Source: Mycolicibacterium nivoides (GTDB lineage: Bacteria; Actinomycetota; Actinomycetes; Mycobacteriales; Mycobacteriaceae). Taken from it: a stretch of 64,000 nt of DNA. The notes beneath the pieces were generated by a model. It saw nothing but the letters and a program-made list of their open reading frames with translations, did not search any database and was not told the DNA's origin. A program made the position numbers and the translations under genes. Below are positions 1 to 64,000 of this stretch, piece by piece. The number at the start of each line of letters is the position of its first letter. Positions within the stretch are counted from its first letter, which is position 1. The stretch covers positions 186,001-250,000 of the forward strand of contig NZ_CP034072.1 of assembly GCF_003855255.1 (NCBI RefSeq). Direction: 5' to 3'.

Positions 1-582
1 CTGCGCCGCGGCGGACTGACGTTCCGCCGTTTGGCCGAACAGCATCCGCACGGCGTGGTGGTGGCACCGAACATCCGCACCGGCGTGCTGGACGAGGTCG
101 TGGTGTACCCGAAGGGGCGGATACGGCTCGCACACGAGGACATCGCTTCGGAGATCACTGCCATGTCGCGACGAGCCAAGCCCGATGGCTACCCGCTGCG
201 CATGATCGGCATGCGCGAACCGCGCTCGGAGAACTCCTGGTTGCACAATTCACCGCTGCTCATGCGCGGCAAGAGGATTCACCGTGCGCTCATGCACACC
301 GAGGATGCCGCGGCGCGTCGCCTGGCGGACGGTGACGCGGTGCGGGTGCGGTCGCCCTACGGCCAGATCGACATCGCGCTGTCGCTCACCGACGACATCG
401 TGCGCGGCACCATCGCGATACCGCACGGCTGGGGCCACCGGGGGAGCGGTGGCTGGCGGATCGCCAACCAGGCCGGCGGGGCCAACGTCAACCAGTTGAT
501 GTCGAGTGATCCGGCCGATGTCGAGGCGCTGGCCGGCATGTCCTGGCTGACAGGTGTGCCGGTGCAGGTGGAAGCCTGCTGA
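1..582 (+). CDS. Molybdopterin oxidoreductase, C-terminal part (5' end outside window)
   Basis: The frame is open from the first base, so only the last ~193 residues are present. They correspond to the molybdopterin-dinucleotide-binding C-terminal domain of the DMSO-reductase superfamily: a region rich in MRGK..HRALMH, then a beta-barrel-like stretch (RLADGDAVRVRSPYGQIDIAL) and a GHRGSG..ANVNQLMS segment typical of the cofactor-binding end. Such enzymes carry out oxygen-atom or hydride transfer with a bis-MGD cofactor; the substrate cannot be told from this fragment. The gene ends 31 bp before the ALDH start and one base before the first TetR-type operator, so it lies upstream of the regulon boundary rather than clearly inside it. 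Family call is good; substrate unknown. Confidence 0.8.
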   Translation: MRRGGLTFRRLAEQHPHGVVVAPNIRTGVLDEVVVYPKGRIRLAHEDIASEITAMSRRAKPDGYPLRMIGMREPRSENSWLHNSPLLMRGKRIHRALMHTEDAAARRLADGDAVRVRSPYGQIDIALSLTDDIVRGTIAIPHGWGHRGSGGWRIANQAGGANVNQLMSSDPADVEALAGMSWLTGVPVQVEAC

Positions 583-587
583 TTTCT

Positions 588-608
588 ATACTGTAAGTGT
601 TACAGTTG
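588..608. promoter_or_regulatory. Operator site 1 of the TTACNGTAA regulon
   Basis: ATACTGTAA, GTG, TTACAGTTG: two 9-bp half-sites 12 bp apart forming an ACTGTAA/TTACAGT inverted repeat. It ends 5 bp before the GTG start of the ALDH gene, so binding would block transcription start or the ribosome. Same architecture as eight other sites in the window; regulator inferred to be the TetR at 2232-2930. Confidence 0.7.
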
Positions 609-613
609 AGCGC

Positions 614-2149
614 GTGAGCGAAGTCGTGGACGAGGCCGTCACCAGTGTGGACATCGGGCGGCGGGCCGCCGGGCGGGCCGAGAAGCGCATGCTGATCGAC
701 GGTGCGCTGGTATCCGCGGTATCCGGTGCGGAATTCGGCAATCTCAGCCCGGCCACAGGCCTGGTTCTGGGGACCACCGCGGCCGCCGGTGCCGAGGACA
801 TGGATCGAGCGATCGGAGCGGCCCGGCGCGCGTTCGACGAAACCGACTGGAGCACCGATCGCGGATTGCGTCAGCGGGTACTGGCCCAACTGCAAGAGGC
901 CATCGAATCCGAAAAAGCCTACCTGCGTGAGGAATTGATCGCCGAGGTCGGTTGCCCGGCGATGACGACGGAGAATGCCCAGCTGGACTGGCCGCTGGCC
1001 GATGCGCTGCGATACCCGGCCCGGCTGATCGACGAGTTCGAATGGGAGCGCACGCTCGACGGCGGCGGGTTGTTCGGTGAGCGCAACGCCCGCACGGTGG
1101 TCAAGGAGGCGGTCGGTGTGGTCGCCGCGATCACCCCGTCGAACTTCCCGATCGAGGTGATCCTCAACAAGCTCGGGCCGGCGCTGGCAGCAGGCAACAC
1201 CGTGGTGCTCAAGCCCGATCCGAACACGCCGTGGAACGCCACCCGGCTGGGCCGGTTGATCGCCGAGCGTACCGATATGCCGCCCGGCGTGGTCAACGTC
1301 GTCCCGACGCCGTCGAATGAGGTTGCGGGATTTCTGGGCACCGATCCGCGTGTCGACATGGTGTCGTTCACCGGATCCACTGGCGTCGGCAGGCATTTGA
1401 TGCGAGTCGGTGCGGACACCATGAAGCGCACCTTCCTCGAACTCGGCGGCAAGTCGGCGATGATCGTGCTCGACGATGCCAAGCCCGGCCACATCATCCC
1501 CGGCGCGATCGGGGCGTGCGTGCACGCGGGGCAGGCGTGTGCGGCCAATACCCGGATGCTGGTGCATCGCAGCCTGTTCGACGAAGCAGTCGCAAATGTG
1601 ACCATGGCATTCGGTGCGGTGCCGGTGGGTGATCCCGCGTTGCCGACCACGCTGGTGGGCCCGCTGATCAGTGCGGCGCAGAAGCAACGCGTTCTCGATG
1701 CCATCGACGGCGCCCGTCGCGACGGCGCCGAGATCGTGGTCGGTGGCGGCGTACCGGACGGTTTGCCCGAGTATCTGACCGACGGGCACTTCGTCGCACC
1801 CACCGTCATCGTAGGGGCTGACCCGCGCTCGTCGATCGCGCAGGACGAGGTCTTCGGTCCGGTGCTGGTGATGATCCCGTTCGACGATGACGACGAGGCC
1901 GTGCGGATCGCCAACGACAGTGCGTTCGGCTTGGCCGGTGCGGTCGTGTCGGCGTCGTCCGAGCGCGCGATGGGGATCGCACGGCGGATAAGGACCGGGG
2001 CCATCGGCGTCAATGGCGGCATGTACTACGGTGCCGACGCGCCATTCGGTGGATACAAGAATAGCGGCGTCGGAAGGCAGTGCGGGATAGAGGGTTTCGC
2101 GCAGTACACCGAGACCAAGACCATCGGCTGGCGCCTGCCCCGGCAGTAG
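614..2149 (+). CDS. Aldehyde dehydrogenase (NAD(P)-dependent)
   Basis: Oxidises an aldehyde to the carboxylic acid with NAD(P). About 511 residues, normal for the ALDH superfamily. The cofactor-binding SNFPIEVILNK region, the catalytic Glu segment (LELGGK) and the nucleophilic Cys in GQACAAN are all present, and the C-terminal half ends with the usual NGGMYYGADAPFGGYKNSG motif. The GTG at 614 is chosen because it opens just after the operator; it has no clear ribosome site, so a leaderless mRNA or a later start at ATG 689 (before MLIDG, the usual ALDH N-terminus) is possible. First gene downstream of operator 1, so probably repressed by the local TetR. Fits oxidation of an aldehyde intermediate in the catabolic island. 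Confidence 0.9.
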   Translation: MSEVVDEAVTSVDIGRRAAGRAEKRMLIDGALVSAVSGAEFGNLSPATGLVLGTTAAAGAEDMDRAIGAARRAFDETDWSTDRGLRQRVLAQLQEAIESEKAYLREELIAEVGCPAMTTENAQLDWPLADALRYPARLIDEFEWERTLDGGGLFGERNARTVVKEAVGVVAAITPSNFPIEVILNKLGPALAAGNTVVLKPDPNTPWNATRLGRLIAERTDMPPGVVNVVPTPSNEVAGFLGTDPRVDMVSFTGSTGVGRHLMRVGADTMKRTFLELGGKSAMIVLDDAKPGHIIPGAIGACVHAGQACAANTRMLVHRSLFDEAVANVTMAFGAVPVGDPALPTTLVGPLISAAQKQRVLDAIDGARRDGAEIVVGGGVPDGLPEYLTDGHFVAPTVIVGADPRSSIAQDEVFGPVLVMIPFDDDDEAVRIANDSAFGLAGAVVSASSERAMGIARRIRTGAIGVNGGMYYGADAPFGGYKNSGVGRQCGIEGFAQYTETKTIGWRLPRQ

Positions 2150-2161
2150 CGTTGCCGTGCG

Positions 2162-2219
2162 CGAGCAGACACAAAACTGCCCCGATTCGTGCGAAAAGGG
2201 ACAGTTCTGTGTCTGCTCG
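2162..2219. terminator. Long imperfect palindrome between convergent genes (family A)
   Basis: Arms 2162-2183 and 2198-2219, 22 bp each, two mismatches, starting CGAGCAGAC and ending in a C/G run. It sits between the convergent ALDH and TetR ends, as expected for a bidirectional stem-loop terminator, but has no U-tract. A second copy with the same outer bases lies at 40127-40184. Confidence 0.6.
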
Positions 2220-2231
2220 GCGGGAGAAGCT

Positions 2232-2930
2232 CTACCCCTGAACGGTGGCGAACGATGCGGCGCGATCGAGGATGCTGTCGAGAATGTGGTCGAAGTTGAT
2301 GTCGTCGGCCATGCCGATCCGGTAGCCCCGCCCGGGGATCGAGGCAATCAGCGGCATCGCCTCGGCGTCGAGCACCTGCTCCCAATACTCCCGCGGGAAC
2401 TGGTCATCGGCTGTTCGGCTCTGCAGGCGCTGCAGTACCGCCGAGCTACGGACCAGCACGGAAATGGCCGTGTAGGTGTCGAGTGCCTGCTTGGCGGTGA
2501 GGCCGGCGGCCACCAGTGCGGCCACTGGCTGTTCGATCTTCTCGAGCGCGGGCCGGGCCGCAGGCATACCGCGGGTGCCGCGGATCAGGATGAGATCGCA
2601 CACGATCGGGTTGTTCGTGAACATCTTCCGCATGCGATGGGCATGGGCGCGTAGCGATTCACGCCAGTTGCCGGCCTCGATGGACAGCACGCTGAAGTCG
2701 TAGTCGAGCAGGACGCGCTCGGTCATCGCGTCGAGCAGCTCATCCTTGCGGCGGAAGTACCAGTAGATGCTGGTCACCCCGACATCGAGATGGCGGGCGA
2801 GCTGCGGCATGCTGAGGTTGTCAATCGATACCTCATCGGCCACTTCGAAAGCGCCGCGCACGATTTCGTCGACGCTGATCGACCCGCGTTCGCGGCGCCG
2901 GCGTCCGTTGGTGCTTGCGGGCGTGGCCAT
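2232..2930 (-). CDS. TetR-family transcriptional regulator (candidate master regulator of the island)
   Basis: 232 residues. The N-terminal helix-turn-helix reads SVDEIVRGAFEVADEVSIDN then LSMPQLARHLDVGVTSIYWYF, a textbook TetR DNA-binding domain; the C-terminal ~150 residues are a helical ligand-binding domain. It starts 12 bp after the P450 gene (start chosen at ATG 2930 with AGGACG upstream), so it is cotranscribed with that P450 from a promoter carrying the strongest operator (4207-4227). That gives negative autoregulation. It is the only regulator gene embedded in an operator-bearing unit, which is why it is proposed to bind all nine sites; this is inference. The effector is probably a pathway intermediate. 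Confidence 0.9.
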   Translation of the reverse strand: MATPASTNGRRRRERGSISVDEIVRGAFEVADEVSIDNLSMPQLARHLDVGVTSIYWYFRRKDELLDAMTERVLLDYDFSVLSIEAGNWRESLRAHAHRMRKMFTNNPIVCDLILIRGTRGMPAARPALEKIEQPVAALVAAGLTAKQALDTYTAISVLVRSSAVLQRLQSRTADDQFPREYWEQVLDAEAMPLIASIPGRGYRIGMADDINFDHILDSILDRAASFATVQG

Positions 2931-2942
2931 TGCAACGTCCTT

Positions 2943-4163
2943 CTAGCGGATCGGCTCGAATGTGACGGGTATGGCGGTGGGGGAGCGGAACGGCTGACCG
3001 AAGATGTGCGGATCGTCGTCGGTGACCAGCTTGAGGTTGCGCACCCGGCTCAGAAGGCTCTCCATCGCCACCCGGGTCTCCATCCGGGCCAGGTGCAACC
3101 CCATGCAGGTGTGCTCGCCGGCGGCAAACGTGATGTGCGGAACCCGCTTTCGGAAGATGTCGAACTCCTCGGGCCGTTCCCAGCGGCTCTCGTCGCGGTT
3201 GGCCGATCCCATGCACACATCGATCACCGCGCCGGCGGGCAGTGCCACGCCGTCGAGTTCGACGTCCTGGGTGGTCGAGCGTTGCACTGTGGTGAGCGGG
3301 GTTTCGTAGCGCAGCCCCTCCTCGATGGCCTGGCCGATCAGCTCGTGGTCGGCTTGCGTCGCGGCGAACTGCTCGGGGTGGGTGAGCAGCAGATAGATCA
3401 GGTTGCCCGAGGACCGGTAGGTGGTCTCCAGCCCGGCAGGCAGAAGCAGCCGCAGGAACGAGTAGATGGCCTCGTCGGTGAGCTTCTCTCCGTCGATCTC
3501 CGCGGTGACGAGATCGCCGATGATGTCGTCGGTGGGATGGGAGCGGCGCAGGTCGATCTGGCCGAGGAAGTAGTCCTTCAAGGCCGCGGATGCTTCAAAA
3601 GCGCGCTTGTACTTCACCGTGTAGCTGATCAGTTCGACGGCGCGCTGCCGGAACCAGGGCAGGTCTTCCTCGGGTAGGCCGAGAAGCTTGGAGATCACCC
3701 GGGTGGGAAACTCGAAGGTGAAGTCGCGCACCAGATCGGCGCTGCCGGATTCGATGAACTCGTCGACGAGCGCCTCGCAGATCGGGCGGACGACCTCGGG
3801 CTCCCAACGCTGCAACGAACGTGACTTGAAGGCGGCCGAGACCAGGTTGCGGTGGTCGCGGTGGGTCTTGCCCTCCATTGCCAGGATCGACGGACCGATG
3901 AAGAGCCCGATGGTGTTGTCATAGATCTTCGAGTTGAACGATTTACCGTCCCGGAAGACGGTGTTGACCGCATCGAAGGACACGGCGGCGAATTGATGTT
4001 CCGGCAGAAGCGATTCCGGTGTCTTCGACCAGTCCATGACCGAACCGCGGAACACGCCGTGCCTGGCACGGTGCCGCGCGAAGGTCGGGTAGGGGTCGCG
4101 CAGCAGGGTGGGGGTGTCGTCGACCGGCTCATCGACGGTCAGGTCCTGCACTTCACTACCCAC
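2943..4163 (-). CDS. Cytochrome P450
   Basis: 406 residues, the usual size for a soluble bacterial class I P450 that takes electrons from a ferredoxin and hydroxylates a hydrophobic substrate. Seen: I-helix LLPAGLETTY with the acid-alcohol pair (Glu in place of the commoner Asp), the K-helix ExxR in EGLRYETP, and the haem-binding FAAGEHTCMG with its Cys ligand. GTG start at 4163 is preceded by GAGGTGAG. No ferredoxin gene is adjacent. Operator 2 lies ~45 bp upstream and the TetR gene follows directly. Likely does an early oxidation of the island's substrate; which CYP family is not decided. Confidence 0.93.
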   Translation of the reverse strand: MGSEVQDLTVDEPVDDTPTLLRDPYPTFARHRARHGVFRGSVMDWSKTPESLLPEHQFAAVSFDAVNTVFRDGKSFNSKIYDNTIGLFIGPSILAMEGKTHRDHRNLVSAAFKSRSLQRWEPEVVRPICEALVDEFIESGSADLVRDFTFEFPTRVISKLLGLPEEDLPWFRQRAVELISYTVKYKRAFEASAALKDYFLGQIDLRRSHPTDDIIGDLVTAEIDGEKLTDEAIYSFLRLLLPAGLETTYRSSGNLIYLLLTHPEQFAATQADHELIGQAIEEGLRYETPLTTVQRSTTQDVELDGVALPAGAVIDVCMGSANRDESRWERPEEFDIFRKRVPHITFAAGEHTCMGLHLARMETRVAMESLLSRVRNLKLVTDDDPHIFGQPFRSPTAIPVTFEPIR

Positions 4164-4202
4164 AGCTCACCTCACCGCTCGCAACGGACTCATCTCCCAG
4201 AT

Positions 4203-4231
4203 CATATTACTGTAAATCTTACAGTAATATG
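4203..4231. promoter_or_regulatory. Operator site 2, perfect 29-bp palindrome
   Basis: Core 4207-4227 is TTACTGTAA, ATC, TTACAGTAA; the symmetry extends two more pairs outward on each side (13-3-13, no mismatch). It lies between the SDR stop (4254) and the P450 start (4163), so it should control the P450-TetR unit. It is the best match to the shared motif. Confidence 0.8.
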
Positions 4232-4253
4232 AATTTCGGCTGGTTCGGGCAGA

Positions 4254-5039
4254 TCAGAGCGCGATCGGGGCGCCGTTGCTCATCGCGGCGATGAAGCCGC
4301 CGTCGACCTGGATGTCCTGGCCGTTGATCCAGCGCGCATCGGGGGAGGCCAGGAAGGCGATCAGGGGAACGATGTCCTCGACGGTGGCGTGCCGGCCCAC
4401 GGTCGCGCGCACCATGTCGAGCACCTCCTTGCCCATGGTCTGCTCGAAATCGGACAGGATGGGCGTCTGGACCGGGCCCGGGCTCACCGTGTTGAGCCGC
4501 ACCCCGTACTTGCTCCAGGCCGGCCCCGAGATCCGCTTGACGAACAGGATCGCGGCCTGCTTGGAGGTGGTGTAGACCGGGAAATCCGGATCCTGCCCGG
4601 TCTGCCACTGCGCCACCGCATCCCCGTCGGTGAGTTCGAGTAACCCGTCGAGGATGTCGATGCGCTGTTGCCAGCCCAGCGCCGCTGTCGACGCCACCGT
4701 GACGATCGAGCCGCCGTGGCGCAGCAGCGGCAGCATGCCTTCGGTCATCAGTCGCATGCCGAGATAGTTGACCTTGAGGACGTCGGCGGCCGGCGCGGTG
4801 CCCGGCACCCCCGCGACATGCGCGAGCATGTCCCAGCCGTCGCCGATCTCGCTCAGCAGGCGCGCGATGTCGGCCGCGTCCCGCAGGTCGCACGTGGCGT
4901 GCTCCGACGCCGGGGTGTCATTGGGGCGCACGTCGACGGCGAGCACATGGTCGCCCCGTTCGAAGAAGTGCGCCGCGGTGGCCGCTCCGATTCCGGATCC
5001 GGCTCCGACGACGACGATTCTGCGTGCGGTATCCGACAT
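4254..5039 (-). CDS. Short-chain dehydrogenase/reductase
   Basis: 261 residues, normal for a classical SDR. Cofactor motif VVVGAGSGIGAATA near the N-terminus, an acidic residue after beta-2 (AVDVRPND) that favours NAD(H), an active-site YTTSKQAA (YxxxK) segment and the NTVSPGPVQTPI region after it. The start is ATG 5039, preceded by GGAGGGTCGTCGC; a longer upstream frame is rejected. Likely interconverts an alcohol and a ketone made by the neighbouring P450. It reads away from the ALDH at 5200, and operators 3 and 4 lie in the shared spacer. Confidence 0.92.
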   Translation of the reverse strand: MSDTARRIVVVGAGSGIGAATAAHFFERGDHVLAVDVRPNDTPASEHATCDLRDAADIARLLSEIGDGWDMLAHVAGVPGTAPAADVLKVNYLGMRLMTEGMLPLLRHGGSIVTVASTAALGWQQRIDILDGLLELTDGDAVAQWQTGQDPDFPVYTTSKQAAILFVKRISGPAWSKYGVRLNTVSPGPVQTPILSDFEQTMGKEVLDMVRATVGRHATVEDIVPLIAFLASPDARWINGQDIQVDGGFIAAMSNGAPIAL

Positions 5040-5062
5040 GCGACGACCCTCCACTGAATTAA

Positions 5063-5083
5063 CGACAGTAAGGATCACTGTAA
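5063..5083. promoter_or_regulatory. Operator site 3
   Basis: CGACAGTAA, GGA, TCACTGTAA: two half-sites of the shared motif in the SDR/ALDH divergent spacer, 24 bp upstream of the SDR start. Imperfect but with the same 9-3-9 layout. Confidence 0.6.
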
Positions 5084-5130
5084 ACAATTCGGGCCACTCG
5101 GACAATCGGCTTCGGCCTGCTCGGTGGGTG

Positions 5131-5151
5131 CTACCGTTAGCCTTACCGGAG
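5131..5151. promoter_or_regulatory. Operator site 4 (weaker)
   Basis: CTACCGTTA, GCC, TTACCGGAG: degenerate match to the 9-3-9 motif, placed 48 bp before the ALDH start at 5200. With site 3 it would give each divergent promoter its own operator. Confidence 0.45.
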
Positions 5152-5199
5152 GCGGCTCCGGAATGTGGGCGACGCGTGCCTGGCGAGGAGACGGATTCG

Positions 5200-6687
5200 A
5201 TGAGCGCGATCGAGGAGCGTGCGGCAGTGCAGCCGCAGCGCGACGGTCTGGATGAGCTGCTGGCGGCCCAGCGCCGGTCGTTCATCGCCGATGGCCCGCC
5301 CGATGTCGCGCTGCGCCGCAACCGCATTGACCGGCTGCTCGCGATGGTGTTGGACAACTCCGAGGATTTCGTCGCCGCCACCGCGGCCGACTACGGGTCG
5401 CGCTCGCGCTCGGCGGCGTTCTTCGCCGAGATCCTGGGCATGCTCTCGGTCATCGAGCACACCAGGGCCCATGTGCCGCAGTGGATGCGCGCGACGAAGT
5501 TGATGCGGGCCGCCCGGTTCGCCGGGCTGCGTGCCGAGGTGGTGCCGAGCCCGCTCGGTGTCATCGGGATCATCGGGCCGTGGAACTTCCCGATCCAGTT
5601 GACGGTGCTGCCTGCGGCTGCGGCCTTCGCCGCGGGCAACCGGGTGATGATCAAGATGTCGGAGGTCACCCCGCGCACCGCCGAACTGATGGCGGCGACC
5701 GCGCCGAAGTATTTCGATCCGACCGAGTTGCGGGTCGTGACCGGCGGGCCCGATGTCGCCGCGGAGTTCGCCGGCCTACCGTTCGACCACCTGTTCTTCA
5801 CCGGTTCACCCTCGATCGGGGCGCTGGTGGCGCGCGCGGCCTCGGACAATCTGGTTCCGGTGACGCTGGAACTGGGCGGTAAGAACCCGGTGGTGGTGTC
5901 TCCCGGGGCTGACATCGAACGGGCTGCGAGTCGAATCGCCCAGGCGCGCATGGTCAATGGCGGTCAGGTGTGCGTGTGCCCGGACTATGTCTTCGTCCCG
6001 GAGGCGCAGGTGGACCGGTTCGTCGAGGTCGCGCGGAGAACGCTGAGCAGTCTGTTTCCCAGCATCATCGACAACGCCGACTATTGCTCCTCGGTGAACC
6101 AGGCCAACTTCGACCGGGTGGTCGGCCTGATCGCCGACGCCCGTGCTCACGGGGCGCGGATCGACTCCGTCGTTCCGGCGGGGGAGGTGCTGCCCGATCC
6201 GGGGTCGCGCAAGATCGCCCCGACCATCGTGCGTGACGTCGATGACCGGATGCGGATCGCGGGCGAGGAGGTATTCGGACCGGTGCTGGCGGTGCGCGGT
6301 TACTCCCGGCTCACCGAGGCTGTCGACCACATCAATGCCAACCCGTCGCCGTTGGTGGCCTACTGGTTCGGGCCCGACGATGCCGATTTCCGCCACTTTG
6401 TCAGCCATACCCGCAGTGGCGGGGTGGCCCGCAATGACTTTGCGGCGCACATGATCCCGTCCGAAGCTCCGTTCGGTGGCGTCGGACGCAGTGGGACCGG
6501 CGCCTACCACGGCAAGGCCGGTTTCGATGCGTTCAGCCACTACCGCACGGTGGTCGGCACGGACCTGCCGTTCAGCGTCACGGGCCAAGCTGCCCGGCCG
6601 TTCAGCGCGGCCATGCGGGTCAGTGCCGCACTCAGCCTGCGACGTGCCCGTAGCCGAACCGCGGCGCGGCTCAAGAAGTTTCGCTGA
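5200..6687 (+). CDS. Aldehyde dehydrogenase, coniferyl-aldehyde-dehydrogenase-like
   Basis: 495 residues. Seen: IIGPWNFPIQLTVLPAAAAF (cofactor binding), FTGSPSIGALVA, the catalytic Glu in LELGGKNPV, the Cys in NGGQVCVCPDYV, and an SEAPFGGVGRSGTG end. GPWNFP with a short N-terminus resembles the coniferyl/fatty aldehyde dehydrogenase branch (family 3-like) rather than the ALDH at 614, so the two enzymes probably act on different aldehydes. The ATG at 5200 follows GGCGAGGAGACGG; upstream in-frame sequence belongs to the divergent promoter. The 3' end overlaps the convergent acyl-CoA synthetase by 17 bp. Confidence 0.92.
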   Translation: MSAIEERAAVQPQRDGLDELLAAQRRSFIADGPPDVALRRNRIDRLLAMVLDNSEDFVAATAADYGSRSRSAAFFAEILGMLSVIEHTRAHVPQWMRATKLMRAARFAGLRAEVVPSPLGVIGIIGPWNFPIQLTVLPAAAAFAAGNRVMIKMSEVTPRTAELMAATAPKYFDPTELRVVTGGPDVAAEFAGLPFDHLFFTGSPSIGALVARAASDNLVPVTLELGGKNPVVVSPGADIERAASRIAQARMVNGGQVCVCPDYVFVPEAQVDRFVEVARRTLSSLFPSIIDNADYCSSVNQANFDRVVGLIADARAHGARIDSVVPAGEVLPDPGSRKIAPTIVRDVDDRMRIAGEEVFGPVLAVRGYSRLTEAVDHINANPSPLVAYWFGPDDADFRHFVSHTRSGGVARNDFAAHMIPSEAPFGGVGRSGTGAYHGKAGFDAFSHYRTVVGTDLPFSVTGQAARPFSAAMRVSAALSLRRARSRTAARLKKFR

Positions 6688-8338
6688 CCGCCTGCTCGCG
6701 AGCCCACCGGTAGTCGGCCTTGCCGGCCGGGCTGCGTTCGATGACCGGGCGGAACACCACGGCCTTGGGCAGCTTGTAGCGGGCGATCGATGATTCGGCG
6801 TGCCGGATGAGCTCGTCGGCCCCAATAGTGTTGTCGGCGAGCGCGTCCTCGCTCAACGCAACGATAGCCACTACTTCCTGCCCCCAGCGTTCACTGGGCC
6901 GGCCGGCCACCACAACGTCGCGCACTGCCGGATGCGAGGCGATCGCGGATTCGACCTCCTCGGCGAAGATCTTCTCGCCGCCGGAGTTGATGGTGACCGA
7001 GTCGCGACCGAGCAGCTCGATCGCCCCGCTGTCCAGGTGGCGCGCCCGGTCACCCGGTGTCGCATATCGGACGCCGTCGATGACCGGGAACGTGGCCGCG
7101 GTCTTGGCTGCGTCGCCCTTGTAGCCCAGCGGCACGAACCCGCGCTGCGCCAGCCATCCCAGTCCCTCATGACCGGCGGGGAGGACCGCGGTGAAATCCT
7201 CGGTCACCACACAGGTGTCGGGCCCGGCGTTGAACGTTCCGGTCGACACGGCACCGGGGGCCGACATGTGGCTCATCTGGGCACCGGTCTCGGATGACCC
7301 CACCCCGTCGACGACGATGAGGTTGGGCTTGGCGTCGATGAGTTGTTGCTTGACGTACGGGGTCAGCTGTGCTCCGCCGTTGGCCACGACGGACAGGGAG
7401 GACACATCCGCCGTGCCGTCTCGAAGGCCGGTCTTGATGGCATCGAGGAGCGGGCGCGCCATGGCGTCACCCACCACCGTGGCCACCAGCACCTGTTCGC
7501 GTTCGATGGTGCGCACCACGTCTTCGGCATCGAAACGGTCGACCACGCTGGGGAATACGATGGTCTGGCCTGTGGTCACGGCCGTCATCGCCCCCCATTG
7601 GGCGGCGCCGTGGATCAGCGGCGGCAGGATCAGCAGCCTGGTGCCCGGATTGTCGACCGCACGCCCGACGATCTCCTCGACCGACTGCGCTTTCTCGCCG
7701 GTCACCATGTTGCGTCCGCCGAAGGCGGTCATGAAGATGTCGTGCTGCCGCCACAGCACGCCCTTGGGCATGCCGGTGGTGCCTCCGGTATAGAGCACGT
7801 AGAGGTCGTCGGGGCTCGGTTCGACAGGAATGGCGGCGTCCGTCGAGGCGCTGACGATCGACTCGTAATCCACTGCGCCGTGGAGTAGTTCGTTGCCGGA
7901 ACCGTCGGCGATCTGGATCAGCACCCGCAGTGCGGGCAAATCGGGGAGTATCTCGGCCACGCGCGGTGCGAACGCGGCGTGGTACACGAGCGCGGATGCG
8001 CCGGAATCGGCCAGCAGATACTGCAATTCGTTCTTGACGTAGCGGTAGTTGACGTTGAACGGCGCGACGCGGGCCCGGAAGGCGCCGAGCAGGGATTCGA
8101 CGAACTCGGGACCGTTGTAGGCGTAGATGCCCAGCAGGTCCTGGCCTACCTCGTGGCCGGCCAGTTCACCGCGTTCGGTCTGTGCGCCCAGCCCGCGCGA
8201 ATGCAGGTACGCCGCCAGTCGATTCGAGCGGTCGACGATCTGGCGGTAGGTATAGCGCCGGTCGCCCTGGACGATCAGCGGGCGGTCTCCCACGGCGGCT
8301 GCGACGGCTTCGGCGACGGCCGGAACGGTGAACTGCAC
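6671..8338 (-). CDS. Acyl-CoA synthetase (FadD-type AMP-binding ligase)
   Basis: Activates a carboxylic acid to its CoA thioester via an acyl-adenylate. 555 residues. P-loop-like LYVLYTGGTTGMPKGVLW, the GVGSSETGAQM region, the hinge ELLGRDSVTINSGGEKI and the C-terminal PAGKADYRW lysine are all present. The GTG at 8338 is chosen because AGGAGA lies just upstream and the protein then begins at VQFTVPAV; a longer reading runs into the preceding gene. Third gene of the operon Rieske oxygenase, isochorismatase-like protein, FadD, governed by operator 5. Probably feeds the pathway's acid product into beta-oxidation. Confidence 0.92.
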   Translation of the reverse strand: MQFTVPAVAEAVAAAVGDRPLIVQGDRRYTYRQIVDRSNRLAAYLHSRGLGAQTERGELAGHEVGQDLLGIYAYNGPEFVESLLGAFRARVAPFNVNYRYVKNELQYLLADSGASALVYHAAFAPRVAEILPDLPALRVLIQIADGSGNELLHGAVDYESIVSASTDAAIPVEPSPDDLYVLYTGGTTGMPKGVLWRQHDIFMTAFGGRNMVTGEKAQSVEEIVGRAVDNPGTRLLILPPLIHGAAQWGAMTAVTTGQTIVFPSVVDRFDAEDVVRTIEREQVLVATVVGDAMARPLLDAIKTGLRDGTADVSSLSVVANGGAQLTPYVKQQLIDAKPNLIVVDGVGSSETGAQMSHMSAPGAVSTGTFNAGPDTCVVTEDFTAVLPAGHEGLGWLAQRGFVPLGYKGDAAKTAATFPVIDGVRYATPGDRARHLDSGAIELLGRDSVTINSGGEKIFAEEVESAIASHPAVRDVVVAGRPSERWGQEVVAIVALSEDALADNTIGADELIRHAESSIARYKLPKAVVFRPVIERSPAGKADYRWAREQAVSETS

Positions 8339-8370
8339 GGGTTCTCCTAAGGACGGGGGAGGGTCTTGGG

Positions 8371-8988
8371 TCAGTGCTGCCAGGCGTGCAGCAGGTCCTC
8401 GGTTGTGGTCACGGTGGCCAGTAGGGACAGCGTGTTGTCGATGACCGCGTCGGCATAGGCCGTCGGAATTCCGGCGACCGCGTCGCGGGGCAGCACCACC
8501 CGGTACCCGGCGTTGACCGCGTCCATCACCAGATTGACGATCGCGATGTTCACCGAGACTCCCACGGCCACGATGGTGCGCACCCCGAGGTTGCGCAGGA
8601 TCGCGTCCAGGTCGGTGCCGCCCATCGGACCCAGGCCGTGCCAACGGGCCAGCACGAGGTCGTCCGGTTCCGGTCCGAATTCGGGAAGCAACGTGGCGCC
8701 CGGGGTGCCTGGCAGAATGCCCACGTCGTTACGGCCGATGGCGAAGATCTTGGCGTTGTGGTTGGAACCCAGCCCATCCGGGCGTCGCTGCACCAGGCAG
8801 TGCACCACCCGGGCCGAGGCGGCCCGCGCTGCCGGCAGCAGTCGGGTGATGTTGGGTAGCGCCTCCCGGCGGGCCTCGTCGGCCAGTGCGGCCAGCCCGG
8901 CGTCGGGACCGACCACTGCGCCTTGGCATTCCTGGGTGATGATCGCGGTGTGCTCGGGGGCGACCAGTTCGGTCAGGTCGATCTTCAT
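8371..8988 (-). CDS. Isochorismatase-superfamily protein with substituted catalytic residues
   Basis: 205 residues with the Rossmann-like fold signature of the isochorismatase/cysteine hydrolase superfamily: N-terminal TAIITQECQG, central RWHGLGPMGGTDLDAIL, and GVRTIVAVGVSVNIAIV. In active members the triad is Asp, Lys and Cys; by hand alignment the positions here are Glu20, Arg115 and Ser135 (VGVSVN instead of GVCTN). The protein may therefore be a non-classical hydrolase or a binding protein. Its stop overlaps the upstream Rieske gene start by ATGA, and FadD follows after 32 bp, so it belongs to that operon. Function unknown beyond family. Confidence 0.8.
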   Translation of the reverse strand: MKIDLTELVAPEHTAIITQECQGAVVGPDAGLAALADEARREALPNITRLLPAARAASARVVHCLVQRRPDGLGSNHNAKIFAIGRNDVGILPGTPGATLLPEFGPEPDDLVLARWHGLGPMGGTDLDAILRNLGVRTIVAVGVSVNIAIVNLVMDAVNAGYRVVLPRDAVAGIPTAYADAVIDNTLSLLATVTTTEDLLHAWQH

Positions 8989-10001
8989 GAGACGGCGACT
9001 GCGCTGTCCACAGGTGGCACCTCATAAAACTGGGTGGCCCACTTGCGCATGGCCATATACGGTTTCGCGTCGATCTTGGCCAGCGGCGGATGCTCGACGT
9101 ACTTCTGGTAGCGCCAGATGTCGCAGTCCTCCCACACGGTCTTGAGGAACTGCTTCTCGACCTGCTTGCGGACCTGCTCGGGCGGGATGTCGGAGGTCTC
9201 ACCCGGGAGCTTGGGCCACCAGATCGAATAGAACATGTCCGACACCTCGTCGTCGACCGGGGTGCAGGCGAAGATCAGCCGGTGGTTGGACGAGCCTTCG
9301 AAGGCGCTCATGGCGAAGCCGAGGCCGGAGAAGTGGCTGTGAATCCGCAGCGCCATCTTGTCCGGATCGTCACTGCGGGCATCGGGCCAGCCCGTCAGGA
9401 ATCGCCATTCCTCGTCGACGTGCTCCCAGTGCAGGCACACCGGGGTCACGGTCGCGCCGTGGACGTAGCGGAAATGTGAACTGTCCGGACCGTTCTCGGC
9501 CACGATCTGCGGGTGGACCGGGATCGCGTCGGCCCGGCTGGAGAACTCCGGGTAGGGCCGGTAGTAGGCATCCGGATCGGTTTCGAACTGCGGGAACTTA
9601 CCGAAGATGTCGGGCAGTTCCCACTGTGGTTCCTTGCCATCGGGCTGATACCACATGAAGACGCAGCCGTATTGCTCCTTGACCGGGTAAGAGCGCAGCC
9701 GCAGACCACGGTTGGGCTTGTCGGGCTGATAGGGGATGTAGGTGTTGTTGCCTTCAGGGCCCCACCGCCAGCCGTGGAACGGGCACTCGACGCAGTCGCC
9801 GACAACCTTGCCGCCGTGGCCGATGTGGGCGCCCAGGTGCTTGCAGTGCGCTTCCAACACATGAAGCTCGCCGGACTCGTCACGGTAGGCGGCGAGGTCC
9901 TCGCCAAAGTACTTCAGCGCCTTCACATCGCCGACCTCGTACTCGGCCGACCAGCCGATCATGAACCAGCCGGTGACCTTCCAGGTGAACGGCACTTTCA
10001 T
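8985..10001 (-). CDS. Rieske non-haem iron oxygenase, KshA-like
   Basis: 338 residues. The N-terminal Rieske domain has CKHLGAHIGHGG (C-x-H) and CPFHGW (C-x2-H) for the [2Fe-2S] cluster; the C-terminal catalytic domain has DSSHFRYVH, supplying two His ligands, with a later Asp in WEDCDIW. Overall layout, including the IPYQPD stretch after the Rieske domain, resembles KshA, the oxygenase of 3-ketosteroid 9-alpha-hydroxylase, but steroid specificity cannot be assumed. It needs a reductase partner, not seen in the window. First gene of a three-gene operon, start ATG 10001, with operator 5 at 10050-10070. Likely hydroxylates a ring intermediate. Confidence 0.9.
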   Translation of the reverse strand: MKVPFTWKVTGWFMIGWSAEYEVGDVKALKYFGEDLAAYRDESGELHVLEAHCKHLGAHIGHGGKVVGDCVECPFHGWRWGPEGNNTYIPYQPDKPNRGLRLRSYPVKEQYGCVFMWYQPDGKEPQWELPDIFGKFPQFETDPDAYYRPYPEFSSRADAIPVHPQIVAENGPDSSHFRYVHGATVTPVCLHWEHVDEEWRFLTGWPDARSDDPDKMALRIHSHFSGLGFAMSAFEGSSNHRLIFACTPVDDEVSDMFYSIWWPKLPGETSDIPPEQVRKQVEKQFLKTVWEDCDIWRYQKYVEHPPLAKIDAKPYMAMRKWATQFYEVPPVDSAVAVS

Positions 10002-10049
10002 GGCCAGCTTCCTCCCGTTTCACTGCTCTCGCAATACGTACGGAAGACA

Positions 10050-10070
10050 TTACAGTAGCTATTACTGCAG
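10050..10070. promoter_or_regulatory. Operator site 5
   Basis: TTACAGTAG, CTA, TTACTGCAG. Good 9-3-9 match, 49 bp upstream of the Rieske oxygenase start and in the spacer shared with the SnoaL-like gene. Confidence 0.65.
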
Positions 10071-10115
10071 AGAAAGGGCGCACGGTTGGAATCGGCCGAC
10101 GACCAACTGAGGCTC

Positions 10116-10136
10116 TTACCGTATAGTTCGCCGCAG
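10116..10136. promoter_or_regulatory. Operator site 6 (one strong half)
   Basis: TTACCGTAT, AGT, TCGCCGCAG. The left half is close to the motif and the right half is weak. It is 20 bp before the TTG start of the SnoaL-like gene. Confidence 0.45.
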
Positions 10137-10155
10137 CCGACCAGGAGGTGATCCG

Positions 10156-10590
10156 TTGTCCGACGACATCGAGGCGATCAAGCAGCTCAAGGCGCGTTAC
10201 TGCCGGTTCCTGGATACCAAGGACATCGACGCGTGGCGAGCACTGTTCGTCGATGACGTGGTGGTGAAGCTCGACATGGCCGTCTCCACCGGAGGTGCCG
10301 ACCCGCAGACGGCCCCACCGCTGAACAGTTTCGACGAGTTCTTCCCGGTGGTGTGGGGCGGTGTCGAGAACGCGGCCACGGTGCACCACTGCCACACCCC
10401 GGAGATCATGTTGACCTCCGACACCACCGCGACCGGCATTTGGGCCATGGAGGACATGTTGTTCTTCCCCGATGGCAGCGAACTGCACGGGGCGGGCCAT
10501 TACCACGAGACCTACGAAAAGCGCGACGGCACATGGCAGATCACGAGCCTGCACCTGACCCGGACGCTGTTGAAGTTCAAGACGGCCTAG
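10156..10590 (+). CDS. SnoaL/NTF2-like small protein
   Basis: 144 residues with the cone-shaped NTF2-like fold pattern: helical start (IEAIKQLKARYCRFLDTKDIDAWRALF), VHHCHTPEIML and a closing strand (ETYEKRDGTWQITSLHLTRT). Members include ketosteroid isomerases, dehydratases and proteins of unknown role. The TTG start is fixed by a strong CCAGGAGGTG. Located opposite the Rieske operon across a spacer with two operators, so probably in the same regulon. A dehydratase or isomerase acting on a ring intermediate is plausible but not shown. Confidence 0.8.
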   Translation: MSDDIEAIKQLKARYCRFLDTKDIDAWRALFVDDVVVKLDMAVSTGGADPQTAPPLNSFDEFFPVVWGGVENAATVHHCHTPEIMLTSDTTATGIWAMEDMLFFPDGSELHGAGHYHETYEKRDGTWQITSLHLTRTLLKFKTA

Positions 10591-10651
10591 CCGGCTGAGC
10601 TGCCGCGCGCGAAACGCTGTTGCGAGAATCGCGTGGATCACCGCCACCGCG

Positions 10652-11016
10652 TTACGAACGTGATTCCGAGACAGCTTGCTCTGCGCCGAGATCCATCGCT
10701 TCACCAAAAGCCTTGATGTAGTCGAGCGCACCCTGTGGGCTGCTGCCATCGACATGTACGACCGCCCAAGTGGCGCCGTGTCCGGTGAGTTCGGCGAGGG
10801 CGTCGCGGGCACGTCGCAGCGAGGCGGCGTCATCCAGGTCGGTATGTGGGCACACCACCTGGATGTCGACCGTCGACGGGTCCCGGCCGGCGTCCGCGAG
10901 CCGATTGCGCAGTCGCGCTAGGGCGGCCCCGAACTGCTCGGTGTTCTCGATGGCCGCAGTGCTCGCTCAGTGCGATCGCCGAGAAGCCCGCCGCCTCGGC
11001 CCAAGGTGTACTTCAT
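10652..11016 (-). pseudogene. Internally deleted LLM-class oxidoreductase
   Basis: An ATG at 11016 with GGAG upstream begins MKYTLG, but the frame is soon lost. A second frame carries AEAAGFSAIALSEHC, a typical LLM N-terminal segment, and a third frame (stop at 10652) carries an LLM-like C-terminus including ALARLRNRLADAGRDPSTVD and ALDYIKAFGEAM. About 180 central residues expected for a luciferase-like F420 enzyme are missing. Three pieces in three frames with an intact start region point to decay by deletion and frameshift, not a real 68-residue gene. Operator 7 upstream is still well conserved. Confidence 0.65.
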
Positions 11017-11049
11017 CGGTCTTCTCCGTTTCTGACCCGTTTCAGAGTG

Positions 11050-11070
11050 CTACTGAAAGCATTACCGTAA
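11050..11070. promoter_or_regulatory. Operator site 7
   Basis: CTACTGAAA, GCA, TTACCGTAA. It lies between the LLM pseudogene (start 11016, minus strand) and the dehydrogenase gene at 11107 (plus strand), 36 bp from the latter. Confidence 0.6.
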
Positions 11071-11106
11071 CATCCATCGTTGGTCGTCAACTGGGATGGA
11101 GTAGCG

Positions 11107-12126
11107 ATGGATCGCCGGCGAAAAGTACTCGTGATGGGCGCAAGCGGAAACGTGGGAGCCTGTGTCACCCGTCAACTAGTCGAGCGGGGCGATGACGTGC
11201 GGGTGCTGCTGCGGAGGAGTAGTTCGACCAAGGGCATCGAGGGTCTCGACGTCGAACGGTGTTACGGGGATATCTTCGACACCGATGCGGTGGCGGCGGC
11301 GATGACCGACCGGGACGTGGTGTTCTACTGCGTCGTCGACACCCGCGCCCACCTGGCCGACCCGGCGCCACTGTTCTCCACCAACGTCGAGGGCCTGCGT
11401 AATGTCCTCGACGTCGCGATGGATGCCGACCTGCAGCGCTTCGTCTTTCTCAGCACCATCGGAACGATCGCGGTCGGTGACGACGGCGCGACCGTCGATG
11501 AGGACACCCCGTTCAACTGGGCCGGCAAAGGCGGCCCGTACATCGAGTCGCGGCGCCAGGCCGAAGACCTGGTGCTGTCCTACGCCAGGCAGCACGGATT
11601 GCCCGCTGTGGCGATGTGTGTGTCCAACCCGTACGGACCGCCCGACTGGCAGCCGAGACAGGGTGCGCTCGTCGCGATGGCCGCGTTCGGCAAGTTGCCC
11701 GTGTACGTGCGCGGTGTCGGTTCCGAGGTGGTTGGGATAGACGACGCGGCCGATGCACTCATCCGGGCGGCCGAGCATGGCCGGATCGGCGAACGCTACA
11801 TCGTGTCCGAAGGCTATATGTCACAGCGCCAGATGTTCACCACGGCTGCGGAGGCAGTGGGTGCGCGACCGCCGCGATTCGGCATCCCCATGGCCCCGCT
11901 GTATGTCTTCGGCTGGTTCGCCGGCTTGTCGAATCGGTTGTTCGGCACTGACTTTCCGATGAACCTCACCGCCGCGCGACTGATGTGGCTGACCTCGCCC
12001 GCGGACCACGGCAAGGCGACCCGTGAGCTGGGGTGGAAACCGGCACCCACCGCCGAATCGATCAGCCGGGCCGCGCAGTTCTACGTCGACCGCAGGAACC
12101 GCGACGAGAAAGTCATCGACTTGTGA
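11107..12126 (+). CDS. NAD(P)-dependent epimerase / 3-beta-HSD-like dehydrogenase
   Basis: 339 residues of the extended SDR type. N-terminal VLVMGASGNVGACVTRQL is the GxxGxxG nucleotide site; FLSTIGTIAV and an active-site Tyr with downstream residues (PYIESRRQAEDLVL) occupy the usual catalytic region. Related to 3-beta-hydroxysteroid dehydrogenases and sugar/flavonoid reductases. ATG 11107 is preferred over TTG 11080 because a GGGATGGAG site precedes it. Its stop overlaps the GTG start of the next gene (GTGA), so dehydrogenase, flavin monooxygenase and hydrolase are translated as one unit under operator 7. Likely makes the ketone used by the next enzyme. Confidence 0.87.
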   Translation: MDRRRKVLVMGASGNVGACVTRQLVERGDDVRVLLRRSSSTKGIEGLDVERCYGDIFDTDAVAAAMTDRDVVFYCVVDTRAHLADPAPLFSTNVEGLRNVLDVAMDADLQRFVFLSTIGTIAVGDDGATVDEDTPFNWAGKGGPYIESRRQAEDLVLSYARQHGLPAVAMCVSNPYGPPDWQPRQGALVAMAAFGKLPVYVRGVGSEVVGIDDAADALIRAAEHGRIGERYIVSEGYMSQRQMFTTAAEAVGARPPRFGIPMAPLYVFGWFAGLSNRLFGTDFPMNLTAARLMWLTSPADHGKATRELGWKPAPTAESISRAAQFYVDRRNRDEKVIDL

Positions 12127-13739
12127 GCAACGCCGATCTCGATGCGATCGTCGTCGGTGCCGGATTCTCCGGCTTGTACGCACTGCACCGGCTACGGGAG
12201 CAGGGCCTGCGGGTGCGGATTCTGGAGAAGGCCGACGCCGTCGGCGGTACCTGGCTGGTCAACCGGTATCCGGGTGCGCGCTGTGACATCGAGAGCGTCG
12301 AATACTCGTACAGCTTCAGCGATGAGATCCAGCAGGAGTGGGTCTGGACCGAGACGATGCCGGCCCAACCTGAGGTCGAGGCGTACCTCAACTTCGTCGC
12401 CGACCGACTCGACCTGCGCCGCGACATCGCATTCGGCACCGAGGTCGTCACGATGACCTTCGAAGAGGCCACATCTCTGTGGTCGGTCACCACCGCCGAC
12501 GGGCAGACGCTGCGCACGCCGTTCGTGGTGGCCGCCACCGGAATCCTGTCGGTGCCACTGGAACCCGATATCCCGGGAATGAGCCGATTCGCCGGCGCGT
12601 CGCTGTTCACCAGCCGCTGGCCGCGCGAGGGCGTCGACCTCGCGGGCAAGCGGGTCGGGGTGATCGGCACCGGGTCCACCGGTGTTCAGCTGATTCCGGT
12701 GGTGGCCGGGCAGTGCGAACATCTCACGGTGTTCCAGCGGTCCCCGGCGTTCACCCTGCCGTGGCAGGTCCGGCCCTTCGAACCCGGCGAACTCGACGCG
12801 CTCAAGGCCGACTACGCGGCCATCCGCGCTGCGCAGCGGGAGCATCCGGTCGGGGCGGCTCGGCTCAGTGCGTTCTCGGTGTTCCTCGAGATGCTGGTGC
12901 GGCCGCCGGTGAAATCCGCGTCGCCCGAAGAGAAGCGGCACGCCGTCGAAGAACACGGCGTCATGGGCGCCCTGAACTGGGGTGACGTCTTCTTCGACAT
13001 CGACGCCAACCGGATGGCCACCGAGCTGTACGGCCAGGCCGTGGCCCGCATCGTCACCGACCCACACACGGCGGCCTCGTTGACACCCAGTCACCCGTTC
13101 GCCTGCAAGCGGCCGATCATCGACCAGGGTTACTACGACACCTACAACCGGGACAACGTCACCCTGGTCGATCTGCGCAAGGGCGGCATCCGTGAGGTGA
13201 CCACCACTGGGATTTCCACCGAGCAAGGAGATTTCGACCTGGACGTGATCGTGTACGCCACCGGATTCGACGCCATGACCGGCGCGTTGAGCCGGATCGA
13301 CGTACGTGGCCGGGACGGGCTGGTGCTGGGGGAGTACTGGTCCAAGGAGGGCGGACTGTCCTATCTGGGTTTGGCCGTGGCCGGATTCCCGAATCTGTTC
13401 ACGATCCAGGGGCCGGGAAGCCCATCGGCGGCGACGAATTTCGTGGCGGCCCTGGAACAACACGTCGAGTGGATCGCGGAGTGCATCGCGTACCTGAGAG
13501 CCGGCGGCCATCGGAGTATCGAGGCGACGCCCCAGGCGCAGGCCGAATGGGTTGAACACACCACGGCACTGGTGGCTCCCACCGTGTTGGTGCACCCGAG
13601 CTGCAACTCGTGGTACAACGGCGGCAACGTACCGGGTAAGAAGAGGATGTACCTGGGATACACCGCAGGCATCCCCGAGTACCGTCGCCGCTGTGACGAG
13701 ATCGCAGCTGACGGCTACCCGGGATTCACCATTGCTTAG
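12123..13739 (+). CDS. Flavin-containing monooxygenase, Baeyer-Villiger-type with altered fingerprint
   Basis: 538 residues. FAD site IVVGAGFSGLYALHRLR, NADPH site RVGVIGTGSTGVQLIPVV, GTWLVNRYPGARCD and the late ATGFD motif match class B BVMOs such as cyclohexanone monooxygenase, which insert oxygen next to a ketone to give an ester or lactone. The diagnostic FxGxxxHxxxW(P) is FAGASLFTSRWP here, with Phe162 where His is expected. The GTG start overlaps the previous stop by 4 bp. The adjacent dehydrogenase and esterase-like hydrolase are the expected partners of a BVMO, so the context favours that activity in spite of the substitution. Confidence 0.85.
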   Translation: MSNADLDAIVVGAGFSGLYALHRLREQGLRVRILEKADAVGGTWLVNRYPGARCDIESVEYSYSFSDEIQQEWVWTETMPAQPEVEAYLNFVADRLDLRRDIAFGTEVVTMTFEEATSLWSVTTADGQTLRTPFVVAATGILSVPLEPDIPGMSRFAGASLFTSRWPREGVDLAGKRVGVIGTGSTGVQLIPVVAGQCEHLTVFQRSPAFTLPWQVRPFEPGELDALKADYAAIRAAQREHPVGAARLSAFSVFLEMLVRPPVKSASPEEKRHAVEEHGVMGALNWGDVFFDIDANRMATELYGQAVARIVTDPHTAASLTPSHPFACKRPIIDQGYYDTYNRDNVTLVDLRKGGIREVTTTGISTEQGDFDLDVIVYATGFDAMTGALSRIDVRGRDGLVLGEYWSKEGGLSYLGLAVAGFPNLFTIQGPGSPSAATNFVAALEQHVEWIAECIAYLRAGGHRSIEATPQAQAEWVEHTTALVAPTVLVHPSCNSWYNGGNVPGKKRMYLGYTAGIPEYRRRCDEIAADGYPGFTIA

Positions 13740-14817
13740 GGCTACCCGCATAGCGTGGGAGCTCGGTGGCGTGGTGCCGCGCTCGGTGGGCGCACTGGCA
13801 GGCGCGGGGGATTGGAATCCGCTGTCGGTCACTGGCCTGCGGCAGCTCGGCGAGGTCACCCTCGACGAACTCGTGGTGACCGGTATGACGCTGACCGGTC
13901 CACCGCCGCAGCTGTCGCGTCCGCTGGGTGAATACCAGTGGGCCGCCGACGAACTGGGCGCGCTCGAAATCGATGTGGCGCACCCCTGCCCGGATGCGCT
14001 ACAGGTCGAACACATCCGGCCTCGCCGATTCGGGGCGCTGACATTCGAAGAGCTGGTCTTCGATCACGATCCCGCGTTGCCGGCCTCGGTGCTGGCCGAT
14101 GGTCACGGTGGAGTCGCCACGGCCAGGGCGCGGTTGTACCGCTGCGGCGACGATGCGCGGCCCTGGCTGATCTGGGTGCACGGGGCCGGTCAGGGCGATC
14201 CGATGGATCTACTGGTCGCCCGGGTTCGACGTCTGCGGGATATGGGGTTCAACGTTGCCCTGCCCGTGCAACCGGGGCACGGTGCACGGCGGCAGTCGTG
14301 GCCGGAGTATCCCGCCCGTGATCCGCTGGCCAATGTCGCCGGCACGATGCGGGCGGTGTCGGAGGTACGGGCGCTGATCGGCTGGCTGGAACCGCAGGCA
14401 TCGTCGATTGCGGTGGCCGGTTTGTCGCTGGGTAGCGCAGTGGCGGCGCTGGTGTCACATCTGGATGCCCGGGTCGACGCGGTGGCGCTGTACACGCCGA
14501 TCCTGGGCCTCAACACCATGATCGGGATGCACTTGGGCCGCTGGGGATCAGCGGGACAGCAGTCGGCGCAGCAGTTGCGATCGGCCACGGTGGCGGCGAT
14601 GACCTCAGTGATCGACCCGCTGCGCACCCGGCCGCGTGCCGAGCGGCGTCTCATCGTCGGTGCCTGGCATGACCAGATGGCCATGCGCAGTTCGGCATTG
14701 GCCATGCACGAGCAATGGGGAGGAGAACTCCACTGGCACGACGGCAGTCATGTCGGGCACCTGTTTTCCGGTGCGGTGCAGGACGCGACCGAGCGGTTCC
14801 TAACGACCGTAGCTTGA
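13732..14817 (+). CDS. Alpha/beta hydrolase
   Basis: About 361 residues. The nucleophile elbow is AGLSLGSAVAAL (G-x-S-x-G), with an upstream WVHGAGQGDPMD oxyanion-type motif and a late HDGSHVGHL that could supply the catalytic His. TTG 13732 overlaps the monooxygenase stop and is the best coupled start; a later in-frame GTG is possible, so the exact N-terminus is uncertain. Position after a BVMO-like gene suggests hydrolysis of the ester or lactone. The 3' end overlaps the convergent TetR gene by 18 bp. Confidence 0.8.
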   Translation: MLRATRIAWELGGVVPRSVGALAGAGDWNPLSVTGLRQLGEVTLDELVVTGMTLTGPPPQLSRPLGEYQWAADELGALEIDVAHPCPDALQVEHIRPRRFGALTFEELVFDHDPALPASVLADGHGGVATARARLYRCGDDARPWLIWVHGAGQGDPMDLLVARVRRLRDMGFNVALPVQPGHGARRQSWPEYPARDPLANVAGTMRAVSEVRALIGWLEPQASSIAVAGLSLGSAVAALVSHLDARVDAVALYTPILGLNTMIGMHLGRWGSAGQQSAQQLRSATVAAMTSVIDPLRTRPRAERRLIVGAWHDQMAMRSSALAMHEQWGGELHWHDGSHVGHLFSGAVQDATERFLTTVA

Positions 14818-15408
14818 CGTGATCCGGGCCCGAACACAGTCGATCTCACGGTCGAGATCGTGGTCCTCGGGCAGAACCACCCACTGGAAAGCGATACCGA
14901 AGATCGATCCGGTGATGTCTCGCAGCGCCATGTCGACATCGATGTCGGGCCGTAGTGAACCGTCGGCGATACCGGTACGCAGGCCGGCCTCGATCTTGAC
15001 GGCGGCCCCGGCCAACTGGGCGCGCACGCCGTCGCGCAGCGGCGACGTGGTCTTCACCGCCTCGAATGCCGATACGAACATGGCCCTGGTCACCGCGGCA
15101 TCTTCGGCGTGAATCTCCTGCACGCGGTCGAAATGTGCCAGTACCTGCTGCAGCCCGGTGGCGCCAGGCTCGGGGTCGGGATTCAGGCGCGCCACGTACA
15201 CGTCCTGGAAGGCGTCGAGGATGGCGTCCTTGCTGCCGTAGCGGGCGTGCACCATGGCCCGGCTGTACCCGGCCCGCCGGCCGATCTCGGCGGCAGTCGT
15301 TGCTTCCCAGCCTTTTTCGACGATCAACTCGGCGGCAGCCTGCAGCAGCCGCCGCGACGACTGCTCGACGCGCTCCGGCTGCGTGAGGCCGTGGGCTGGG
15401 GAGGGCAC
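14800..15408 (-). CDS. TetR-family regulator (second, local)
   Basis: 202 residues. N-terminal helix-turn-helix: LLQAAAELIVEKGWEATTAA followed by IGRRAGYSRAMVHARYGSKD. GTG start at 15408. It is divergent from the phosphotransferase gene, and a 17-bp perfect palindrome sits in the 68-bp spacer, so it most likely represses the phosphotransferase, SnoaL and LLM genes and itself. That palindrome differs from the TTACNGTAA sites, so this is a separate control circuit inside the island. Confidence 0.9.
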   Translation of the reverse strand: MPSPAHGLTQPERVEQSSRRLLQAAAELIVEKGWEATTAAEIGRRAGYSRAMVHARYGSKDAILDAFQDVYVARLNPDPEPGATGLQQVLAHFDRVQEIHAEDAAVTRAMFVSAFEAVKTTSPLRDGVRAQLAGAAVKIEAGLRTGIADGSLRPDIDVDMALRDITGSIFGIAFQWVVLPEDHDLDREIDCVRARITSSYGR

Positions 15409-15428
15409 CCTTGCATATTAGATGGTCG

Positions 15429-15445
15429 ACAACTAACTTAGTTGT
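15429..15445. promoter_or_regulatory. Palindromic operator for the second TetR
   Basis: ACAACTAA, C, TTAGTTGT: a perfect 8-1-8 palindrome 20 bp from the TetR start and 31 bp from the divergent phosphotransferase start. Placement and symmetry are typical of a TetR operator. Confidence 0.7.
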
Positions 15446-15476
15446 TCAGCGTCAAATTTCTGTGCGGAGGTCGACG

Positions 15477-16523
15477 ATGACGTCAGTCGCAGTGCCCTAT
15501 TCCGGACCGGTGCCCACGGGCATCGATGAGGTCACCGCGCCCTGGTTGACCGAGGCACTGGGTGCACAGGTGACGGAGGTGCGGGCCGAGCGGATTGCTC
15601 TGGACACCGGATTTTCCGCGGCGCTGTACCGGGTCCATCTACGCGGATCCGCTGATGTGCCAGAGACTCTGATCGTCAAACTGCCCGCCGACTCACTGGC
15701 CCGTGGCGGGATGGAGATGCTCGGCGGTTACCAACGTGAGCTGTACTTCTACCGGCACGTCGCGCCGGGATCTCCGATTGCCACACCACACTGCTATGTC
15801 GCGCGGATGTCCGGTCCCGACTTCGTGCTCGTGCTCGAAGACCTGCGGGATTGGGAGAACGCCGACCACCTGGCCGGGCTGTCGCTACCGCGTGCGCAGC
15901 TCTGTATCGAGCAGCTGGCCGGTCTGCACACATGGTCGTCCGGCATCGATGATGCGGTACTGCAGGAGTTCCCGAGCATGGACAGCTCGTTGACGCGGGA
16001 CCTGTTCCTGCCTGCGTTCGCGCCCGGGTGGCAGCTCTACCGAGAGCGCACGCGTCAGCCGGTGCCTCCGGCGGTCGCCGCGTTCGCCGAGCGGTTCGCC
16101 GAACTCGCACCCACCGCGCTCTCCGCACTTTCGGACCGGAACATGTTGTTGCACGGAGATATCCGGGCCGACAACATGTTCTTCCGCGAGGATGCGCTGA
16201 AGGTGGTGGACTTCCAGTTGACGGTCCGCGGAGCGGGTGCGGCCGATGTCGCGTATCTGGTCAGCCAGGGCCTGCCCACCGAGGTGCGGCGCGGCCACGA
16301 CATGCAGCTGATGCGTGAATACGTCGGCCAGGTGGACGGGTACGCGTTCGACGAGGCCTGGCGGCATTACCGTTTCGCGACCGCACTGCTGCTGTACATG
16401 CCGGTGGTCGCCCTGCTCACGTGGGACGTCGCCCCCGAACGGTCCCGGCAACTGTGTCTGACACTCATCGACCGGGCCGTCGCGGCCATCGACGATATCG
16501 ATGCCCTGGAGGAGTTTTCATGA
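15477..16523 (+). CDS. Aminoglycoside-phosphotransferase-like kinase (APH/EcKinase family)
   Basis: 348 residues with a protein-kinase-like small-molecule phosphotransferase fold: nucleotide-site Lys in TLIVKLP, the Brenner-type catalytic loop MLLHGDIRADNMFF and the metal-binding VVDFQLTVRGAG. These proteins phosphorylate hydroxyls of small molecules; in mycobacterial catabolic clusters they often sit beside acyl-CoA enzymes, and resistance is not implied. ATG 15477 has GCGGAGGTCGACG upstream. The stop overlaps the next start (ATGA). First gene of a three-gene unit divergent from the second TetR. Confidence 0.83.
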   Translation: MTSVAVPYSGPVPTGIDEVTAPWLTEALGAQVTEVRAERIALDTGFSAALYRVHLRGSADVPETLIVKLPADSLARGGMEMLGGYQRELYFYRHVAPGSPIATPHCYVARMSGPDFVLVLEDLRDWENADHLAGLSLPRAQLCIEQLAGLHTWSSGIDDAVLQEFPSMDSSLTRDLFLPAFAPGWQLYRERTRQPVPPAVAAFAERFAELAPTALSALSDRNMLLHGDIRADNMFFREDALKVVDFQLTVRGAGAADVAYLVSQGLPTEVRRGHDMQLMREYVGQVDGYAFDEAWRHYRFATALLLYMPVVALLTWDVAPERSRQLCLTLIDRAVAAIDDIDALEEFS

Positions 16524-16891
16524 GGACCGCGCGTGAAGTGGTGGAGCGGTACAACTGGGTGGTCTGGAACGAGAAGGACTTCGCCCTTGCCGATGAACTG
16601 TTGGGGGACACCGTCACCCGCCACGACGTGGGCGAGGCGAAGGTGCTCACCCACGAAGAGGCGGTCAACCGGGTGATCGACCACTGGGCGATGTTCGAGA
16701 CGATCCGGTTCGACCTGAATCTGATCGTCGCGGGTGACGACGGCGAGCATGTCGCGATCGTGTACGAATCCCCGATGACCTTCCCGGACGGCAACGCCAT
16801 GACGGTCAGCAGTATGGAGATCTTCCGGGTGATCGGCGGCCGCATCACCGAGGTGTGGAACTGTGGTTACAAGCAAGGAGTTTGGGTATGA
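16520..16891 (+). CDS. SnoaL-like polyketide-cyclase-fold protein
   Basis: 123 residues; N-terminal ARVVERYN-type helix (here REVVERYNWVVWNEKDF), a conserved VTRHD segment, and paired strands ending in GRITEVWNCGYKQGVWV. This is the SnoaL/ester-cyclase branch of the NTF2-like superfamily. The start overlaps the kinase stop by 4 bp and the LLM gene follows after 28 bp, so it is cotranscribed. Role unknown: isomerase or dehydratase are family possibilities. Confidence 0.78.
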   Translation: MRTAREVVERYNWVVWNEKDFALADELLGDTVTRHDVGEAKVLTHEEAVNRVIDHWAMFETIRFDLNLIVAGDDGEHVAIVYESPMTFPDGNAMTVSSMEIFRVIGGRITEVWNCGYKQGVWV

Positions 16892-16919
16892 CCGACGAGC
16901 GCTTGCGCGAGGAGCCGAA

Positions 16920-17978
16920 ATGACCGACCGAGTCCTCGATGAGCTTGGCTACTACCTGTTGGCCGGCGCGGGCGGTGAGGGCCCGGCCACGCTGATGGAC
17001 GAGGCGCGCCGCGGTGAGGAACTCGGCTTCGGCACCGCGTTCATCTCCGAACGGTGGAACGTCAAGGAAGCATCCTCACTCGTCGGCGCTGCCTGCGCGG
17101 TGACCGACCGCATGCAGATCGCAACGGCGGCAACCAATCACAACACCCGCCATCCGCTGATCACCGGATCGTGGGCCACCACGATGCACCGGTTGTCACG
17201 GGGCCGATTCACCCTCGGCATCGGCCGCGGTGTTGCGGCCATGTACAACGCGTTCGGGGTGCCCGCGGTGACCACCGCGCAGATGGAGGACTTCGCGCAG
17301 GTCATGCGCAGGTTGTGGCACGGCGAGGTGGTCTTCAACCACGACGGTCCGATCGGCAAGTACCAGGTGCTGTTCCTCGACCCCGACTTCAACGAGGACA
17401 TCCGCCTGGCGATCGTGGCATTCGGGCCGCAGACACTGGCGTTGGGTGGGCGCGAGTTCGACGACGTCATCCTGCACACCTACTTCACCCCGGAGACACT
17501 GCAGCGCGCGGTGAAGACGGTCAAGGAAGCCGCCGAGAAGGCCGGCCGCGATCCGGCGAGTGTGCGGGTCTGGTCGTGCTTTGCCACCGTGGGCGACCAC
17601 CTGCCCGAGGAACTGCGGCTCAAGAAGACGGTGGCCCGGCTCGCCACTTACCTGCAGGGCTACGGCGACCTGCTGGTCAGCACCAACAACTGGGATCCCG
17701 CCGTGCTGCAACGCTTCCGGGAAGACTCCATCGTCACGTCGATTCCGGGCGGCATCGACCACAAGGCCAGCGCCGAGCAGATCGAACACATCGCGACCCT
17801 GATCCCCGACGAGTGGCTGGAGCCGTCGGCCACCGGATCGTCACGTCAGTGTGTGGACCGGATCCGCAAGGAGTTCGACTACGGCGCCGATGCGGTGATC
17901 ATGCACGGGGCCACCCCCGACGAGCTCGAGCCGATCGTCACCGAATACCGGGCTACGCAGGTGCCGTCGGGAACCTGA
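16920..17978 (+). CDS. LLM-class F420-dependent oxidoreductase
   Basis: 352 residues with the luciferase-like TIM-barrel pattern: EARRGEELGFGTAFISER near the N-terminus, AATNHNTRHPLITGSWATT, and LSRGRFTLGIGRG, the usual cofactor-binding stretch. Many mycobacterial members use coenzyme F420, others FMN; F420 is inferred. The ATG at 16920 is supported by GGAGCCGAA upstream. Last gene of the unit that starts with the phosphotransferase. The end overlaps the convergent histidine kinase gene by 26 bp. Confidence 0.87.
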   Translation: MTDRVLDELGYYLLAGAGGEGPATLMDEARRGEELGFGTAFISERWNVKEASSLVGAACAVTDRMQIATAATNHNTRHPLITGSWATTMHRLSRGRFTLGIGRGVAAMYNAFGVPAVTTAQMEDFAQVMRRLWHGEVVFNHDGPIGKYQVLFLDPDFNEDIRLAIVAFGPQTLALGGREFDDVILHTYFTPETLQRAVKTVKEAAEKAGRDPASVRVWSCFATVGDHLPEELRLKKTVARLATYLQGYGDLLVSTNNWDPAVLQRFREDSIVTSIPGGIDHKASAEQIEHIATLIPDEWLEPSATGSSRQCVDRIRKEFDYGADAVIMHGATPDELEPIVTEYRATQVPSGT

Positions 17979-19512
17979 CGGACAACGTGGTGCCCGCGCC
18001 GGGCGGGCTGGAGATGTCCAGCCGCCCGGACAATGCCTCCACCCGGTCCTTGAGACCGATCAATCCCGAGCCGGTACCGAGGGCCGCACCGCCCACCCCG
18101 TTATCGATGACCGTCACCGTGAGCTGCGTGTCGTCGGCCGCCGCCCGGACCGACACTTCAGTGGCGGAGGAGTGCTTCACTGCGTTTGTCAGCGCCTCGG
18201 CAACGACGTAATACGTCGCGACCTCAAGCGATTCAGGGAGCCGACGGTCCACCTCCAGCGCGAGTTCAACCGGCAGGGGCGAACGGCGGGCCAGGGCTCT
18301 CAGCGCCGGCCCCAATCCGCCTCTGGACAGGATCGCCGGGTGGATACCCCGAGACAGCTCTTGAAGATCAGTGTGCAGATCAGCGAGTCCGTCGATCGCT
18401 TGCGACAACTCGTCGCGCAGACCAGACAGCTGGGGCGGCACCGAGGCCTGGATTGCACGAAGTTCCAGCCCAAGTGAGACGATGCGTTGCTGGGCGCCGT
18501 CGTGCAGATCCCGCTCGAAGCCGCGGCGAGCCTGATCCGCTGCGGCGACAACCCGCGCCCGCGAAGCGGTGATCTCCGCTCGGGACTCCGCATTGAAGAT
18601 CGCGGTGGCTACCAGATCGGCGAAGTCGCCTATGCGCGCCTCGGTTTCCGGCGGCATCGGCTGTGAGCCGCCGGCTATCATGGCACCCCAGATCCGGCCG
18701 TCGACCGTGATCGGGGCCCCGACTCCGGCATGCAGTCCGAGCGCACGCAGCCGGGCGGCGATCTGACCCGCGACTCCGTCGTAGCAGTCGATCCGCGCGG
18801 GGGAGCCAGTAAGCAGAATGTGAGCTGCCAGGCTGTCGCCGTCGAGTGAAAGGCGCTCTCCGGCAACCATTCGCAGGCGCGGTTCGGTGTCCGCCGTGGC
18901 GATCACCGCGCAGCTGGAGTCGGAATCGTAGGTGATCAGTGAGGCATGCGCGACCGCGAGGCCGACCACGAGCTCGTTGACTGCAAGTGGGCATACCTCG
19001 GCGGGCGCGGCTCCCCGAGCCACCACGGTGGCGACGCGGCGCAGCGCGGTCTGCTGCGCGGCCAATGCGCGAACCTCGTTGTGACTAGATTCGGCTTCGC
19101 GGCGGCGCTGCTCGGACTCCTGGGCACGCAACCGGGCCTGGCCGGCCAGCACATTGGCCAACAAGGCGAGCGGCAAGAAGACGAACAGTGCCGGTGCCAG
19201 GCTGTCGGCACCTTCAAGGTGGAAGTAGAGGTAAACGAGTGCGCTCACCAGCGAGGTGGCCACGGCCAGGCTGAAGCTCCAGCCGGCCGAGATCACCAGC
19301 ACCCCGAGCAGAAAGATGGCGCCGAACGCATTCTCCGGCGCTACCCGCTTCAGCTGGAAGACCAGCAGCGTCTCTCCGATGATGAGACACGCCGCGACCA
19401 GCAGGCCCCAGCGCAGTGGGCGAACGCTGGGTCGGATCACCAAGCTCAACAACCGTGTGGACACGGAACCTGAGCGGTCACCGGCGGAGGGACCGTCGGC
19501 AGATGATGACAC
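17953..19512 (-). CDS. Sensor histidine kinase, NarL-type (GAF plus HisKA_3), orphan
   Basis: About 519 residues. The N-terminal part has four to five hydrophobic membrane segments (such as WGLLVAACLIIGETLLVF), then a charged linker, a GAF-like domain (roughly residues 165-310), the dimerisation/phosphoacceptor box RGFERDLHDGAQQRIVSL with its His, an N-box VAEALTNAVKHS and a G-box DNGVGG..GSGLIGLKDRVE. This matches kinases that pair with NarL/LuxR-type response regulators; none is encoded nearby. GTG 19512 is the chosen start without a strong ribosome site; a start ~30 residues later (GTG before STRLLSLV) is possible. Signal unknown. Confidence 0.87.
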   Translation of the reverse strand: MSSSADGPSAGDRSGSVSTRLLSLVIRPSVRPLRWGLLVAACLIIGETLLVFQLKRVAPENAFGAIFLLGVLVISAGWSFSLAVATSLVSALVYLYFHLEGADSLAPALFVFLPLALLANVLAGQARLRAQESEQRRREAESSHNEVRALAAQQTALRRVATVVARGAAPAEVCPLAVNELVVGLAVAHASLITYDSDSSCAVIATADTEPRLRMVAGERLSLDGDSLAAHILLTGSPARIDCYDGVAGQIAARLRALGLHAGVGAPITVDGRIWGAMIAGGSQPMPPETEARIGDFADLVATAIFNAESRAEITASRARVVAAADQARRGFERDLHDGAQQRIVSLGLELRAIQASVPPQLSGLRDELSQAIDGLADLHTDLQELSRGIHPAILSRGGLGPALRALARRSPLPVELALEVDRRLPESLEVATYYVVAEALTNAVKHSSATEVSVRAAADDTQLTVTVIDNGVGGAALGTGSGLIGLKDRVEALSGRLDISSPPGAGTTLSVRFPTAPA

Positions 19513-19907
19513 GGGGCGATGGTAACCGGGCGGCGCGGAGAAGCTCCGGCCAACTGGAGTGTCTTCGATCTGCCGGTCTGCCAAGCTCGACGTACGCGCG
19601 CGCGGGGAGGAGTTCCATGCGCTGTCTGAGCGTCGACGACGGCGCCCAGTTCCGTATAGCGGCAGCCGAACGGCGCCGAAGCCCTCCACCGCCACCGCAC
19701 GCTTCCATCCGACGTCCCTTTGGTGGGCATCGACCTCGGTGCGGAAGGCGGTGCTCGCGCCGATGTCAATGGGGGCTAGCGGGGGTGCGGGTACCCTGCC
19801 AGCCTGCGGTGCAAATGGTGGCCAGCATCGACGACAGCGTGGCGTGTCCTCGGCGAAGGTTCTAGCCAGACAACAACGGCTGGGCCTGGACCTGAGGAGA
19901 CCACGTC
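19513..19907. other. 395-bp spacer without a recognised gene
   Basis: Divergent promoter region between the histidine kinase and the bicupin gene. One plus-strand frame from ATG ~19618 has a GGGGAGGAG site, but its product is Arg/Pro-rich and resembles no family. Minus-strand frames give no family either. No palindrome of the TTACNGTAA type is present. A decayed gene is possible but not supported. Confidence 0.4.
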
Positions 19908-20972
19908 ATGACCATCACGCTGAATTCCGCGACATCGCTGCAACGCACAACCCATGCCGCCTCGCTGTTAGACGGCGAGATCGTGGAGGAGAACGACTTC
20001 GGGTCGATGCGGCGGGTGAGCGCCGACAGCTTCCCCATCCTGCGGGGCATGTCGATCAAACAGCTGGTGATCAACCCAGGGGCGATGCGTACTCCGCATT
20101 GGCACGCCAACGCTAATGAGCTGACCTACTGTGTGGCCGGAACCGCTCTGGTATCGGTCCTCGACACCGGTAACCGCTTTGCGACATTCACAGTGTCGGC
20201 CGGCGAGATGTTCCATGTCGATTCAGGCTCTCTTCACCACATCGAGAACATCGGAGTCGAACCGGCCGAGTTCATTGTCACTTTTGGGCACGAACGGCCT
20301 GAGGATTTCGGACTGGGTGCCGCGTTCGGCGCCATGACCGACGCGGTGCTGGGCAATACCTACGACCTGGACGCGGGCGAGTTCGCCTCTCTGCGCCGTG
20401 ACACCGCCGACCGCAAACTCGCACCGCGTCAGGGCGGGGCGGTAATACCCGACATTGCCGGGTACACGGATCCGCACAAGTTCGCTGTCGAAGCAATGAC
20501 GCCCCCGGTCAGTTCGGCGGTCGGTTCTGCCCGCACCGCTCGGGTCCAGTACTGGCCCGCTCTCAAGGATCTGTCGATGTACTCGCTCCGGATTCGAGAA
20601 GACGGTATGCGCGAGCCTCACTGGCATCCGATCACCGCCGAAATGGGCTATGTGCGCGAAGGCTCAGCCCGGATGACGGTGATGGATCCCGATGGCACGC
20701 TGGACACTTGGGAGCTCCGCCGCGGCGACGTCTACTTCATTCCGCGGGCGTACCCGCATCACATCGAGGTGGTCGATGCACCTGATCTGCACTTCCTGAT
20801 CTTCTTCGACCAACCTACCCCCGGCGACATCGGCTACCGCAATTCGGTGAGTGTTTACTCGCGGGAGGTGCTGGCCGCCACCTTCAACACCCACATTGAG
20901 GACCTACCCGAATTCCCCTTCACTCCGATCGATCCGCTCATTGTCGGGCGTCGCAACCCGCTGGAACGCTGA
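19908..20972 (+). CDS. Bicupin, oxalate-decarboxylase-like
   Basis: 354 residues with two cupin domains. The first has PHWHANANELTYCVAG plus a second-motif His in SLHHIENI; the second has PHWHPITAEMGYVREG and AYPHHIEVV. Both keep the His-x-His...Glu...His metal set, as in oxalate decarboxylases and formate-forming bicupins (Mn or Fe). ATG 19908 follows CCTGAGGAGACC. The molybdenum hydroxylase genes start 7 bp downstream, so the bicupin is the first gene of that operon. True substrate is not established; oxalate is only the best-known one for the fold. Confidence 0.82.
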   Translation: MTITLNSATSLQRTTHAASLLDGEIVEENDFGSMRRVSADSFPILRGMSIKQLVINPGAMRTPHWHANANELTYCVAGTALVSVLDTGNRFATFTVSAGEMFHVDSGSLHHIENIGVEPAEFIVTFGHERPEDFGLGAAFGAMTDAVLGNTYDLDAGEFASLRRDTADRKLAPRQGGAVIPDIAGYTDPHKFAVEAMTPPVSSAVGSARTARVQYWPALKDLSMYSLRIREDGMREPHWHPITAEMGYVREGSARMTVMDPDGTLDTWELRRGDVYFIPRAYPHHIEVVDAPDLHFLIFFDQPTPGDIGYRNSVSVYSREVLAATFNTHIEDLPEFPFTPIDPLIVGRRNPLER

Positions 20973-20979
20973 CGTCGAC

Positions 20980-23199
20980 GTGACACACCGCAATATCGGG
21001 CAGCCGGTGAACAGGGTCGAAGGACAGGAGAAGGTCACGGGACAGGCGACATACACCGCCGACGCTGTCGTCGCTGATCTCGCCTATGCGGCCCTGGTGC
21101 AGTCTCAAGTCAGCCATGGCCAGGTAACGGAAGAGTCGCTACGCCGAAGCGCGCAAGCGGCCGCCGCCGAGCCAGGAGTCCTGCACGTGGTGACGCCGCT
21201 GAATTGCCCGTCACTGCAGGTGCTTCCGCGCGATCTGACTTTTGATTTCCCGATCGAGCGGCGACCGCCGCTAACCGATCTGGAGGTGCATCACGTCGGT
21301 CAGCACATGGCGGTGGTGGTCGCGGACACGCCGGAGAACGCTGCCGCCGCAGCCGAGCGGATGCAGTTGGACTATGTGCGCAGGCCTGCGCGCCTGAGGA
21401 TGAGCGAGGTACCCGAAGCCGATCGGTACCGTCCCGACCATTTCGTGAAGCTCACCGCAGAGAAACTGCAGGATCGGCGAGGAGCCGAAGCCGAACCTGA
21501 AGGGGCGGTCAGGATCTCGACACACCACCGCACGTCGCTGAACGCGCACTACCCCATTGAGCTTTCCGCGACGATCGCCGCGTGGACCGGTGATCGGCTC
21601 ACGGTGCACGACACCACCCGTTGGATCAGTGGTGAACGCCGGGTGCTGGCTGGCTATCTCGGGATTCCGCAGGACAACATCCGCATTCTGTCCCCGTTGG
21701 TGGGTGGTGCATTTGGGTCCAAGAGCTTCTTGTGGATGCATGTGGTCTTGTGCGCCGTCGCCGCCCGTGCGGTGGGCCGTCCGGTCAAGCTGGTGCTGAC
21801 CCGTGCCCAGATGTTCTCCTCTACCGGGCACAGGCCCCGGACCGAGCAGCAACTCACGCTAGTGGCCGACGACCGCGGTCGGTTGCTCAGCACTGAGCAG
21901 CACACCCTTACCGAGACTTCTCCGGTAGCGCATTTCTGCGAGCCGGTCGGATTGTCGGCCCGCATTCTGTACTCCTCGCCGCGCCTGGTCACCTCGCATT
22001 CGGTGGCACCCATTAATGCGCCTACGCCGTGTTTCATGCGCGGGCCGGGGGAGGCTCCCGGGCTGTTCGCACTTGAGTCGGCGATGGACGAACTGGCTTA
22101 CGCGCTGCGGGTCGATCCAATAGTGCTGCGGCTGACCAACGATGCCGCTCTGGATCAGGCCACCGGCAAGCCGTGGTCGGCCAAACACCTGCGGGAGTGC
22201 TTCGAGCAGAGCGCCGATCGCTTCGGGTGGGCGGCACGTGAACTGGTCCCGCGGTCGCTGCGGCGCGACGGGGTTCAGGTCGGCTGGGGGATGGCGACCG
22301 CGACCTATCCGGGACGGCGGATGCCCTCCGGTTGCGGCGTCGCCACGACTGCCGACGGCGCCGTCCGCTTTAGCGCGGCTACCCATGAGATCGGCACCGG
22401 GGTGCGCACCGTGATGCGGCAGGTGGCCGCCGACGCGGCCGGAATCTCGTTGGCGTCGGCCCATTTCGATTCTGGCGATTCCCAGTTCGCGCAGGCGCCG
22501 TACAGCGGGGCCTCACAGACCAGCGCGACGGTCGGCTCGGCCGTGCACCAAGCGGGCACCGAATGGAAGCGCCGTTTGGTGGGCTGGCTGGCCGACCTGG
22601 ACGGGTGGGCCGGCGCCGATTCGGTCGACATCGGCAACGGCGTCGTGACCCGTGCAGGCCGTCCCGTGATGTCGGTCGCCGAGGTGCTGCGAGACGGGGG
22701 TGACCCGCTGGCCCAGCGGCTGAGCTTCACGGTCACAAGCGACGGGGGTGCCGAAGGATCAGCCGTCTCCCAGTCATTCGGCGCCCACTTCTGCGAGGTC
22801 GAGGTGGACGAGGACCTCGGCAAGGCCACAGTGACGCGCTGGGTGGCGACAATGGACTGCGGGCGGGTGCTCAATCCGAAACTCGCCCGCAATCAAGTGA
22901 TGGGTGGCATCACCTTCGGTATCGGCATGGCGCTGTACGAACAAGTGTCCTACGACCCCCACACCGCACAACTGATCGGTGAGTATTACCTGCCCACCCA
23001 CGCCGACGTCCCCGAGTACGACATCGCGTTCATCGACCGCCCCGATTACGGGCTCGACCCACTTGGGATACGCGGCATCGGTGAGATCGGCGCCTGCGGA
23101 GTGCCCGCCGCCATCGCCAACGCCGTCTTCCATGCCACCGGGAAGCGGTTGCGGGACCTGCCGATCACCCTGGAAATGTTGATGGGAGAACCGAGTTGA
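20980..23199 (+). CDS. Molybdenum-cofactor subunit of a PaoABC-type aldehyde oxidoreductase
   Basis: 739 residues, close to the ~730 of E. coli PaoC. Xanthine-oxidase-family signs: an N-terminal PVNRVEGQEKVTGQATYTAD, VGGAFGSK (Mo-site loop), MRGPGEAPGLFALES, and the C-terminal GIGEIGACGVPAAIANAVFHATG with the catalytic Glu in GIGEIG. The GTG 20980 start lies 7 bp after the bicupin stop. It pairs with the [2Fe-2S] and FAD/[4Fe-4S] subunits downstream. The complex would oxidise an aldehyde or heterocycle with water as oxygen donor. Confidence 0.9.
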   Translation: MTHRNIGQPVNRVEGQEKVTGQATYTADAVVADLAYAALVQSQVSHGQVTEESLRRSAQAAAAEPGVLHVVTPLNCPSLQVLPRDLTFDFPIERRPPLTDLEVHHVGQHMAVVVADTPENAAAAAERMQLDYVRRPARLRMSEVPEADRYRPDHFVKLTAEKLQDRRGAEAEPEGAVRISTHHRTSLNAHYPIELSATIAAWTGDRLTVHDTTRWISGERRVLAGYLGIPQDNIRILSPLVGGAFGSKSFLWMHVVLCAVAARAVGRPVKLVLTRAQMFSSTGHRPRTEQQLTLVADDRGRLLSTEQHTLTETSPVAHFCEPVGLSARILYSSPRLVTSHSVAPINAPTPCFMRGPGEAPGLFALESAMDELAYALRVDPIVLRLTNDAALDQATGKPWSAKHLRECFEQSADRFGWAARELVPRSLRRDGVQVGWGMATATYPGRRMPSGCGVATTADGAVRFSAATHEIGTGVRTVMRQVAADAAGISLASAHFDSGDSQFAQAPYSGASQTSATVGSAVHQAGTEWKRRLVGWLADLDGWAGADSVDIGNGVVTRAGRPVMSVAEVLRDGGDPLAQRLSFTVTSDGGAEGSAVSQSFGAHFCEVEVDEDLGKATVTRWVATMDCGRVLNPKLARNQVMGGITFGIGMALYEQVSYDPHTAQLIGEYYLPTHADVPEYDIAFIDRPDYGLDPLGIRGIGEIGACGVPAAIANAVFHATGKRLRDLPITLEMLMGEPS

Positions 23200-23216
23200 A
23201 CCCGGCGGAGAACACC

Positions 23217-23729
23217 ATGGATATCGAACTGTGGGTCAACAGCCGCAGCTACGCGGTACGGACCGATGTGCGACGCACGCTGCTGGACCTGCTGCGCGAG
23301 CGGCTGCATCTGACCGGCACAAAGAAGGGGTGCGACCACGGGCTGTGCGGCGCGTGCACGGTCCACCTCGACGGCGAGCGTGTGCTGAGCTGCCTGACGC
23401 TGGCCGCGTCGGTCAGTGGCCGGTCGGTGCAGACCATCGAGGGCATTGCTGCCGGGGACGACCTCGCCCCGATTCAACAGGCGTTCATCGACCGTGACGC
23501 CTTCCAATGCGGCTACTGCACTTCGGGGCAGATCTGCTCGGCCCAGGCCATGCTGGCCGAACACGCCCGCGGGGACCTGTCCGCGGAATCTTTCGAACAG
23601 ACGGACGTGTCCGTGGCGCCGGACCTGACCTCTCGCGAGATCCGTGAACGAATGGCGGGCAACATCTGCCGCTGCGGCGCCTACGCCAACATCGTCACGG
23701 CGATCCGTGACGCGAGCGGGGAACGATGA
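23217..23729 (+). CDS. [2Fe-2S] subunit of the molybdenum aldehyde oxidoreductase
   Basis: 170 residues. N-terminal plant-type ferredoxin domain with CDHGLCGACTVHLDG and a further Cys in LSCLTL; C-terminal helical domain with QCGYCTSGQ and CRCGAYANI. That is the complete Cys set for both clusters. ATG 23217 with GGCGGAG upstream is preferred; TTG 23196 overlaps the previous stop and would add seven residues. Unlike E. coli PaoA there is no Tat signal, so the complex is predicted cytoplasmic. The last four bases overlap the FAD subunit start (ATGA). Confidence 0.9.
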   Translation: MDIELWVNSRSYAVRTDVRRTLLDLLRERLHLTGTKKGCDHGLCGACTVHLDGERVLSCLTLAASVSGRSVQTIEGIAAGDDLAPIQQAFIDRDAFQCGYCTSGQICSAQAMLAEHARGDLSAESFEQTDVSVAPDLTSREIRERMAGNICRCGAYANIVTAIRDASGER

Positions 23730-24844
23730 AGCCCTTCGCGTTCGCTCACGCCGCCACCGTCGCCGATGCGGTAGCCGCGGCGGCCGCCGGCGCACGGTAC
23801 TACGCCGGTGGGACCAACCTGCTCGACCTGATGAAAACCGGTGTCGAGTTGCCGGATTCACTCATCGACATTGGCCGGCTCGACCTGCGCTCGATCACCC
23901 AAACCGCATCCGGCGGTGTCCTGATCGAATCCGGGGTGAGCAACAGCGCGCTGGCCAATCACCCGCTGATCCGTCGCCGGTATCCGGTGCTGTCTCAGGC
24001 GATCTTGTCCGGGGCCACCACCCAGTTGCGCAACATGGCCACGGTCGGCGGAAACCTGCTGCAGCGCACCCGTTGCCCGTACTTCATGGACACCGCGTTC
24101 GAGTACTGCAACAAGCGGCTACCCGGTTCCGGCTGCGCGGCGCGCGACGGATTCCACCGTGAGCATGCCGTCTTCGGCGCCGACCGCAGCTGCATCGCGG
24201 TGCATCCGTCCGATATGGCCGTGGCGTTGGCCATCCTCGATGCGGTGGTGCACGTAGTGGGCCCGCACGGTCAGCGCACCATCGCTATCGCCGAGTTCTT
24301 CGCCTTGCCGGGGGCGCACCCGGAGCGCGACAACACGCTGGGCGCCGCCGAGCTGATCACCGGCGTCGAGCTGCCTGCGCCGGCGTTCGGTGCAGGCAGC
24401 TGGTATCTCAAGGTGCGCGACCGGCACAGTTACGCGTTCGCATTGGTGTCGGTGGCGGCAGGGTTGGACATCGACGATGGGGTCATCCGCTCGGCCGCAG
24501 TGGCACTTGGCGGAGTGGCGGCCAAACCCTGGCGGGTCGCAGCGGCCGAATGCAGCCTGATCGGGCAGCCCGCGGTTATCGAAACCTACCGTCGGGCCGC
24601 CGGTCTCATGATGGCGGGTGCGGAGCCGCTGAGCGAGAACGGATTCAAGGTCGAGCTCGGCCGCAAGAGTGTGATCCGCGCTCTGACAATCGCCGCCTCA
24701 CGGCATGATCAGAGTGCGCGACACCGGCTCGGCGACGGCCTGGCGGCTGAAGATGCCGTGCTGCAGGGCGACCAGCAGGGCGTTGCGGGTCTCCTCGGGG
24801 GAGATGAGCTCATCGAACCCGAGGTGACCCGCCGACCGGAATGA
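23726..24844 (+). CDS. FAD / [4Fe-4S] subunit of the molybdenum aldehyde oxidoreductase, extended C-terminus
   Basis: 372 residues. FAD-binding YAGGTNLLDLMKTGV and ATVGGNLLQRTRC are typical. Cys117, Cys128, Cys137 and Cys156 (in TRCPYF, EYCNKR, GSGCAAR, DRSCIA) match the four-Cys insertion that holds an extra [4Fe-4S] cluster in PaoB, so this is the PaoB type, not plain CoxM. The normal family end should be near RKSVIRALTIAA (~residue 326). Here the frame runs on ~45 residues, reading 147 bp antisense into the carboxyltransferase gene. Either the stop was lost or the tail is real; sequencing error is a third option. Confidence 0.87.
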   Translation: MKPFAFAHAATVADAVAAAAAGARYYAGGTNLLDLMKTGVELPDSLIDIGRLDLRSITQTASGGVLIESGVSNSALANHPLIRRRYPVLSQAILSGATTQLRNMATVGGNLLQRTRCPYFMDTAFEYCNKRLPGSGCAARDGFHREHAVFGADRSCIAVHPSDMAVALAILDAVVHVVGPHGQRTIAIAEFFALPGAHPERDNTLGAAELITGVELPAPAFGAGSWYLKVRDRHSYAFALVSVAAGLDIDDGVIRSAAVALGGVAAKPWRVAAAECSLIGQPAVIETYRRAAGLMMAGAEPLSENGFKVELGRKSVIRALTIAASRHDQSARHRLGDGLAAEDAVLQGDQQGVAGLLGGDELIEPEVTRRPE

Positions 24845-26194
24845 CGCCTCGAGCTCCATGCGTTTGAGCACCTCGGCGTAATCCTCGCCGGCATGGGTCG
24901 CGGCGCTGAGTGCCGCCGCGCCCATCGCGCCCATGGTGGCACCGGGATAGGCGAACGTCGCCACTTGATCGTCAAAACCCAACAGAGACATCACCATCGA
25001 GCCGAATCCGAAGGCCTTGCGCAGCGTCACGTGCAGCTTGAGCGTCGTCGCGGCGGTCTGGGCGGCGAACATCCGCGCGCCGCTGCGTAGCACGCCGGTG
25101 CGCTCGGAATGGCTACCCGGCAGCATCCCCGGATTGTCGGCGAGAAACACGATAGGCAGATGGAACGAATCGGCCACGGTGATGAAATGTGCTGCCTTGT
25201 CGGCAGCGTCGGCGTCGATCGAACCGGCGAGCACCTGCGGCTGATTGGCCACCACGGCGACGGGATAGCCGCCGAGATGGGCCAGCGCGCAGATGATCGC
25301 CCGGCCGAACTTGGGCTGCACCTCGAACCAGTCGGGGCGATCGAAGATCTCGTCGAGGACCGCGCGCATGTCGTAGATCTGGCGGTTGTCGCGGGACACG
25401 ATGTCGAGGATTTCCGGGGTGAGCCGTGGTTCGGCCGTGTCATCGGCGAGTCGGGTCGGGGGATACGACCATGCGCTCGACGGGAAGTAGGACAGGTAGC
25501 GCCGGATGTCGTCGATGACCGTCTCGTCGTCCTCGGCGTAGTTGTGAATCACCCCGCTCGGTAGCGCCACACCCGGCCCGCCGAGGTCTTCCTTCGAAAT
25601 GTCCTCGCCGGTCGACTCTTTCACCACCGGCGGCCCGGCGGTGAAGATGGCCCCCTGGCGGCTCATGATCGTGAAGTCACACACCGGGGCCACCAGGGCG
25701 CCGTGGCCGGCCGACGGGCCGAGGATCGCCGAAACGGTGGGCACCTTTCCGGAACACTTCGCCTGCGCGATCAGATCAGTGGGGGTTCTGCCGTAGTGCT
25801 CCCCGCTCGGGCGAAAACCCGCGCCCTCCAACAGCATCACGAGCGGAATCTTGTTGCGCAGCGCCAGCTCGGCGAGCCGGTACCGCTTGGCGTTGCCGCC
25901 CGGGCCGATGCTGCCGGCCAGGGTGGTGAAATCCTCGGCACCCACCATCACCGGCGTGCCGTCGATGCGGCCGGCACCTGCGACCAGGCCGTCGGAGGCG
26001 ATGTCACCGCCGACCAGGGTGCCGAATTCCTGGAAGGTGTCGGGATCGAGCAGGCGGGCGATCCGGGCGCGGGCGTCGAGCTTGCCCTTGCCGTGGTGCT
26101 TGGCCAGCCGTTCGGCTCCGCCCATGCCGTGCGCACGTTCACGTCGGTTGGCGAGATCCTCAAGTGTCTCTTTCCACTCCGGGTCGTTCGTCAT
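24698..26194 (-). CDS. Acyl-CoA carboxylase carboxyltransferase subunit
   Basis: 498 residues of the PccB/AccD crotonase-fold family, which moves a carboxyl group from carboxybiotin to an acyl-CoA. N-domain KHHGKGKLDARARIARLLD, the acyl-CoA oxyanion GPSAGHGALVAP, and C-domain biotin-side GPGG/AYPGATMGAMGA are visible. ATG 26194 has AAGGACGG upstream. No biotin-carboxylase or BCCP gene is adjacent, so it must share one elsewhere in the genome. Operator 8 lies 60 bp upstream, putting it in the island regulon. May carboxylate a branched or beta-methyl acyl-CoA, as in terpenoid degradation, but that is inference. Confidence 0.9.
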   Translation of the reverse strand: MTNDPEWKETLEDLANRRERAHGMGGAERLAKHHGKGKLDARARIARLLDPDTFQEFGTLVGGDIASDGLVAGAGRIDGTPVMVGAEDFTTLAGSIGPGGNAKRYRLAELALRNKIPLVMLLEGAGFRPSGEHYGRTPTDLIAQAKCSGKVPTVSAILGPSAGHGALVAPVCDFTIMSRQGAIFTAGPPVVKESTGEDISKEDLGGPGVALPSGVIHNYAEDDETVIDDIRRYLSYFPSSAWSYPPTRLADDTAEPRLTPEILDIVSRDNRQIYDMRAVLDEIFDRPDWFEVQPKFGRAIICALAHLGGYPVAVVANQPQVLAGSIDADAADKAAHFITVADSFHLPIVFLADNPGMLPGSHSERTGVLRSGARMFAAQTAATTLKLHVTLRKAFGFGSMVMSLLGFDDQVATFAYPGATMGAMGAAALSAATHAGEDYAEVLKRMELEASFRSAGHLGFDELISPEETRNALLVALQHGIFSRQAVAEPVSRTLIMP

Positions 26195-26253
26195 GCCGCC
26201 GTCCTTCTTGTCGAGCGTTCGCGCCTGGGTGCACAAGCCTACCGCCGTTGACC

Positions 26254-26274
26254 ATACTGAATTGCTTACTGTAG
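26254..26274. promoter_or_regulatory. Operator site 8
   Basis: ATACTGAAT, TGC, TTACTGTAG, in the divergent spacer of the carboxyltransferase (start 26194) and the LLM oxidoreductase-P450 unit (start 26335). Confidence 0.6.
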
Positions 26275-26334
26275 CGTCGTTCGGGTGCTCGTTTTGCGCA
26301 TGGTGAAACACGCTGGCAAAGGAATGCGTCGCCG

Positions 26335-27390
26335 ATGAGTGACCCCGTTCCCCGCGCTGTCAAAGTCGACCGCGGCATCCCCAGCCGGCTGGCCGAAGTT
26401 CCGGACATCGCCCGCGAGCTGGAAGCTCACGGCTACCACGGATGCTGGACCGGCGAGATCAACCACGACCCGTTCCTGCCCCTGGCGATCGCGGCCGAGC
26501 ACACCGAGCGGATCCAGATCGGCACCAGCATCGCGGTCGCCTTCGCGCGCAACCCGATGACCACGGCCCAGCTGGGCTGGGATCTGCAGACCTACTCGGG
26601 CGGACGTTTCATCCTCGGACTGGGTACCCAGATCCAGCCGCACGTCGAGAAGCGATTCAGCATGCCGTGGAGTCACCCGGCGCGCCGCATGCGCGAGTAC
26701 ATCGAAGCGCTGCATGCGATTTGGGGCTGCTGGCGCGACGGAACCAAGCTGAGGTTCGAGGGTGAGTTCTACACCCACAAGATCATGACGCCGATGTTCA
26801 CCCCGGAACCGTCGGCGCTGCCGTTCCCCAAGGTGTTCCTGGCCGCGGTGGGTGAACTGATGACCGAAGTGTGCGGTGAGGTGGCCGACGGACTGCTGGC
26901 CCACGCGTTCACCACCCGCCGCTATCTGGACGAGGTGACCACGGTCGCGCTGCAGCGTGGAATGGACCGCAGCGGGCGTGATCGCGCCGACTTCGAGTTG
27001 TCCTGCCCCGTCTTCGTGGTCACCGGCGCCGACGAACAGGAGATGGCCGCGGCGTCGGTCGCGACCCGCAAACAACTCGCGTTCTACGGCTCGACACCGG
27101 CCTACCGCAAAGTCCTGGAGCTGCACGGCTGGGGTGATCTGCACACCGAACTGCACCGGCTGTCGCTGGACGGCCAGTGGGACGCGATGGGCGATCTGAT
27201 CGACGACGAAGTGCTCGGCACCTTCGCCGTCGTCGCGCCGATCCCCGAATTGGCCGCGACATTGCGGCGCCGCTGCGACGGTGTCATCGACCGCGTGCTT
27301 CCAGGTTTTCCCGCCGCTGTGTCCCCGGAAACCGTGAACGCGGTGCTGCAGGAGTTTCGCGAATGCCCGCCAGTGAGGAGCAACGTATGA
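26335..27390 (+). CDS. LLM-class F420-dependent oxidoreductase
   Basis: 351 residues; luciferase-like barrel with VPDIARELEAHGYHGCWTGEI, GTSIAVAFARNPMTTAQLGWDL and YSGGRFILGLGTQIQPHVEKRF, a pattern shared by many mycobacterial F420-linked oxidoreductases. ATG 26335 is preceded by AAAGGAA. Its stop overlaps the P450 start (ATGA). Paired with a P450 and opposite a carboxyltransferase across operator 8, so likely a redox step of the same catabolic route; substrate unknown. Confidence 0.88.
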   Translation: MSDPVPRAVKVDRGIPSRLAEVPDIARELEAHGYHGCWTGEINHDPFLPLAIAAEHTERIQIGTSIAVAFARNPMTTAQLGWDLQTYSGGRFILGLGTQIQPHVEKRFSMPWSHPARRMREYIEALHAIWGCWRDGTKLRFEGEFYTHKIMTPMFTPEPSALPFPKVFLAAVGELMTEVCGEVADGLLAHAFTTRRYLDEVTTVALQRGMDRSGRDRADFELSCPVFVVTGADEQEMAAASVATRKQLAFYGSTPAYRKVLELHGWGDLHTELHRLSLDGQWDAMGDLIDDEVLGTFAVVAPIPELAATLRRRCDGVIDRVLPGFPAAVSPETVNAVLQEFRECPPVRSNV

Positions 27391-28622
27391 CCGTCCGCAC
27401 AATCGACGATGTCGCCAAGATGTTCGCCAGCCCGGCGGCGTACGCCGACGAGGTGACACTTCACGCGGACCTGACCCACCTCCGGGCCAACGCACCGGTG
27501 TCCTGGGTCGAGGTGCCCGACTATGCCCCCTTCTGGGCGATCACCAAGCATGCGGACATCATGGAGATCGAACGTGCCAACGACATCTTCACCAACTCGC
27601 CGCGCCCGGTCCTGGTCACCCGCGAGGGCGACGAGCAGCAGGCCGCGATCGGCATCCGGACGTTGATCCACACCGACGATCCGGTGCACCGCGATCTGCG
27701 GGCCATCGGAGCCAACTGGTTTCGGCCAAAGGCCATGCGCGCGTTGAAGGATCGCGCCGATGAACTGGCCAAGCGGTTCGTGGACAGAATGGTCGACGAG
27801 GGGCCGGAATGCGATTTCGTACAGCAGGTCGCCGTGAACTATCCGCTGTACATGATCATGACGCTGCTCGGTGTGCCCGAGTCCGACTTTGCGTTCATGC
27901 TCAAGCTCACCCAGGAGCTGTTCGGCAGCGACGACGACGAGTTCAAGCGCGGCACCAGCATGGAAGAGCAGGGCATGGCGCTGCTCGAGATGTTCCAGTA
28001 CTTCACCGAACTGACCGCCTCGCGTCGGGCGAATCCGACCGACGACTTGGCGTCGACGATCGCCAACGCCACACTGGACGGGGAGCCGCTGTCCGATATC
28101 GACACAGTTTCCTACTACGCGATCATCGCCGCTGCCGGCCACGACACCAGTAGCGCCAGCATTTCGGGCGGCATGCACGCGCTGCTGCAGAATCCCGACC
28201 AACTGGCCCGGCTGCAGAACGACATGAGCCTGATGCCGCTGGCGGTCGAGGAGATGGTCCGGTGGACGACACCGGTCAAGGAGTTCATGCGTACCGCGCA
28301 ACAGGACTACGAGATTCGCGGTGTACGCATCGCCAAGGGCGAATCGGTACTGCTGTCCTATGTCTCGGGCAACCGCGACGAGGACGTCTTCGTCGATCCG
28401 TTCCGCTTCGACGTCGGACGGGATCCCAACAAACACATCGCGTTCGGCTACGGTGTGCATTTCTGCCTCGGTGCCGCACTGGCCCGGCTGGAGATCAACA
28501 GCTTCTTCACCGAGCTGTTGCCGCGGCTGCGCTCCGCGGAGCTCGCCGGCGAACCGCAACACATGGCCACCACGTTCGTCGGAGGTCTCAAGCACCTGCC
28601 GGTGCGGTACTCGCTGCGCTAG
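27387..28622 (+). CDS. Cytochrome P450
   Basis: 411 residues. I-helix AAAGHDTSSAS, ExxR in EEMVRW, and haem-binding FGYGVHFCLGAALARLE with the Cys ligand. The motif wording is like the mycobacterial CYP families that oxidise sterol side chains or terpenes (such as CYP125/CYP142 and relatives), but no assignment to one of them is made. The start ATG 27387 lies in an ATGA overlap with the LLM gene and has GTGAGGAGCAAC before it. The gene ends just before a 27-bp-stem palindrome. No ferredoxin gene is adjacent. Confidence 0.93.
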   Translation: MTVRTIDDVAKMFASPAAYADEVTLHADLTHLRANAPVSWVEVPDYAPFWAITKHADIMEIERANDIFTNSPRPVLVTREGDEQQAAIGIRTLIHTDDPVHRDLRAIGANWFRPKAMRALKDRADELAKRFVDRMVDEGPECDFVQQVAVNYPLYMIMTLLGVPESDFAFMLKLTQELFGSDDDEFKRGTSMEEQGMALLEMFQYFTELTASRRANPTDDLASTIANATLDGEPLSDIDTVSYYAIIAAAGHDTSSASISGGMHALLQNPDQLARLQNDMSLMPLAVEEMVRWTTPVKEFMRTAQQDYEIRGVRIAKGESVLLSYVSGNRDEDVFVDPFRFDVGRDPNKHIAFGYGVHFCLGAALARLEINSFFTELLPRLRSAELAGEPQHMATTFVGGLKHLPVRYSLR

Positions 28623-28628
28623 CCCCGG

Positions 28629-28686
28629 CGAAACAGTAGTCAGGGCTGCTATCCCTTCTGGGGTAGCAGCCCTGACTACTGTTTCG
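28629..28686. terminator. Perfect long stem-loop between convergent genes
   Basis: Arms 28629-28651 and 28664-28686 are perfectly complementary over 23 bp and extend four more pairs inward (one wobble) to a TTCT tetraloop. It lies between the convergent P450 and amidohydrolase stops. No U-tract is present on either side. Best read as a bidirectional terminator or mRNA 3'-end stabiliser. Confidence 0.65.
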
Positions 28687-28698
28687 AGACGGAGTTCC

Positions 28699-29985
28699 CT
28701 ACTCGGAACCCGAATTGCCTCGCGCCGCGGCATGAAGCGCATCGCCGCGGCTGCCCTGCTCGTGATGGCTCAGCGCCTGGATCGAAACATCATGACCCTC
28801 AGCGGCTTTACGGAGCGCGCCGACGGTCGCCTGCTCCCGCGAGATGTGCGTGAACGGGTCGAACGAGTACCAGCGCATGGCGTTCTCGTGCGTCATCTTG
28901 TTGATCTCGTCGTCGGGCACGTTGTTCTCGGTCAGCACATCCCACAGCTCCTCGGGGGCGCCCGGCCACATCGAGTCGCTGTGCGGGTAATCGGCCTCCC
29001 AGCTGATGTTGTCGATGCCGATCTTGTCGCGCAGCGCGACGCCGACCGGATCGGAGATAAAGCAGGTCAGGAAGTGCTCACGGAACACCTCGCTGGGCAG
29101 CTTCCCGCCGAAGTTCTGGTGCGTCCAGGTCGAGTGCATCTCGTAGGTGCGGTCGACGCGTTCCAGGAAATACGGGATCCAGCCCGTACCGCCCTCGGAC
29201 AACCCGATCTTGAGATCCGGGTAATCCTTGATGGGCTTGGACCACAACAGATCCGCGGCGGCCTGCACGATGTTCATCGGCTGCAGCGTGATCATCACGT
29301 CCAGCGGCGCGTCGGGTGCGGTGATGGCGAGCTTGCCCGAGGATCCGATGTGCACGTTGAGCACGGTGTTGGTGTCGCACAACGCCTTCCACAGTGGAGT
29401 CCAGTAGTCGTCGTGGAAGCTGGGGTAACCCATCGCGGCCGGGTTCTCGGTGAACGTCAGGGCGTGCACGCCCTTCTTCGAAACCCGGCGGACCTCGGCG
29501 GCGCACGCCTCGGCATCCCAGATGACCGGGAGCGCCATCGGAATGAAGCGGGCCGGGTAAGCGCCGCACCATTCGTCGATGTGCCAGTCGTTGTAGGCCT
29601 GGACCAGGGCCAGGGAGAACTCCGGGTCCTCGGTGGCGAACAGCCGGCCGGCGAAACCGGGGAAGGACGGGAAACAGATCGAGCCGAGGATGCCGCCGGC
29701 GTTCATGTCCTTGACGCGCTCGTCGACGTCGTAGCAGCCCTTGCGGATCTCGTCGAGGCCCTGGGGTTCCAGGCCGTACTCCTCCTTCGGGCGGCCGGCC
29801 ACCGCATTCAGCGCGACGTTGGGGATGACGATGTCACGGAACTGCCAGGTGTCGCTGCCGTCGGGATTGTGCACCAGGCGCGGTGCCTCATCGGCGTACT
29901 TCTTCGGAAGGTGATTCTTGAACATGTCAGGTGGTTCGACGATGTGATCGTCCACGCTGATCAGGATCATGTCGTCTTTGTTCAC
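28699..29985 (-). CDS. Amidohydrolase-family (TIM-barrel) metal-dependent enzyme
   Basis: 428 residues of the amidohydrolase-2 family (decarboxylases and hydrolases of the ACMSD type). The start ILISVDDHIVEPPDMF carries the DxH-type metal motif (DDH), VLNVHIGSSG a further His, and WEADYPHSDSMWPG the conserved C-terminal Asp region. GTG 29985 has GGAG nine bases upstream. Operator 9 is 25 bp upstream, so it is a separate unit of the island regulon. Could cleave a C-C or C-N bond in a late ring-degradation intermediate; actual reaction unknown. Confidence 0.85.
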   Translation of the reverse strand: MNKDDMILISVDDHIVEPPDMFKNHLPKKYADEAPRLVHNPDGSDTWQFRDIVIPNVALNAVAGRPKEEYGLEPQGLDEIRKGCYDVDERVKDMNAGGILGSICFPSFPGFAGRLFATEDPEFSLALVQAYNDWHIDEWCGAYPARFIPMALPVIWDAEACAAEVRRVSKKGVHALTFTENPAAMGYPSFHDDYWTPLWKALCDTNTVLNVHIGSSGKLAITAPDAPLDVMITLQPMNIVQAAADLLWSKPIKDYPDLKIGLSEGGTGWIPYFLERVDRTYEMHSTWTHQNFGGKLPSEVFREHFLTCFISDPVGVALRDKIGIDNISWEADYPHSDSMWPGAPEELWDVLTENNVPDDEINKMTHENAMRWYSFDPFTHISREQATVGALRKAAEGHDVSIQALSHHEQGSRGDALHAAARGNSGSE

Positions 29986-30009
29986 GAACGCGCTCCATTC
30001 ACGACGGCC

Positions 30010-30030
30010 TTACCGTATGGACGACAGTTT
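30010..30030. promoter_or_regulatory. Operator site 9
   Basis: TTACCGTAT, GGA, CGACAGTTT, directly upstream of the amidohydrolase start. It is the last copy in the window; none is found beyond this point, which sets the right limit of the regulon. Confidence 0.55.
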
Positions 30031-30076
30031 AGCCGGACGTGACGGCTTCAGGCCAGGCCATCAGCAGATTCGCGGC

Positions 30077-30280
30077 TCAGCAGCAGCGCGCGCCCGGATT
30101 GGCCTCGGTGTTGCGGTGCCGCATCTTCCAGTAATCCCGCTCGGACAGCACCGGCTCGCCCGGGTGGGTCAGCTCCCGATGTGCGACGTAGCGCCGATAG
30201 TGGTTGTCGCCCATCAATGTTGACCAGTACCACCCGACGTGGCGTGCGGCCTGGCGTGTGCTCCGGGTAAGGCGTCCCAC
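30077..30280 (-). CDS. YbdD/YjiX-type small protein, overlapping the end of cstA
   Basis: 67 residues: ...GWYWSTLMGDNHYRRYVAHR.., HPGEPVLSERDYW and a closing ARCC are the signature of the small YbdD/YjiX (DUF466) proteins encoded after CstA-type transporters, thought to assist that transporter. GTG 30280 is chosen because AAGGAGGTG precedes it at ideal distance; this ribosome site is itself part of the cstA codons for KEVQ. The gene thus overlaps cstA by 67 bp in another frame. Shorter readings of this strand in other frames are rejected. Confidence 0.85.
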   Translation of the reverse strand: MGRLTRSTRQAARHVGWYWSTLMGDNHYRRYVAHRELTHPGEPVLSERDYWKMRHRNTEANPGARCC

Positions 30281-32520
30281 TGCTTCTGCACCTCCTTCTC
30301 GGCCGGTGTGGCGATCAGTCCGGACGGTGCGAAGATGCGCGAGGGCACCTCCTCGTCGACCGCCAGCGGCCGACCGGTTCCGCGTAGCGCCTGCAGTGCC
30401 ATCACCACGCCGGCAACGAACACGATCAGCACCAGCACCGCGAAGACCACCGACAGGGTGCCCTGGATGAAGGTGTTGCGGATGACCGCGTCGATCTGGT
30501 CGGGGTTCTTCGCTGCGCCGAACGTCGTCTTCCCGGCTTCCTGGGCCGCGACGTATTGCGAATGCTGCTTCCAGTAACCGACTTTGGGATCGGCGGAGAA
30601 GATCTTCTGCCACGACGCCGTCATCGTCACCGTCAGATCCCACAGCAGTGGAAGTCCGGGGATCCAGGCCCACTTCACCAATCCGCGCTTGATCACCACG
30701 ACGGTGACCACCGTCAGTGCGATGGCGGCCAGCAACTGATTGGCGATGCCGAACAGCGGGAACAACGTGTTGATGCCGCCCAGCGGGTCGGTCACACCCA
30801 TCAGCAGGATCGAACCCCACGCGGCGACGACGATGATCGAGCACGCCCAGGCGCCCACCCGCCAACTGGGGTTGCGCAGTTTCTTCAACGGCCCACCGAG
30901 ATTGCCCAGGCCGTCGGACAGCATGAACCGGGCCACCCGGGTGCCGGCGTCGACGGTGGTGAGGATGAACAACGCCTCGAACATGATCGCGAAGTGGTAC
31001 CAGAACGCCTTGAGGCTCTCCCCGCCGAACACCTGGTGCAGCACCTCGGACATGCCGAAGGCCAGGGTGGGGGCGCCGCCGGTGCGCGACACGATCGAAT
31101 GCTCACCGACGCCCTCGGCGGCCGCGGTGATCTCCTGGGCGGTGATCGGTTGGCCGGACAGGCCAAGGCCGTTGACGTACTCGGCGGCGGTCTGCGCGGT
31201 GGTCCCGGTGGCCGCCGTGGGCGCGTTGATCGCGAAATAGAGGTGCTGGTTGAGGATCGCCGCGGTGATCAGGGCCATGATGGCGACGAACGATTCGGTG
31301 AGCATGCCGCCGTAGCCGATCAGCCGCATCTGGCTTTCCTTCTCCAGCAGCTTGGGCGTGGTGCCCGAGGAGATCAGCGAGTGAAAGCCCGACAGAGCGC
31401 CGCAGGCAATGGTGATGAACAGGAACGGGAACAGCGAACCGGCGAACACCGGGCCGGTGCCGCTGGTGGCGAACTGCGAGATGGCGGGAGCCTGCATCAC
31501 CGGCCGGGCGATCAGGATGCCGACGGCGAGCAGGGCGATGGTGCCGACTTTCATGAACGTCGACAGGTAGTCACGCGGGGCCAGCAGGAACCACACCGGC
31601 AACACCGAGGCCGCCAGGCCGTAGATGATGATGCACCACGACAGGGTGACCTTCGAGAGCGTGAACCAGTCAACACCCCAGGAGGTTTCGGCGACCCAGC
31701 CGCCGGAGATCACCGCGAGCAGCAGCAGGGCCACGCCGATGAGCGACACCTCCGACACCCGGCCGGGCCGGAAGAAGCGCAGATACAACCCCATGAAGAT
31801 GGCGATCGGGATGGTCATCGCGATCGAGAAGACGCCCCAGGGGCTTTCGGCCAGTGCGTTGACCACCACCAGGGCCAGCACCGCCAGCAGGATCACCATG
31901 ATCACCAGCACGCCGACGATCGCCGCCACGCCACCGACCACGCCGAGCTCGTCGCGCGCCATCTGACCCAGTGAGCGGCCGCGCCGGCGCACCGAGATGG
32001 ACAGTACGAGGTAGTCCTGGACGCAGCCGGCCACAACGGCGCCGACGATGATCCAGATGGTGCCGGGCAGATAGCCCATCTGCATCGCCAGTACCGGGCC
32101 GACCAGCGGCCCGGCGCCGGCGATCGCGGCGAAGTGATGACCGAACAGCACGCGCCGGTCCGTCGGCATATAATCCGTGCCGTTCTCGAAAAGCTCTGCC
32201 GGAGTAGCGTTGTCGTCGCGGGGCCGGACGATCTTCATCTCGATCAACCGGGCGTAGAACCGGAAGCCGATGATGTAGGTGCAGATCGCGGCGATCACGA
32301 ACCAGACCGCGTTGACAGTCTCACCGCGGAAGAAGGCGATCACCGCCCAGGCGACGGCGCCCAGCACCGCGATGGCCGCGAAGATCGCCTTGTGCTTGGC
32401 GGTGATCGGGGATCGGTCGATGATCGCCACCGGCGGGAGGTCTTTGTCGGTGCGGACAAAGGTGACGTCGCCGTCGTGCTCCTCGATGCGATCCGCCGGT
32501 GGGGCATCCGGTGTTGCCAC
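30214..32520 (-). CDS. cstA: Carbon starvation protein CstA, peptide/pyruvate-type transporter
   Basis: 768 residues, a polytopic membrane protein with ~16-18 hydrophobic segments. Conserved CstA stretches: FGHHFAAIAGAGPLVGPVLAMQMGYLPG.., ISSGTTPKLL, GGMLTESFVA and FPLFGIANQLLAAIAL. CstA proteins take up peptides or pyruvate on carbon limitation. GTG 32520 (VATPDAPPADRIEE) is preferred over 32571 since GGAGAGACC lies before it and, from memory, the M. tuberculosis protein starts similarly. It is followed by an overlapping ybdD-type gene and preceded by ligB, as in other mycobacteria. Confidence 0.95.
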   Translation of the reverse strand: MATPDAPPADRIEEHDGDVTFVRTDKDLPPVAIIDRSPITAKHKAIFAAIAVLGAVAWAVIAFFRGETVNAVWFVIAAICTYIIGFRFYARLIEMKIVRPRDDNATPAELFENGTDYMPTDRRVLFGHHFAAIAGAGPLVGPVLAMQMGYLPGTIWIIVGAVVAGCVQDYLVLSISVRRRGRSLGQMARDELGVVGGVAAIVGVLVIMVILLAVLALVVVNALAESPWGVFSIAMTIPIAIFMGLYLRFFRPGRVSEVSLIGVALLLLAVISGGWVAETSWGVDWFTLSKVTLSWCIIIYGLAASVLPVWFLLAPRDYLSTFMKVGTIALLAVGILIARPVMQAPAISQFATSGTGPVFAGSLFPFLFITIACGALSGFHSLISSGTTPKLLEKESQMRLIGYGGMLTESFVAIMALITAAILNQHLYFAINAPTAATGTTAQTAAEYVNGLGLSGQPITAQEITAAAEGVGEHSIVSRTGGAPTLAFGMSEVLHQVFGGESLKAFWYHFAIMFEALFILTTVDAGTRVARFMLSDGLGNLGGPLKKLRNPSWRVGAWACSIIVVAAWGSILLMGVTDPLGGINTLFPLFGIANQLLAAIALTVVTVVVIKRGLVKWAWIPGLPLLWDLTVTMTASWQKIFSADPKVGYWKQHSQYVAAQEAGKTTFGAAKNPDQIDAVIRNTFIQGTLSVVFAVLVLIVFVAGVVMALQALRGTGRPLAVDEEVPSRIFAPSGLIATPAEKEVQKQWDALPGAHARPHATSGGTGQH

Positions 32521-32634
32521 GGTCTCTCCTCGCTCGCCCAGTGTCGTATGCGTCGTGTGTGATCTTTTCATCGAGCCAATCCGCGCGGCATCGAATCCCG
32601 GTTTCCGAACCGTAGCCGGGAAACCGTGGGCAGG

Positions 32635-34158
32635 TCAGGTGAGGAATGCGCGCACGGTGTCGATCGTGTCCGTCTGGTTCGGGGTCTTGTCGTCCCGGTA
32701 GCGCAACACCCTGGCGAACCGCAGCGCGACGCCGCCCGGGTACCGGCTCGACCGCTGGACGCCGTCGAAGGCGATCTCGACAACCTGCTCGGGCCGAACC
32801 GTGACCACCCAGCCGTCGTCGTCGACCTGCAATTCGTGAAACCGTTCGGTCTGCCATGCCAGCATCGCGTCGGTCATACCCTTGAACGTCTTGCCCAGCA
32901 TCACGAATCCGCCGGTCTCCGGATCGCGCGCGCCCAGATGGATGTTGGAGAGCTTGCCGGTGCGCCGCCCAGACCCCCGCTCGACGGCCAGCACCACCAG
33001 ATCGAGCGTGTGCACGGGCTTGACCTTGAGCCAACCGGCGCCACGGCGGCCGGCCTCGTACGGTGCCGTCGGCGCCTTCGCCATCACCCCCTCGTGCCCG
33101 GCGGCCAGAGTCCGGTCGAGAAACTGTTGTGCGACGGCGGGGTCGGCGGTGACGACGCGATCGACGCGCCGGTCTTGCGGTACCAGTACGTCGAGGGAGG
33201 CCAGCCGCTGTTCGGTGGGCAGATCGAGCAGGTCCTGACCGTCGACGTGCAGCAGGTCAAAGAAGAACACCGACAACGGTTCGAGATCTTTGGGGCTCTT
33301 GCGGCCGAACCGGGCGGCGGTGACCTGAAAGGGGTGCGGGCGATTGTCCGGCCGCAGAGCGATGGCCTCGGCGTCGGCGATCAGATCGGTGGCCGCCAGT
33401 GCCAGCGTCGCCTCGACCACCTCGGGCAGTCGGTGGGTGACGTCGTCGAGGCTGCGCGTGAACACCGACACCTCCGATCCCTTGCGGTGGATCTGCACAC
33501 GGGCGCCGTCCAGCTTGGCCTCCAGAATCGCTGTACCGCCGAGCCGTTCGAGCGCGTCGGCGACACCGGTCGCGGTCTGCGCGAGCATCGGCCCGACCGG
33601 GCGCCCGACCTGTAACTGGAACTCGGCCAAGGCGGTACGGCCACCGGTCAGCGCCACGGCGGCCACGGCGGGCAGATCGCCGGCGAGCATCGCCGCGCGC
33701 CGGACTTCGGCTGCCGGTATGCCGGAGGCCCGGGCCACGGCGTCGGCCATCACCCCGGTCAGGGCGCCCTGGCGCAGTTCGCCGCCCAGGAGCCGGCGCA
33801 GGAAGGTCTGTTCTGCGTCGGTGGCTGTGGCGAAGAGGTCACGCACCAACTCGGCACGCAGCGCCTGAGAGCCCTTACCGGAGACCGTGCCGATGCGGGT
33901 GAACCGCGCGTCGACCCCGTCAACCGTCAGCTCCGGGTCCTCCGCCGGTGCGGGCAGTGAACGCAGCGCCGCCCACCCGACACCGATCTGGCGTTGGGGG
34001 AGCTCCCCGGACAGCCAGGACACCGTGACCGACACCGTCCGGGCATCGCCCTCGGCGGCGGCCACCGACAGCAGGGCGGCGATGCGGTCGATCTTGGCCA
34101 GCCGCGCCGACGCCCCCGCGATGTCGGCAGAGGCGGCGGCGACGTCGGCGAGCAACAC
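32635..34158 (-). CDS. ligB: ATP-dependent DNA ligase LigB
   Basis: 507 residues, the length I recall for M. tuberculosis LigB (Rv3062), which also neighbours cstA. Nucleotidyltransferase motif I is [12 protein letters not shown] with the AMP-accepting Lys; [20 protein letters not shown] and WLKVKP correspond to motifs III-V, and an OB domain follows. The N-terminal ~190 residues are the extra DNA-binding domain of this ligase group. GTG 34158 start. Seals nicks in DNA with ATP, a non-essential repair activity beside NAD-dependent LigA. Confidence 0.95.
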
Positions 34159-34179
34159 GCCCTCAGCGTGCCACGGGGC

Positions 34180-34560
34180 TCAGACAACCTCCGGCGTTTG
34201 GCCGAGCACCTGCGTCAGGATGGCGGCCTGGGCTTGCAGGTCAGCTGCCCGTTCGCGGTGCCCGTTCGCGATGTATTGGTCTGCCGCCGTGAGTCGTTCA
34301 TCGACCTCGGCCTGAATGAGGCCGCGAATCTCGCCATCGCTGAGCGTCCGGCGGGCAACCTCGGTCGAGCCCACGCCGGACACCGCACCCGCGATCGCAC
34401 CACCGATGCGGGTATCGGTCTGGTCGGCCTGCGGCGTCTCCGCGTTGTCGATGGCGCTCAGCGCCGACCGGATGGCGGTGACGCCGGCGGTATCGCGGGA
34501 CTTGCGCGCCGACAGCAGGGACTCGCGCAGGTGGTCGCGCCAGTGCTGGGCAGGTGTCAT
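34180..34560 (-). CDS. GatB/YqeY-domain-like small protein
   Basis: 126 residues. The start (HWRDHLRESLLSARKSRDTA then VTAIRSALSAIDNAE) and the helical tail with EVDERLTAADQY match YqeY-like proteins, which share the tRNA-binding tail domain of GatB. Function of free-standing members is not settled. It reads with ligB, 21 bp upstream of it, so the two may be cotranscribed. Confidence 0.75.
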   Translation of the reverse strand: MTPAQHWRDHLRESLLSARKSRDTAGVTAIRSALSAIDNAETPQADQTDTRIGGAIAGAVSGVGSTEVARRTLSDGEIRGLIQAEVDERLTAADQYIANGHRERAADLQAQAAILTQVLGQTPEVV

Positions 34561-34615
34561 GGCAGGCGAACTTAACGGGGTTGTGGGGTGGCGTCGAGGG
34601 ATTTACGCACGCTCT

Positions 34616-34689
34616 CTGCACCGCGAGCGACCGCGTAGGTACGCAAAATGCGGCGTGTCGGCGTACAGACACGGCCGCTCGCGGTGCAG
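34616..34689. repeat. Imperfect inverted repeat in a divergent spacer
   Basis: Arms 34616-34633 and 34672-34689, 18 bp with one mismatch (CTGCACCGCGAGCG...). It lies between the divergent YqeY-like gene and the SDR gene, so a simple terminator role is unlikely. The loop is 38 bp. Confidence 0.5.
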
Positions 34690-34782
34690 GGCGGACCAGC
34701 AGGGGGAACCCGAAAGGCTTACGGGAAGGGTTGATGGGATAGGTTGCTTTACGATTTCGGTCATTTTTGGAAAGGAAGCTAG

Positions 34783-35550
34783 ATGGAGATCGAAGGCAAG
34801 AAGGCGATCGTCGTCGGCGGCGCGTCGGGCTTCGGCCGGGCCACCGCTGAGGCACTGGCCAAGCGTGGCGCCAGCGTGGCCGTACTCGACCGGCCGCAGT
34901 CCAAAGGACAGGAAGTGGCCGACGCGATCGGCGGCTCGTTCTTCCCCGTCGACGTCACCGACTTCGACGGCACCGAAAAGGTGCTCGAGGAGGCCGTGGC
35001 CGCCCTGGGTGGCCTGCACATCATCGTGACAACGGCCGGTGGCGGCATCGGCGAGCGCACCATCAAGAAGGACGGTCCGCACAGCCTGGACTCGTTCCGC
35101 TCCACCATCGACCTCAACCTGATCGGCACGTTCAACATCAGCCGGCTGGCGGCCTGGCACATGAGCAAGAACGAGCCGGTCGATGCCGAGGCCGAGGAGC
35201 GCGGCGTCATCATCAACACCGCCTCGATCGCGGCGTTCGAAGGGCAGATCGGTCAGGTCGCCTACACCGCGTCCAAGGCCGCCATCGCCGGGATGTGCCT
35301 GACCATGGCACGCGACCTGGGCAGCCTGGGGATCCGCGTGCTGGCCATCGCGCCGAGCCTGTTCGCCACCGGCCTGACCGAAGGCATCCCCGACGAGTTC
35401 GCCGCGGTGCTGACCAAGGACGCCGCGTTCCCCAAGCGTCTGGGTAAGCCCGAGGAGTACGCCAAGCTCGCCGTGGCGATCGCAGAGAACCCGATGCTCA
35501 ACGGCCAGTGCCTGCGTTTGGACGCCGGACAGCGCTTCGCCCCCAAGTAG
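34783..35550 (+). CDS. Short-chain dehydrogenase, 3-hydroxyacyl-CoA dehydrogenase type II-like
   Basis: 255 residues. NAD site AIVVGGASGFGRATAEALA with Asp after beta-2 (VAVLDRP), active site NTASIAAFEGQIGQVAYTAS followed by K (YxxxK), and APSLFATGLTEGIPDE. The layout, including the extra loop GGGIGERTIKKDG, resembles HSD17B10-type enzymes that oxidise 3-hydroxyacyl-CoAs in beta-oxidation. AAAGGAAGCTAG precedes the ATG. Followed by a stem-loop and then the pyruvate oxidase gene. Confidence 0.9.
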   Translation: MEIEGKKAIVVGGASGFGRATAEALAKRGASVAVLDRPQSKGQEVADAIGGSFFPVDVTDFDGTEKVLEEAVAALGGLHIIVTTAGGGIGERTIKKDGPHSLDSFRSTIDLNLIGTFNISRLAAWHMSKNEPVDAEAEERGVIINTASIAAFEGQIGQVAYTASKAAIAGMCLTMARDLGSLGIRVLAIAPSLFATGLTEGIPDEFAAVLTKDAAFPKRLGKPEEYAKLAVAIAENPMLNGQCLRLDAGQRFAPK

Positions 35551-35555
35551 AGTGA

Positions 35556-35602
35556 ATTCCGGCGTGATCGAGGGCGTCCAGCGTCACCGATCACGCCGGA
35601 AT
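35556..35602. terminator. Stem-loop terminator after the SDR gene
   Basis: ATTCCGGCGTGATCG at 35556-35570 and its exact complement at 35588-35602, loop 17 bp, starting 5 bp after the stop. No U-tract. It separates the SDR from the pyruvate oxidase gene, which begins 19 bp later. Confidence 0.6.
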
Positions 35603-35621
35603 CGCATACCGGGGAGGCGTC

Positions 35622-37358
35622 ATGGCGACGATTGCAGACCAAGTCATCTCCGCGCTGACGCGCAGCGGCGTACGGCGGGTCTACGGCCTTCCCGGTGACA
35701 GCCTCAACGGATTCACCGACGCCATCCGGCGCAGCGGCGAGATCACCTGGCAGCACGTCCGCCACGAGGAGACCGCCGCGTTCGCCGCGGCCGCTGACGC
35801 CGCGCTGACCGGGCAACTGGCCGTGTGTGCGGGTAGCTGCGGGCCGGGCAATCTGCACCTGATCAACGGATTGTTCGACGCGCAGCGCAGCCGCGTCCCG
35901 GTACTGGCTGTCGCCGCCCACATTCCGCGCACCGAGATCGGGTCGGAGTACTTCCAGGAAACCCATCCCCAGGACCTCTTCCGCGAGTGCAGTGTGTACT
36001 GCGAACTGGTCAGTACGCCCGAGATGGCGCCACGCATCCTGGAGATGGCGATGCGAGCGGCCGTCGAGGAGAACGGGGTCGCCGTCGTCGTCATCCCCGG
36101 TGAGATCTTCCTGCAACGCGCGGGGGAGACCGGCTGGACCACACGTCCGGTGCGTCCCACCCGGTCCATCGTGCGTCCGGACGACGAGTCGGTGCGCCGG
36201 GCCGCCGACATCCTCAACGCCGCCGAGCGCGTCACCATCCTGGGCGGCGCCGGTGTGGCCGGCGCGCACGACGCCCTGATCGAACTGGCGTCCACCCTGC
36301 AGGCCCCGATCGTTCATGCGTTGCGGGGCAAGGAATTCATCGAGTACGACAACCCGTTCGACGTCGGGATGACCGGTCTGCTCGGTTTCGCCTCCGGCTA
36401 CAAGGCCATCAAAGAAGCCGACACCCTGCTGATGCTGGGCACCGACTTCCCGTATCAGCAGTTCTATCCCGAGGGTGCCACCGTCATCCAGGTCGACATC
36501 CGCGGCCGCAACCTCGGCCGGCGCACCCCGATCGACCTCGGCCTGCGCGGCAGCGTCGCCGACACCCTGGCTGTTCTACGGCCGCTGCTACGCCCCAAAG
36601 GCAACCGGGACCACCTGGACCGGTCGCTGCGCCACTACCGCAAGACCCGCGCCGCGCTCGACTCGCTGGCCGTCAACGATCGCGACAAGACCCCGATCCG
36701 GCCGGAATACGTTGCCGCGCTTGCCAACCGGATCGCCTCCGACGACGCTGTGTTCACCTGCGACGTCGGGTCCCCGGTGGTGTGGGCGGCCCGCTACCTG
36801 ACCATGAACGGGCGGCGCAGACTGATCGGGTCGTTCAACCACGGCACGATGGCCAACGCGCTGCCGCACGCGATCGGCGCACAGACCGCATTTCCCGGCC
36901 GGCAGGTGGTTGCCCTGGCCGGTGACGGCGGGTTGACCATGCTGTTCGGTGAGCTGGTGACGCTGATCCAGAACCGGCTGCCGGTCAAGCTCATCGTCTT
37001 CAACAACTCGTCGCTGAACTTCGTCGAGCTCGAGATGAAGGCCGCGGGCATCGTCACCTTCGGCACCGACCTGGTCAACCCGGATTTCGCCGCGGTGGCC
37101 CAGGCCATGGGCATGTTCGGCCGGCGGGTCACCGAACCGGCGGACCTCGAACGCGCCGTCGCCGATGCCTTCGCCCACGACGGCCCCGCCGTGATCGACG
37201 TGCACACCGCGCGCCAGGAACTGTCGATACCGCCGGCGATCACCGTCGAGCAGGCGAAGGGCTTCTCGCTCTATGCGATCCGGACCATCCTGGCCGGTCG
37301 CGCCGACGAACTCCTGGACCTCGTCACCACGAACGTCGCCCGCCGAATCCTGGACTGA
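35622..37358 (+). CDS. poxB: Thiamine-diphosphate pyruvate dehydrogenase (quinone) / pyruvate oxidase
   Basis: 578 residues, near E. coli PoxB (572). The N-terminal Pyr domain has RRVYGLPGDSLNGFTDAI and the catalytic-Glu region HEETAAFAAAA; the middle FAD-type domain includes ILGGAGVAGAHDALIEL; the C-terminal PP domain has the TDP motif LAGDGGLTMLFGE...FNNSSLNF. The final KGFSLYAIRTILAG corresponds to the lipid-binding tail of PoxB. Converts pyruvate to acetate and CO2, passing electrons to menaquinone at the membrane. Other TDP enzymes are possible, but the tail favours PoxB. Confidence 0.88.
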   Translation: MATIADQVISALTRSGVRRVYGLPGDSLNGFTDAIRRSGEITWQHVRHEETAAFAAAADAALTGQLAVCAGSCGPGNLHLINGLFDAQRSRVPVLAVAAHIPRTEIGSEYFQETHPQDLFRECSVYCELVSTPEMAPRILEMAMRAAVEENGVAVVVIPGEIFLQRAGETGWTTRPVRPTRSIVRPDDESVRRAADILNAAERVTILGGAGVAGAHDALIELASTLQAPIVHALRGKEFIEYDNPFDVGMTGLLGFASGYKAIKEADTLLMLGTDFPYQQFYPEGATVIQVDIRGRNLGRRTPIDLGLRGSVADTLAVLRPLLRPKGNRDHLDRSLRHYRKTRAALDSLAVNDRDKTPIRPEYVAALANRIASDDAVFTCDVGSPVVWAARYLTMNGRRRLIGSFNHGTMANALPHAIGAQTAFPGRQVVALAGDGGLTMLFGELVTLIQNRLPVKLIVFNNSSLNFVELEMKAAGIVTFGTDLVNPDFAAVAQAMGMFGRRVTEPADLERAVADAFAHDGPAVIDVHTARQELSIPPAITVEQAKGFSLYAIRTILAGRADELLDLVTTNVARRILD

Positions 37359-37362
37359 TCCC

Positions 37363-38037
37363 TCAGGCCGGCCGGGGGATCGCGGCCGCCGTGCTCTGGC
37401 CCAGCCATTTCGGGATGGCCCGGCGGACGTCGGCGGATCCGGACAGCGCGACACGACCGTCGAGCACAGCCCGGGCCCAGCCGGCATCGCCGCGCCAGAT
37501 CTCGATCAGCGTGCGCAGGTTGGTCTGCACCGTCCCGGCGACGTCGTAGCCGGGATCGAAATCGCAGACATCGGCCTGGCCGTCGCTCACCGTCAGCCAC
37601 CACCTCGACGCCTTGGGCGCAACGCCGTCGAGGACGAACGCGATCGTGGTGCGCGTTCGGGGCCAGTCGGCGATGGGGATGGTGCGGCGCATGTCCCACA
37701 TCAGCAGGTGCGGATCGAGGTCCTCGTCGCCGAGATCGCCGATCCACCGCACACCCCACGATCCGAGCGCATCGACCACGCCGGCCAGTTCCTGCCCGCA
37801 CTCGGTGAGGGAATAGCTTGTCCGGCCGTCGATTTCGGAGCGTTCGACGACCCCCGCGCGGGTCAGCGACTTCAGTCGCTTGGACAGCAGCGCCGGCGAC
37901 ATCTTCGGGACCCCGCGGCGCAGGTCGTTGAAGTGGGCGCTGCCGCGCAGCAGTTCCCGGACCACGAGCAGGGTCCAGCGTTCGTCGAGCAGCTCCATGG
38001 CCTTGGCCACGGGACAGAACTGGCCATATGTCGACAT
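37363..38037 (-). CDS. HxlR-family winged-helix regulator with C-terminal SCP2-like domain
   Basis: 224 residues. The first ~100 are an HxlR domain: CPVAKAMELLDERWTLLVVR, FNDLRRGVPKMSPALLSKRLKSL, GVVERSE..GRTSYSLTECG. The rest (from about residue 120) resembles a sterol-carrier-like fold found in mycobacterial HxlR proteins. ATG 38037 has GAGGTAGACCGCCG upstream. Divergent from the methyltransferase gene across 171 bp containing a repeated TACAGATC sequence, so that gene is the likely target. Confidence 0.88.
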   Translation of the reverse strand: MSTYGQFCPVAKAMELLDERWTLLVVRELLRGSAHFNDLRRGVPKMSPALLSKRLKSLTRAGVVERSEIDGRTSYSLTECGQELAGVVDALGSWGVRWIGDLGDEDLDPHLLMWDMRRTIPIADWPRTRTTIAFVLDGVAPKASRWWLTVSDGQADVCDFDPGYDVAGTVQTNLRTLIEIWRGDAGWARAVLDGRVALSGSADVRRAIPKWLGQSTAAAIPRPA

Positions 38038-38100
38038 CGGCGGTCTACCTCCCCGGAGAGTGCGCAGTGTCCTAAGTACACCGCTGTCAGGGCCCGGAAG

Positions 38101-38144
38101 CCAGTACAGATCCAGAACCTGCCCCGCTACAGATCTGGTACTGG
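38101..38144. promoter_or_regulatory. Possible HxlR binding region
   Basis: CCAGTACAGATCCAG at 38101-38115 and, after 12 bp, CTACAGATCTGGTACTGG to 38144. TACAGATC is repeated directly and CCAGTAC recurs inverted, giving a dyad around 38122. It sits between the HxlR and methyltransferase starts. Confidence 0.45.
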
Positions 38145-38208
38145 AATACGCGCACCCCGCGGGTTGACGATGGAACCGACCGGAGAAACGGACGATGGGA
38201 GCCCGGCC

Positions 38209-39024
38209 ATGAACGTCACGACCAGCGACAGCGAGCTTGAGGCCAAACACCGGGCGCTGTGGGCGCTCGGAGACTACGCGGCGATCGCCGCGAACATCGT
38301 GCGCCCGCTGGGGCCCGTACTGGTCGAAGCCTGCGGCATCGGACCCGGTGACCGCGTGCTGGACGTGGCGGCCGGGACCGGCAACGCCGCCATCCCCGCC
38401 GCGACGGCCGGCGCGACGGTGACGGCCAGCGACCTGTGCCCGGAACTGGTTGAACAGGGACGACGGCTGGGGGCGGACGCCGGGGTGATCATCGACTGGG
38501 CCGAGGCCAACGCCGAGGCATTGCCCTACCGCGACGATTCCTTCGACACAGTGCTGTCCTGCATCGGGGTGATGTTCGCACCGCACCACCAGCGGGCCGC
38601 CGACGAACTCGTGCGGGTCACCCGCCCGGGTGGGCGGATCGGCTTGATCGCATGGACACCAGAGGGGTTCATCGGACAGCTGTTCGCCACCATGAAGCCG
38701 TATGTGCCCGCGCCGCCGCCCGGGGTGTCCCCGCCGCCGAAGTGGGGAGACGAGGACTACGTGCGGACCCTGTTGGGGGACCGGGTCGGTGAGTTGACCT
38801 GTGAGCGCAGGGAACTGGACGTCGACGCGTTCACCGACGGCGCCGCGTTCCGCGACCACTTCAAGGCCAACTACGGCCCGACCATCTCGGCCTACCGGGC
38901 CATCGCCGCCGATGCCGATCGGGTCGCGGCACTGGACGCGGAAATCGCCGCCCTCGGCGACCGCTTCCTCACCGGCTCCACGATGCGATGGGAATACCTG
39001 CTGACACTGGCGAACGTGCACTGA
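38209..39024 (+). CDS. SAM-dependent class I methyltransferase
   Basis: 271 residues. Motif I VLDVAAGTGNAAIPAA, acidic post-I (ASDLCPE), motif II region DTVLSCIGVMFAPHHQ and RPGGRIGLIAWTPEG: a UbiE/type-11-like methyltransferase. ATG 38209 is preferred since GATGGGAG precedes it; ATG 38170 would add 13 residues. Substrate unknown; it may modify a small molecule sensed by the divergent HxlR regulator. It could be cotranscribed with the phosphotransferase gene 29 bp downstream. Confidence 0.85.
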   Translation: MNVTTSDSELEAKHRALWALGDYAAIAANIVRPLGPVLVEACGIGPGDRVLDVAAGTGNAAIPAATAGATVTASDLCPELVEQGRRLGADAGVIIDWAEANAEALPYRDDSFDTVLSCIGVMFAPHHQRAADELVRVTRPGGRIGLIAWTPEGFIGQLFATMKPYVPAPPPGVSPPPKWGDEDYVRTLLGDRVGELTCERRELDVDAFTDGAAFRDHFKANYGPTISAYRAIAADADRVAALDAEIAALGDRFLTGSTMRWEYLLTLANVH

Positions 39025-39053
39025 GCGGGAAGGGCAGCTGGCACCATGGCTGC

Positions 39054-40118
39054 ATGCCCGACGATGTGCAGGAATTGCCGACTCTCAGTGCCACCGATCA
39101 GGACGCCATTCAGCGGTGGTTGCAGGATGAGCGGATCGGAACGAGCCTGACCGATGTGGCACCGCTGACCGGCGGGACCCAGAACATCGTGGTGGGCATG
39201 AGCGTCGACGGTCGCCGAATGGTGCTGCGGCGCCCGCCTTTACACCCCCGGCCGACCAGTGACAAGACCATGCTCCGGGAGATCGCGGTGCTGCGCACCC
39301 TGGCGGGCTCGGCCGTACCGCATCCGGGGTTCATCGCCGCCTGCACCGATCTCGACGTGATCGGCGTGGTGTTCTACCTGATGGAGGAGGTCGACGGGTT
39401 CAACCCGGGTACCGAGGTGAGTCAGGCCTACCGCGACGACGCCGAACTGCGCTACCGCGTCGGGTTGTCGTACGCGGGGAGCCTGGCCGAACTGGGCAAC
39501 GTCGCCTGGGAGAACAGTGAACTCGCCGCCATCCGCCGGCCAGGATCCTTTCTGGCCCGGCAGGTTCCGCAATTCCTGGGGCTGCTCGAGAGCTACCGCC
39601 ACGAGCAGTATTCCCCCGAGTCGTTGACGGGCGTGGGGGAGCTGGCGCAGTGGCTGGAGGACAACCGGCCGGTCGACGCCGAGCCGGGCATCATGCACGG
39701 CGACGCGCACCTCAACAACGTTCTGTTGCGCAGGGACACTCCCGAACTGGCCGCGTTCATCGACTGGGAGATGTGCACGATCGGCGATCCGCTGCTCGAT
39801 CTCGGGTGGATGCTGGTGTGCTGGCCCGACAACCCCAACCCGATCAATGCGGGGTCGGCACTGGCCGCCCTCGGTGGTCTGGCCCACCGCGGTGAACTCG
39901 TCGAGGCCTACCGCGCCGCGGGAGGCCGCCAGACCGATCAGCTCGATTGGTATGTGGCGCTGGCCTGTTTCAAACTCGGCATCGTCATCGAGGGCACCTG
40001 GTCGCGGTACCTGGCCGGCCGGGCCAGCCGCGACGCCGGCGAGCAACTGCATGCCTCAGCCGAGAACCTCCTTTCGCTGGGGACGCGGGTCGCCAAGGGG
40101 GACAACCCCTTCGATTGA
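39054..40118 (+). CDS. Phosphotransferase of the APH/ACAD10 type
   Basis: 354 residues. PLTGGTQNIVVGMSVDGRRMVLRRPP (nucleotide site with Lys/Arg), catalytic loop IMHGDAHLNNVLL and metal loop AFIDWEMCTIGDPLLDLGWML. These features place it with the ACAD10/11-like small-molecule kinases, which phosphorylate hydroxyacyl-CoAs or lipids, rather than with resistance enzymes. Start ATG 39054 lacks a strong ribosome site and follows the methyltransferase closely. A family-A palindrome ends the unit. Confidence 0.83.
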   Translation: MPDDVQELPTLSATDQDAIQRWLQDERIGTSLTDVAPLTGGTQNIVVGMSVDGRRMVLRRPPLHPRPTSDKTMLREIAVLRTLAGSAVPHPGFIAACTDLDVIGVVFYLMEEVDGFNPGTEVSQAYRDDAELRYRVGLSYAGSLAELGNVAWENSELAAIRRPGSFLARQVPQFLGLLESYRHEQYSPESLTGVGELAQWLEDNRPVDAEPGIMHGDAHLNNVLLRRDTPELAAFIDWEMCTIGDPLLDLGWMLVCWPDNPNPINAGSALAALGGLAHRGELVEAYRAAGGRQTDQLDWYVALACFKLGIVIEGTWSRYLAGRASRDAGEQLHASAENLLSLGTRVAKGDNPFD

Positions 40119-40126
40119 CTTCTCGC

Positions 40127-40184
40127 CGAGCAGACGTATATGTACCCGACACGCCGGGGTTTTGGGCACATATGCGTCTGCTCG
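40127..40184. terminator. Long imperfect palindrome between convergent genes (family A)
   Basis: Arms 40127-40147 and 40164-40184, 21 bp, two mismatches that are G-T type. The outer CGAGCAGAC and inner CCC match the palindrome at 2162-2219. It lies between the convergent phosphotransferase and TauE genes, 8 bp after one stop. Confidence 0.6.
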
Positions 40185-40195
40185 CGCGGGGGAGA

Positions 40196-40957
40196 TCAGT
40201 ACGTGTCGAGCGCGAGCTTGACGGCAAGGGCCACGCCGGCCGCGCCGATCAGGAATCGCAGCGGGGTGGCAGGCGCGTGACGCACGATCACCGGGCCCAG
40301 GCGTGAGCCGATCAGGCAACCGGCACCCAACGGGATGACGGCCGGCCAGTACACCGGGGCCACCACGATGAACGCCACCGCGGCAACCGAATTGGCGACA
40401 CCGAGGATCACGTTCTTGGCGGCGTTGGCGTGCGCGAGCGTCGCGCCGCCGGTCCGCAGCATCAGCGCCAGCAGCAGCACCCCGGCGGCGGCCCCGAAGT
40501 AACCGCCATAGATGGTGATGAGGAAGATGGCCCCGGCCTCCATGGCGACCTTGATTCGATGTTCACGATGGTCGGCCACCCGTGTCTCCCGCTGGCGGCC
40601 GCGCGGCAGCAGAATCGCCACCGAAGCGAACGCCAGCAGGAACGGGACGATCTTCTCGAAGCCCTCGGCCGGCGTGCACAGCAGCAGGGCCGCGCCGAGT
40701 GCCCCACCGGCCATCGCGACCGGAATGATCCGTTTGATCCAGGCTGTCTGGCCGGCAAGCTCGGGCCGTGACCCCCACACCGAACCGACGCCGTTGAACA
40801 CCAACGCCACGGTGTTGGTCACATTCGCGGTCACCGGCGGCAAGCCGATGAGCAGCAGTGCGGGATAAGTGGCCACCGAGGCCAGCCCGGCGATACTGCC
40901 GGTCAGTCCGCCGCCGATACCGGCGACGACGAGCAGGACGACCTCACCGACGCTCAT
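40196..40957 (-). CDS. TauE/SafE-family membrane permease
   Basis: 253 residues with about eight hydrophobic segments. GGGLTGSIAGLASVATYPALLL near the start and LGVANSVAAVAFIVVAPVYW later match the two-repeat TauE/SafE (DUF81) pattern of putative sulfite or organosulfonate/anion exporters. Substrate unknown and not suggested by the neighbours. It is divergent from the LeuA-like gene. Confidence 0.85.
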   Translation of the reverse strand: MSVGEVVLLVVAGIGGGLTGSIAGLASVATYPALLLIGLPPVTANVTNTVALVFNGVGSVWGSRPELAGQTAWIKRIIPVAMAGGALGAALLLCTPAEGFEKIVPFLLAFASVAILLPRGRQRETRVADHREHRIKVAMEAGAIFLITIYGGYFGAAAGVLLLALMLRTGGATLAHANAAKNVILGVANSVAAVAFIVVAPVYWPAVIPLGAGCLIGSRLGPVIVRHAPATPLRFLIGAAGVALAVKLALDTY

Positions 40958-41032
40958 GCCGTCCCCACTCCGCCGAGACTACGGAGTCAAAGTGTTTGCG
41001 TGAGCGGGCGGGCTGCGTCTAGCATCGCCAAC

Positions 41033-41074
41033 GTGCCAAGGCGACTTGTAGTAGCAACCCGCAGCGGGGTCTGA
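41033..41074 (+). CDS. Possible leader peptide
   Basis: A 13-codon reading frame, GTG to TGA, encoding MPRRLVVATRSGV: one Leu and three Val codons, two of them in a Leu-Val-Val run. It ends inside the first arm of a long hairpin (41051-41108) and precedes a LeuA-regulatory-domain gene by 72 bp. The layout is that of a branched-chain amino-acid attenuator. No strong ribosome site is visible, so expression is unproven. Confidence 0.4.
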   Translation: MPRRLVVATRSGV

Positions 41075-41108
41075 TCAGACCGACCCCTCGCTGTGGGTCG
41101 TTCGCTAC
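41051..41108 (+). promoter_or_regulatory. Leader hairpin of leuA-attenuator type
   Basis: Nested complementarity: GTAGC with GCTAC at the base, AACCC with GGGT, CAGCGGGGTC with GACCCCTCGCTG, and a self-complementary GGTCTGATCAGACC (41068-41081) at the tip that competes with the lower stem. Mutually exclusive pairings next to a short peptide frame are the hallmark of attenuation. Actinobacterial leuA leaders (LEU elements) are, as I recall, similar; homology needs a search. Confidence 0.5.
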
Positions 41109-41146
41109 TTCGTCGGTCACTTCCTCTAACCAGAGAAGACCGGCAC

Positions 41147-41644
41147 ATGCATCTCACTTCATCGGCACCGCAATCGGACCCGGCACCGTCGTTCGCCGCC
41201 CATTTCACCGACCCGCTGCCGCGTGGCCTGCGCGAAGCCGGTCAGACCGCCTCCTGGGACCAGTTCCTGGACGAATACGCGGCCGGCCCGGGAGCGTTGA
41301 AACTGGGCCAGTGGACCTGCACCGATACGGAGCGTTCGGCCAGCAGGCTGGGGCCGCAGGCTCGCCACTACCAGGCCACCCTGGCCCTGGGCGACACCAT
41401 CAGTACCTTGACCGCGGCCGCGAGCGGACCCGTCGCCGCACTGACCGAGATGCTCTACGCGCGGGGGATCACGGTCGAGACCATGTCGTTTCATCAGCTG
41501 CCCACCGGCGGTCGGACGGCGACTTTCATCGAAGGCTGCGACGGCCTGCACAGCGAGTGGGCCATGGGGCTCGCCGATGATCCCGAGCAGTCGGCGCTGT
41601 ACGCCATGATTGCCTGTGCCAATCGGCTGATGACCGCGGCGTGA
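41147..41644 (+). CDS. Free-standing LeuA regulatory-domain-like protein
   Basis: 165 residues. The second half (YQATLALGDTISTLTAA, GPVAALTEMLYARGITVE, MSFHQ) matches the beta-alpha-beta layout of the C-terminal leucine-binding regulatory/dimerisation domain of 2-isopropylmalate synthase; the catalytic TIM barrel is absent. ATG 41147 follows AGAGAAGACC. With the leader upstream this looks like a leuA 3' portion that kept its own control region. It may modulate LeuA or bind a branched-chain compound; catalytic activity is not expected. Confidence 0.65.
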   Translation: MHLTSSAPQSDPAPSFAAHFTDPLPRGLREAGQTASWDQFLDEYAAGPGALKLGQWTCTDTERSASRLGPQARHYQATLALGDTISTLTAAASGPVAALTEMLYARGITVETMSFHQLPTGGRTATFIEGCDGLHSEWAMGLADDPEQSALYAMIACANRLMTAA

Positions 41645-41665
41645 CAGCGTCCTGACAGCGCCGAG

Positions 41666-41713
41666 TGGCCAGTTGTGGCACGCAAATCCCAGGAAGCGTG
41701 CAACAACTGGCCA
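41666..41713. terminator. Palindrome between convergent genes (family B)
   Basis: Arms 41666-41683 and 41696-41713, 18 bp, one mismatch, outer sequence TGGCCAGTT and inner CACGC. Located between the LeuA-like gene and cyp136 stops. A second copy is at 51804-51856. Confidence 0.6.
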
Positions 41714-41730
41714 TTGGGCCGTCGAATGCC

Positions 41731-43212
41731 TCAGTGCAGCGGGCGCAGCACGATCGGCATGCCGTCGATCGGCACCGGCATGCCGCCGTAGTCATAGCGC
41801 GGCCGGTAATCCGGGCTGGCGAGCTCCAGCTTGTAGCGACGCAGCAGCCGGTGCATCACGGTCTTGATCTCCAACTGGCCGAACACCATGCCGATGCACT
41901 TGTGCGCGCCGCCGCCGAACGGGGCGAACGCGTAGCGGTGGCTCTTGTGTTCGCTGCGCGGCTCGGCGAAACGCTCCGGGTCGAACTTGTCCGGGTCGGT
42001 CCACAGCTCGGGCAGCCGGTGGTTGATCGACGGCCAGGTCACCACGCTGGTTCCGGCCGGGATGAAGTAGCCCAGCAGCTCGGTGTCGCGCACGGCCTCG
42101 CGGAAGTTGAACGGCAGCGGCGTCATCATCCGCAGCGACTCGTTGATCACCAGGTCGTAGGTTTCCAGCTTGTCCAGCGACTCGAAGTCCAACGGCCCGT
42201 CGCCGATCCGCGCGGAGTCGTCGCGCAGGCGCTCCTGCCACTCCGGATTGGCCGCCAGGTGGTAGGCCATCGTCGTCATCGTCGAGGTCGACGTGTCGTG
42301 GGCGGCCATCATCAGGAAGATCATGTGACTGATGATCTGGTCGTCGGTGAAGGTCTGGCCATCCTCGTCGGCGGAATGACACAGCACGCTGAACATGTCG
42401 GTGCTCTCCGAGCGCCGCTTCTCGCCGATGCTCCTGGCGAAGTAGTCCTCGAGGGTCTTGCGGGCCTGGATGCCCCGCCACCATTTCAGCGGCGGCACCG
42501 ACGTCCGCACAATGGCGTTGCCGGCTCGCGTAGTGGTGGTGAACGCATTGTTGATCGTGGTGACCAGGGCCCGGTCGGTACCCGCGGGAACACCCATGAA
42601 CACCTCGGAGGCGATGTCGAGCGTGAGCTCCTTGATCGCCGGGTGGAACAGGAATCGCGGGTCGTTGGCCACCCAGTCGTCGGCCAGCACCGCCGAGGCC
42701 ACCGAGTCGATGTGGGAGATGTAGCCGCTCAGCCTGGTACGGGTGAACGCCTCCTGCATGATCCGCCGGTGGAACATGTGCTCGTCGAAATCGAGCAGCA
42801 TCAGGCCGCCTTCGAAGAACGGGCCGATCACCGGGTCCCAGGCGCGCTGCGAGAAGTCCTTGTTGCGGTTGGAGAAGACCGCCTGGGTGGCGTCGGGGCC
42901 CAGCGCCATCACCGAGGACAGGGCGGGGGACTGCGCGTAGTAGAGCGGACCGTTCTTGCGGTACTGCTCCAGGATGAAGTCGGGACCGCCACGGAAGATC
43001 TCGATCATGTGGCCGATGATCGGCAAACCGGAGTCGCCCATGATCGGCTTGAGGCCGCTGCCGGCGGGTGGCTCGGCGAAGACGAACTGGTCCCACTCCT
43101 TGGCCTTGAGGCGCTTTTCCAGTGCACCCATGCCCGGCAATGTGTTGGGCGTCGGGGTGAACCGGCGCTTGGCCTGATCGAGCAGGTAATTCGGGGTGCT
43201 GATGGTTGCCAT
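41731..43212 (-). CDS. cyp136: Cytochrome P450, CYP136 type
   Basis: 493 residues, longer than the two other P450s here and near the 492 I recall for M. tuberculosis CYP136 (Rv3059). I-helix FLMMAAHDTSTSTMTT, ExxR in ESLRMMTPLP, haem motif FAPFGGGAHKCIGMVFG. ATG 43212 is supported by AGGAGCGGCC. Flanked by the same TetR and SDR as in M. tuberculosis, which supports orthology. The physiological substrate is unknown. A TetR-type palindrome lies in the spacer upstream. Confidence 0.9.
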   Translation of the reverse strand: MATISTPNYLLDQAKRRFTPTPNTLPGMGALEKRLKAKEWDQFVFAEPPAGSGLKPIMGDSGLPIIGHMIEIFRGGPDFILEQYRKNGPLYYAQSPALSSVMALGPDATQAVFSNRNKDFSQRAWDPVIGPFFEGGLMLLDFDEHMFHRRIMQEAFTRTRLSGYISHIDSVASAVLADDWVANDPRFLFHPAIKELTLDIASEVFMGVPAGTDRALVTTINNAFTTTTRAGNAIVRTSVPPLKWWRGIQARKTLEDYFARSIGEKRRSESTDMFSVLCHSADEDGQTFTDDQIISHMIFLMMAAHDTSTSTMTTMAYHLAANPEWQERLRDDSARIGDGPLDFESLDKLETYDLVINESLRMMTPLPFNFREAVRDTELLGYFIPAGTSVVTWPSINHRLPELWTDPDKFDPERFAEPRSEHKSHRYAFAPFGGGAHKCIGMVFGQLEIKTVMHRLLRRYKLELASPDYRPRYDYGGMPVPIDGMPIVLRPLH

Positions 43213-43284
43213 GGGCCGCTCCTGACCAACAATGTCCGACGAAGTGTGGTCGATGTCACCACTTGAGGCCATCCTGACTGTCAG

Positions 43285-43302
43285 ACTTGACGCATGTCAA
43301 GT
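43285..43302. promoter_or_regulatory. Palindromic operator between cyp136 and its TetR gene
   Basis: ACTTGAC, GCAT, GTCAAGT: perfect 7-4-7 palindrome, 73 bp upstream of cyp136 and 39 bp before the TetR start. Probably bound by that TetR to control both directions. Confidence 0.65.
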
Positions 43303-43340
43303 TTTGAACTGGCGCGTCGTGGATGCAAAGGTCTAATGCC

Positions 43341-43994
43341 ATGACCGCCGAATCGATACCGGGGAGCAGCAATGGCTCCACCGGGCGTCCGCAGGCCCGT
43401 CGCAGCCGGGGCGACCGGCAACGCGAGGCCATCGTGGCGGCCGTGCGGGACCTGCTCGAAGAGCAGTCGTTCGCCGATTTGTCGGTGAGCACCATCAGCG
43501 AGCGGGCCGGGGTGGCCCGGTCGGGCTTCTACTTCTATTTCGATTCGAAGTACGCGGTGCTGGCCGTGATCGTGTCGGACGCGATGGAACAACTCGCGGC
43601 GTTGACGCACAACTATGCGCCCCGGGACGCCGGTGAGACACCGGCCGCCTTCGCCAAGCGGATGGTCGGCAGTGCGGCAACCGTCTTCGCCACCAACGAC
43701 CCGATCATGTCGGCCTGCACCGTCGCGCAGAACACCGACGCCCAGATCCGGGAGTTGATGAACGACTACGAGGACGCCGTGATCGACCAGATCGTCGGCC
43801 TCGTCGAGCAAGACGGGGGTGCGCGCCCGATCTCGGACGACCTCCCGGCGCTGGTACGGACCCTCGTGGCAACCACGGCGATGACGCTGTCGCACGACTC
43901 GGCCTTCGTGGGACGGGGCACCGACCCGGCCCGTGCGCTCGACGTGGTCGAGCGACTGTGGCTCAACGCACTGTGGGGTGGCCAGGAGGGCTAG
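43341..43994 (+). CDS. TetR-family regulator divergent from cyp136
   Basis: 217 residues. Helix-turn-helix QREAIVAAVRDLLEEQSFAD then VSTISERAGVARSGFYFYFDSKY; C-terminal ligand domain helical. ATG 43341 is preferred (AAAGG upstream); ATG 43323 would add six residues. Corresponds by position to Rv3058c, the regulator next to cyp136 in M. tuberculosis. Probably controls cyp136, itself and the SDR gene that follows 22 bp later. Confidence 0.9.
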   Translation: MTAESIPGSSNGSTGRPQARRSRGDRQREAIVAAVRDLLEEQSFADLSVSTISERAGVARSGFYFYFDSKYAVLAVIVSDAMEQLAALTHNYAPRDAGETPAAFAKRMVGSAATVFATNDPIMSACTVAQNTDAQIRELMNDYEDAVIDQIVGLVEQDGGARPISDDLPALVRTLVATTAMTLSHDSAFVGRGTDPARALDVVERLWLNALWGGQEG

Positions 43995-44016
43995 CGTCAC
44001 AGGTAAGGTCACCGCT

Positions 44017-44898
44017 ATGGGGAGTGATACCGCGGGTAACGCCCGGGCGGACTTTCGGGGCAAGAAATGCTTGATCACCGGCGCGGCCAGCGGAATCGGC
44101 CGGGCCACAGCGCTGGCCCTGGCGGCCCGGGGCGCCGAGTTGTACCTGACCGACCGGGACGAGGTCGGTCTGGCCCAGACCGTTGCCGATGCCCGTGCGC
44201 TGGGCGCCCAGGTGCCCGCCCACCGGGCCCTGGACATCTCCGACTACGACCAGGTGGCGGCGTTCGGTGCCGACATCCATGCGGCGCATTCGTCGATGGA
44301 TGTGGTGATGAACATCGCCGGGGTGTCGGCATGGGGGACCGTCGACCAACTCACCCATCAACATTGGCGCTCGATGATCGACGTCAACCTGATGGGCCCG
44401 ATCCACGTGATCGAGACGTTCCTGCCGCCGATGGTGGAGGCCCGCCGAGGTGGGCACCTGGTGAACGTGTCCTCGGCCGCCGGCATCGTCGCATTGCCCT
44501 GGCACAGCGCCTACAGCGCCAGCAAGTACGGGTTGCGTGGGCTGAGTGAAGTGCTCCGCTTCGATCTGGCCAGGCACCGCATCGGGGTGTCTGTCGTGGT
44601 GCCGGGTGCGGTGAAAACCGGTCTGGTGCAGACGGTTCAGATCGCCGGCGTGGACCGGGAGGATCCGAACGTGCAGAAGTGGGTGGACCGGTTCGCCGGC
44701 CACGCCATCACGGCGGAGAAGGCGGCCGACAAGATCCTGGCCGGGGTGGCGCGCAACCGGTTCCTGATCTACACCTCGGTCGACATCCGCGCCCTGTACG
44801 CCTTCAAACGTGCCGCGTGGTGGCCGTACAGCGTGGCCATGCGACAGGTCAACGTGTTGTTCAGCCGGGCGTTGCGGCCGAAATCCGTGCAGCCCTAA
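44017..44898 (+). CDS. Short-chain dehydrogenase (Rv3057c-like)
   Basis: 293 residues. CLITGAASGIGRATALALA cofactor site with Asp after beta-2 (YLTDRDE), NVSSAAGIVALPWHSAYSAS with the YxxxK pair, and a C-terminal extension with a hydrophobic/basic stretch (RAAWWPYSVAMRQVNVLFS) typical of membrane-associated SDRs. Same place as Rv3057c. Likely acts with CYP136 on a hydrophobic alcohol or ketone. Its stop overlaps the end of the convergent ATPase gene by 4 bp. Confidence 0.9.
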   Translation: MGSDTAGNARADFRGKKCLITGAASGIGRATALALAARGAELYLTDRDEVGLAQTVADARALGAQVPAHRALDISDYDQVAAFGADIHAAHSSMDVVMNIAGVSAWGTVDQLTHQHWRSMIDVNLMGPIHVIETFLPPMVEARRGGHLVNVSSAAGIVALPWHSAYSASKYGLRGLSEVLRFDLARHRIGVSVVVPGAVKTGLVQTVQIAGVDREDPNVQKWVDRFAGHAITAEKAADKILAGVARNRFLIYTSVDIRALYAFKRAAWWPYSVAMRQVNVLFSRALRPKSVQP

Positions 44899-46073
44899 CG
44901 TTTTCCCCAATGCCAGGACGGCGTGTTGAGCATGCCGAAGCCTTCCACCTTCGTCTCACCCCACTGCTTGTAGAGCTCCACCTCGATCGCCGTGCTCCGC
45001 TCCTCGTCGGCGGCCGGCGTGGTGTCCAGGAAATCCAGCAGTGCACGTGAGTGTGTCACCACGACCACCTGGGACTGTTTGGCGGCGGCCTTGATGAGGG
45101 CGGCCAGCGGCCGGACCAGATCGGGGTGCAACGACGTCTCGGGCTCGTTGAGCACCATCAGCGACGGTGGCCGCGGGCTGGCAAGCGCCGTCGCCCACAG
45201 TAGGAAACGCAGTGTGCCGTCCGATAATTCGGCCGCGCGCAACGGTCGCAGCATGCCGCGCTGGCGTAGTTGCAGGTCGAACAGCCCGTCGTTGACCGCA
45301 ACCGACACGGTGGCCCCGTCGAACGCGTCGGCCACCGCGCGGGCCAGATCGTCGAAGGTCGTTTCGACGATCGTCTGAACTGCCGCGGCCAGATCTGAGC
45401 CGTCGTCGGAGAGCACCGGGGTGCGGGTACCGACGTGGGGCTGGCGGGCGGGCGCTCCCGCGTCGACCCGGAATCCGTCGTAGAACCGCCAGTCGCGCAG
45501 CCGGTCCGAGACGGCCGACAGCTCCGGCAGTGCGTCCGGGTGTGCGTATTCGGCGAGCACGCTGCGGTAGGAAGGCAGCGAGCGGGTCAGCTCATCGAAA
45601 CCTCGGCCCGATTGCGCGGCGACCTCGGCATACTCGCGGGTGCGGCTCACCAGCGTCGAGGCCGGACGCAGCACCGGCCCGGCGAACACCACTTCCCGTT
45701 TGATCTCGGGATCCTGGGCGAATGCCGACGGCTCGCCACCCGATCCAGCCATCTGCGGCAGGCCCAGATCCACCAGGTACCCGAAATCGTCTGCGGCGAA
45801 GCCGAGTTCGAGCGACACCGGGCGAGTCCGGACGGTGCCCTGGGTCTGCTCGTTCGGCTGTTCGGGGCCAGCCCACAAGACCGACTGCAGGCCGCCCTCG
45901 CGGGCCAGCGAGCCGATCACCTGGCCCCGGCCGCAGTCCGCCAGTAGCCGCAGCGCGCGATAGATCGATGACTTGCCGGTGCCGTTCGCGCCGGTGACCA
46001 CCGTGAGGTCGGTCAGCGGCAGGATCACCTCCCGCAGCGAGCGGTAGCCCCGGATCGCGATGGTCTGCAGCAT
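44895..46073 (-). CDS. AAA (SMC/RecF-like) ATPase
   Basis: 392 residues. Walker A VTGANGTGKSSIYRALR, ABC-type signature AELSDGTLRFLLW and Walker B SLMVLNEPETSLHPD followed by the H-loop VVVVTHSRALLDFL: a single-chain ATPase of the AAA_21/RecF-like group. It starts 10 bp after dinB2 and so is the third gene of a TetR-dinB2-ATPase operon. I do not recall it in the M. tuberculosis locus. Members of this group work in DNA repair, defence or unknown processes; a link to translesion synthesis is suggested only by the operon. Confidence 0.82.
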   Translation of the reverse strand: MLQTIAIRGYRSLREVILPLTDLTVVTGANGTGKSSIYRALRLLADCGRGQVIGSLAREGGLQSVLWAGPEQPNEQTQGTVRTRPVSLELGFAADDFGYLVDLGLPQMAGSGGEPSAFAQDPEIKREVVFAGPVLRPASTLVSRTREYAEVAAQSGRGFDELTRSLPSYRSVLAEYAHPDALPELSAVSDRLRDWRFYDGFRVDAGAPARQPHVGTRTPVLSDDGSDLAAAVQTIVETTFDDLARAVADAFDGATVSVAVNDGLFDLQLRQRGMLRPLRAAELSDGTLRFLLWATALASPRPPSLMVLNEPETSLHPDLVRPLAALIKAAAKQSQVVVVTHSRALLDFLDTTPAADEERSTAIEVELYKQWGETKVEGFGMLNTPSWHWGKR

Positions 46074-46083
46074 GGGTTCGAGG

Positions 46084-47175
46084 CTATTGGTCGACTGTGA
46101 CAACTTGGCCGGTGGGAATCCCGTCCATGGACAGTTCCAGCCGAACACCCAGCAGCCGGATCGGTCGGTCCAGCTCGAACTGGTCGAAAACCGCCAGCGC
46201 CGTCTCGGTGATGACGCCGGCGTCGGTGCTCGGTGTGGCCAGCTTGCGGATCTTGGTGCGCGTGTAGAAGGTGCTGGTGCGCACGGTGACCGCCACCCGC
46301 GTGACGATGCGGCCCTGTTCGACCACCTCGTCGAGCGTCCGGCGGGTCAGCTCGCGGATCGCGTCGTCCATCTCGCCGCGCTCGGTAAGGTCGGCGGCGA
46401 AGGTGATGACGTGACTGCGGGACCGCGGGATCCAGGGCTCGGAGCTCACCTCGGTGTCACCGCCGCCTTTGGCGAGCAACAGGATCCACAGCCCGGTGCT
46501 GGGCCCGAACGCCGAGGTGAGCACGGTCGCATCGGTGGCGGCCAGATCGGCAACCGTGGTGATGCCCAGCGTGGCAAGCTTTTTCGTGGTCTTTGGGCCG
46601 ACGCCCCACAGCGCATCGGGCGGACGGTCACCCATCACCGACATCCAATTGGCTTCGGTGAGCATGTAGACACCCGGGGCCTGATCTGCTCCTCGCGTGC
46701 GCGTCGGCTTGGCCAGCCCGGTCGCGACTTTCGCCCGTTGTTTGTTGTCACTGATACCCACCGAGCAGGACAGTCCGGTCTCGGCGGCGATGACGGTGCG
46801 GATGCGCTCGGCCAGCTCGACCGGATCGCTGACCTCGGCGCCGAGATAGGCCTCGTCCCAACCCCAGACCTCCAACGGATGGCCGAGATCGCGCAGCAGA
46901 CCCATCACCTGTTCGGACGCCGCGTCGTAAGCCTCCGGGTCCGACGGCAGGAAGGTGGCGTCGGGGCATTTGCGGGCCGCCGTGCGCAGCGGCATGCCGG
47001 CGTGCACACCAAATTCACGTGCCTGATACGACGCGCAGGTGACCACCTTGCGGGGTTCGGTCGGATCGCCGCTGCCGCCGACGATGACGGGCAGGCCCTC
47101 GAGTTCAGGGTGACGGCGCAGCTCCACCGACGCCAGGAACTGGTCCAGGTCGACATGCAGCACCCAGGCGGTCAT
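46084..47175 (-). CDS. dinB2: Y-family DNA polymerase DinB2 (DinP)
   Basis: 363 residues. N-terminal catalytic start WVLHVDLDQFLASVELRR gives the metal Asp9; DEAYLG (WGWDEAYLGAE) gives the second acidic pair; helix-hairpin GVGPKTTKKLATLGI and a little-finger domain follow. Residue 14 is Leu (HVDLDQFL) in the steric-gate position where most Y-family enzymes have Tyr or Phe. In mycobacterial DinB2 this Leu is known to permit ribonucleotide use. ATG 47175 start, 4 bp after the TetR stop. Works in lesion bypass or gap filling. Confidence 0.93.
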   Translation of the reverse strand: MTAWVLHVDLDQFLASVELRRHPELEGLPVIVGGSGDPTEPRKVVTCASYQAREFGVHAGMPLRTAARKCPDATFLPSDPEAYDAASEQVMGLLRDLGHPLEVWGWDEAYLGAEVSDPVELAERIRTVIAAETGLSCSVGISDNKQRAKVATGLAKPTRTRGADQAPGVYMLTEANWMSVMGDRPPDALWGVGPKTTKKLATLGITTVADLAATDATVLTSAFGPSTGLWILLLAKGGGDTEVSSEPWIPRSRSHVITFAADLTERGEMDDAIRELTRRTLDEVVEQGRIVTRVAVTVRTSTFYTRTKIRKLATPSTDAGVITETALAVFDQFELDRPIRLLGVRLELSMDGIPTGQVVTVDQ

Positions 47176-47179
47176 GGTG

Positions 47180-47785
47180 CTAGTGGCCACACAACTTGCG
47201 GGCGGTGTCCTGCCACGCCGCTGTGAGCTGGTCGAGGCTCCGGCCGTGGGAGAGTTGGTGGGCCAGGTAGTCGGGGTCCAGGAGCGCGATCAGGGCGTCG
47301 GCTTGGGCATCGAGATCACCTGTGGTGCCCGCGGTTTCGAGCAGCATCCGGACGTGGGTGCGGTGCAGGGTGAACGGGCCGGTGTAGCGCAGGGCGGGAT
47401 CGCGGATGGCGTCGGACAGCAACGCTTGGTGGCAGTGCACGAAGCGGAGGCGATCCGCGCCGTAGGCCAGTAGCCGTTCCAGCGGGGGCGCGCCGGGTCC
47501 CAATGGGGGCGGGCCGAACATGAAGGCGTCCTGTTCGGCGGTCTCGTCCTCGTCGAGCAGCACCATCATCAGCCCGGCACGGCTGCCGAACCTTCGGAAC
47601 ACTGTGCCCTTCCCGACGCCTGCCTCTACCGCGATATCGTCGGTGCTGACCGCGTCGGGTCCGCGTTCGGCGATGAGCCGGCGCGCGGCATCGAGGATGA
47701 GGGCACGGTTTCGCGCGGCATCGCCGCGCTCCTGTGGCGCCGGGTCGATGCCCGCGAGCTGGGTCGGGCGGTCGGAGGCTGCCAC
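47180..47785 (-). CDS. TetR-family regulator of the dinB2 operon
   Basis: 201 residues with the helix-turn-helix ALILDAARRLIAERGPDAVS followed by TDDIAVEAGVGKGTVFRRFG. GTG 47785. Matches Rv3055 by position. First gene of the operon with dinB2 and the ATPase, so it probably represses its own unit and the divergent FMN reductase gene. A short CGGAC-N4-GTCCG dyad at 47815-47828 in the spacer could be its site, but this is weak. Confidence 0.9.
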   Translation of the reverse strand: MAASDRPTQLAGIDPAPQERGDAARNRALILDAARRLIAERGPDAVSTDDIAVEAGVGKGTVFRRFGSRAGLMMVLLDEDETAEQDAFMFGPPPLGPGAPPLERLLAYGADRLRFVHCHQALLSDAIRDPALRYTGPFTLHRTHVRMLLETAGTTGDLDAQADALIALLDPDYLAHQLSHGRSLDQLTAAWQDTARKLCGH

Positions 47786-47875
47786 AACTGCACTTTAACT
47801 CAGATGGAATTAATCGGACCACAGTCCGGTTGATCGTTGCGAGAATCGGGTCAGACGAACAAGGGAGTGGTGAAC

Positions 47876-48418
47876 ATGGCCGATGTGAAGGTCCTGGTAT
47901 TGGTGGGAAGCCTGCGTGCAGCCTCGATCAACCGGCAGCTCGCCGAACTGGCGGTGGAGCAGGCGCCCGACGGGGTGGAACTGCGGATCTTCGACCGGCT
48001 GGGGGAGCTGCCGTTCTATAACGAGGACATCGACACCGACGATGTGGCCGAGTCTGTGGTCGCGCTGCGCGCGGCGGCCGCCGAGGCCGCCGCCGCGCTG
48101 GTGGTCACTCCCGAATACAACGGCAGCATCCCGGGTGTGTTGAAGAACGCGATCGACTGGCTGTCGCGGCCATGGGGCAACGGCGCGCTCAAGGACAAGC
48201 CACTGGCGGTGGTGGGTGCCGCGCTCGGGCAGTACGGCGGCGTGTGGGCGCACGACGAGACCCGCAAGTCCTTCGCCATCGCCGGGCCGCGCGTGGTCGA
48301 GGATCTCAAGCTCTCGGTGCCGTCCAAGACGCTCGACGACAAGCATCCGAGGGAGAACGCGGAGGTGGCCGCGGCGCTGCGCGACATTGTGGGCAAGCTC
48401 ACAGTTGAGGTCGACTGA
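47876..48418 (+). CDS. NADPH-dependent FMN reductase-like flavoprotein
   Basis: 180 residues, flavodoxin-like fold: VLVLVGSLRAASINRQLAEL (FMN phosphate loop), VTPEYNGSIPGVLKNAIDWLSRP (the family's PEYNxSxPGxLKNAxDW motif) and GAALGQYGGVWA. Reduces FMN, quinones or other acceptors with NAD(P)H. ATG 47876 follows AAGGGAGTGG. Same position as Rv3054c, next to nrdH, but separated from it here by ~500 bp with its own terminator. Confidence 0.92.
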   Translation: MADVKVLVLVGSLRAASINRQLAELAVEQAPDGVELRIFDRLGELPFYNEDIDTDDVAESVVALRAAAAEAAAALVVTPEYNGSIPGVLKNAIDWLSRPWGNGALKDKPLAVVGAALGQYGGVWAHDETRKSFAIAGPRVVEDLKLSVPSKTLDDKHPRENAEVAAALRDIVGKLTVEVD

Positions 48419-48467
48419 GGGTTCGTCTTCGCGTTTTGCCGTTCGCGCCGCTTTGCGGCAAAATCTT

Positions 48468-48502
48468 GCCGCCGGCTGGGTCACTGCGACCCGGCCGGCG
48501 GC
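48468..48502 (+). terminator. Intrinsic-type terminator after the FMN reductase
   Basis: GCCGCCGGCTGGGTC at 48468-48482 pairs with 48488-48502 (one G-T wobble), 5-nt loop, followed by TTTGCTATT. Best terminator candidate in the window because a short T-rich stretch follows. Confidence 0.65.
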
Positions 48503-48661
48503 TTTGCTATTGGGGGGTCTTGCGCTTTGCGGCGGCCTGGCTTGTCGGTGGCTGGTGGTACATCTGGGGCTGCGGCGCGACACGGTCTGTCAAGTCGGGC
48601 ACGACACGCCGTCGGTGTGGTTGCTGGCAAGCTTACGACCTGGGAATTTCAGAAATGTTAT

Positions 48662-48709
48662 TCAGAACATGTTGTATGGCTTCGAACTGTCGGCCACTAG
48701 GTGTAGTGT
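48662..48709. promoter_or_regulatory. Probable tandem NrdR boxes upstream of nrdHIE
   Basis: Box 2 is CCACTAGGTGTAGTGT (48694-48709), symmetrical CACTA-N4-TAGTG, fitting the NrdR box. Box 1 is TCAGAACATGTTGTAT (48662-48677), weaker, 32 bp (about three helical turns) away as in known NrdR tandem sites. They lie ~215 bp upstream of nrdH. NrdR represses ribonucleotide reductase genes when dATP is high. Confidence 0.6.
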
Positions 48710-48921
48710 CTGTGAGACCGACAGGCCACCACAGTTCGGGAGCCGGCCGGAGCGTAGCGAATCCGGCCGAGTCGGTTTCAAGACCAGCCGGAGAGCGGCT
48801 TCGACCGGCAGGAATTTTGGCGGCCCGAAGGTCGCTGAACTTAAGCGAAACGTAAGACCCGATCAGTTGCCAGTCACCTGTCTAGATTTTTTCACTTTCC
48901 GCAAGAGGAGCCGTACCGAAG
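48710..48921 (+). other. Long structured leader of nrdHIE
   Basis: About 210 bp without a gene between the NrdR boxes and nrdH. It holds a perfect 8-bp GC stem (48744-48751 with 48762-48769) and a downstream T-rich stretch near 48884-48895, ending in AAGAGGAGCC before the start. If transcription begins at the boxes this is a long untranslated leader. No known riboswitch was recognised. Confidence 0.4.
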
Positions 48922-49161
48922 ATGACCGTCACCGTGTACACCAAGCCCGCATGCGTGCAGTGCAACGCCACCTACAAGGCGTTGGAAAAGCAGGGCATCG
49001 AGTTCGAGAAGGTCGACATCACCCTCGACAGCGAGGCCCGCGACTACGTCATGGCGCTCGGCTACCTGCAGGCCCCGGTTGTGGTGGCCGGCAACGACCA
49101 CTGGTCGGGCTTCCGGCCGGATCGGATCAAGGCACTCAGCACGGTCGCGGCCAGCGCGTAA
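48922..49161 (+). CDS. nrdH: NrdH glutaredoxin-like redoxin
   Basis: 79 residues, normal for NrdH. Redox motif CVQC near the N-terminus ([15 protein letters not shown]) and the diagnostic WSGFRPDRI near the end. NrdH passes electrons from thioredoxin reductase to class Ib ribonucleotide reductase NrdE. A strong AAGAGGAGCC lies upstream. First gene of nrdH-nrdI-nrdE. Confidence 0.97.
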
Positions 49162-49195
49162 CGGAAGGTCATCAACGGGGAGGACGGAGAACACG

Positions 49196-49648
49196 ATGAG
49201 TCATCTCGTCTACTTCTCCAGTGTCTCGGAGAACACCCACCGCTTCGTTCAGAAGCTCGGGTGGCCCGAAGACCGAGTCACCCGGATCCCGCTCCACGGC
49301 CGCATCGAGGTGAACGAGCCCTACGTTCTGATCCTCCCGACCTACGGCGGCGGCCGTGCCACCCCGGACATCAACAACGGTGGCTACGTACCCAAACAGG
49401 TCATCGCGTTTCTGAACAATGAACACAATCGGTCGTTGATCCGCGGCGTCATAGCCGCGGGCAACAACAACTTCGGTGCGGAATTCGCCTACGCGGGCGA
49501 CGTAGTTTCGCGCAAATGCGGCGTGCCGTACCTGTACCGCTTCGAACTCATGGGAACTCCGGACGACGTAGAAGCCGTTCGCACGGGGTTGAAAGACTTT
49601 TGGAAGGACCAGACGTGCCACCAACCGTCACAGCTGCAGAGCCTGTAA
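49196..49648 (+). CDS. nrdI: NrdI flavodoxin-like maturation protein
   Basis: 150 residues. [20 protein letters not shown] is the FMN-binding loop; [10 protein letters not shown] and [15 protein letters not shown] complete the NrdI pattern. NrdI supplies the oxidant that assembles the Mn(III)2-Tyr radical cofactor of NrdF. GGGGAGGACGGAG precedes the start at 49196, 34 bp after nrdH. Its last 34 bp overlap nrdE. Confidence 0.96.
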
Positions 49649-51783
49649 CCACCGCCGCGCACGCGCTTCCCGGCGAGACGGATTACCACGCTCTCAACGC
49701 GATGCTGAATCTGTACGACGCCGACGGCAAGATTCAGTTCGACAAGGATGTGCTCGCCGCGCGTGAGTACTTCCTGCAGCACGTCAACCAGAACACTGTG
49801 TTCTTCCACAGTCAGGACGAGAAGCTCGATTACCTGATCGAGAAGGAGTACTACGAGCGCGAGGTGCTCGATCAGTACAGCCGCAACTTCGTCAAGCAGC
49901 TGCTGGATCGCGCCTTCGCCAAGAAGTTCCGGTTCCCGACGTTCCTGGGTGCGTTCAAGTACTACACCTCCTACACGCTCAAGACCTTCGACGGGAAGCG
50001 TTACCTGGAGCGTTTCGAGGATCGCGTCGTGATGGTGGCGCTGACCCTGGCCGCCGGTGACACCGTGCTGGCGGAGAAGCTCGTCGACGAGATCATCGAC
50101 GGCCGCTTCCAGCCGGCCACCCCGACGTTCCTCAACTCGGGCAAGAAGCAGCGCGGCGAGCCGGTGTCCTGCTTCCTGCTGCGCATCGAGGACAACATGG
50201 AGTCCATCGGGCGCTCGATCAACTCGGCCCTGCAGCTGTCCAAGCGCGGCGGCGGAGTTGCCTTGCTGCTGACCAATATTCGTGAGCACGGCGCGCCGAT
50301 CAAGAACATCGAGAACCAGAGCTCGGGCGTCATCCCGATCATGAAGCTGCTGGAGGATTCGTTCTCCTACGCCAACCAGCTCGGTGCCCGCCAGGGTGCC
50401 GGCGCGGTGTACCTGCATGCGCACCACCCCGACATCTACCGGTTCCTCGACACCAAGCGCGAGAACGCCGACGAGAAGATCCGAATCAAGACGCTCTCGC
50501 TGGGCGTGGTGATCCCGGACATCACCTTCGAGCTGGCCAAGAAGAACGAGGACATGTACCTCTTCTCGCCATACGACGTCGAGAAGGTCTACGGCGTGCC
50601 GTTCGCCGACATCTCGGTGACCGAGAAGTACCACGAGATGGTCAACGACGGCCGGATCCGCAAGACCAAGATCAAGGCGCGCGAGTTCTTCCAGACGCTG
50701 GCCGAGCTGCAGTTCGAGTCGGGCTACCCGTACATCATGTACGAGGACACGGTGAACCGGGCCAACCCGATCGCCGGCAAGATCACCCATTCCAACCTGT
50801 GCTCGGAGATCCTGCAGGTCTCCACAGCCTCGGAGTTCAACGACGATCTGTCCTACTCCAAGGTGGGCAAGGACATCTCGTGCAACCTGGGGTCGATGAA
50901 CATCGCGAAGACGATGGACTCACCCGACTTCGCCCAGTCGATCGAGGTGGCCATCCGCGCGCTGACCGCGGTGAGCGATCAGACCCACATCTGGTCGGTG
51001 CCGTCGATCGAGCAGGGCAACAACAGCTCGCACGCGATCGGCCTGGGGCAGATGAACCTGCACGGCTACCTGGCCCGTGAGCGGATCCATTACGGCTCCG
51101 AAGAGGGCATCGACTTCACCAACATCTACTTCTACACCGTGCTGTTCCACGCGCTGCGGGCGTCGAATCTCATTGCGATCGAACGTGGTACGAGCTTCGG
51201 CGGGTTCGAGGACTCGAAGTACGCGTCGGGTGAGTTCTTCGACAAGTACACCGAGCAGGCGTGGGAGCCGGCCACCGACAAGGTCCGGCAGATCTTCGCC
51301 GATGCGGAGATCCACATCCCGACGCAGGACGACTGGAAGCAGTTGAAGGAGTCGGTGCAGAAGCACGGCATCTACAACCAGAACCTGCAGGCCGTCCCGC
51401 CGACCGGGTCGATCTCCTACATCAACCACTCGACGTCCTCGATCCACCCGGTGGCGAGCAAGATCGAGATCCGCAAGGAAGGCAAGATCGGCCGGGTTTA
51501 CTACCCGGCGCCGTACCTGACCAACGACAACCTGGAGTACTACCAGGATGCGTACGAGATCGGGTACGAGAAGATCATCGACACCTACGCCGCGGCCACC
51601 CAGCACGTGGATCAGGGGCTTTCGCTGACGCTGTTCTTCAAGGACACCGCCAACACCCGCGAGGTCAACAAGGCGCAGATCTACGCCTGGCGCAAGGGAA
51701 TCAAGACGTTGTACTACATCCGGCTTCGCCAAATGGCTTTGGAGGGCACTGAGGTGGAGGGTTGCGTCAGCTGCATGTTGTGA
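49615..51783 (+). CDS. nrdE: Ribonucleotide reductase class Ib alpha subunit NrdE
   Basis: 722 residues, close to M. tuberculosis NrdE. Catalytic features: [12 protein letters not shown] and [32 protein letters not shown] with the second redox Cys, the radical-path Tyr pair near TLYYIRLRQ and the C-terminal CVSCML that exchanges with NrdH. It lacks the N-terminal ATP-cone activity domain, as expected for class Ib. GTG 49615 has GGAAGGACC upstream; the longer frame inside nrdI is rejected. The partner nrdF is not in the window, though in mycobacteria it usually lies a little further downstream. Confidence 0.97.
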
Positions 51784-51803
51784 CGCTGTAAGCACGCACG
51801 TTC

Positions 51804-51856
51804 AATGGCCAGTTATTGCACGCAGATTGCGAAAAAGCGTGTGGTAACTGGCCATT
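51804..51856. terminator. Palindrome after nrdE (family B)
   Basis: Arms 51804-51823 and 51837-51856, 20 bp with three mismatches, outer AATGGCCAGTTA and inner CACGC as in 41666-41713. It starts 20 bp after the nrdE stop and is followed by the poly-Asp microprotein gene, so it would end the nrd transcript. Confidence 0.6.
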
Positions 51857-51910
51857 CGACATTCGGGAGACTGTGTGTAGGGCATTGAGCGGCTCTGAGG
51901 AGGAATGACG

Positions 51911-52069
51911 ATGGCCGCACTGGCAGGACAGCTGCTCTTCTTCGCGATGGTCGCGACGCTGATCGGCTGCGTGATCTGGGCGGTGTTCGTGATGCGCGAG
52001 CCGCGCCAGCCGCTTGAGGACGACGACGATGATGACGATGACGATGACGATGACGATGGTGAGTGGTGA
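51911..52069 (+). CDS. Membrane microprotein with poly-aspartate tail
   Basis: 52 residues. One hydrophobic segment (residues ~4-28, QLLFFAMVATLIGCVIWAVF), then MREPRQPLE, 13 consecutive Asp and GEW. ATG 51911 has GAGGAGG eight bases upstream (51896-51902); ATG 51905 in the same frame is too close to it. The tail is coded by a nearly perfect GAC-GAT alternating repeat, prone to slippage, so length may vary among strains. Located between nrdE and a DUF2628-like gene. An acidic cytoplasmic tail could bind cations or basic partners; no known family recognised. Confidence 0.65.
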   Translation: MAALAGQLLFFAMVATLIGCVIWAVFVMREPRQPLEDDDDDDDDDDDDDGEW

Positions 52070-52181
52070 CCCGATTCTCCGCGGCGAACGTGAGCACACA
52101 GGGACGGCCACGATGCGGAGGCACTGGAGCGGCAGTGCCGCTGGCAAACACTGAGTTTCACTCGGCAGCTATTATCGCGCG

Positions 52182-52739
52182 GTGACCGATAACGGCGTTC
52201 CTCCTCAGTACTCGCATGACCCCCAGAACCCGTACGGGGCGCCCAACCCGTATGCGGCGCAGAACCCGTACGGGGCGCCCAACCCGTATGCCGCGCCGAA
52301 CCCCTACGCGGCGCCTGCACCGGGCCCGGCGGCCTTCGAGGTGCCCGAGAAGTGGCGCAGCCGCTTCGACTTCTTCTCACGCTACGGCCAGCCCGCGTCT
52401 TCGCCCGAGGCGACGGCCGCGTTCAAACAGCTGTCGTTCGGTCAGCGGATGCGGCTCGGAGCGAACGGTCCGGCGTTCTTCTTCGGCCCGATCTACTTTG
52501 CGATCAAGGGACCTTGGCGTAAGGGCCTGAGCCTCTTCGGATTATCGTTCGTCGTGGGCTTCATCATCGCCCTGATCGAGTACGCCCTGAACTTCACCTT
52601 CCCGCCGGCCGCCTACGGCGCCGCGATCGGCGCGCTCTACTCCAGCACCGCGAACTGGGCCTACTTCCTCCATGTCACTCGCGGCAGTACCAGTTGGAAC
52701 CCGTACGAGGGCACGCCGCTGTTCCGCCGGAAGAGCTGA
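52182..52739 (+). CDS. DUF2628-like membrane protein with N-terminal NPY repeats
   Basis: 185 residues. Residues 16-45 are five six-residue repeats (NPYGAP, NPYAAQ, NPYGAP, NPYAAP, NPYAAP), a low-complexity Pro/Tyr-rich cytosolic region. The rest has FDFFSRYG, a conserved LSFGQRMRLGANGPAFFFGP stretch and two to three membrane segments (LSLFGLSFVVGFIIALIEY), matching DUF2628-type proteins. GTG 52182 start. Function unknown; such regions often mediate membrane-protein assemblies. Confidence 0.8.
   Translation: MTDNGVPPQYSHDPQNPYGAPNPYAAQNPYGAPNPYAAPNPYAAPAPGPAAFEVPEKWRSRFDFFSRYGQPASSPEATAAFKQLSFGQRMRLGANGPAFFFGPIYFAIKGPWRKGLSLFGLSFVVGFIIALIEYALNFTFPPAAYGAAIGALYSSTANWAYFLHVTRGSTSWNPYEGTPLFRRKS
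52227..52316 (+). repeat. Five 18-bp in-frame tandem repeats
   Basis: Units begin AACCCGTA/AACCCCTA and encode NPY(G/A)A(P/Q). Third-base differences show the copies are not a fresh expansion. Confidence 0.85.
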
Positions 52740-52812
52740 CGTCCGCATGCTCGGCCACGTGGCCGCGAGGTAGACCTCTGGCACGCAGCTCGGAGGGGGA
52801 GAAGGTGTTCCG

Positions 52813-52977
52813 ATGTCGACAACCGTTGAGGCAATCCTTGTCACCGCTCTGGTTTTCGGGATCGTTGTCGCGATATTCGGCCTGATCTATGTGTGGGAGA
52901 AGTGGGGCAAAGGCACGCGACTTGAGCAGCGCATCGATCGCTTCTTTGATCGCGTCAGCGACATCTTCGACCGCTAG
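52813..52977 (+). CDS. Small single-pass membrane protein
   Basis: 54 residues, too short for many gene callers. Hydrophobic segment at ~7-27 (AILVTALVFGIVVAIFGLIY), then VWEKWGKGTR and an amphipathic tail LEQRIDRFFDRVSDIFDR with repeated aromatic-Asp-Arg spacing. ATG 52813 follows GGAGGGGGAGAAGG. It lies 73 bp after the DUF2628-like gene and ends just before the DUF5997 gene stop. No known family recognised; strong ribosome site and clear protein-like design support it being real. Confidence 0.65.
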   Translation: MSTTVEAILVTALVFGIVVAIFGLIYVWEKWGKGTRLEQRIDRFFDRVSDIFDR

Positions 52978-52989
52978 TGGGCTTCGGAA

Positions 52990-53376
52990 TCAGCTTTCGC
53001 GAGCCTGCTCCGCACGCTGCGCCTTCAAGCGTCGCTGTTCGGCCAGCACGTTCCGATAGCTCTCGCGCTCGGCGACCAGCCACTCCGGCTTCTCCTCGAG
53101 CAGCTGATCGATCTGCTCGGTGGTAAGGGCATCCCCGACGCCACCGCGCGCGAGGCCGGCGATCGAGATGCCCAGCTTGGCCGCCACGAGATTCTTCGGG
53201 TGCGGCCCGTCCTTGCGCAGATCCTTGAGCCACTGCGGCGGGTCCGCTTGCAGGGCGGCGAGCTCGGCGCGGGTGATCGCGTTCTCCTGGAACTCCGCAG
53301 GCGTCGCGGGCAAATACACGTCCAGCTTCTTCGCCGCCGTGGCGGGTTTCATGGACTGCGCGTTCGGCCTGCTCAT
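52990..53376 (-). CDS. DUF5997-type protein
   Basis: 128 residues. MKPATAAKKLDVYLPATPAEFQ.., ALQADPPQWLKDLRKDGPHP and KNLVAAKLGISIAGLARGG are the recognisable family stretches; the tail is charged and helical. The family is common in actinobacteria, as I recall often beside a LysR-type substrate-binding protein, as here. The middle region (LGISIAGLARGGV) reads like a helix-turn-helix, so a DNA-binding role is possible. ATG 53376 is used; upstream frame crosses the divergent gene. Confidence 0.8.
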   Translation of the reverse strand: MSRPNAQSMKPATAAKKLDVYLPATPAEFQENAITRAELAALQADPPQWLKDLRKDGPHPKNLVAAKLGISIAGLARGGVGDALTTEQIDQLLEEKPEWLVAERESYRNVLAEQRRLKAQRAEQARES

Positions 53377-53404
53377 GGATTCAGCGTATCGGTAACCTGA
53401 TGCG

Positions 53405-54118
53405 GTGACCCCGCAGTCCCTCACCCTCGGGTATGTCCCCGGCGGGACGCCCGCGAAGTGGGCTCGGATCTGGGCGGAGCGCCACCCCGACGTGCCGCTT
53501 CAGTTGTGCGCTGTCGACGCGGCCGACGCGGCCGACGCGGTACGGGCCGGCACCGTCGACGTGGCGTTGCTTCGGCCGTCCGCCGACATGTCCGGGCTGG
53601 CCCTCATCCCGCTCTACGAAGAGACGACGGTGGCGGTGGTCCCGACCGATCACCTACTCAGTGCCGTCGACGAGATCACCGCCGCAGACCTTGACGGTGA
53701 GCCGACGCTGCTGCCACTCGATGATGCGGTCGCCTGGGCGGGCGCTCCCGGTACCCTGGTCGATCACCGGCCGGAGACCACCAAGGATGCAATAGAACTC
53801 GTGGCGGCGGGGATGGGCGCTCTCATCGTTCCCCAATCGCTGGCGCGGCTGTATCACCGCAAGGACCTCACGTACCGCCCGATCGTCGATGCACCCACCT
53901 GCCCGGTGTCACTCGCTTTCCCAGAAGGTCCGCAGCCGGAACTGGTTGAGGAGTTCATCGGGATTGTGCGGGGCCGCAAACCCGGCTCTTCGCGGGGGCA
54001 GGCCCAGCCAGCACCGAAACGCACCGCACGAGAGAAGACTCTCGCGAAACAGGCCGCCCGTGCCGCCGCGGGCAAGGTCGCCCGCAAGCCTGGCCCGGCC
54101 AAACGTGGGCGACGCTGA
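53405..54118 (+). CDS. LysR-type effector-binding domain without a helix-turn-helix
   Basis: 237 residues. From residue 4 it follows the LysR C-terminal domain: LTLGYVPGG, VDVALLRPSADM, IPLYEETTVAVVPTDHLLSA, AGMGALIVPQSLAR. No N-terminal winged helix precedes it: the GTG start 53405 is 28 bp from the divergent DUF5997 start. The last ~45 residues are strongly basic (Lys/Arg/Ala/Pro-rich, ending ARKPGPAKRGRR), like nucleic-acid-binding tails. The DUF5997 partner may provide DNA recognition while this protein senses a ligand. Confidence 0.8.
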   Translation: MTPQSLTLGYVPGGTPAKWARIWAERHPDVPLQLCAVDAADAADAVRAGTVDVALLRPSADMSGLALIPLYEETTVAVVPTDHLLSAVDEITAADLDGEPTLLPLDDAVAWAGAPGTLVDHRPETTKDAIELVAAGMGALIVPQSLARLYHRKDLTYRPIVDAPTCPVSLAFPEGPQPELVEEFIGIVRGRKPGSSRGQAQPAPKRTAREKTLAKQAARAAAGKVARKPGPAKRGRR

Positions 54119-54655
54119 CGAATCGGGCAAAGTCGGTGCCGCCGAAGGCACAGATTGACATTCTGTGGAGAGCAAGATTCCAGAGATTTGCCAAATATGG
54201 GACACGTCGTTTGTGCGGAGATTATCGCGGCATTCGAATAACGGACGTAGGGTCGGATCCGAGGGCTCCGGCCTATTCTTTACATTGCTGACGACTGGGG
54301 ACTGCTTTCCTAATTCGGCGAGCTCTGGCGTTAGCAGTCAGGGCTTTTCTGCGGCGGCTTCGCCTCGCGACGGGTCGATCGAAACCCGCCTTGGCTGGCT
54401 GTACCTGCTACGTAATCCAGGTCTATTGCGGACTACGTGTCGGACTTCTGTTGTGTACGCGATGTTTGCCGCAAAGGAAGGAGCAATTGACCGGTCAGCA
54501 GGCCTGTAATTGCGTATGAATTGGCGAGTGCAAGTTTTCGCGAACGATGGATAGGGCACTAACTTCCACATTATTCTCTCCTGGGTACGGGAGGTTGTCG
54601 GCGCCAGTTGTGACGGGTTCGAAGACCGTAGCCGTCGATTCTCGGGGGAGGAATC
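54119..54655 (+). other. 537-bp AT-richer leader of the NRPS gene
   Basis: No supported gene. Base composition is visibly more AT-rich than the flanks, with T-rich runs (such as CTTTACATTG near 54278 and TTTGCCGCAAAGGAAGG near 54465). Short frames here have unlikely amino-acid use. It ends in GGGGGAGGAATC before the NRPS ATG. Probably a long promoter/leader, perhaps with foreign DNA at the junction. Confidence 0.5.
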
Positions 54656-57600
54656 ATGAGTGGAGACCCGTCACTGCGATTACTGTCGATCGACTTGCTC
54701 GACGACGACGAGCACGACAGCTTGGACGTCTGGGGCAACCGCGCAATCCTGACTCAGCCGGCGGCCGCGCCCGCTTCAATTCCGGAGTTGTTCTCGGCTC
54801 AGGTGACCCGGACCCCGGCTGCGGCGGCGTTGGTATGCGGGGAGCGGTCGTGGACCTACCTCGAGCTGGACCGGGCCACCAACATGCTGGCGCACCTGCT
54901 GGCCCGCCACGGAGCAGGCCCGGGCGAGACTGTCGCGCTGCTGTTCACCCGTTCCGCCGAAGCGATCATCGCGATTCTGGCCGTGCTCAAATCCGGGGCC
55001 GCCTATCTGCCGATCGATCCGGCGCATCCTGACGCGCGGATAGCCTTCATGATCGCCGATGCCGCGCCGGTCGCCACGATCACGACAACTGATCTGCGCC
55101 CGCGGGCGGCCGAATTCGACATCCCGGTAATCGAAGTCGATGGAGCTGCCCACGGCGGCCTGCCCGACAGTCGATTGTCCGATCCGGCCCCCGAGGATCT
55201 GGCGTACCTGATCTACACGTCGGGAACGACGGGTGTGCCCAAAGCTGTTGCCGTGACGCATCACAATGTCACCCAACTGCTCCAGTCGTTACCCGCCGTC
55301 TTGCCGTCCGTGTCGGAACAGGTTTGGTCACAATGGCATTCGCTGGTGTTCGACGTGTCGGTGTGGGAGATCTGGGGTGCTCTGTTACACGGCGGTCGGC
55401 TGGTGGTGGTGCCCGAGTCAGTGGCAAGCTCACCGGTGGACCTGCACGGCCTGCTGGTCACCCAGAAGGTCACGGTGTTGTGTCAGACCCCTTCCGCGGC
55501 AGGCATGTTGTCCCCAGACGGTCTGGACTCGACGACGCTGGTGGTGGCCGGTGAGGCCTGCCCGGCTGATCTGGTCAGGCGCTGGGCGCCTGGGCGCGTG
55601 ATGATCAACGCCTACGGGCCAACGGAGACCACGATCTACGCGGCAGTCAGCGCGCCGCTGTCGGGACACACGAGCGTGGTGCCGATCGGCCATCCGGTGC
55701 CGCGTGGCGCGGCGTTTGTGCTCGACGAGTTCCTACGGCAGACGCCCGAGGGCGCGACGGGCGAGTTGTATGTGGCCGGGGCGGGGGTGGCGGTCGGATA
55801 CATGCGGCGGAGCGGCCTGAGCGCATCGCGGTTTGTGGCCTGCCCGTTCGGTGCGCCGGGGCAGCGGATGTACCGCACCGGGGACCTGGCGCGATGGGAC
55901 GGCAACGGGCAGTTGGAGTACCTGGGGCGTTCCGACGAGCAGGTCAAGATTCGTGGTTACCGCATCGAACTGGGCGAGATCCAGGCCGTGCTGGCGGAGT
56001 CGGACGGCGTGCACCAGGCCGTGGTGATCGCCCGGGAAGACCGTCCCGGCGACAAGCGCCTGGTCGGTTACATCACAGGCACTGCCGATCCGGCCGGGAT
56101 TCGCACCGAAATGGCCAACCGATTGCCGGCGTACATGGTTCCGGCCGCTGTCGTGGCGCTGGAATCGTTGCCCCTGACAATCAACGGAAAGCTCGACCGG
56201 CGCGCCTTGCCGGCTCCGGAATATCGCAGCGGCGCAGATGAATTCCGGGCTCCGAGCACCGAGCTCGAGACGATTCTGGCCGAGATCTACGCCCAGGTGC
56301 TCGGCCAGGAGCGGATCGGCGTCGACGACTCGTTCTTCGCCCTGGGCGGAGACAGCATCCTGTCGATGCAGGTGGTGGCGCTGGCTCGGGTGCACGGCGT
56401 GCAGTTCCGGCCGCGTGATGTGTTCGTCGAGCAGACCGTGGCTCGGCTGGCGGCGGTGTGCCGTGCGGTTGGTGTCGATGACATCGTCGACGAGGGCCTC
56501 GGCCCGGTGGCTCCCACACCGATCATGCGGTGGTTGCAGACCGTCAAAGGGCCTGTCGGACAGTTCAATCAGGCAGTGGTGTTGCAAGCACCCGGGGAAG
56601 CGCCCGAGGGCGACCTGATCGCTGTGCTCCAAGCCCTGCTGGACCGCCACGCGACGCTGCGGCTACGGGTTCGGGTGGAAGAAGACGCCTGGTCGCTGAG
56701 CGTGCCCGATACGGGTTCGGTGGATGCCCGTGACTGTCTGCGAACCGTCGAGACGCTGTCGGACGAGGTGCTGGCGGCGGCGCGGAACCGACTTGACCTG
56801 TCTGCAGGCCGAATGCTCTCGGCATTGTGGATGCCAGCTACCGGGCAGCTGGCGCTGCTCATCCACCACCTTGCAGTCGATGGTGTGTCATGGCGAATCC
56901 TCTTGGAGGACTTCAATATCGCCTGGTCTCAATTGCGGCGTGGTGAACCGGTGCACTTGCCGCCCGGTGGGACTTCGTTCTCCCGGTGGTCAGCGGTACT
57001 GAACGACTACGCCAGTAGCGCCGAGGTGGTCGAGCTGTCAGACACCTGGCGGCAGGTGATGTCGAATCCACCCGCCTTGCCCGGAATCGACCCCGCCCGC
57101 GACACCTACGCCAACGCCGGGCACCTGTCGGTTTCGCTGGATCCCAAGACCACCATCCAGTTGCTCGGTGCGGTGCCTGCTGCGTTTCGCGCTGGGGTAC
57201 AGGACATCTTGTTGATCGCATTCGGAATGGCATGGAACGAATTCCTGGGAGCCGGCGCGGCACCTGTCGGTATCGATGTGGAAGGCCACGGCCGGCACGA
57301 AGAGGTGGCCTCCGATATCGACCTGTCGCGCACCGTGGGCTGGTTCACCACCAGGTATCCGGTCTCGTTGTCGACCGGGAATCCGAGTTGGGAGCAGGTC
57401 GCCTCCGGAGCGGCCGTTGTCGGCCCGATCGTCAAAGCCGCCAAGGAGCAGTTGCGTGCCGTGCCGAACGGACTCACCTACGGACTGCTACGACATCTGA
57501 ACCCAGAGGTGAATCTGGATGGTTCGGAGCCGACCATCGGATTCAACTATCTGGGGCGGGTCGGTGCCGGTGGGGCGGAGGACTCGGACGGTTTGTGGCG

Positions 57601-60600
57601 CATCGACCAGGAAGCGCTGGCTGTTGCTGACGCGGCATCGACGGTGGCCGTGCCGTTGATGCACACGGTGGAACTCAACGCGGGCACCCAGGACAGCGAT
57701 GCGGGCCCGAGCCTCCGGGCCACGTGGACCTGGGCGCCGGCGCTCGTGGACGAGGCGCAAGTGTTTCGACTGAGCCAGTTGTGGTTTGAGGCGCTGACCG
57801 GGATCTGTATGCATGTGTCCTCCGGAGGCGGTGGCCTGACTCCGTCGGACATCGTGCCCGCCCGGCTGAGCCAGCAGGAAATCGACGAACTGGAGCAGCA
57901 GTACCGCATCGCCGACATACTCCCGCTGACCCCGGTCCAGAAAGGACTGCTCTTCCACACCGGCATCGGGCATGGGTCTGACGCCGCCGCAGCGGCTGAC
58001 GTGTACACGGTGCAGTTGGATCTCACCGCCACCGGGGTACTGGATCGCGACCGGTTGCGCGACGCGCTGCACACGGTGGTGGGCCGGCACCCCAACCTGA
58101 CGGCCAGGTTCTGCGTCCAGACGGGTGAGCCGGTGCAGGTTATTCCCGGCGATCCGGTGCTCGCCTGGCGGTACCTCGATCTGCGGGAAGACGACCGCAA
58201 GCCCGACGCCGAGGTCGACCGTCTGTGTGCAGCCGAACGGGCCGCGGTCTGCGACCTGCGCGGCCGGCCCGCATTTCGGGCGGCGCTGATCCGGACCGGG
58301 GGCACTGAGCATCGGATAGTTCTGACCTTTCACCACATCGTCATTGACGGCTGGTCGCTGCCGATCCTGATGCAGGAGATCTGCGCCAGCTATTTCGGGC
58401 AGCGGCTGCCGGTGACCGGGGCGTACCGGGACTTCGTGAGCTGGCTGGCCGGACGGGACCGCGACGCCGCGCGGGCGGTCTGGCGCCATGCGCTGGACGG
58501 GTTCGGGCATCCCACCCTGGTCGCTGCACCGGCAGATCCCGGGCCGCGTGGTGTGGAGTCCTATCGGATTTCAGCCGAAGTCACGAAAGCCGTTGGGGAA
58601 CTGGCACGCTCATGTCACACCACCGTCAACACCGTGCTGCAGGCGGCGTGGGCGCAGCTGCTGATGACGCTGACCGGCCGGCGTGACGTGGTCTTCGGCA
58701 CGGCGGTCTCGGGCCGCCCGGCGGAGTTGGCCGGGTCCGACACGATCGTGGGTTTGCTGATCAACACCGTGCCGGTCCGGGCCTACGCCACGGCGGATCA
58801 CACCGTCGTCGATCTGTTGCGCCAGTTGCAGAGTGCCCACAACGACACCGTCGAGCACGAACATCTGTCGCTGAGCGAGATCCATCAGCTCACCGGTCAC
58901 GACCGGCTGTTCGACACGCTGTTCCTGTACGAGAACTACCCGCTGGACCTCAGCGCCTTCGTCGGCGCCCAGGAATTGGCGTTCACCGGCTTCAGCACCC
59001 GCGAGTTCAACCACTACCCGCTGTCGGTGATCGTGATTCCCGGCCACGAGCTCGGTATTCGGGTGGAGTTCGACTCGGCGGTGTTCGACGTGGCGAGCAT
59101 CGACTTGCTGATCGAGCGGTTCCGGCGACTGCTGGGCGCCATGATCGAGGAGCCAGGTCGGCCGTTGTGCGCCATCAATGTGCTCGATGCGGCCGAGCGC
59201 GAGCAGCTCGACGAGTGGGCACACCAAGAGGTGTTGTCCGAGCCGTTGGGCACACCCACCTCCATTCCGCAGCGGTTCGCCGAACAGGTGGCGCTGACCC
59301 CGCAGGCACCCGCGGTGACCTTCGAGGGCCGATCCATGAGCTATCGCGAGCTCGACGAGTCGGCCGACCGGCTGGCGAACCAGTTGGCGGTGAGCGGTGC
59401 GGGACCTGGTGAATTTGTGGCGCTGATGGTTCCCCGCTGTGCCGACGCGATCGTGGCGATGCTCGCGGTGCTGAAAACCGGGGCGGCATACCTGCCGATT
59501 GATCCTGCGGTACCGCCCGCCCGGTTGAGTTTCATGATCGCCGACGCCGCGCCGATCATCGCGGTCACCACGAGAGAACTGCGTCCGCGGTTGGACGGCT
59601 TCGACATACCGGTCATCGAAGCCGACTCCGCGACCGGTGTCGTCGGCCGCGCCGCCGAACTGCATGCGCCCGTGCCCGGCGACGTCGCCTACGCGATCTA
59701 CACCTCGGGTACCACCGGAACTCCCAAAGGCGTTGCCGTCACCCATCACAACGTCACCCGGCTGTTCGATTCACTAGATGTCGGCCTCGCGTCGGCGCCG
59801 GGGCAGGTGTGGACGCAGTGCCATTCCTACGGTTTCGACTACTCGGTCTGGGAGATCTGGGGAGCCCTGCTACACGGAGCACGGCTGGTGGTGGTCGCCG
59901 ACTCGGTAGCCGCGTCACCGCGGGAGCTGCATGAGTTGGTGATCACCGAAGGGGTCACCGTTCTGAGTCAGACGCCCGCCGCATTGGCGGCCCTCGAACA
60001 AGCGGGTCTGGAATCTACGGCGCTGATGGTGGCCGGCGAGGAATGCCCGTTGGAGGTGGTGGGCCGGTGGGCCCCGGGGCGGGTGATGGTCAACGGCTAC
60101 GGTCCGACCGAGACCACGATCTATGCCGCGATCAGTGCTCCTTTGACGACCGGCACGGCCGTCGTCCCGGTCGGGTCGCCGGTGGCCGGGGCGGCGTTGT
60201 TCGTTCTGGACGACTGGCTGCGGCCCGTGCCGGCCGGCGTGGTGGGCGAACTGTACGTGGCCGGACTCGGTGTGGCTGTCGGATATGTCCGCAGGCCCGA
60301 GCTGACCGCATCGCGATTCGTGGCGTGCCCGTTCGGCGGGTCTGGAGCGCGCATGTATCGAACCGGGGATCTGGTCAGGTGGGGCGAAGACGGGCAACTG
60401 CAGTATCTGGGGCGATCGGACGAGCAGGTCAAGATCCGCGGTTACCGTATCGAGCTGGGTGAGATCCAGGCTGCACTGTCAGAACTCGACGGCGTGGTTC
60501 AGGCCGCGGTGGTTGCCCGTGAGGACCGTCCGGGCGACAAGCGTCTGGTCGGCTACGTCACCGAAACATCTAACGGGAGAGTCGATTCCGCCGAGCTGCG

Positions 60601-62371
60601 ACGTACGCTGACCGATAGGCTTCCAGCGTACATGGTGCCGGCGGCCATCATGGTCGTCGATGCGCTGCCGCTCACGGTCAACGGCAAGCTCGACAAACGT
60701 GCACTACCCGCGCCGGAATTCCAGAGCACCGATCCGTACCGAGCACCGGCCACCGAGGCCGAGGCGACGGTGGCCGGCATCTATGCCCAAGTTCTCGGAG
60801 TCGAGCGGGTCGGAGTCGACGATTCCTTTTTCGAGCTGGGCGGTGACTCGATCTCAGCGATGCGGGTTGTCGCAGCGGTCAACACTGCACTGGATGCAGA
60901 CCTCGCCGTACGCACATTGTTCGAAACGCCCTCGGTGAGCGGTCTGTGCCGGCAGCTGGACCGCGAGGCCGAATCGCGTGTCCTGCCGGGTGCCCGCGGA
61001 GGCGACTTCGAATCCGTGCACGGCACCGGGAGCAACGAACTGCGGGCCAGTGACCTGATGCTGGAGAAGTTCGTCGACGGGCCCACGTTGCGTACCGCCC
61101 CAACCCTGCCGCGCCCCGGCCGTAGGCCACAGACCGTGCTGCTGACCGGGGCCACAGGCTTCCTCGGCCGGTATCTGCTGCTGGACTGGCTCAGTCGCCT
61201 GCGCCGCGCCGACGACGCTGTCATCTGTCTGGTCCGCGCAGACTCCGACTCCGACGCGCGATGCAGGCTGGAGGCGACATTCGACACCGACCCCGTCCTG
61301 TACCGCCATTTCCGCGAACTGACCGACGGACGGCTCAAAGTGATCGCCGGCGACAAGGGCGAACCCAATCTCGGGTTGGACGAACCCACCTGGCGTCAGT
61401 TGGCCGAAACCGTCGACGTGATCGTCGATTCCGCGGCGTTCGTCAACGGAATCCTTCCCTACAGTGAGTTTTTCCAACCCAATGTGGTGGGCACCGCCGA
61501 ACTGATTCGGTTCGCGATCACCACGAAGCTGAAACCGTACACGTTCGTGTCGACCGCCGATGTACGCCAGCAGATCGAGCCCTCGGCGTTCACCGAGCAC
61601 GCCGACATCCGCGACATCAGCCCGGTTCGTGCGCTCGACGGTAGCTTCGCCAACGGTTACGGCAACAGCAAGTGGGCCGGGGAAGTGCTGCTGCGCGAGG
61701 CCTACGACCTGTGCGGCCTTCCGGTCGCGGTGTTCCGCTGCGACATGATCTTGGCCGACACCACCTACGCGGGCCAGCTCAACGTGCCGGACAATTTCAC
61801 CCGGATGGTGCTGAGCGTCGTGGCCACCGGACTCGCGCCGGCGTCGTTCTATCAACTCGACCCCGATGGCAATCGTCAACGAGCCCACTACGATGCGTTG
61901 CCCGTCGGGTTCGTCGCCGAGGCGATCACCACGCTGGGCTGGCAGATGGCCCGTGCAGGCTCGGCCGACTTCGAGACGTATCACGTGATGAACCCGCACG
62001 ACGACGGAATCGGCATCGACGAATTCGTCGACTGGCTGATCGAGGCCGGCTACCAGATCGAGCGCATCGCCGATTTCGGAGAATGGTTGCAGCGCTTCGA
62101 GACTGCCCTACGCGCGTTGCCCGAGCGCCAACGCAGGCATTCGGTGCTACAGATCTTGGCCTCGCAGTTCACAAGGGATTTGGAAGCCCCGGAGCCCACC
62201 CACGGATCCTATGGCCCGACCGATCGATTCCGGGCCGCGGTGCGGGAAGCCGGAATCGGTCCTGACACCGAGAATCCAGATATTCCAAGCATCTCACCGC
62301 CCATCATCACCAAATACGTCACCGAATTGGAGCGGTTCGGCCTGCTTCCGCCGCTCGAATCGTCGGCATAG
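54656..62371 (+). CDS. Dimodular NRPS, A-T-E-C-A-T-R, with terminal thioester reductase
   Basis: 2571 residues. Module 1: adenylation (~30-540; YTSGTTG at 187, NAYGPTETT), carrier Ser567 in LGGDSILS, epimerisation domain (~630-1070; HHLAVDG at 737-743, GWFTTRYPV). Module 2: condensation (~1085-1500; HHIVIDG at 1226-1232), adenylation (~1520-2010; YTSGTTG at 1682), carrier Ser2065. Reductase: GATGFLG at 2165-2171, Tyr2335 and Lys2339. There is no starting C domain, so it loads a free amino acid, epimerises it, couples a second and releases a dipeptide aldehyde or alcohol with NAD(P)H. Hand-read specificity codes are DVWCVAAIYK and DYWSMAGIYK; I cannot assign substrates. No MbtH-like gene is adjacent. 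Confidence 0.93.
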
Positions 62372-62441
62372 CGGGTTGTGCTCCTGAGGTGGGACTCGGG
62401 AGTTCGGGAATCGCGAGCCGGTGCGCACGGTTCGTCCACAT

Positions 62442-62795
62442 ATGACAACAAACGGCGATGTTGCGTCCTTCGGTCCTAACGCGCCCGGATACGTGTGGAA
62501 GTCGGCAACGGACGTCGAACCGATCGAAGTCTCTCCCGGAATCACCGTGCAGCCGCTCTGGCGGGGAGCCAACGGTGCGAAGGCGGCGGTGACAACCATC
62601 GCGGCGGGCGCTGTCTGGGACGGCGAAGACCTACATGACCCCGGGCCCGAAGAGGTCTACGTCGTCTCGGGCGTCTTCAATGACGGCGTCAACGACTACA
62701 CCGCGGGAACATTCCTGCACGCCCCGGCCGGGTCGTGGCATGTCCCGCAGTCTGCCGAGGGGTGTGTGCTGTTCCTTTTCTACCCAGAAGGCTAG
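62442..62795 (+). CDS. ChrR-type cupin protein
   Basis: 117 residues. YVWKSATDVEPIEVSPGITVQPLWRG, a metal-site Glu in GPEEVYVVSG, and HAPAGSWHVPQS give the cupin pattern of the ChrR/anti-sigma C-terminal type, without the sigma-binding domain. ATG 62442 has no clear ribosome site; GTG 62421 would add seven residues. It lies 70 bp after the NRPS on the same strand and may be cotranscribed, so it could process or sense the NRPS product. Confidence 0.72.
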   Translation: MTTNGDVASFGPNAPGYVWKSATDVEPIEVSPGITVQPLWRGANGAKAAVTTIAAGAVWDGEDLHDPGPEEVYVVSGVFNDGVNDYTAGTFLHAPAGSWHVPQSAEGCVLFLFYPEG

Positions 62796-62811
62796 GTAGG
62801 AACCAGCATGG

Positions 62812-63216
62812 TTAACCCCCGATAGCAGAACGCCACTCGTCGTACATGGCCTCGATCAGTATCGCGACTTCGTCGTAGGTCTCCCAGGTATCCGGTGTTT
62901 CGTATGTCGAGTCGTAACGGGCGACGACGGGCACATCGCCAAAACGCCGAAGGTAGGGGCGGTAAGCGGCTGAGGTGAACGCATTGCCTGTATCGGTCAG
63001 CATGAACGGATCGATCTGGTCGACACAGTGCCGGCGTAGATATTCACCCGGGGTGATCATCCGCTCGTGGAGCTCTGAGGGGGCATGGTCGGGCTGCGCC
63101 ATGCCGTGCAATGCAAGCCATGCCATGAACATCCCGATGTGGGTGCTGGCGGCCGCCGGCACCAGCCCGTTTTCGATCGCCGTGTCGTGATGCCAGCCGG
63201 CGTCGTCGTACGTCAT
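62812..63216 (-). CDS. Small cytosolic protein of unknown function (DUF7832-like)
   Basis: 134 residues: MTYDDAGWHHDTAIENGLVP, then ASTHIGMFMAWLALHGM and a charged C-terminus with WETYDEVAILIEAMYDEW. The start (TYDDAxWH ... HIGMFLAW) recurs in a family of small bacterial proteins with no known activity; some appear near polymorphic toxins as immunity-like proteins, but no toxin gene is seen here. ATG 63216. Convergent with the cupin gene. Confidence 0.65.
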   Translation of the reverse strand: MTYDDAGWHHDTAIENGLVPAAASTHIGMFMAWLALHGMAQPDHAPSELHERMITPGEYLRRHCVDQIDPFMLTDTGNAFTSAAYRPYLRRFGDVPVVARYDSTYETPDTWETYDEVAILIEAMYDEWRSAIGG

Positions 63217-63283
63217 GGGTCGAGGCTATGCCCTGCGAGGCGTGCCCCGCTGCACAGATTCTCGTTCTGCGAGGCTCGACGAA

Positions 63284-63877
63284 TCAGGCCGGGAGCGCCT
63301 TCACGATGTCTGATGCCGCCCGCGTCCACGCTGCGACGTCGGGTGGCGCGGGGATATTGCCGGCCACGAGCACCACATTCGCCAGATACTTGTCGGTGGC
63401 TACCCGCATCGCCGGGAAAGCGTCTGGGCGCGTGAGTGGTTCGATGATCATGCGCTGTCCGATGCCGGGAACTTCCGTGGCTCCCGGTTCGCCGATGTCG
63501 GCGAGGAGCTGCTTGGTGATGAGACCGGTGGACGGTGATTGAACCTTGATGGTCGCCGTGAACGACAGAACGCCACCGGCGGTGGTGTAGTAGTTGCAGC
63601 TGTGCCCGGCGGTTCCGTCGGACCTCTTGATCTCGGTGTCCCGACCGTCATCGATCTCGACGCCTGCCAGGTCCGACATCTGCCGACCGCTGAGCAGGCA
63701 GTCGGTGGGCAGGACATGTTCACGCCACATCCCGGTGGGCGAGCGCTGAGCTGGTGCATCGTGAACCCCGGCGACTGGTTGCCCGGTCACGACGTGCGAA
63801 CAGGCAGCGGCACACGCGAAGGCCCCGAGGGCCACAGCGAATCCGCATTTCCTGCCGAATCGTCCTGGCAAATGCAC
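63284..63877 (-). CDS. DUF3558-like lipoprotein
   Basis: 197 residues. An N-terminal signal with Arg/Lys start, hydrophobic core and AFACAAACSHV, a lipobox with the modified Cys at ~26, so it is predicted to be anchored on the outer face of the membrane. The mature part has a pair of Cys (PTDCLLSG...HSCNYY) and matches the DUF3558 layout of actinobacterial lipoproteins of unknown function. GTG 63877 start has no strong ribosome site. It reads with the DUF7832-like gene, 67 bp before it. Confidence 0.75.
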   Translation of the reverse strand: MHLPGRFGRKCGFAVALGAFACAAACSHVVTGQPVAGVHDAPAQRSPTGMWREHVLPTDCLLSGRQMSDLAGVEIDDGRDTEIKRSDGTAGHSCNYYTTAGGVLSFTATIKVQSPSTGLITKQLLADIGEPGATEVPGIGQRMIIEPLTRPDAFPAMRVATDKYLANVVLVAGNIPAPPDVAAWTRAASDIVKALPA

Positions 63878-64000
63878 GTTGCCACGCTATCCGATGGATA
63901 GAGGAGATCGGGGCACGTGCGGTGGCGGAAAAATCAATGGCGGTCGCCGTGGCCAGCCCGCACGCTTGAGGTATGGAGGCCCACCTGCATCAGTCACCGG
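63878..64000. other. Window edge, no gene assigned
   Basis: Upstream region of the lipoprotein gene. A plus-strand ATG near the edge (GGTATGGAGGCCCAC) could begin a gene that leaves the window, but too little is present to judge. Confidence 0.3.

Follow-up and report, generated by a model that had tools for sequence, protein, structure and literature searches.

A conserved 21-bp operator marks a catabolic regulon probably controlled by a TetR-type repressor system in Mycolicibacterium nivoides

We analysed a 64,000-nt stretch of the Mycolicibacterium nivoides genome (contig NZ_CP034072.1, positions 186,001 to 250,000; hereafter the window). A preliminary description had read this stretch as one operator family that lies in promoters and marks one catabolic regulon, and the enrichment of the operator in the window and its conservation in related genomes bear this out. 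It is likely that one TetR-type repressor system, consisting of TetR-B as the conserved, autoregulated member and TetR-A as a paralogue within the regulon, controls this large CoA-dependent catabolic cluster.

Results

All nine operator sequences of the preliminary description are present as given, at 588, 4207, 5063, 5131, 10050, 10116, 11050, 26254 and 30010, with 3, 0, 3, 4, 3, 5, 2, 4 and 5 mismatches, respectively, to TTACNGTAA-N3-TTACNGTAA. Half-sites 12 bp apart, as described, were found in register at eight of the nine, while 10116 had been read in the wrong register. The true pair there is 10104 and 10116, which scores 15.6 bits versus 6.9 bits for 10116 and 10128 with a weight matrix trained on both strands of eight sites (seven of the nine plus one at genome position 184356); the equivalent position in genome G141 carries TTACTGAATGGCTTACGGTAG (23.9 bits). 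The core pattern TACNGTA-N5-TACNGTA, allowing up to two mismatches, matches nine places in the window (589, 4208, 5064, 5132, 10039, 10051, 11051, 26255 and 30011) versus 0.05 expected, with a maximum of 1 over 100 shuffles; these are eight of the nine described sites and an extra pair at 10038. At up to four mismatches, TTACNGTAA-N3-TTACNGTAA matches eight places (seven described sites and 10038) versus 0.15 expected from 20 simulated sequences. The consensus of 38 of 58 distinct sites, near-duplicates having been removed by hand, is nTACTGTAAnnnTTACAGTAn, which is palindromic when counted over both strands. The predicted operator is 21 bp long and comprises two TACNGTA boxes 12 bp apart.

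Placement depends on the choice of start codons. That no site lies inside a gene, as first described, holds when a usable start codon 23–80 bp beyond the operator is taken for the operator-bearing genes of the window, these starts being our own choice and candidates only; by the longest-ORF calls of a simple picker, 6 of the 13 sites of at least 15 bits in a 134-kb region fall within an ORF, as do two of five distant sites. Gaps of 23–80 bp support a repressor geometry. A sigma-70 scan gave 0 promoters and 1 terminator versus 1.1 and 5.0 in shuffles and, being below its shuffles, is uninformative about mycobacterial promoters.

Operator 1 (588..608; ATACTGTAAGTGTTACAGTTG, 28.9 bits; at least 12 bits in 8/8 relatives, core 100% identical) lies upstream of aldehyde dehydrogenase 1 (ALDH1; 647..2149, plus strand; TIGR04284 at 608 bits, under the cut-off of 775), for which GTG 647 or ATG 689 is a likelier start than position 554 of its longest ORF. 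Operator 2 (4207..4227; 0 mismatches; present in 8/8 relatives), the top match of the genome-wide model, lies 43 bp before GTG 4163 of cytochrome P450a (2943..4163, minus strand; NCBIfam P450 matches, none above cut-off; PDB P450s, best 192 bits). TetR-A (2232..2930, minus strand; PF00440 and PF02909) follows P450a as the second gene of the P450a–TetR-A unit, and the TetR gene at 2232 is thus, as described, part of an operator-bearing unit. The next two operators share a divergent promoter. Operator 3 (5063..5083; 23.9 bits; 8/8 relatives) is on the side of the short-chain dehydrogenase SDR1 (4254..5039, minus strand; PF13561 at 107 bits), whose ATG 5039 is 23 bp away, and operator 4 (5131..5151; 19.4 bits) is on the side of aldehyde dehydrogenase 2 (ALDH2; 5200..6687, plus strand; PF00171 at 272 bits; longest ORF from 4768, ATG 5200 likely).

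The minus strand then carries the acyl-CoA synthetase FadD2 (6671..8338; NF005863 at 721 bits, above the cut-off of 543), an isochorismatase-fold hydrolase (8371..8988; PF00857 at 119 bits) and a Rieske oxygenase with a KshA-type C domain (8985..10001; PF19298 at 99.9 and PF00355 at 61.3 bits; top PDB match KshA 4qdc, 110 bits). The start of FadD2 is approximate, its longest ORF beginning at 8644 and the NF005863 match at ORF residue 103. Upstream of the Rieske unit, operator 5 (10038..10070) has three boxes in a 12-bp register, and its pairs at 10038 and 10050 score 18.0 and 23.4 bits, both at least 12 bits in 8/8 relatives. Operator 6 (10104..10124, the register-corrected 10116) is on the side of a SnoaL-like protein (10156..10590, plus strand; PF13577 at 91.6 bits). 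Operator 7 (11050..11070; 28.0 bits; 8/8 relatives) precedes a plus-strand unit of the 3beta-HSD/epimerase-type dehydrogenase SDR2 (11107..12126; PF01370 at 107 and PF01073 at 61.9 bits; longest ORF from 11080, chosen start ATG 11107), a Baeyer-Villiger monooxygenase (BVMO; 12033..13739; PDB phenylacetone monooxygenase at 515 and steroid monooxygenase at 487 bits) and an alpha/beta-hydrolase-like protein (longest ORF 13552..14817; PF12697 at 22.5 bits, under the cut-off of 26.3). The overlap with SDR2 suggests that the true start of BVMO, given here as its longest ORF, is later.

Operator 8 (26254..26274; 25.1 bits; all 21 bp identical in 8/8 relatives) lies in a divergent promoter shared by an acyl-CoA carboxylase carboxyltransferase (24698..26194, minus strand; PF01039 at 307 bits; longest ORF to 26311, ATG 26194 likely) and the luciferase-like monooxygenase LLM2 (26335..27390, plus strand; PF00296 at 219 bits), which is followed by cytochrome P450b (longest ORF 27177..28622, plus strand; PF00067 at 95.5 bits; true start probably later). 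Operator 9 (30010..30030), at 13.6 bits the weakest in the window and with equivalents of 12.4–22.2 bits in 8/8 relatives, lies 24 bp before GTG 29985 of a DitZ-like amidohydrolase (28699..29985, minus strand; PF04909 at 114 bits; PDB 8uyr DitZ at 375 bits over residues 2–414). PDB searches at E 1e-80 returned nothing for the carboxyltransferase or the 2475k P450.

The operators are far better conserved than their surroundings: across 11 mapped operators in eight related genomes, core columns are 96.6% identical versus 71.3% for the 40-bp flanks, a comparison that covers 11 of 13 sites, with 10050 in place of 10038 and with 167094 and 10104 omitted. Seven of the nine sites score at least 12 bits in 8/8 relatives, 5131 does so in 7/8 (exception G119) and 10104/10116 in 6/8 (exceptions G020 and G135); in one comparison, three relatives had been chosen because the site was already shown there.

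The 30-kb regulon first described proved a real cluster with different limits. To the left of the window, further sites are found at genome positions 167094 (recovered in 3/8 relatives, some of the fetched stretches being without a match), 171090, 173790 and 184356, and operators also precede two distant P450 genes unlinked to the cluster. Within the window, 14800–24844 contains no operator of at least 12 bits, and none of the five genus loci that span this interval (G082, G101, G117, G034 and G107; the stretch of the G028 locus stops short of it) has a match for the kinase, cupin and CoxL proteins encoded there. As predicted from these sites, the regulon would extend over about 49 kb, with its left end 19 kb outside the window, and would also take in the two unlinked P450 promoters. 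At up to three mismatches, the whole genome has 12 matching places versus 8 for a reversed control, and six of the 12 cluster in one 13-kb stretch (184356–197070). A weight-matrix scan of the kind that the preliminary description had proposed gave new sites in the cluster; single-site E-values of the genome-wide model, which scored 123 first-look candidates in a non-exhaustive scan, were 0.06–4.8. Because of the reversed-control count and the best E-value of 0.06, isolated matches elsewhere are weak evidence; those at 2726488 (17.9 bits) and 4729169 (12.0 bits) may be due to chance.

TetR-B, which is 53% identical to TetR-A, is encoded outside the window, some 15 kb to its left (genome 170121–170888); a relative 74% identical to TetR-A is named from M. 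smegmatis. Both have TetR_N and TetR_C_1 domains (40.7 and 24.9 bits in TetR-A, 44.3 and 43.5 bits in TetR-B), all four scores being above the gathering scores of 24 and 21. The recognition helix is identical between TetR-A and TetR-B in 41/41 sequences, so that both probably read, and bind, the same operator. The TetR-A model (mean pLDDT 76.6, built from eight sequences and informative at fold level only) has TetR proteins, a TetR-derived repressor and ActR as Foldseek neighbours; TetR(D) and ActR, at ranks 2 and 6, differ from it in having 20–25% identity and tetracyclines and actinorhodin as ligands.

The association of the operator with TetR-B is close. Among the best 80 of 381 relatives, assigned to the A or B type by alignment score, 46 of 50 TetR-B-type genes have a site of at least 16 bits within 400 bp upstream (1/1000 in a shuffle control) and four of 50 lack one, while a site lies directly upstream of 0/30 TetR-A-type genes; the latter fits a position as second gene of an operon, and TetR-A is thus without an autoregulation signal of its own. 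Of TetR-A, TetR-B, a GntR protein and a third TetR (TetR3), only TetR-B turns up in every one of the 12 loci tested; the 60 kb of G101 contain none of the other three. The identification of the TetR at 2232 as the regulator was not supported by this comparison: G082, G101, G028 and G117 each have one TetR-A/B match, of the TetR-B type, and keep operators and many enzymes despite the absence of TetR-A. TetR-A appears to be a paralogue present in some members of the genus, and is probably not the best single candidate for a sole regulator. Among genus genomes with a TetR-A/B match, the motif (up to two mismatches) occurs in 103/117 and is missing from 14/117; among those without a match it occurs in 2/31, the reversed-motif control giving 24/117 and 10/31. 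The Fisher value for this co-occurrence, 5.5e-18, is overstated because genomes are not independent samples. Beyond the genus, 8 of 15 genomes with a TetR match were examined, and all eight loci contain cluster genes, TetR-B and 3–11 sites of at least 16 bits each (0 in three shuffles each); the TetR copies found there group with TetR-B.

Discussion

That the motif is a product of chance or sequence composition can be dismissed with near certainty: the small excess over the reversed control genome-wide would fit it, but the crowding of half of those places into 13 kb, the nine core matches in the window and the contrast between core and flank identity argue against it. It is improbable that TetR-A alone regulates all sites. 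It is encoded in the operator-bearing unit behind the strongest site and has an HTH of the same type as TetR-B, but cluster genes and operators remain in the four genomes without it and in the eight loci of other genera, and the upstream sites of 46/50 TetR-B-type genes among the best 80 of 381 relatives also point away from it. Binding of the motif by the GntR-FCD protein (genome 167017–167934) or by TetR3 (window 14800–15408) is very unlikely; both lie within the cluster and the longest GntR ORF has a site in its 5′ part, yet sites remain in genomes where these proteins are missing or fragmentary: in searches at E 1e-8, G101 lacks a match to either GntR or TetR3, G117 lacks one to TetR3, and G082 has only short GntR fragments. 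A regulator encoded at another place in the genome, and distributed as TetR-B is, could conceivably be responsible instead.

We also give little credence to an identity of the motif with 'motif X', which was published for Mycobacterium sp. VKM Ac-1817D and assigned to the Rv0767c orthologue (PMC6593523), or with another known mycobacterial TetR motif. The idea was suggested by that paper and by the resemblance of ALDH1 to Rv0768, and the motif X set takes in P450s, dehydrogenases and two further TetR genes. Rv0767c and Rv0768 are neighbours. The top Rv0768 match, however, is elsewhere, at 3776134 (946 bits, above cut-off); the TetR adjoining it does not align with TetR-A (E 3.6), and the 20-kb locus around it has no site above 8 bits and a promoter carrying GGACATGTGTCC. 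On these grounds, which concern the locus and its genes, the regulator of the window regulon is not of the Rv0767c-orthologue-beside-Rv0768 type. Rv0767c sites are moreover reported to be depleted of TAA and TTA, and the KstR2, BkaR and MftR consensi are unlike the TACNGTA operator.

In the favoured TetR-B/TetR-A system, TetR-B would be the conserved, autoregulated regulator of the cluster, and TetR-A, retained inside the regulon in some species, would bind the same operator. When the substrate is absent, dimers would occupy the two TACNGTA boxes 12 bp apart near the start codons and block transcription; a pathway intermediate, such as a polycyclic acid in free or CoA-ester form, could enter the TetR-like C-terminal pocket and release the repressor. 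A bolder and rather doubtful extension is that the two paralogues, with identical recognition helices and diverged ligand pockets, compete or heterodimerise on a single operator phased at 12 bp and sense two metabolites or pathway stages at the same promoters, in a polycyclic terpenoid (perhaps resin-acid) regulon that occurs across several Mycobacteriaceae genera, with the paralogue pair in part of them.

Such a system resembles the KstR/KstR2 cholesterol regulons, in which TetR-type regulators control a large catabolic cluster through one palindrome at several divergent promoters, and KstR2 also has short operator-to-start gaps (22–82 bp in five of six given distances). The KstR2 operator is, however, a 14-bp AnCAAGnnCTTGnT, absent from our consensus, versus 21 bp with two TACNGTA boxes here, and the TetR pair is different. 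The preliminary description did not recognise the motif as KstR or KstR2; this is borne out for KstR2, and the motif may also differ from that of KstR, a 14-bp palindrome against 21 bp here. The BkaR (Rv2506) regulon is alike in having an autoregulated TetR with a palindrome in its own and its target promoters, and unlike in its core, GTTA(N)T(N4)A(N)TAAC, its 10 genes in M. smegmatis and its branched-chain keto-acid genes. In literature searches, mostly of abstracts with few subscription papers and including one for the literal TTACAGTAA, we did not find the operator described; at that level, the system is a TetR catabolic regulon of a known kind for which no description was found.

Sequence alone thus identifies a candidate regulator, together with its operator and about a dozen target promoters, which recur across several genera. 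Many mycobacterial TetR regulators are still without known targets, which is consistent with PMC4482099.

The enzyme set, comprising a KshA-type Rieske oxygenase, P450s, BVMO, an SCP2-type thiolase, CoA ligases and the DitZ-like amidohydrolase, suggests CoA-dependent breakdown of a polycyclic isoprenoid, and the substrate could be, for example, a diterpenoid or steroid-like acid. The dit resin-acid cluster of Pseudomonas and Paraburkholderia encodes DitZ, the top PDB match of the amidohydrolase, and genes named in it, as in the cluster here, include those for a P450, for a dehydrogenase and for a sterol-carrier-like protein. The dit cluster also has a CoA ligase, and its extradiol enzyme is DitC. 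In contrast, among the proteins scanned here (Pfam/NCBIfam, part of the ORFs), neither a DitA-like ring dioxygenase nor an extradiol dioxygenase was recognised, the KshA-type Rieske aside. If the substrate is a diterpenoid, the cluster would explain at the gene level how strains of Mycobacterium, Gordonia and Rhodococcus, listed as resin-acid users in PMC6891630, could degrade such compounds; the passages on resin acids that were consulted, those of that paper among them, gave no actinobacterial gene cluster for this.

No relative of TetR-B above 41% identity was found on plasmids among the matches listed. DitZ-like proteins with 50% identity occur within CoA-type clusters on Massilia and Sphingomonas plasmids, and in the Sphingomonas plasmid cluster AtuA acyclic-terpene genes lie about 12 kb from the DitZ-like gene, which is suggestive only.

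Results

All nine TetR-type operators of the preliminary description are present in the window at the positions it gave, and its nine-operator observation is confirmed. The sites have in common a 21-bp palindrome, nTACTGTAA-N3-TTACAGTAn, which occurs with at most four mismatches over the 16 specified positions at 8 places in the window (0.15 expected). Allowing at most two mismatches over the 12 core positions gave 9 hits in the 64-kb window against 0.05 expected; eight are sites already described, while the ninth, a pair at 10038, had not been listed. This pair overlaps 10050, giving three TACNGTA boxes in 12-bp register, and 10116, which had been counted as a site of its own, is actually the right half of a pair, 10104+10116. 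Of 510 site ends, 14 have a third box next to them at an offset of exactly 12 bp, compared with 0–3 of 510 at other offsets from 10 to 31.

Conservation was assessed in the genomes of eight relatives within the genus, in which the TetR protein encoded at 2232–2930 (TetR-A) is 86–91% identical, with a scoring matrix built from seven of the described sites and one at genome position 184356. Seven of the nine sites score at least 12 bits in all eight relatives, 5131 does so in seven and 10104/10116 in six; the site at 26254 is identical in all eight, its surroundings being 79–85% identical. Over eleven mapped sites, identity is 96.6% in the 14 core columns, 81.1% in the spacer and 71.3% in the 40-bp flanks. 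The main doubt raised earlier, that the motif might be equally common inside genes genome-wide, is answered better by this conservation than by genome-wide counting: with at most three mismatches the whole genome holds 12 places against 8 for a reversed control, so that loose matching elsewhere in the genome is noisy. G049 is the single one of the eight relatives for which a further operator-like site, of 26.5 bits, is listed (stretch L079, 11690–11710).

Each operator-bearing gene in the window has an available start codon 23–80 bp beyond its operator. The earlier statement that no site lies inside a gene holds if these start codons are chosen, but not with the longest ORFs from a simple picker, in which 6 of 13 sites of at least 15 bits across a 134-kb region fall, 34–371 bp from the far 5′ end of the ORF, as do two of five distant sites at the same threshold. 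We take the sites to be promoter sites, the gene starts being predicted.

The regulon is larger than previously described. To the left of the window, which spans genome positions 186001–250000, the matrix scores sites at genome positions 184356 (30.4 bits), 171090 (20.3), 167094 (19.0) and 173790 (17.3), and a sequence-only model listed ten distinct places in the genome (E 0.06–4.8), seven in the cluster region and three distant. Two distant sites, at 6811689 and 2475068, precede P450 genes, with about 27 and 64 bp between site and gene start; the two P450s share 65% identity. In three relatives, chosen because the site was already known there, a P450 64–89% identical follows the site, the identity to the nearer of the two being 80, 78 and 89%. 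The third, at 2683465 (L025, 9965–9985; 25.7 bits), is followed after 61–67 bp by a plausible start for a DUF2510-AIM24 gene, which is without evident catabolic role.

TetR-A has a 53%-identical paralogue, TetR-B, beyond the window at genome position 170121–170888. The two probably read the same operator, since all 41 aligned A and B sequences have the same recognition helix, VGVTSIYWYF. With TetR-A as query (E ≤ 1e-40), 117 of 148 genomes of the genus have a match, most at only about 50–54% identity, the level of TetR-B. The motif, with at most two mismatches, occurs in 103 of the 117 genomes with a TetR match and in 2 of the 31 without (Fisher test, 5.5e-18, which overstates the association, related genomes being non-independent samples); a reversed control motif occurs in 24 of the 117 and 10 of the 31. 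A tree rooted at its midpoint splits, with 100/99 support at that root, into an A-like group (n = 13) and a B-like group (n = 28), although long branches were flagged and two copies labelled B by best hit sit in the A-like group. TetR-A is 99% identical in the type strain of Mycolicibacterium septicum, which places the source organism close to that species.

TetR-A had been put forward as encoded in an operator-bearing unit, and it does follow a P450 gene (P450a) whose promoter holds the best operator; this fits its having no upstream site of its own. Among the best 80 of 381 relatives, a site of at least 16 bits lies within 400 bp upstream of 46 of 50 TetR-B-type genes and 0 of 30 TetR-A-type genes. 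Four genomes (G082, G101, G028 and G117) lack TetR-A, yet keep operators and many of the enzymes. Of TetR-A, TetR-B, a GntR-FCD protein (genome 167017–167934) and a third TetR (14800–15408), only TetR-B is found in 12 of 12 loci tested (E 1e-8), and in 60 kb of G101 it is alone of the four. Within the family, 8 of 31 genera have relatives of TetR-B, the own genus counted; the eight other-genus loci examined combine cluster genes, TetR-B and 3–11 sites of at least 16 bits (none in shuffles). TetR-B is the constant one of the pair, and the main regulator is probably encoded just outside the window. The third TetR, whose gene lies within the cluster, is present in some relatives, missing from others and without tie to the operators, and in G082 short GntR matches (L200, 2002–2168) suggest a remnant gene where operators persist.

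Discussion

The earlier interpretation is supported in part: one catabolic regulon with TetR operators stands, with a larger extent and probably a different main regulator. The cluster encodes a KshA-type Rieske oxygenase, a BVMO nearest to phenylacetone and steroid monooxygenases, an SCP2-type thiolase, two CoA ligases, enoyl-CoA hydratases, a thiolase, LLM and P450 enzymes and an amidohydrolase whose best PDB match is DitZ. These predicted activities suggest breakdown of a polycyclic isoprenoid. The dit system degrades resin acids, according to the accessible parts of PMC13063091 and PMC10710418, and strains of Mycobacterium, Gordonia and Rhodococcus are among the resin-acid users listed in the available text of PMC6891630.

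Operators 23–80 bp from starts would fit repression. Both TetR-A and TetR-B carry a TetR_C_1 domain. The nearest neighbours of a TetR-A model (mean pLDDT 76.6) are TetR-type repressors with tetracyclines, and ActR stands at rank 6. Such repressors and ActR let go of DNA upon binding a polycyclic ligand. Reasonable candidates for the inducer would be a polycyclic acid and the corresponding CoA ester.

TetR catabolic regulons are a kind already known; the literature searched, mostly papers outside subscription, yielded no account of this particular operator or regulon. The KstR2, BkaR and MftR consensi, as given in the accessible portions of PMC3068626, PMC3920632 and PMC8728441, differ from the window motif; further literature consulted on mycobacterial TetR regulators comprises PMC10312376 and PMC4482099. 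The 'motif X' tied to the Rv0767c orthologue in the available text of PMC6593523 was rejected as an identification of the operator: that locus lies elsewhere in the genome, encodes an unrelated TetR and has GGACATGTGTCC in its promoter, where the window motif is absent. In stretch L101 (9770–9795) the GGACATGTGTCC palindrome stands between an Rv0768-type ALDH and the adjoining TetR and is a candidate for the letters of motif X.

Within the cluster, histidine kinase, cupin and CoxL/S/M-type genes occupy an operator-free interval, 17953–24844, and the matrix finds no operator of at least 12 bits in 14800–24844. The genes of 17953–24844 look like a lineage-specific insertion, because none of the five genus loci with a stretch spanning 14800–24844 has a match to the kinase, cupin or CoxL proteins and the distance from 11050 to 26254 is longer here (15.2 kb) than in eight relatives (6.7–10.2 kb). 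At 30214–34158 the cluster is bordered by CstA and an ATP-dependent DNA ligase, and CstA is also at the edge of the examined cluster in G082, G034 and G107; in M. tuberculosis ligB and cstA are adjacent, and this cluster is not known there. Further along, 54656–62371 is a single ORF of 2571 codons.
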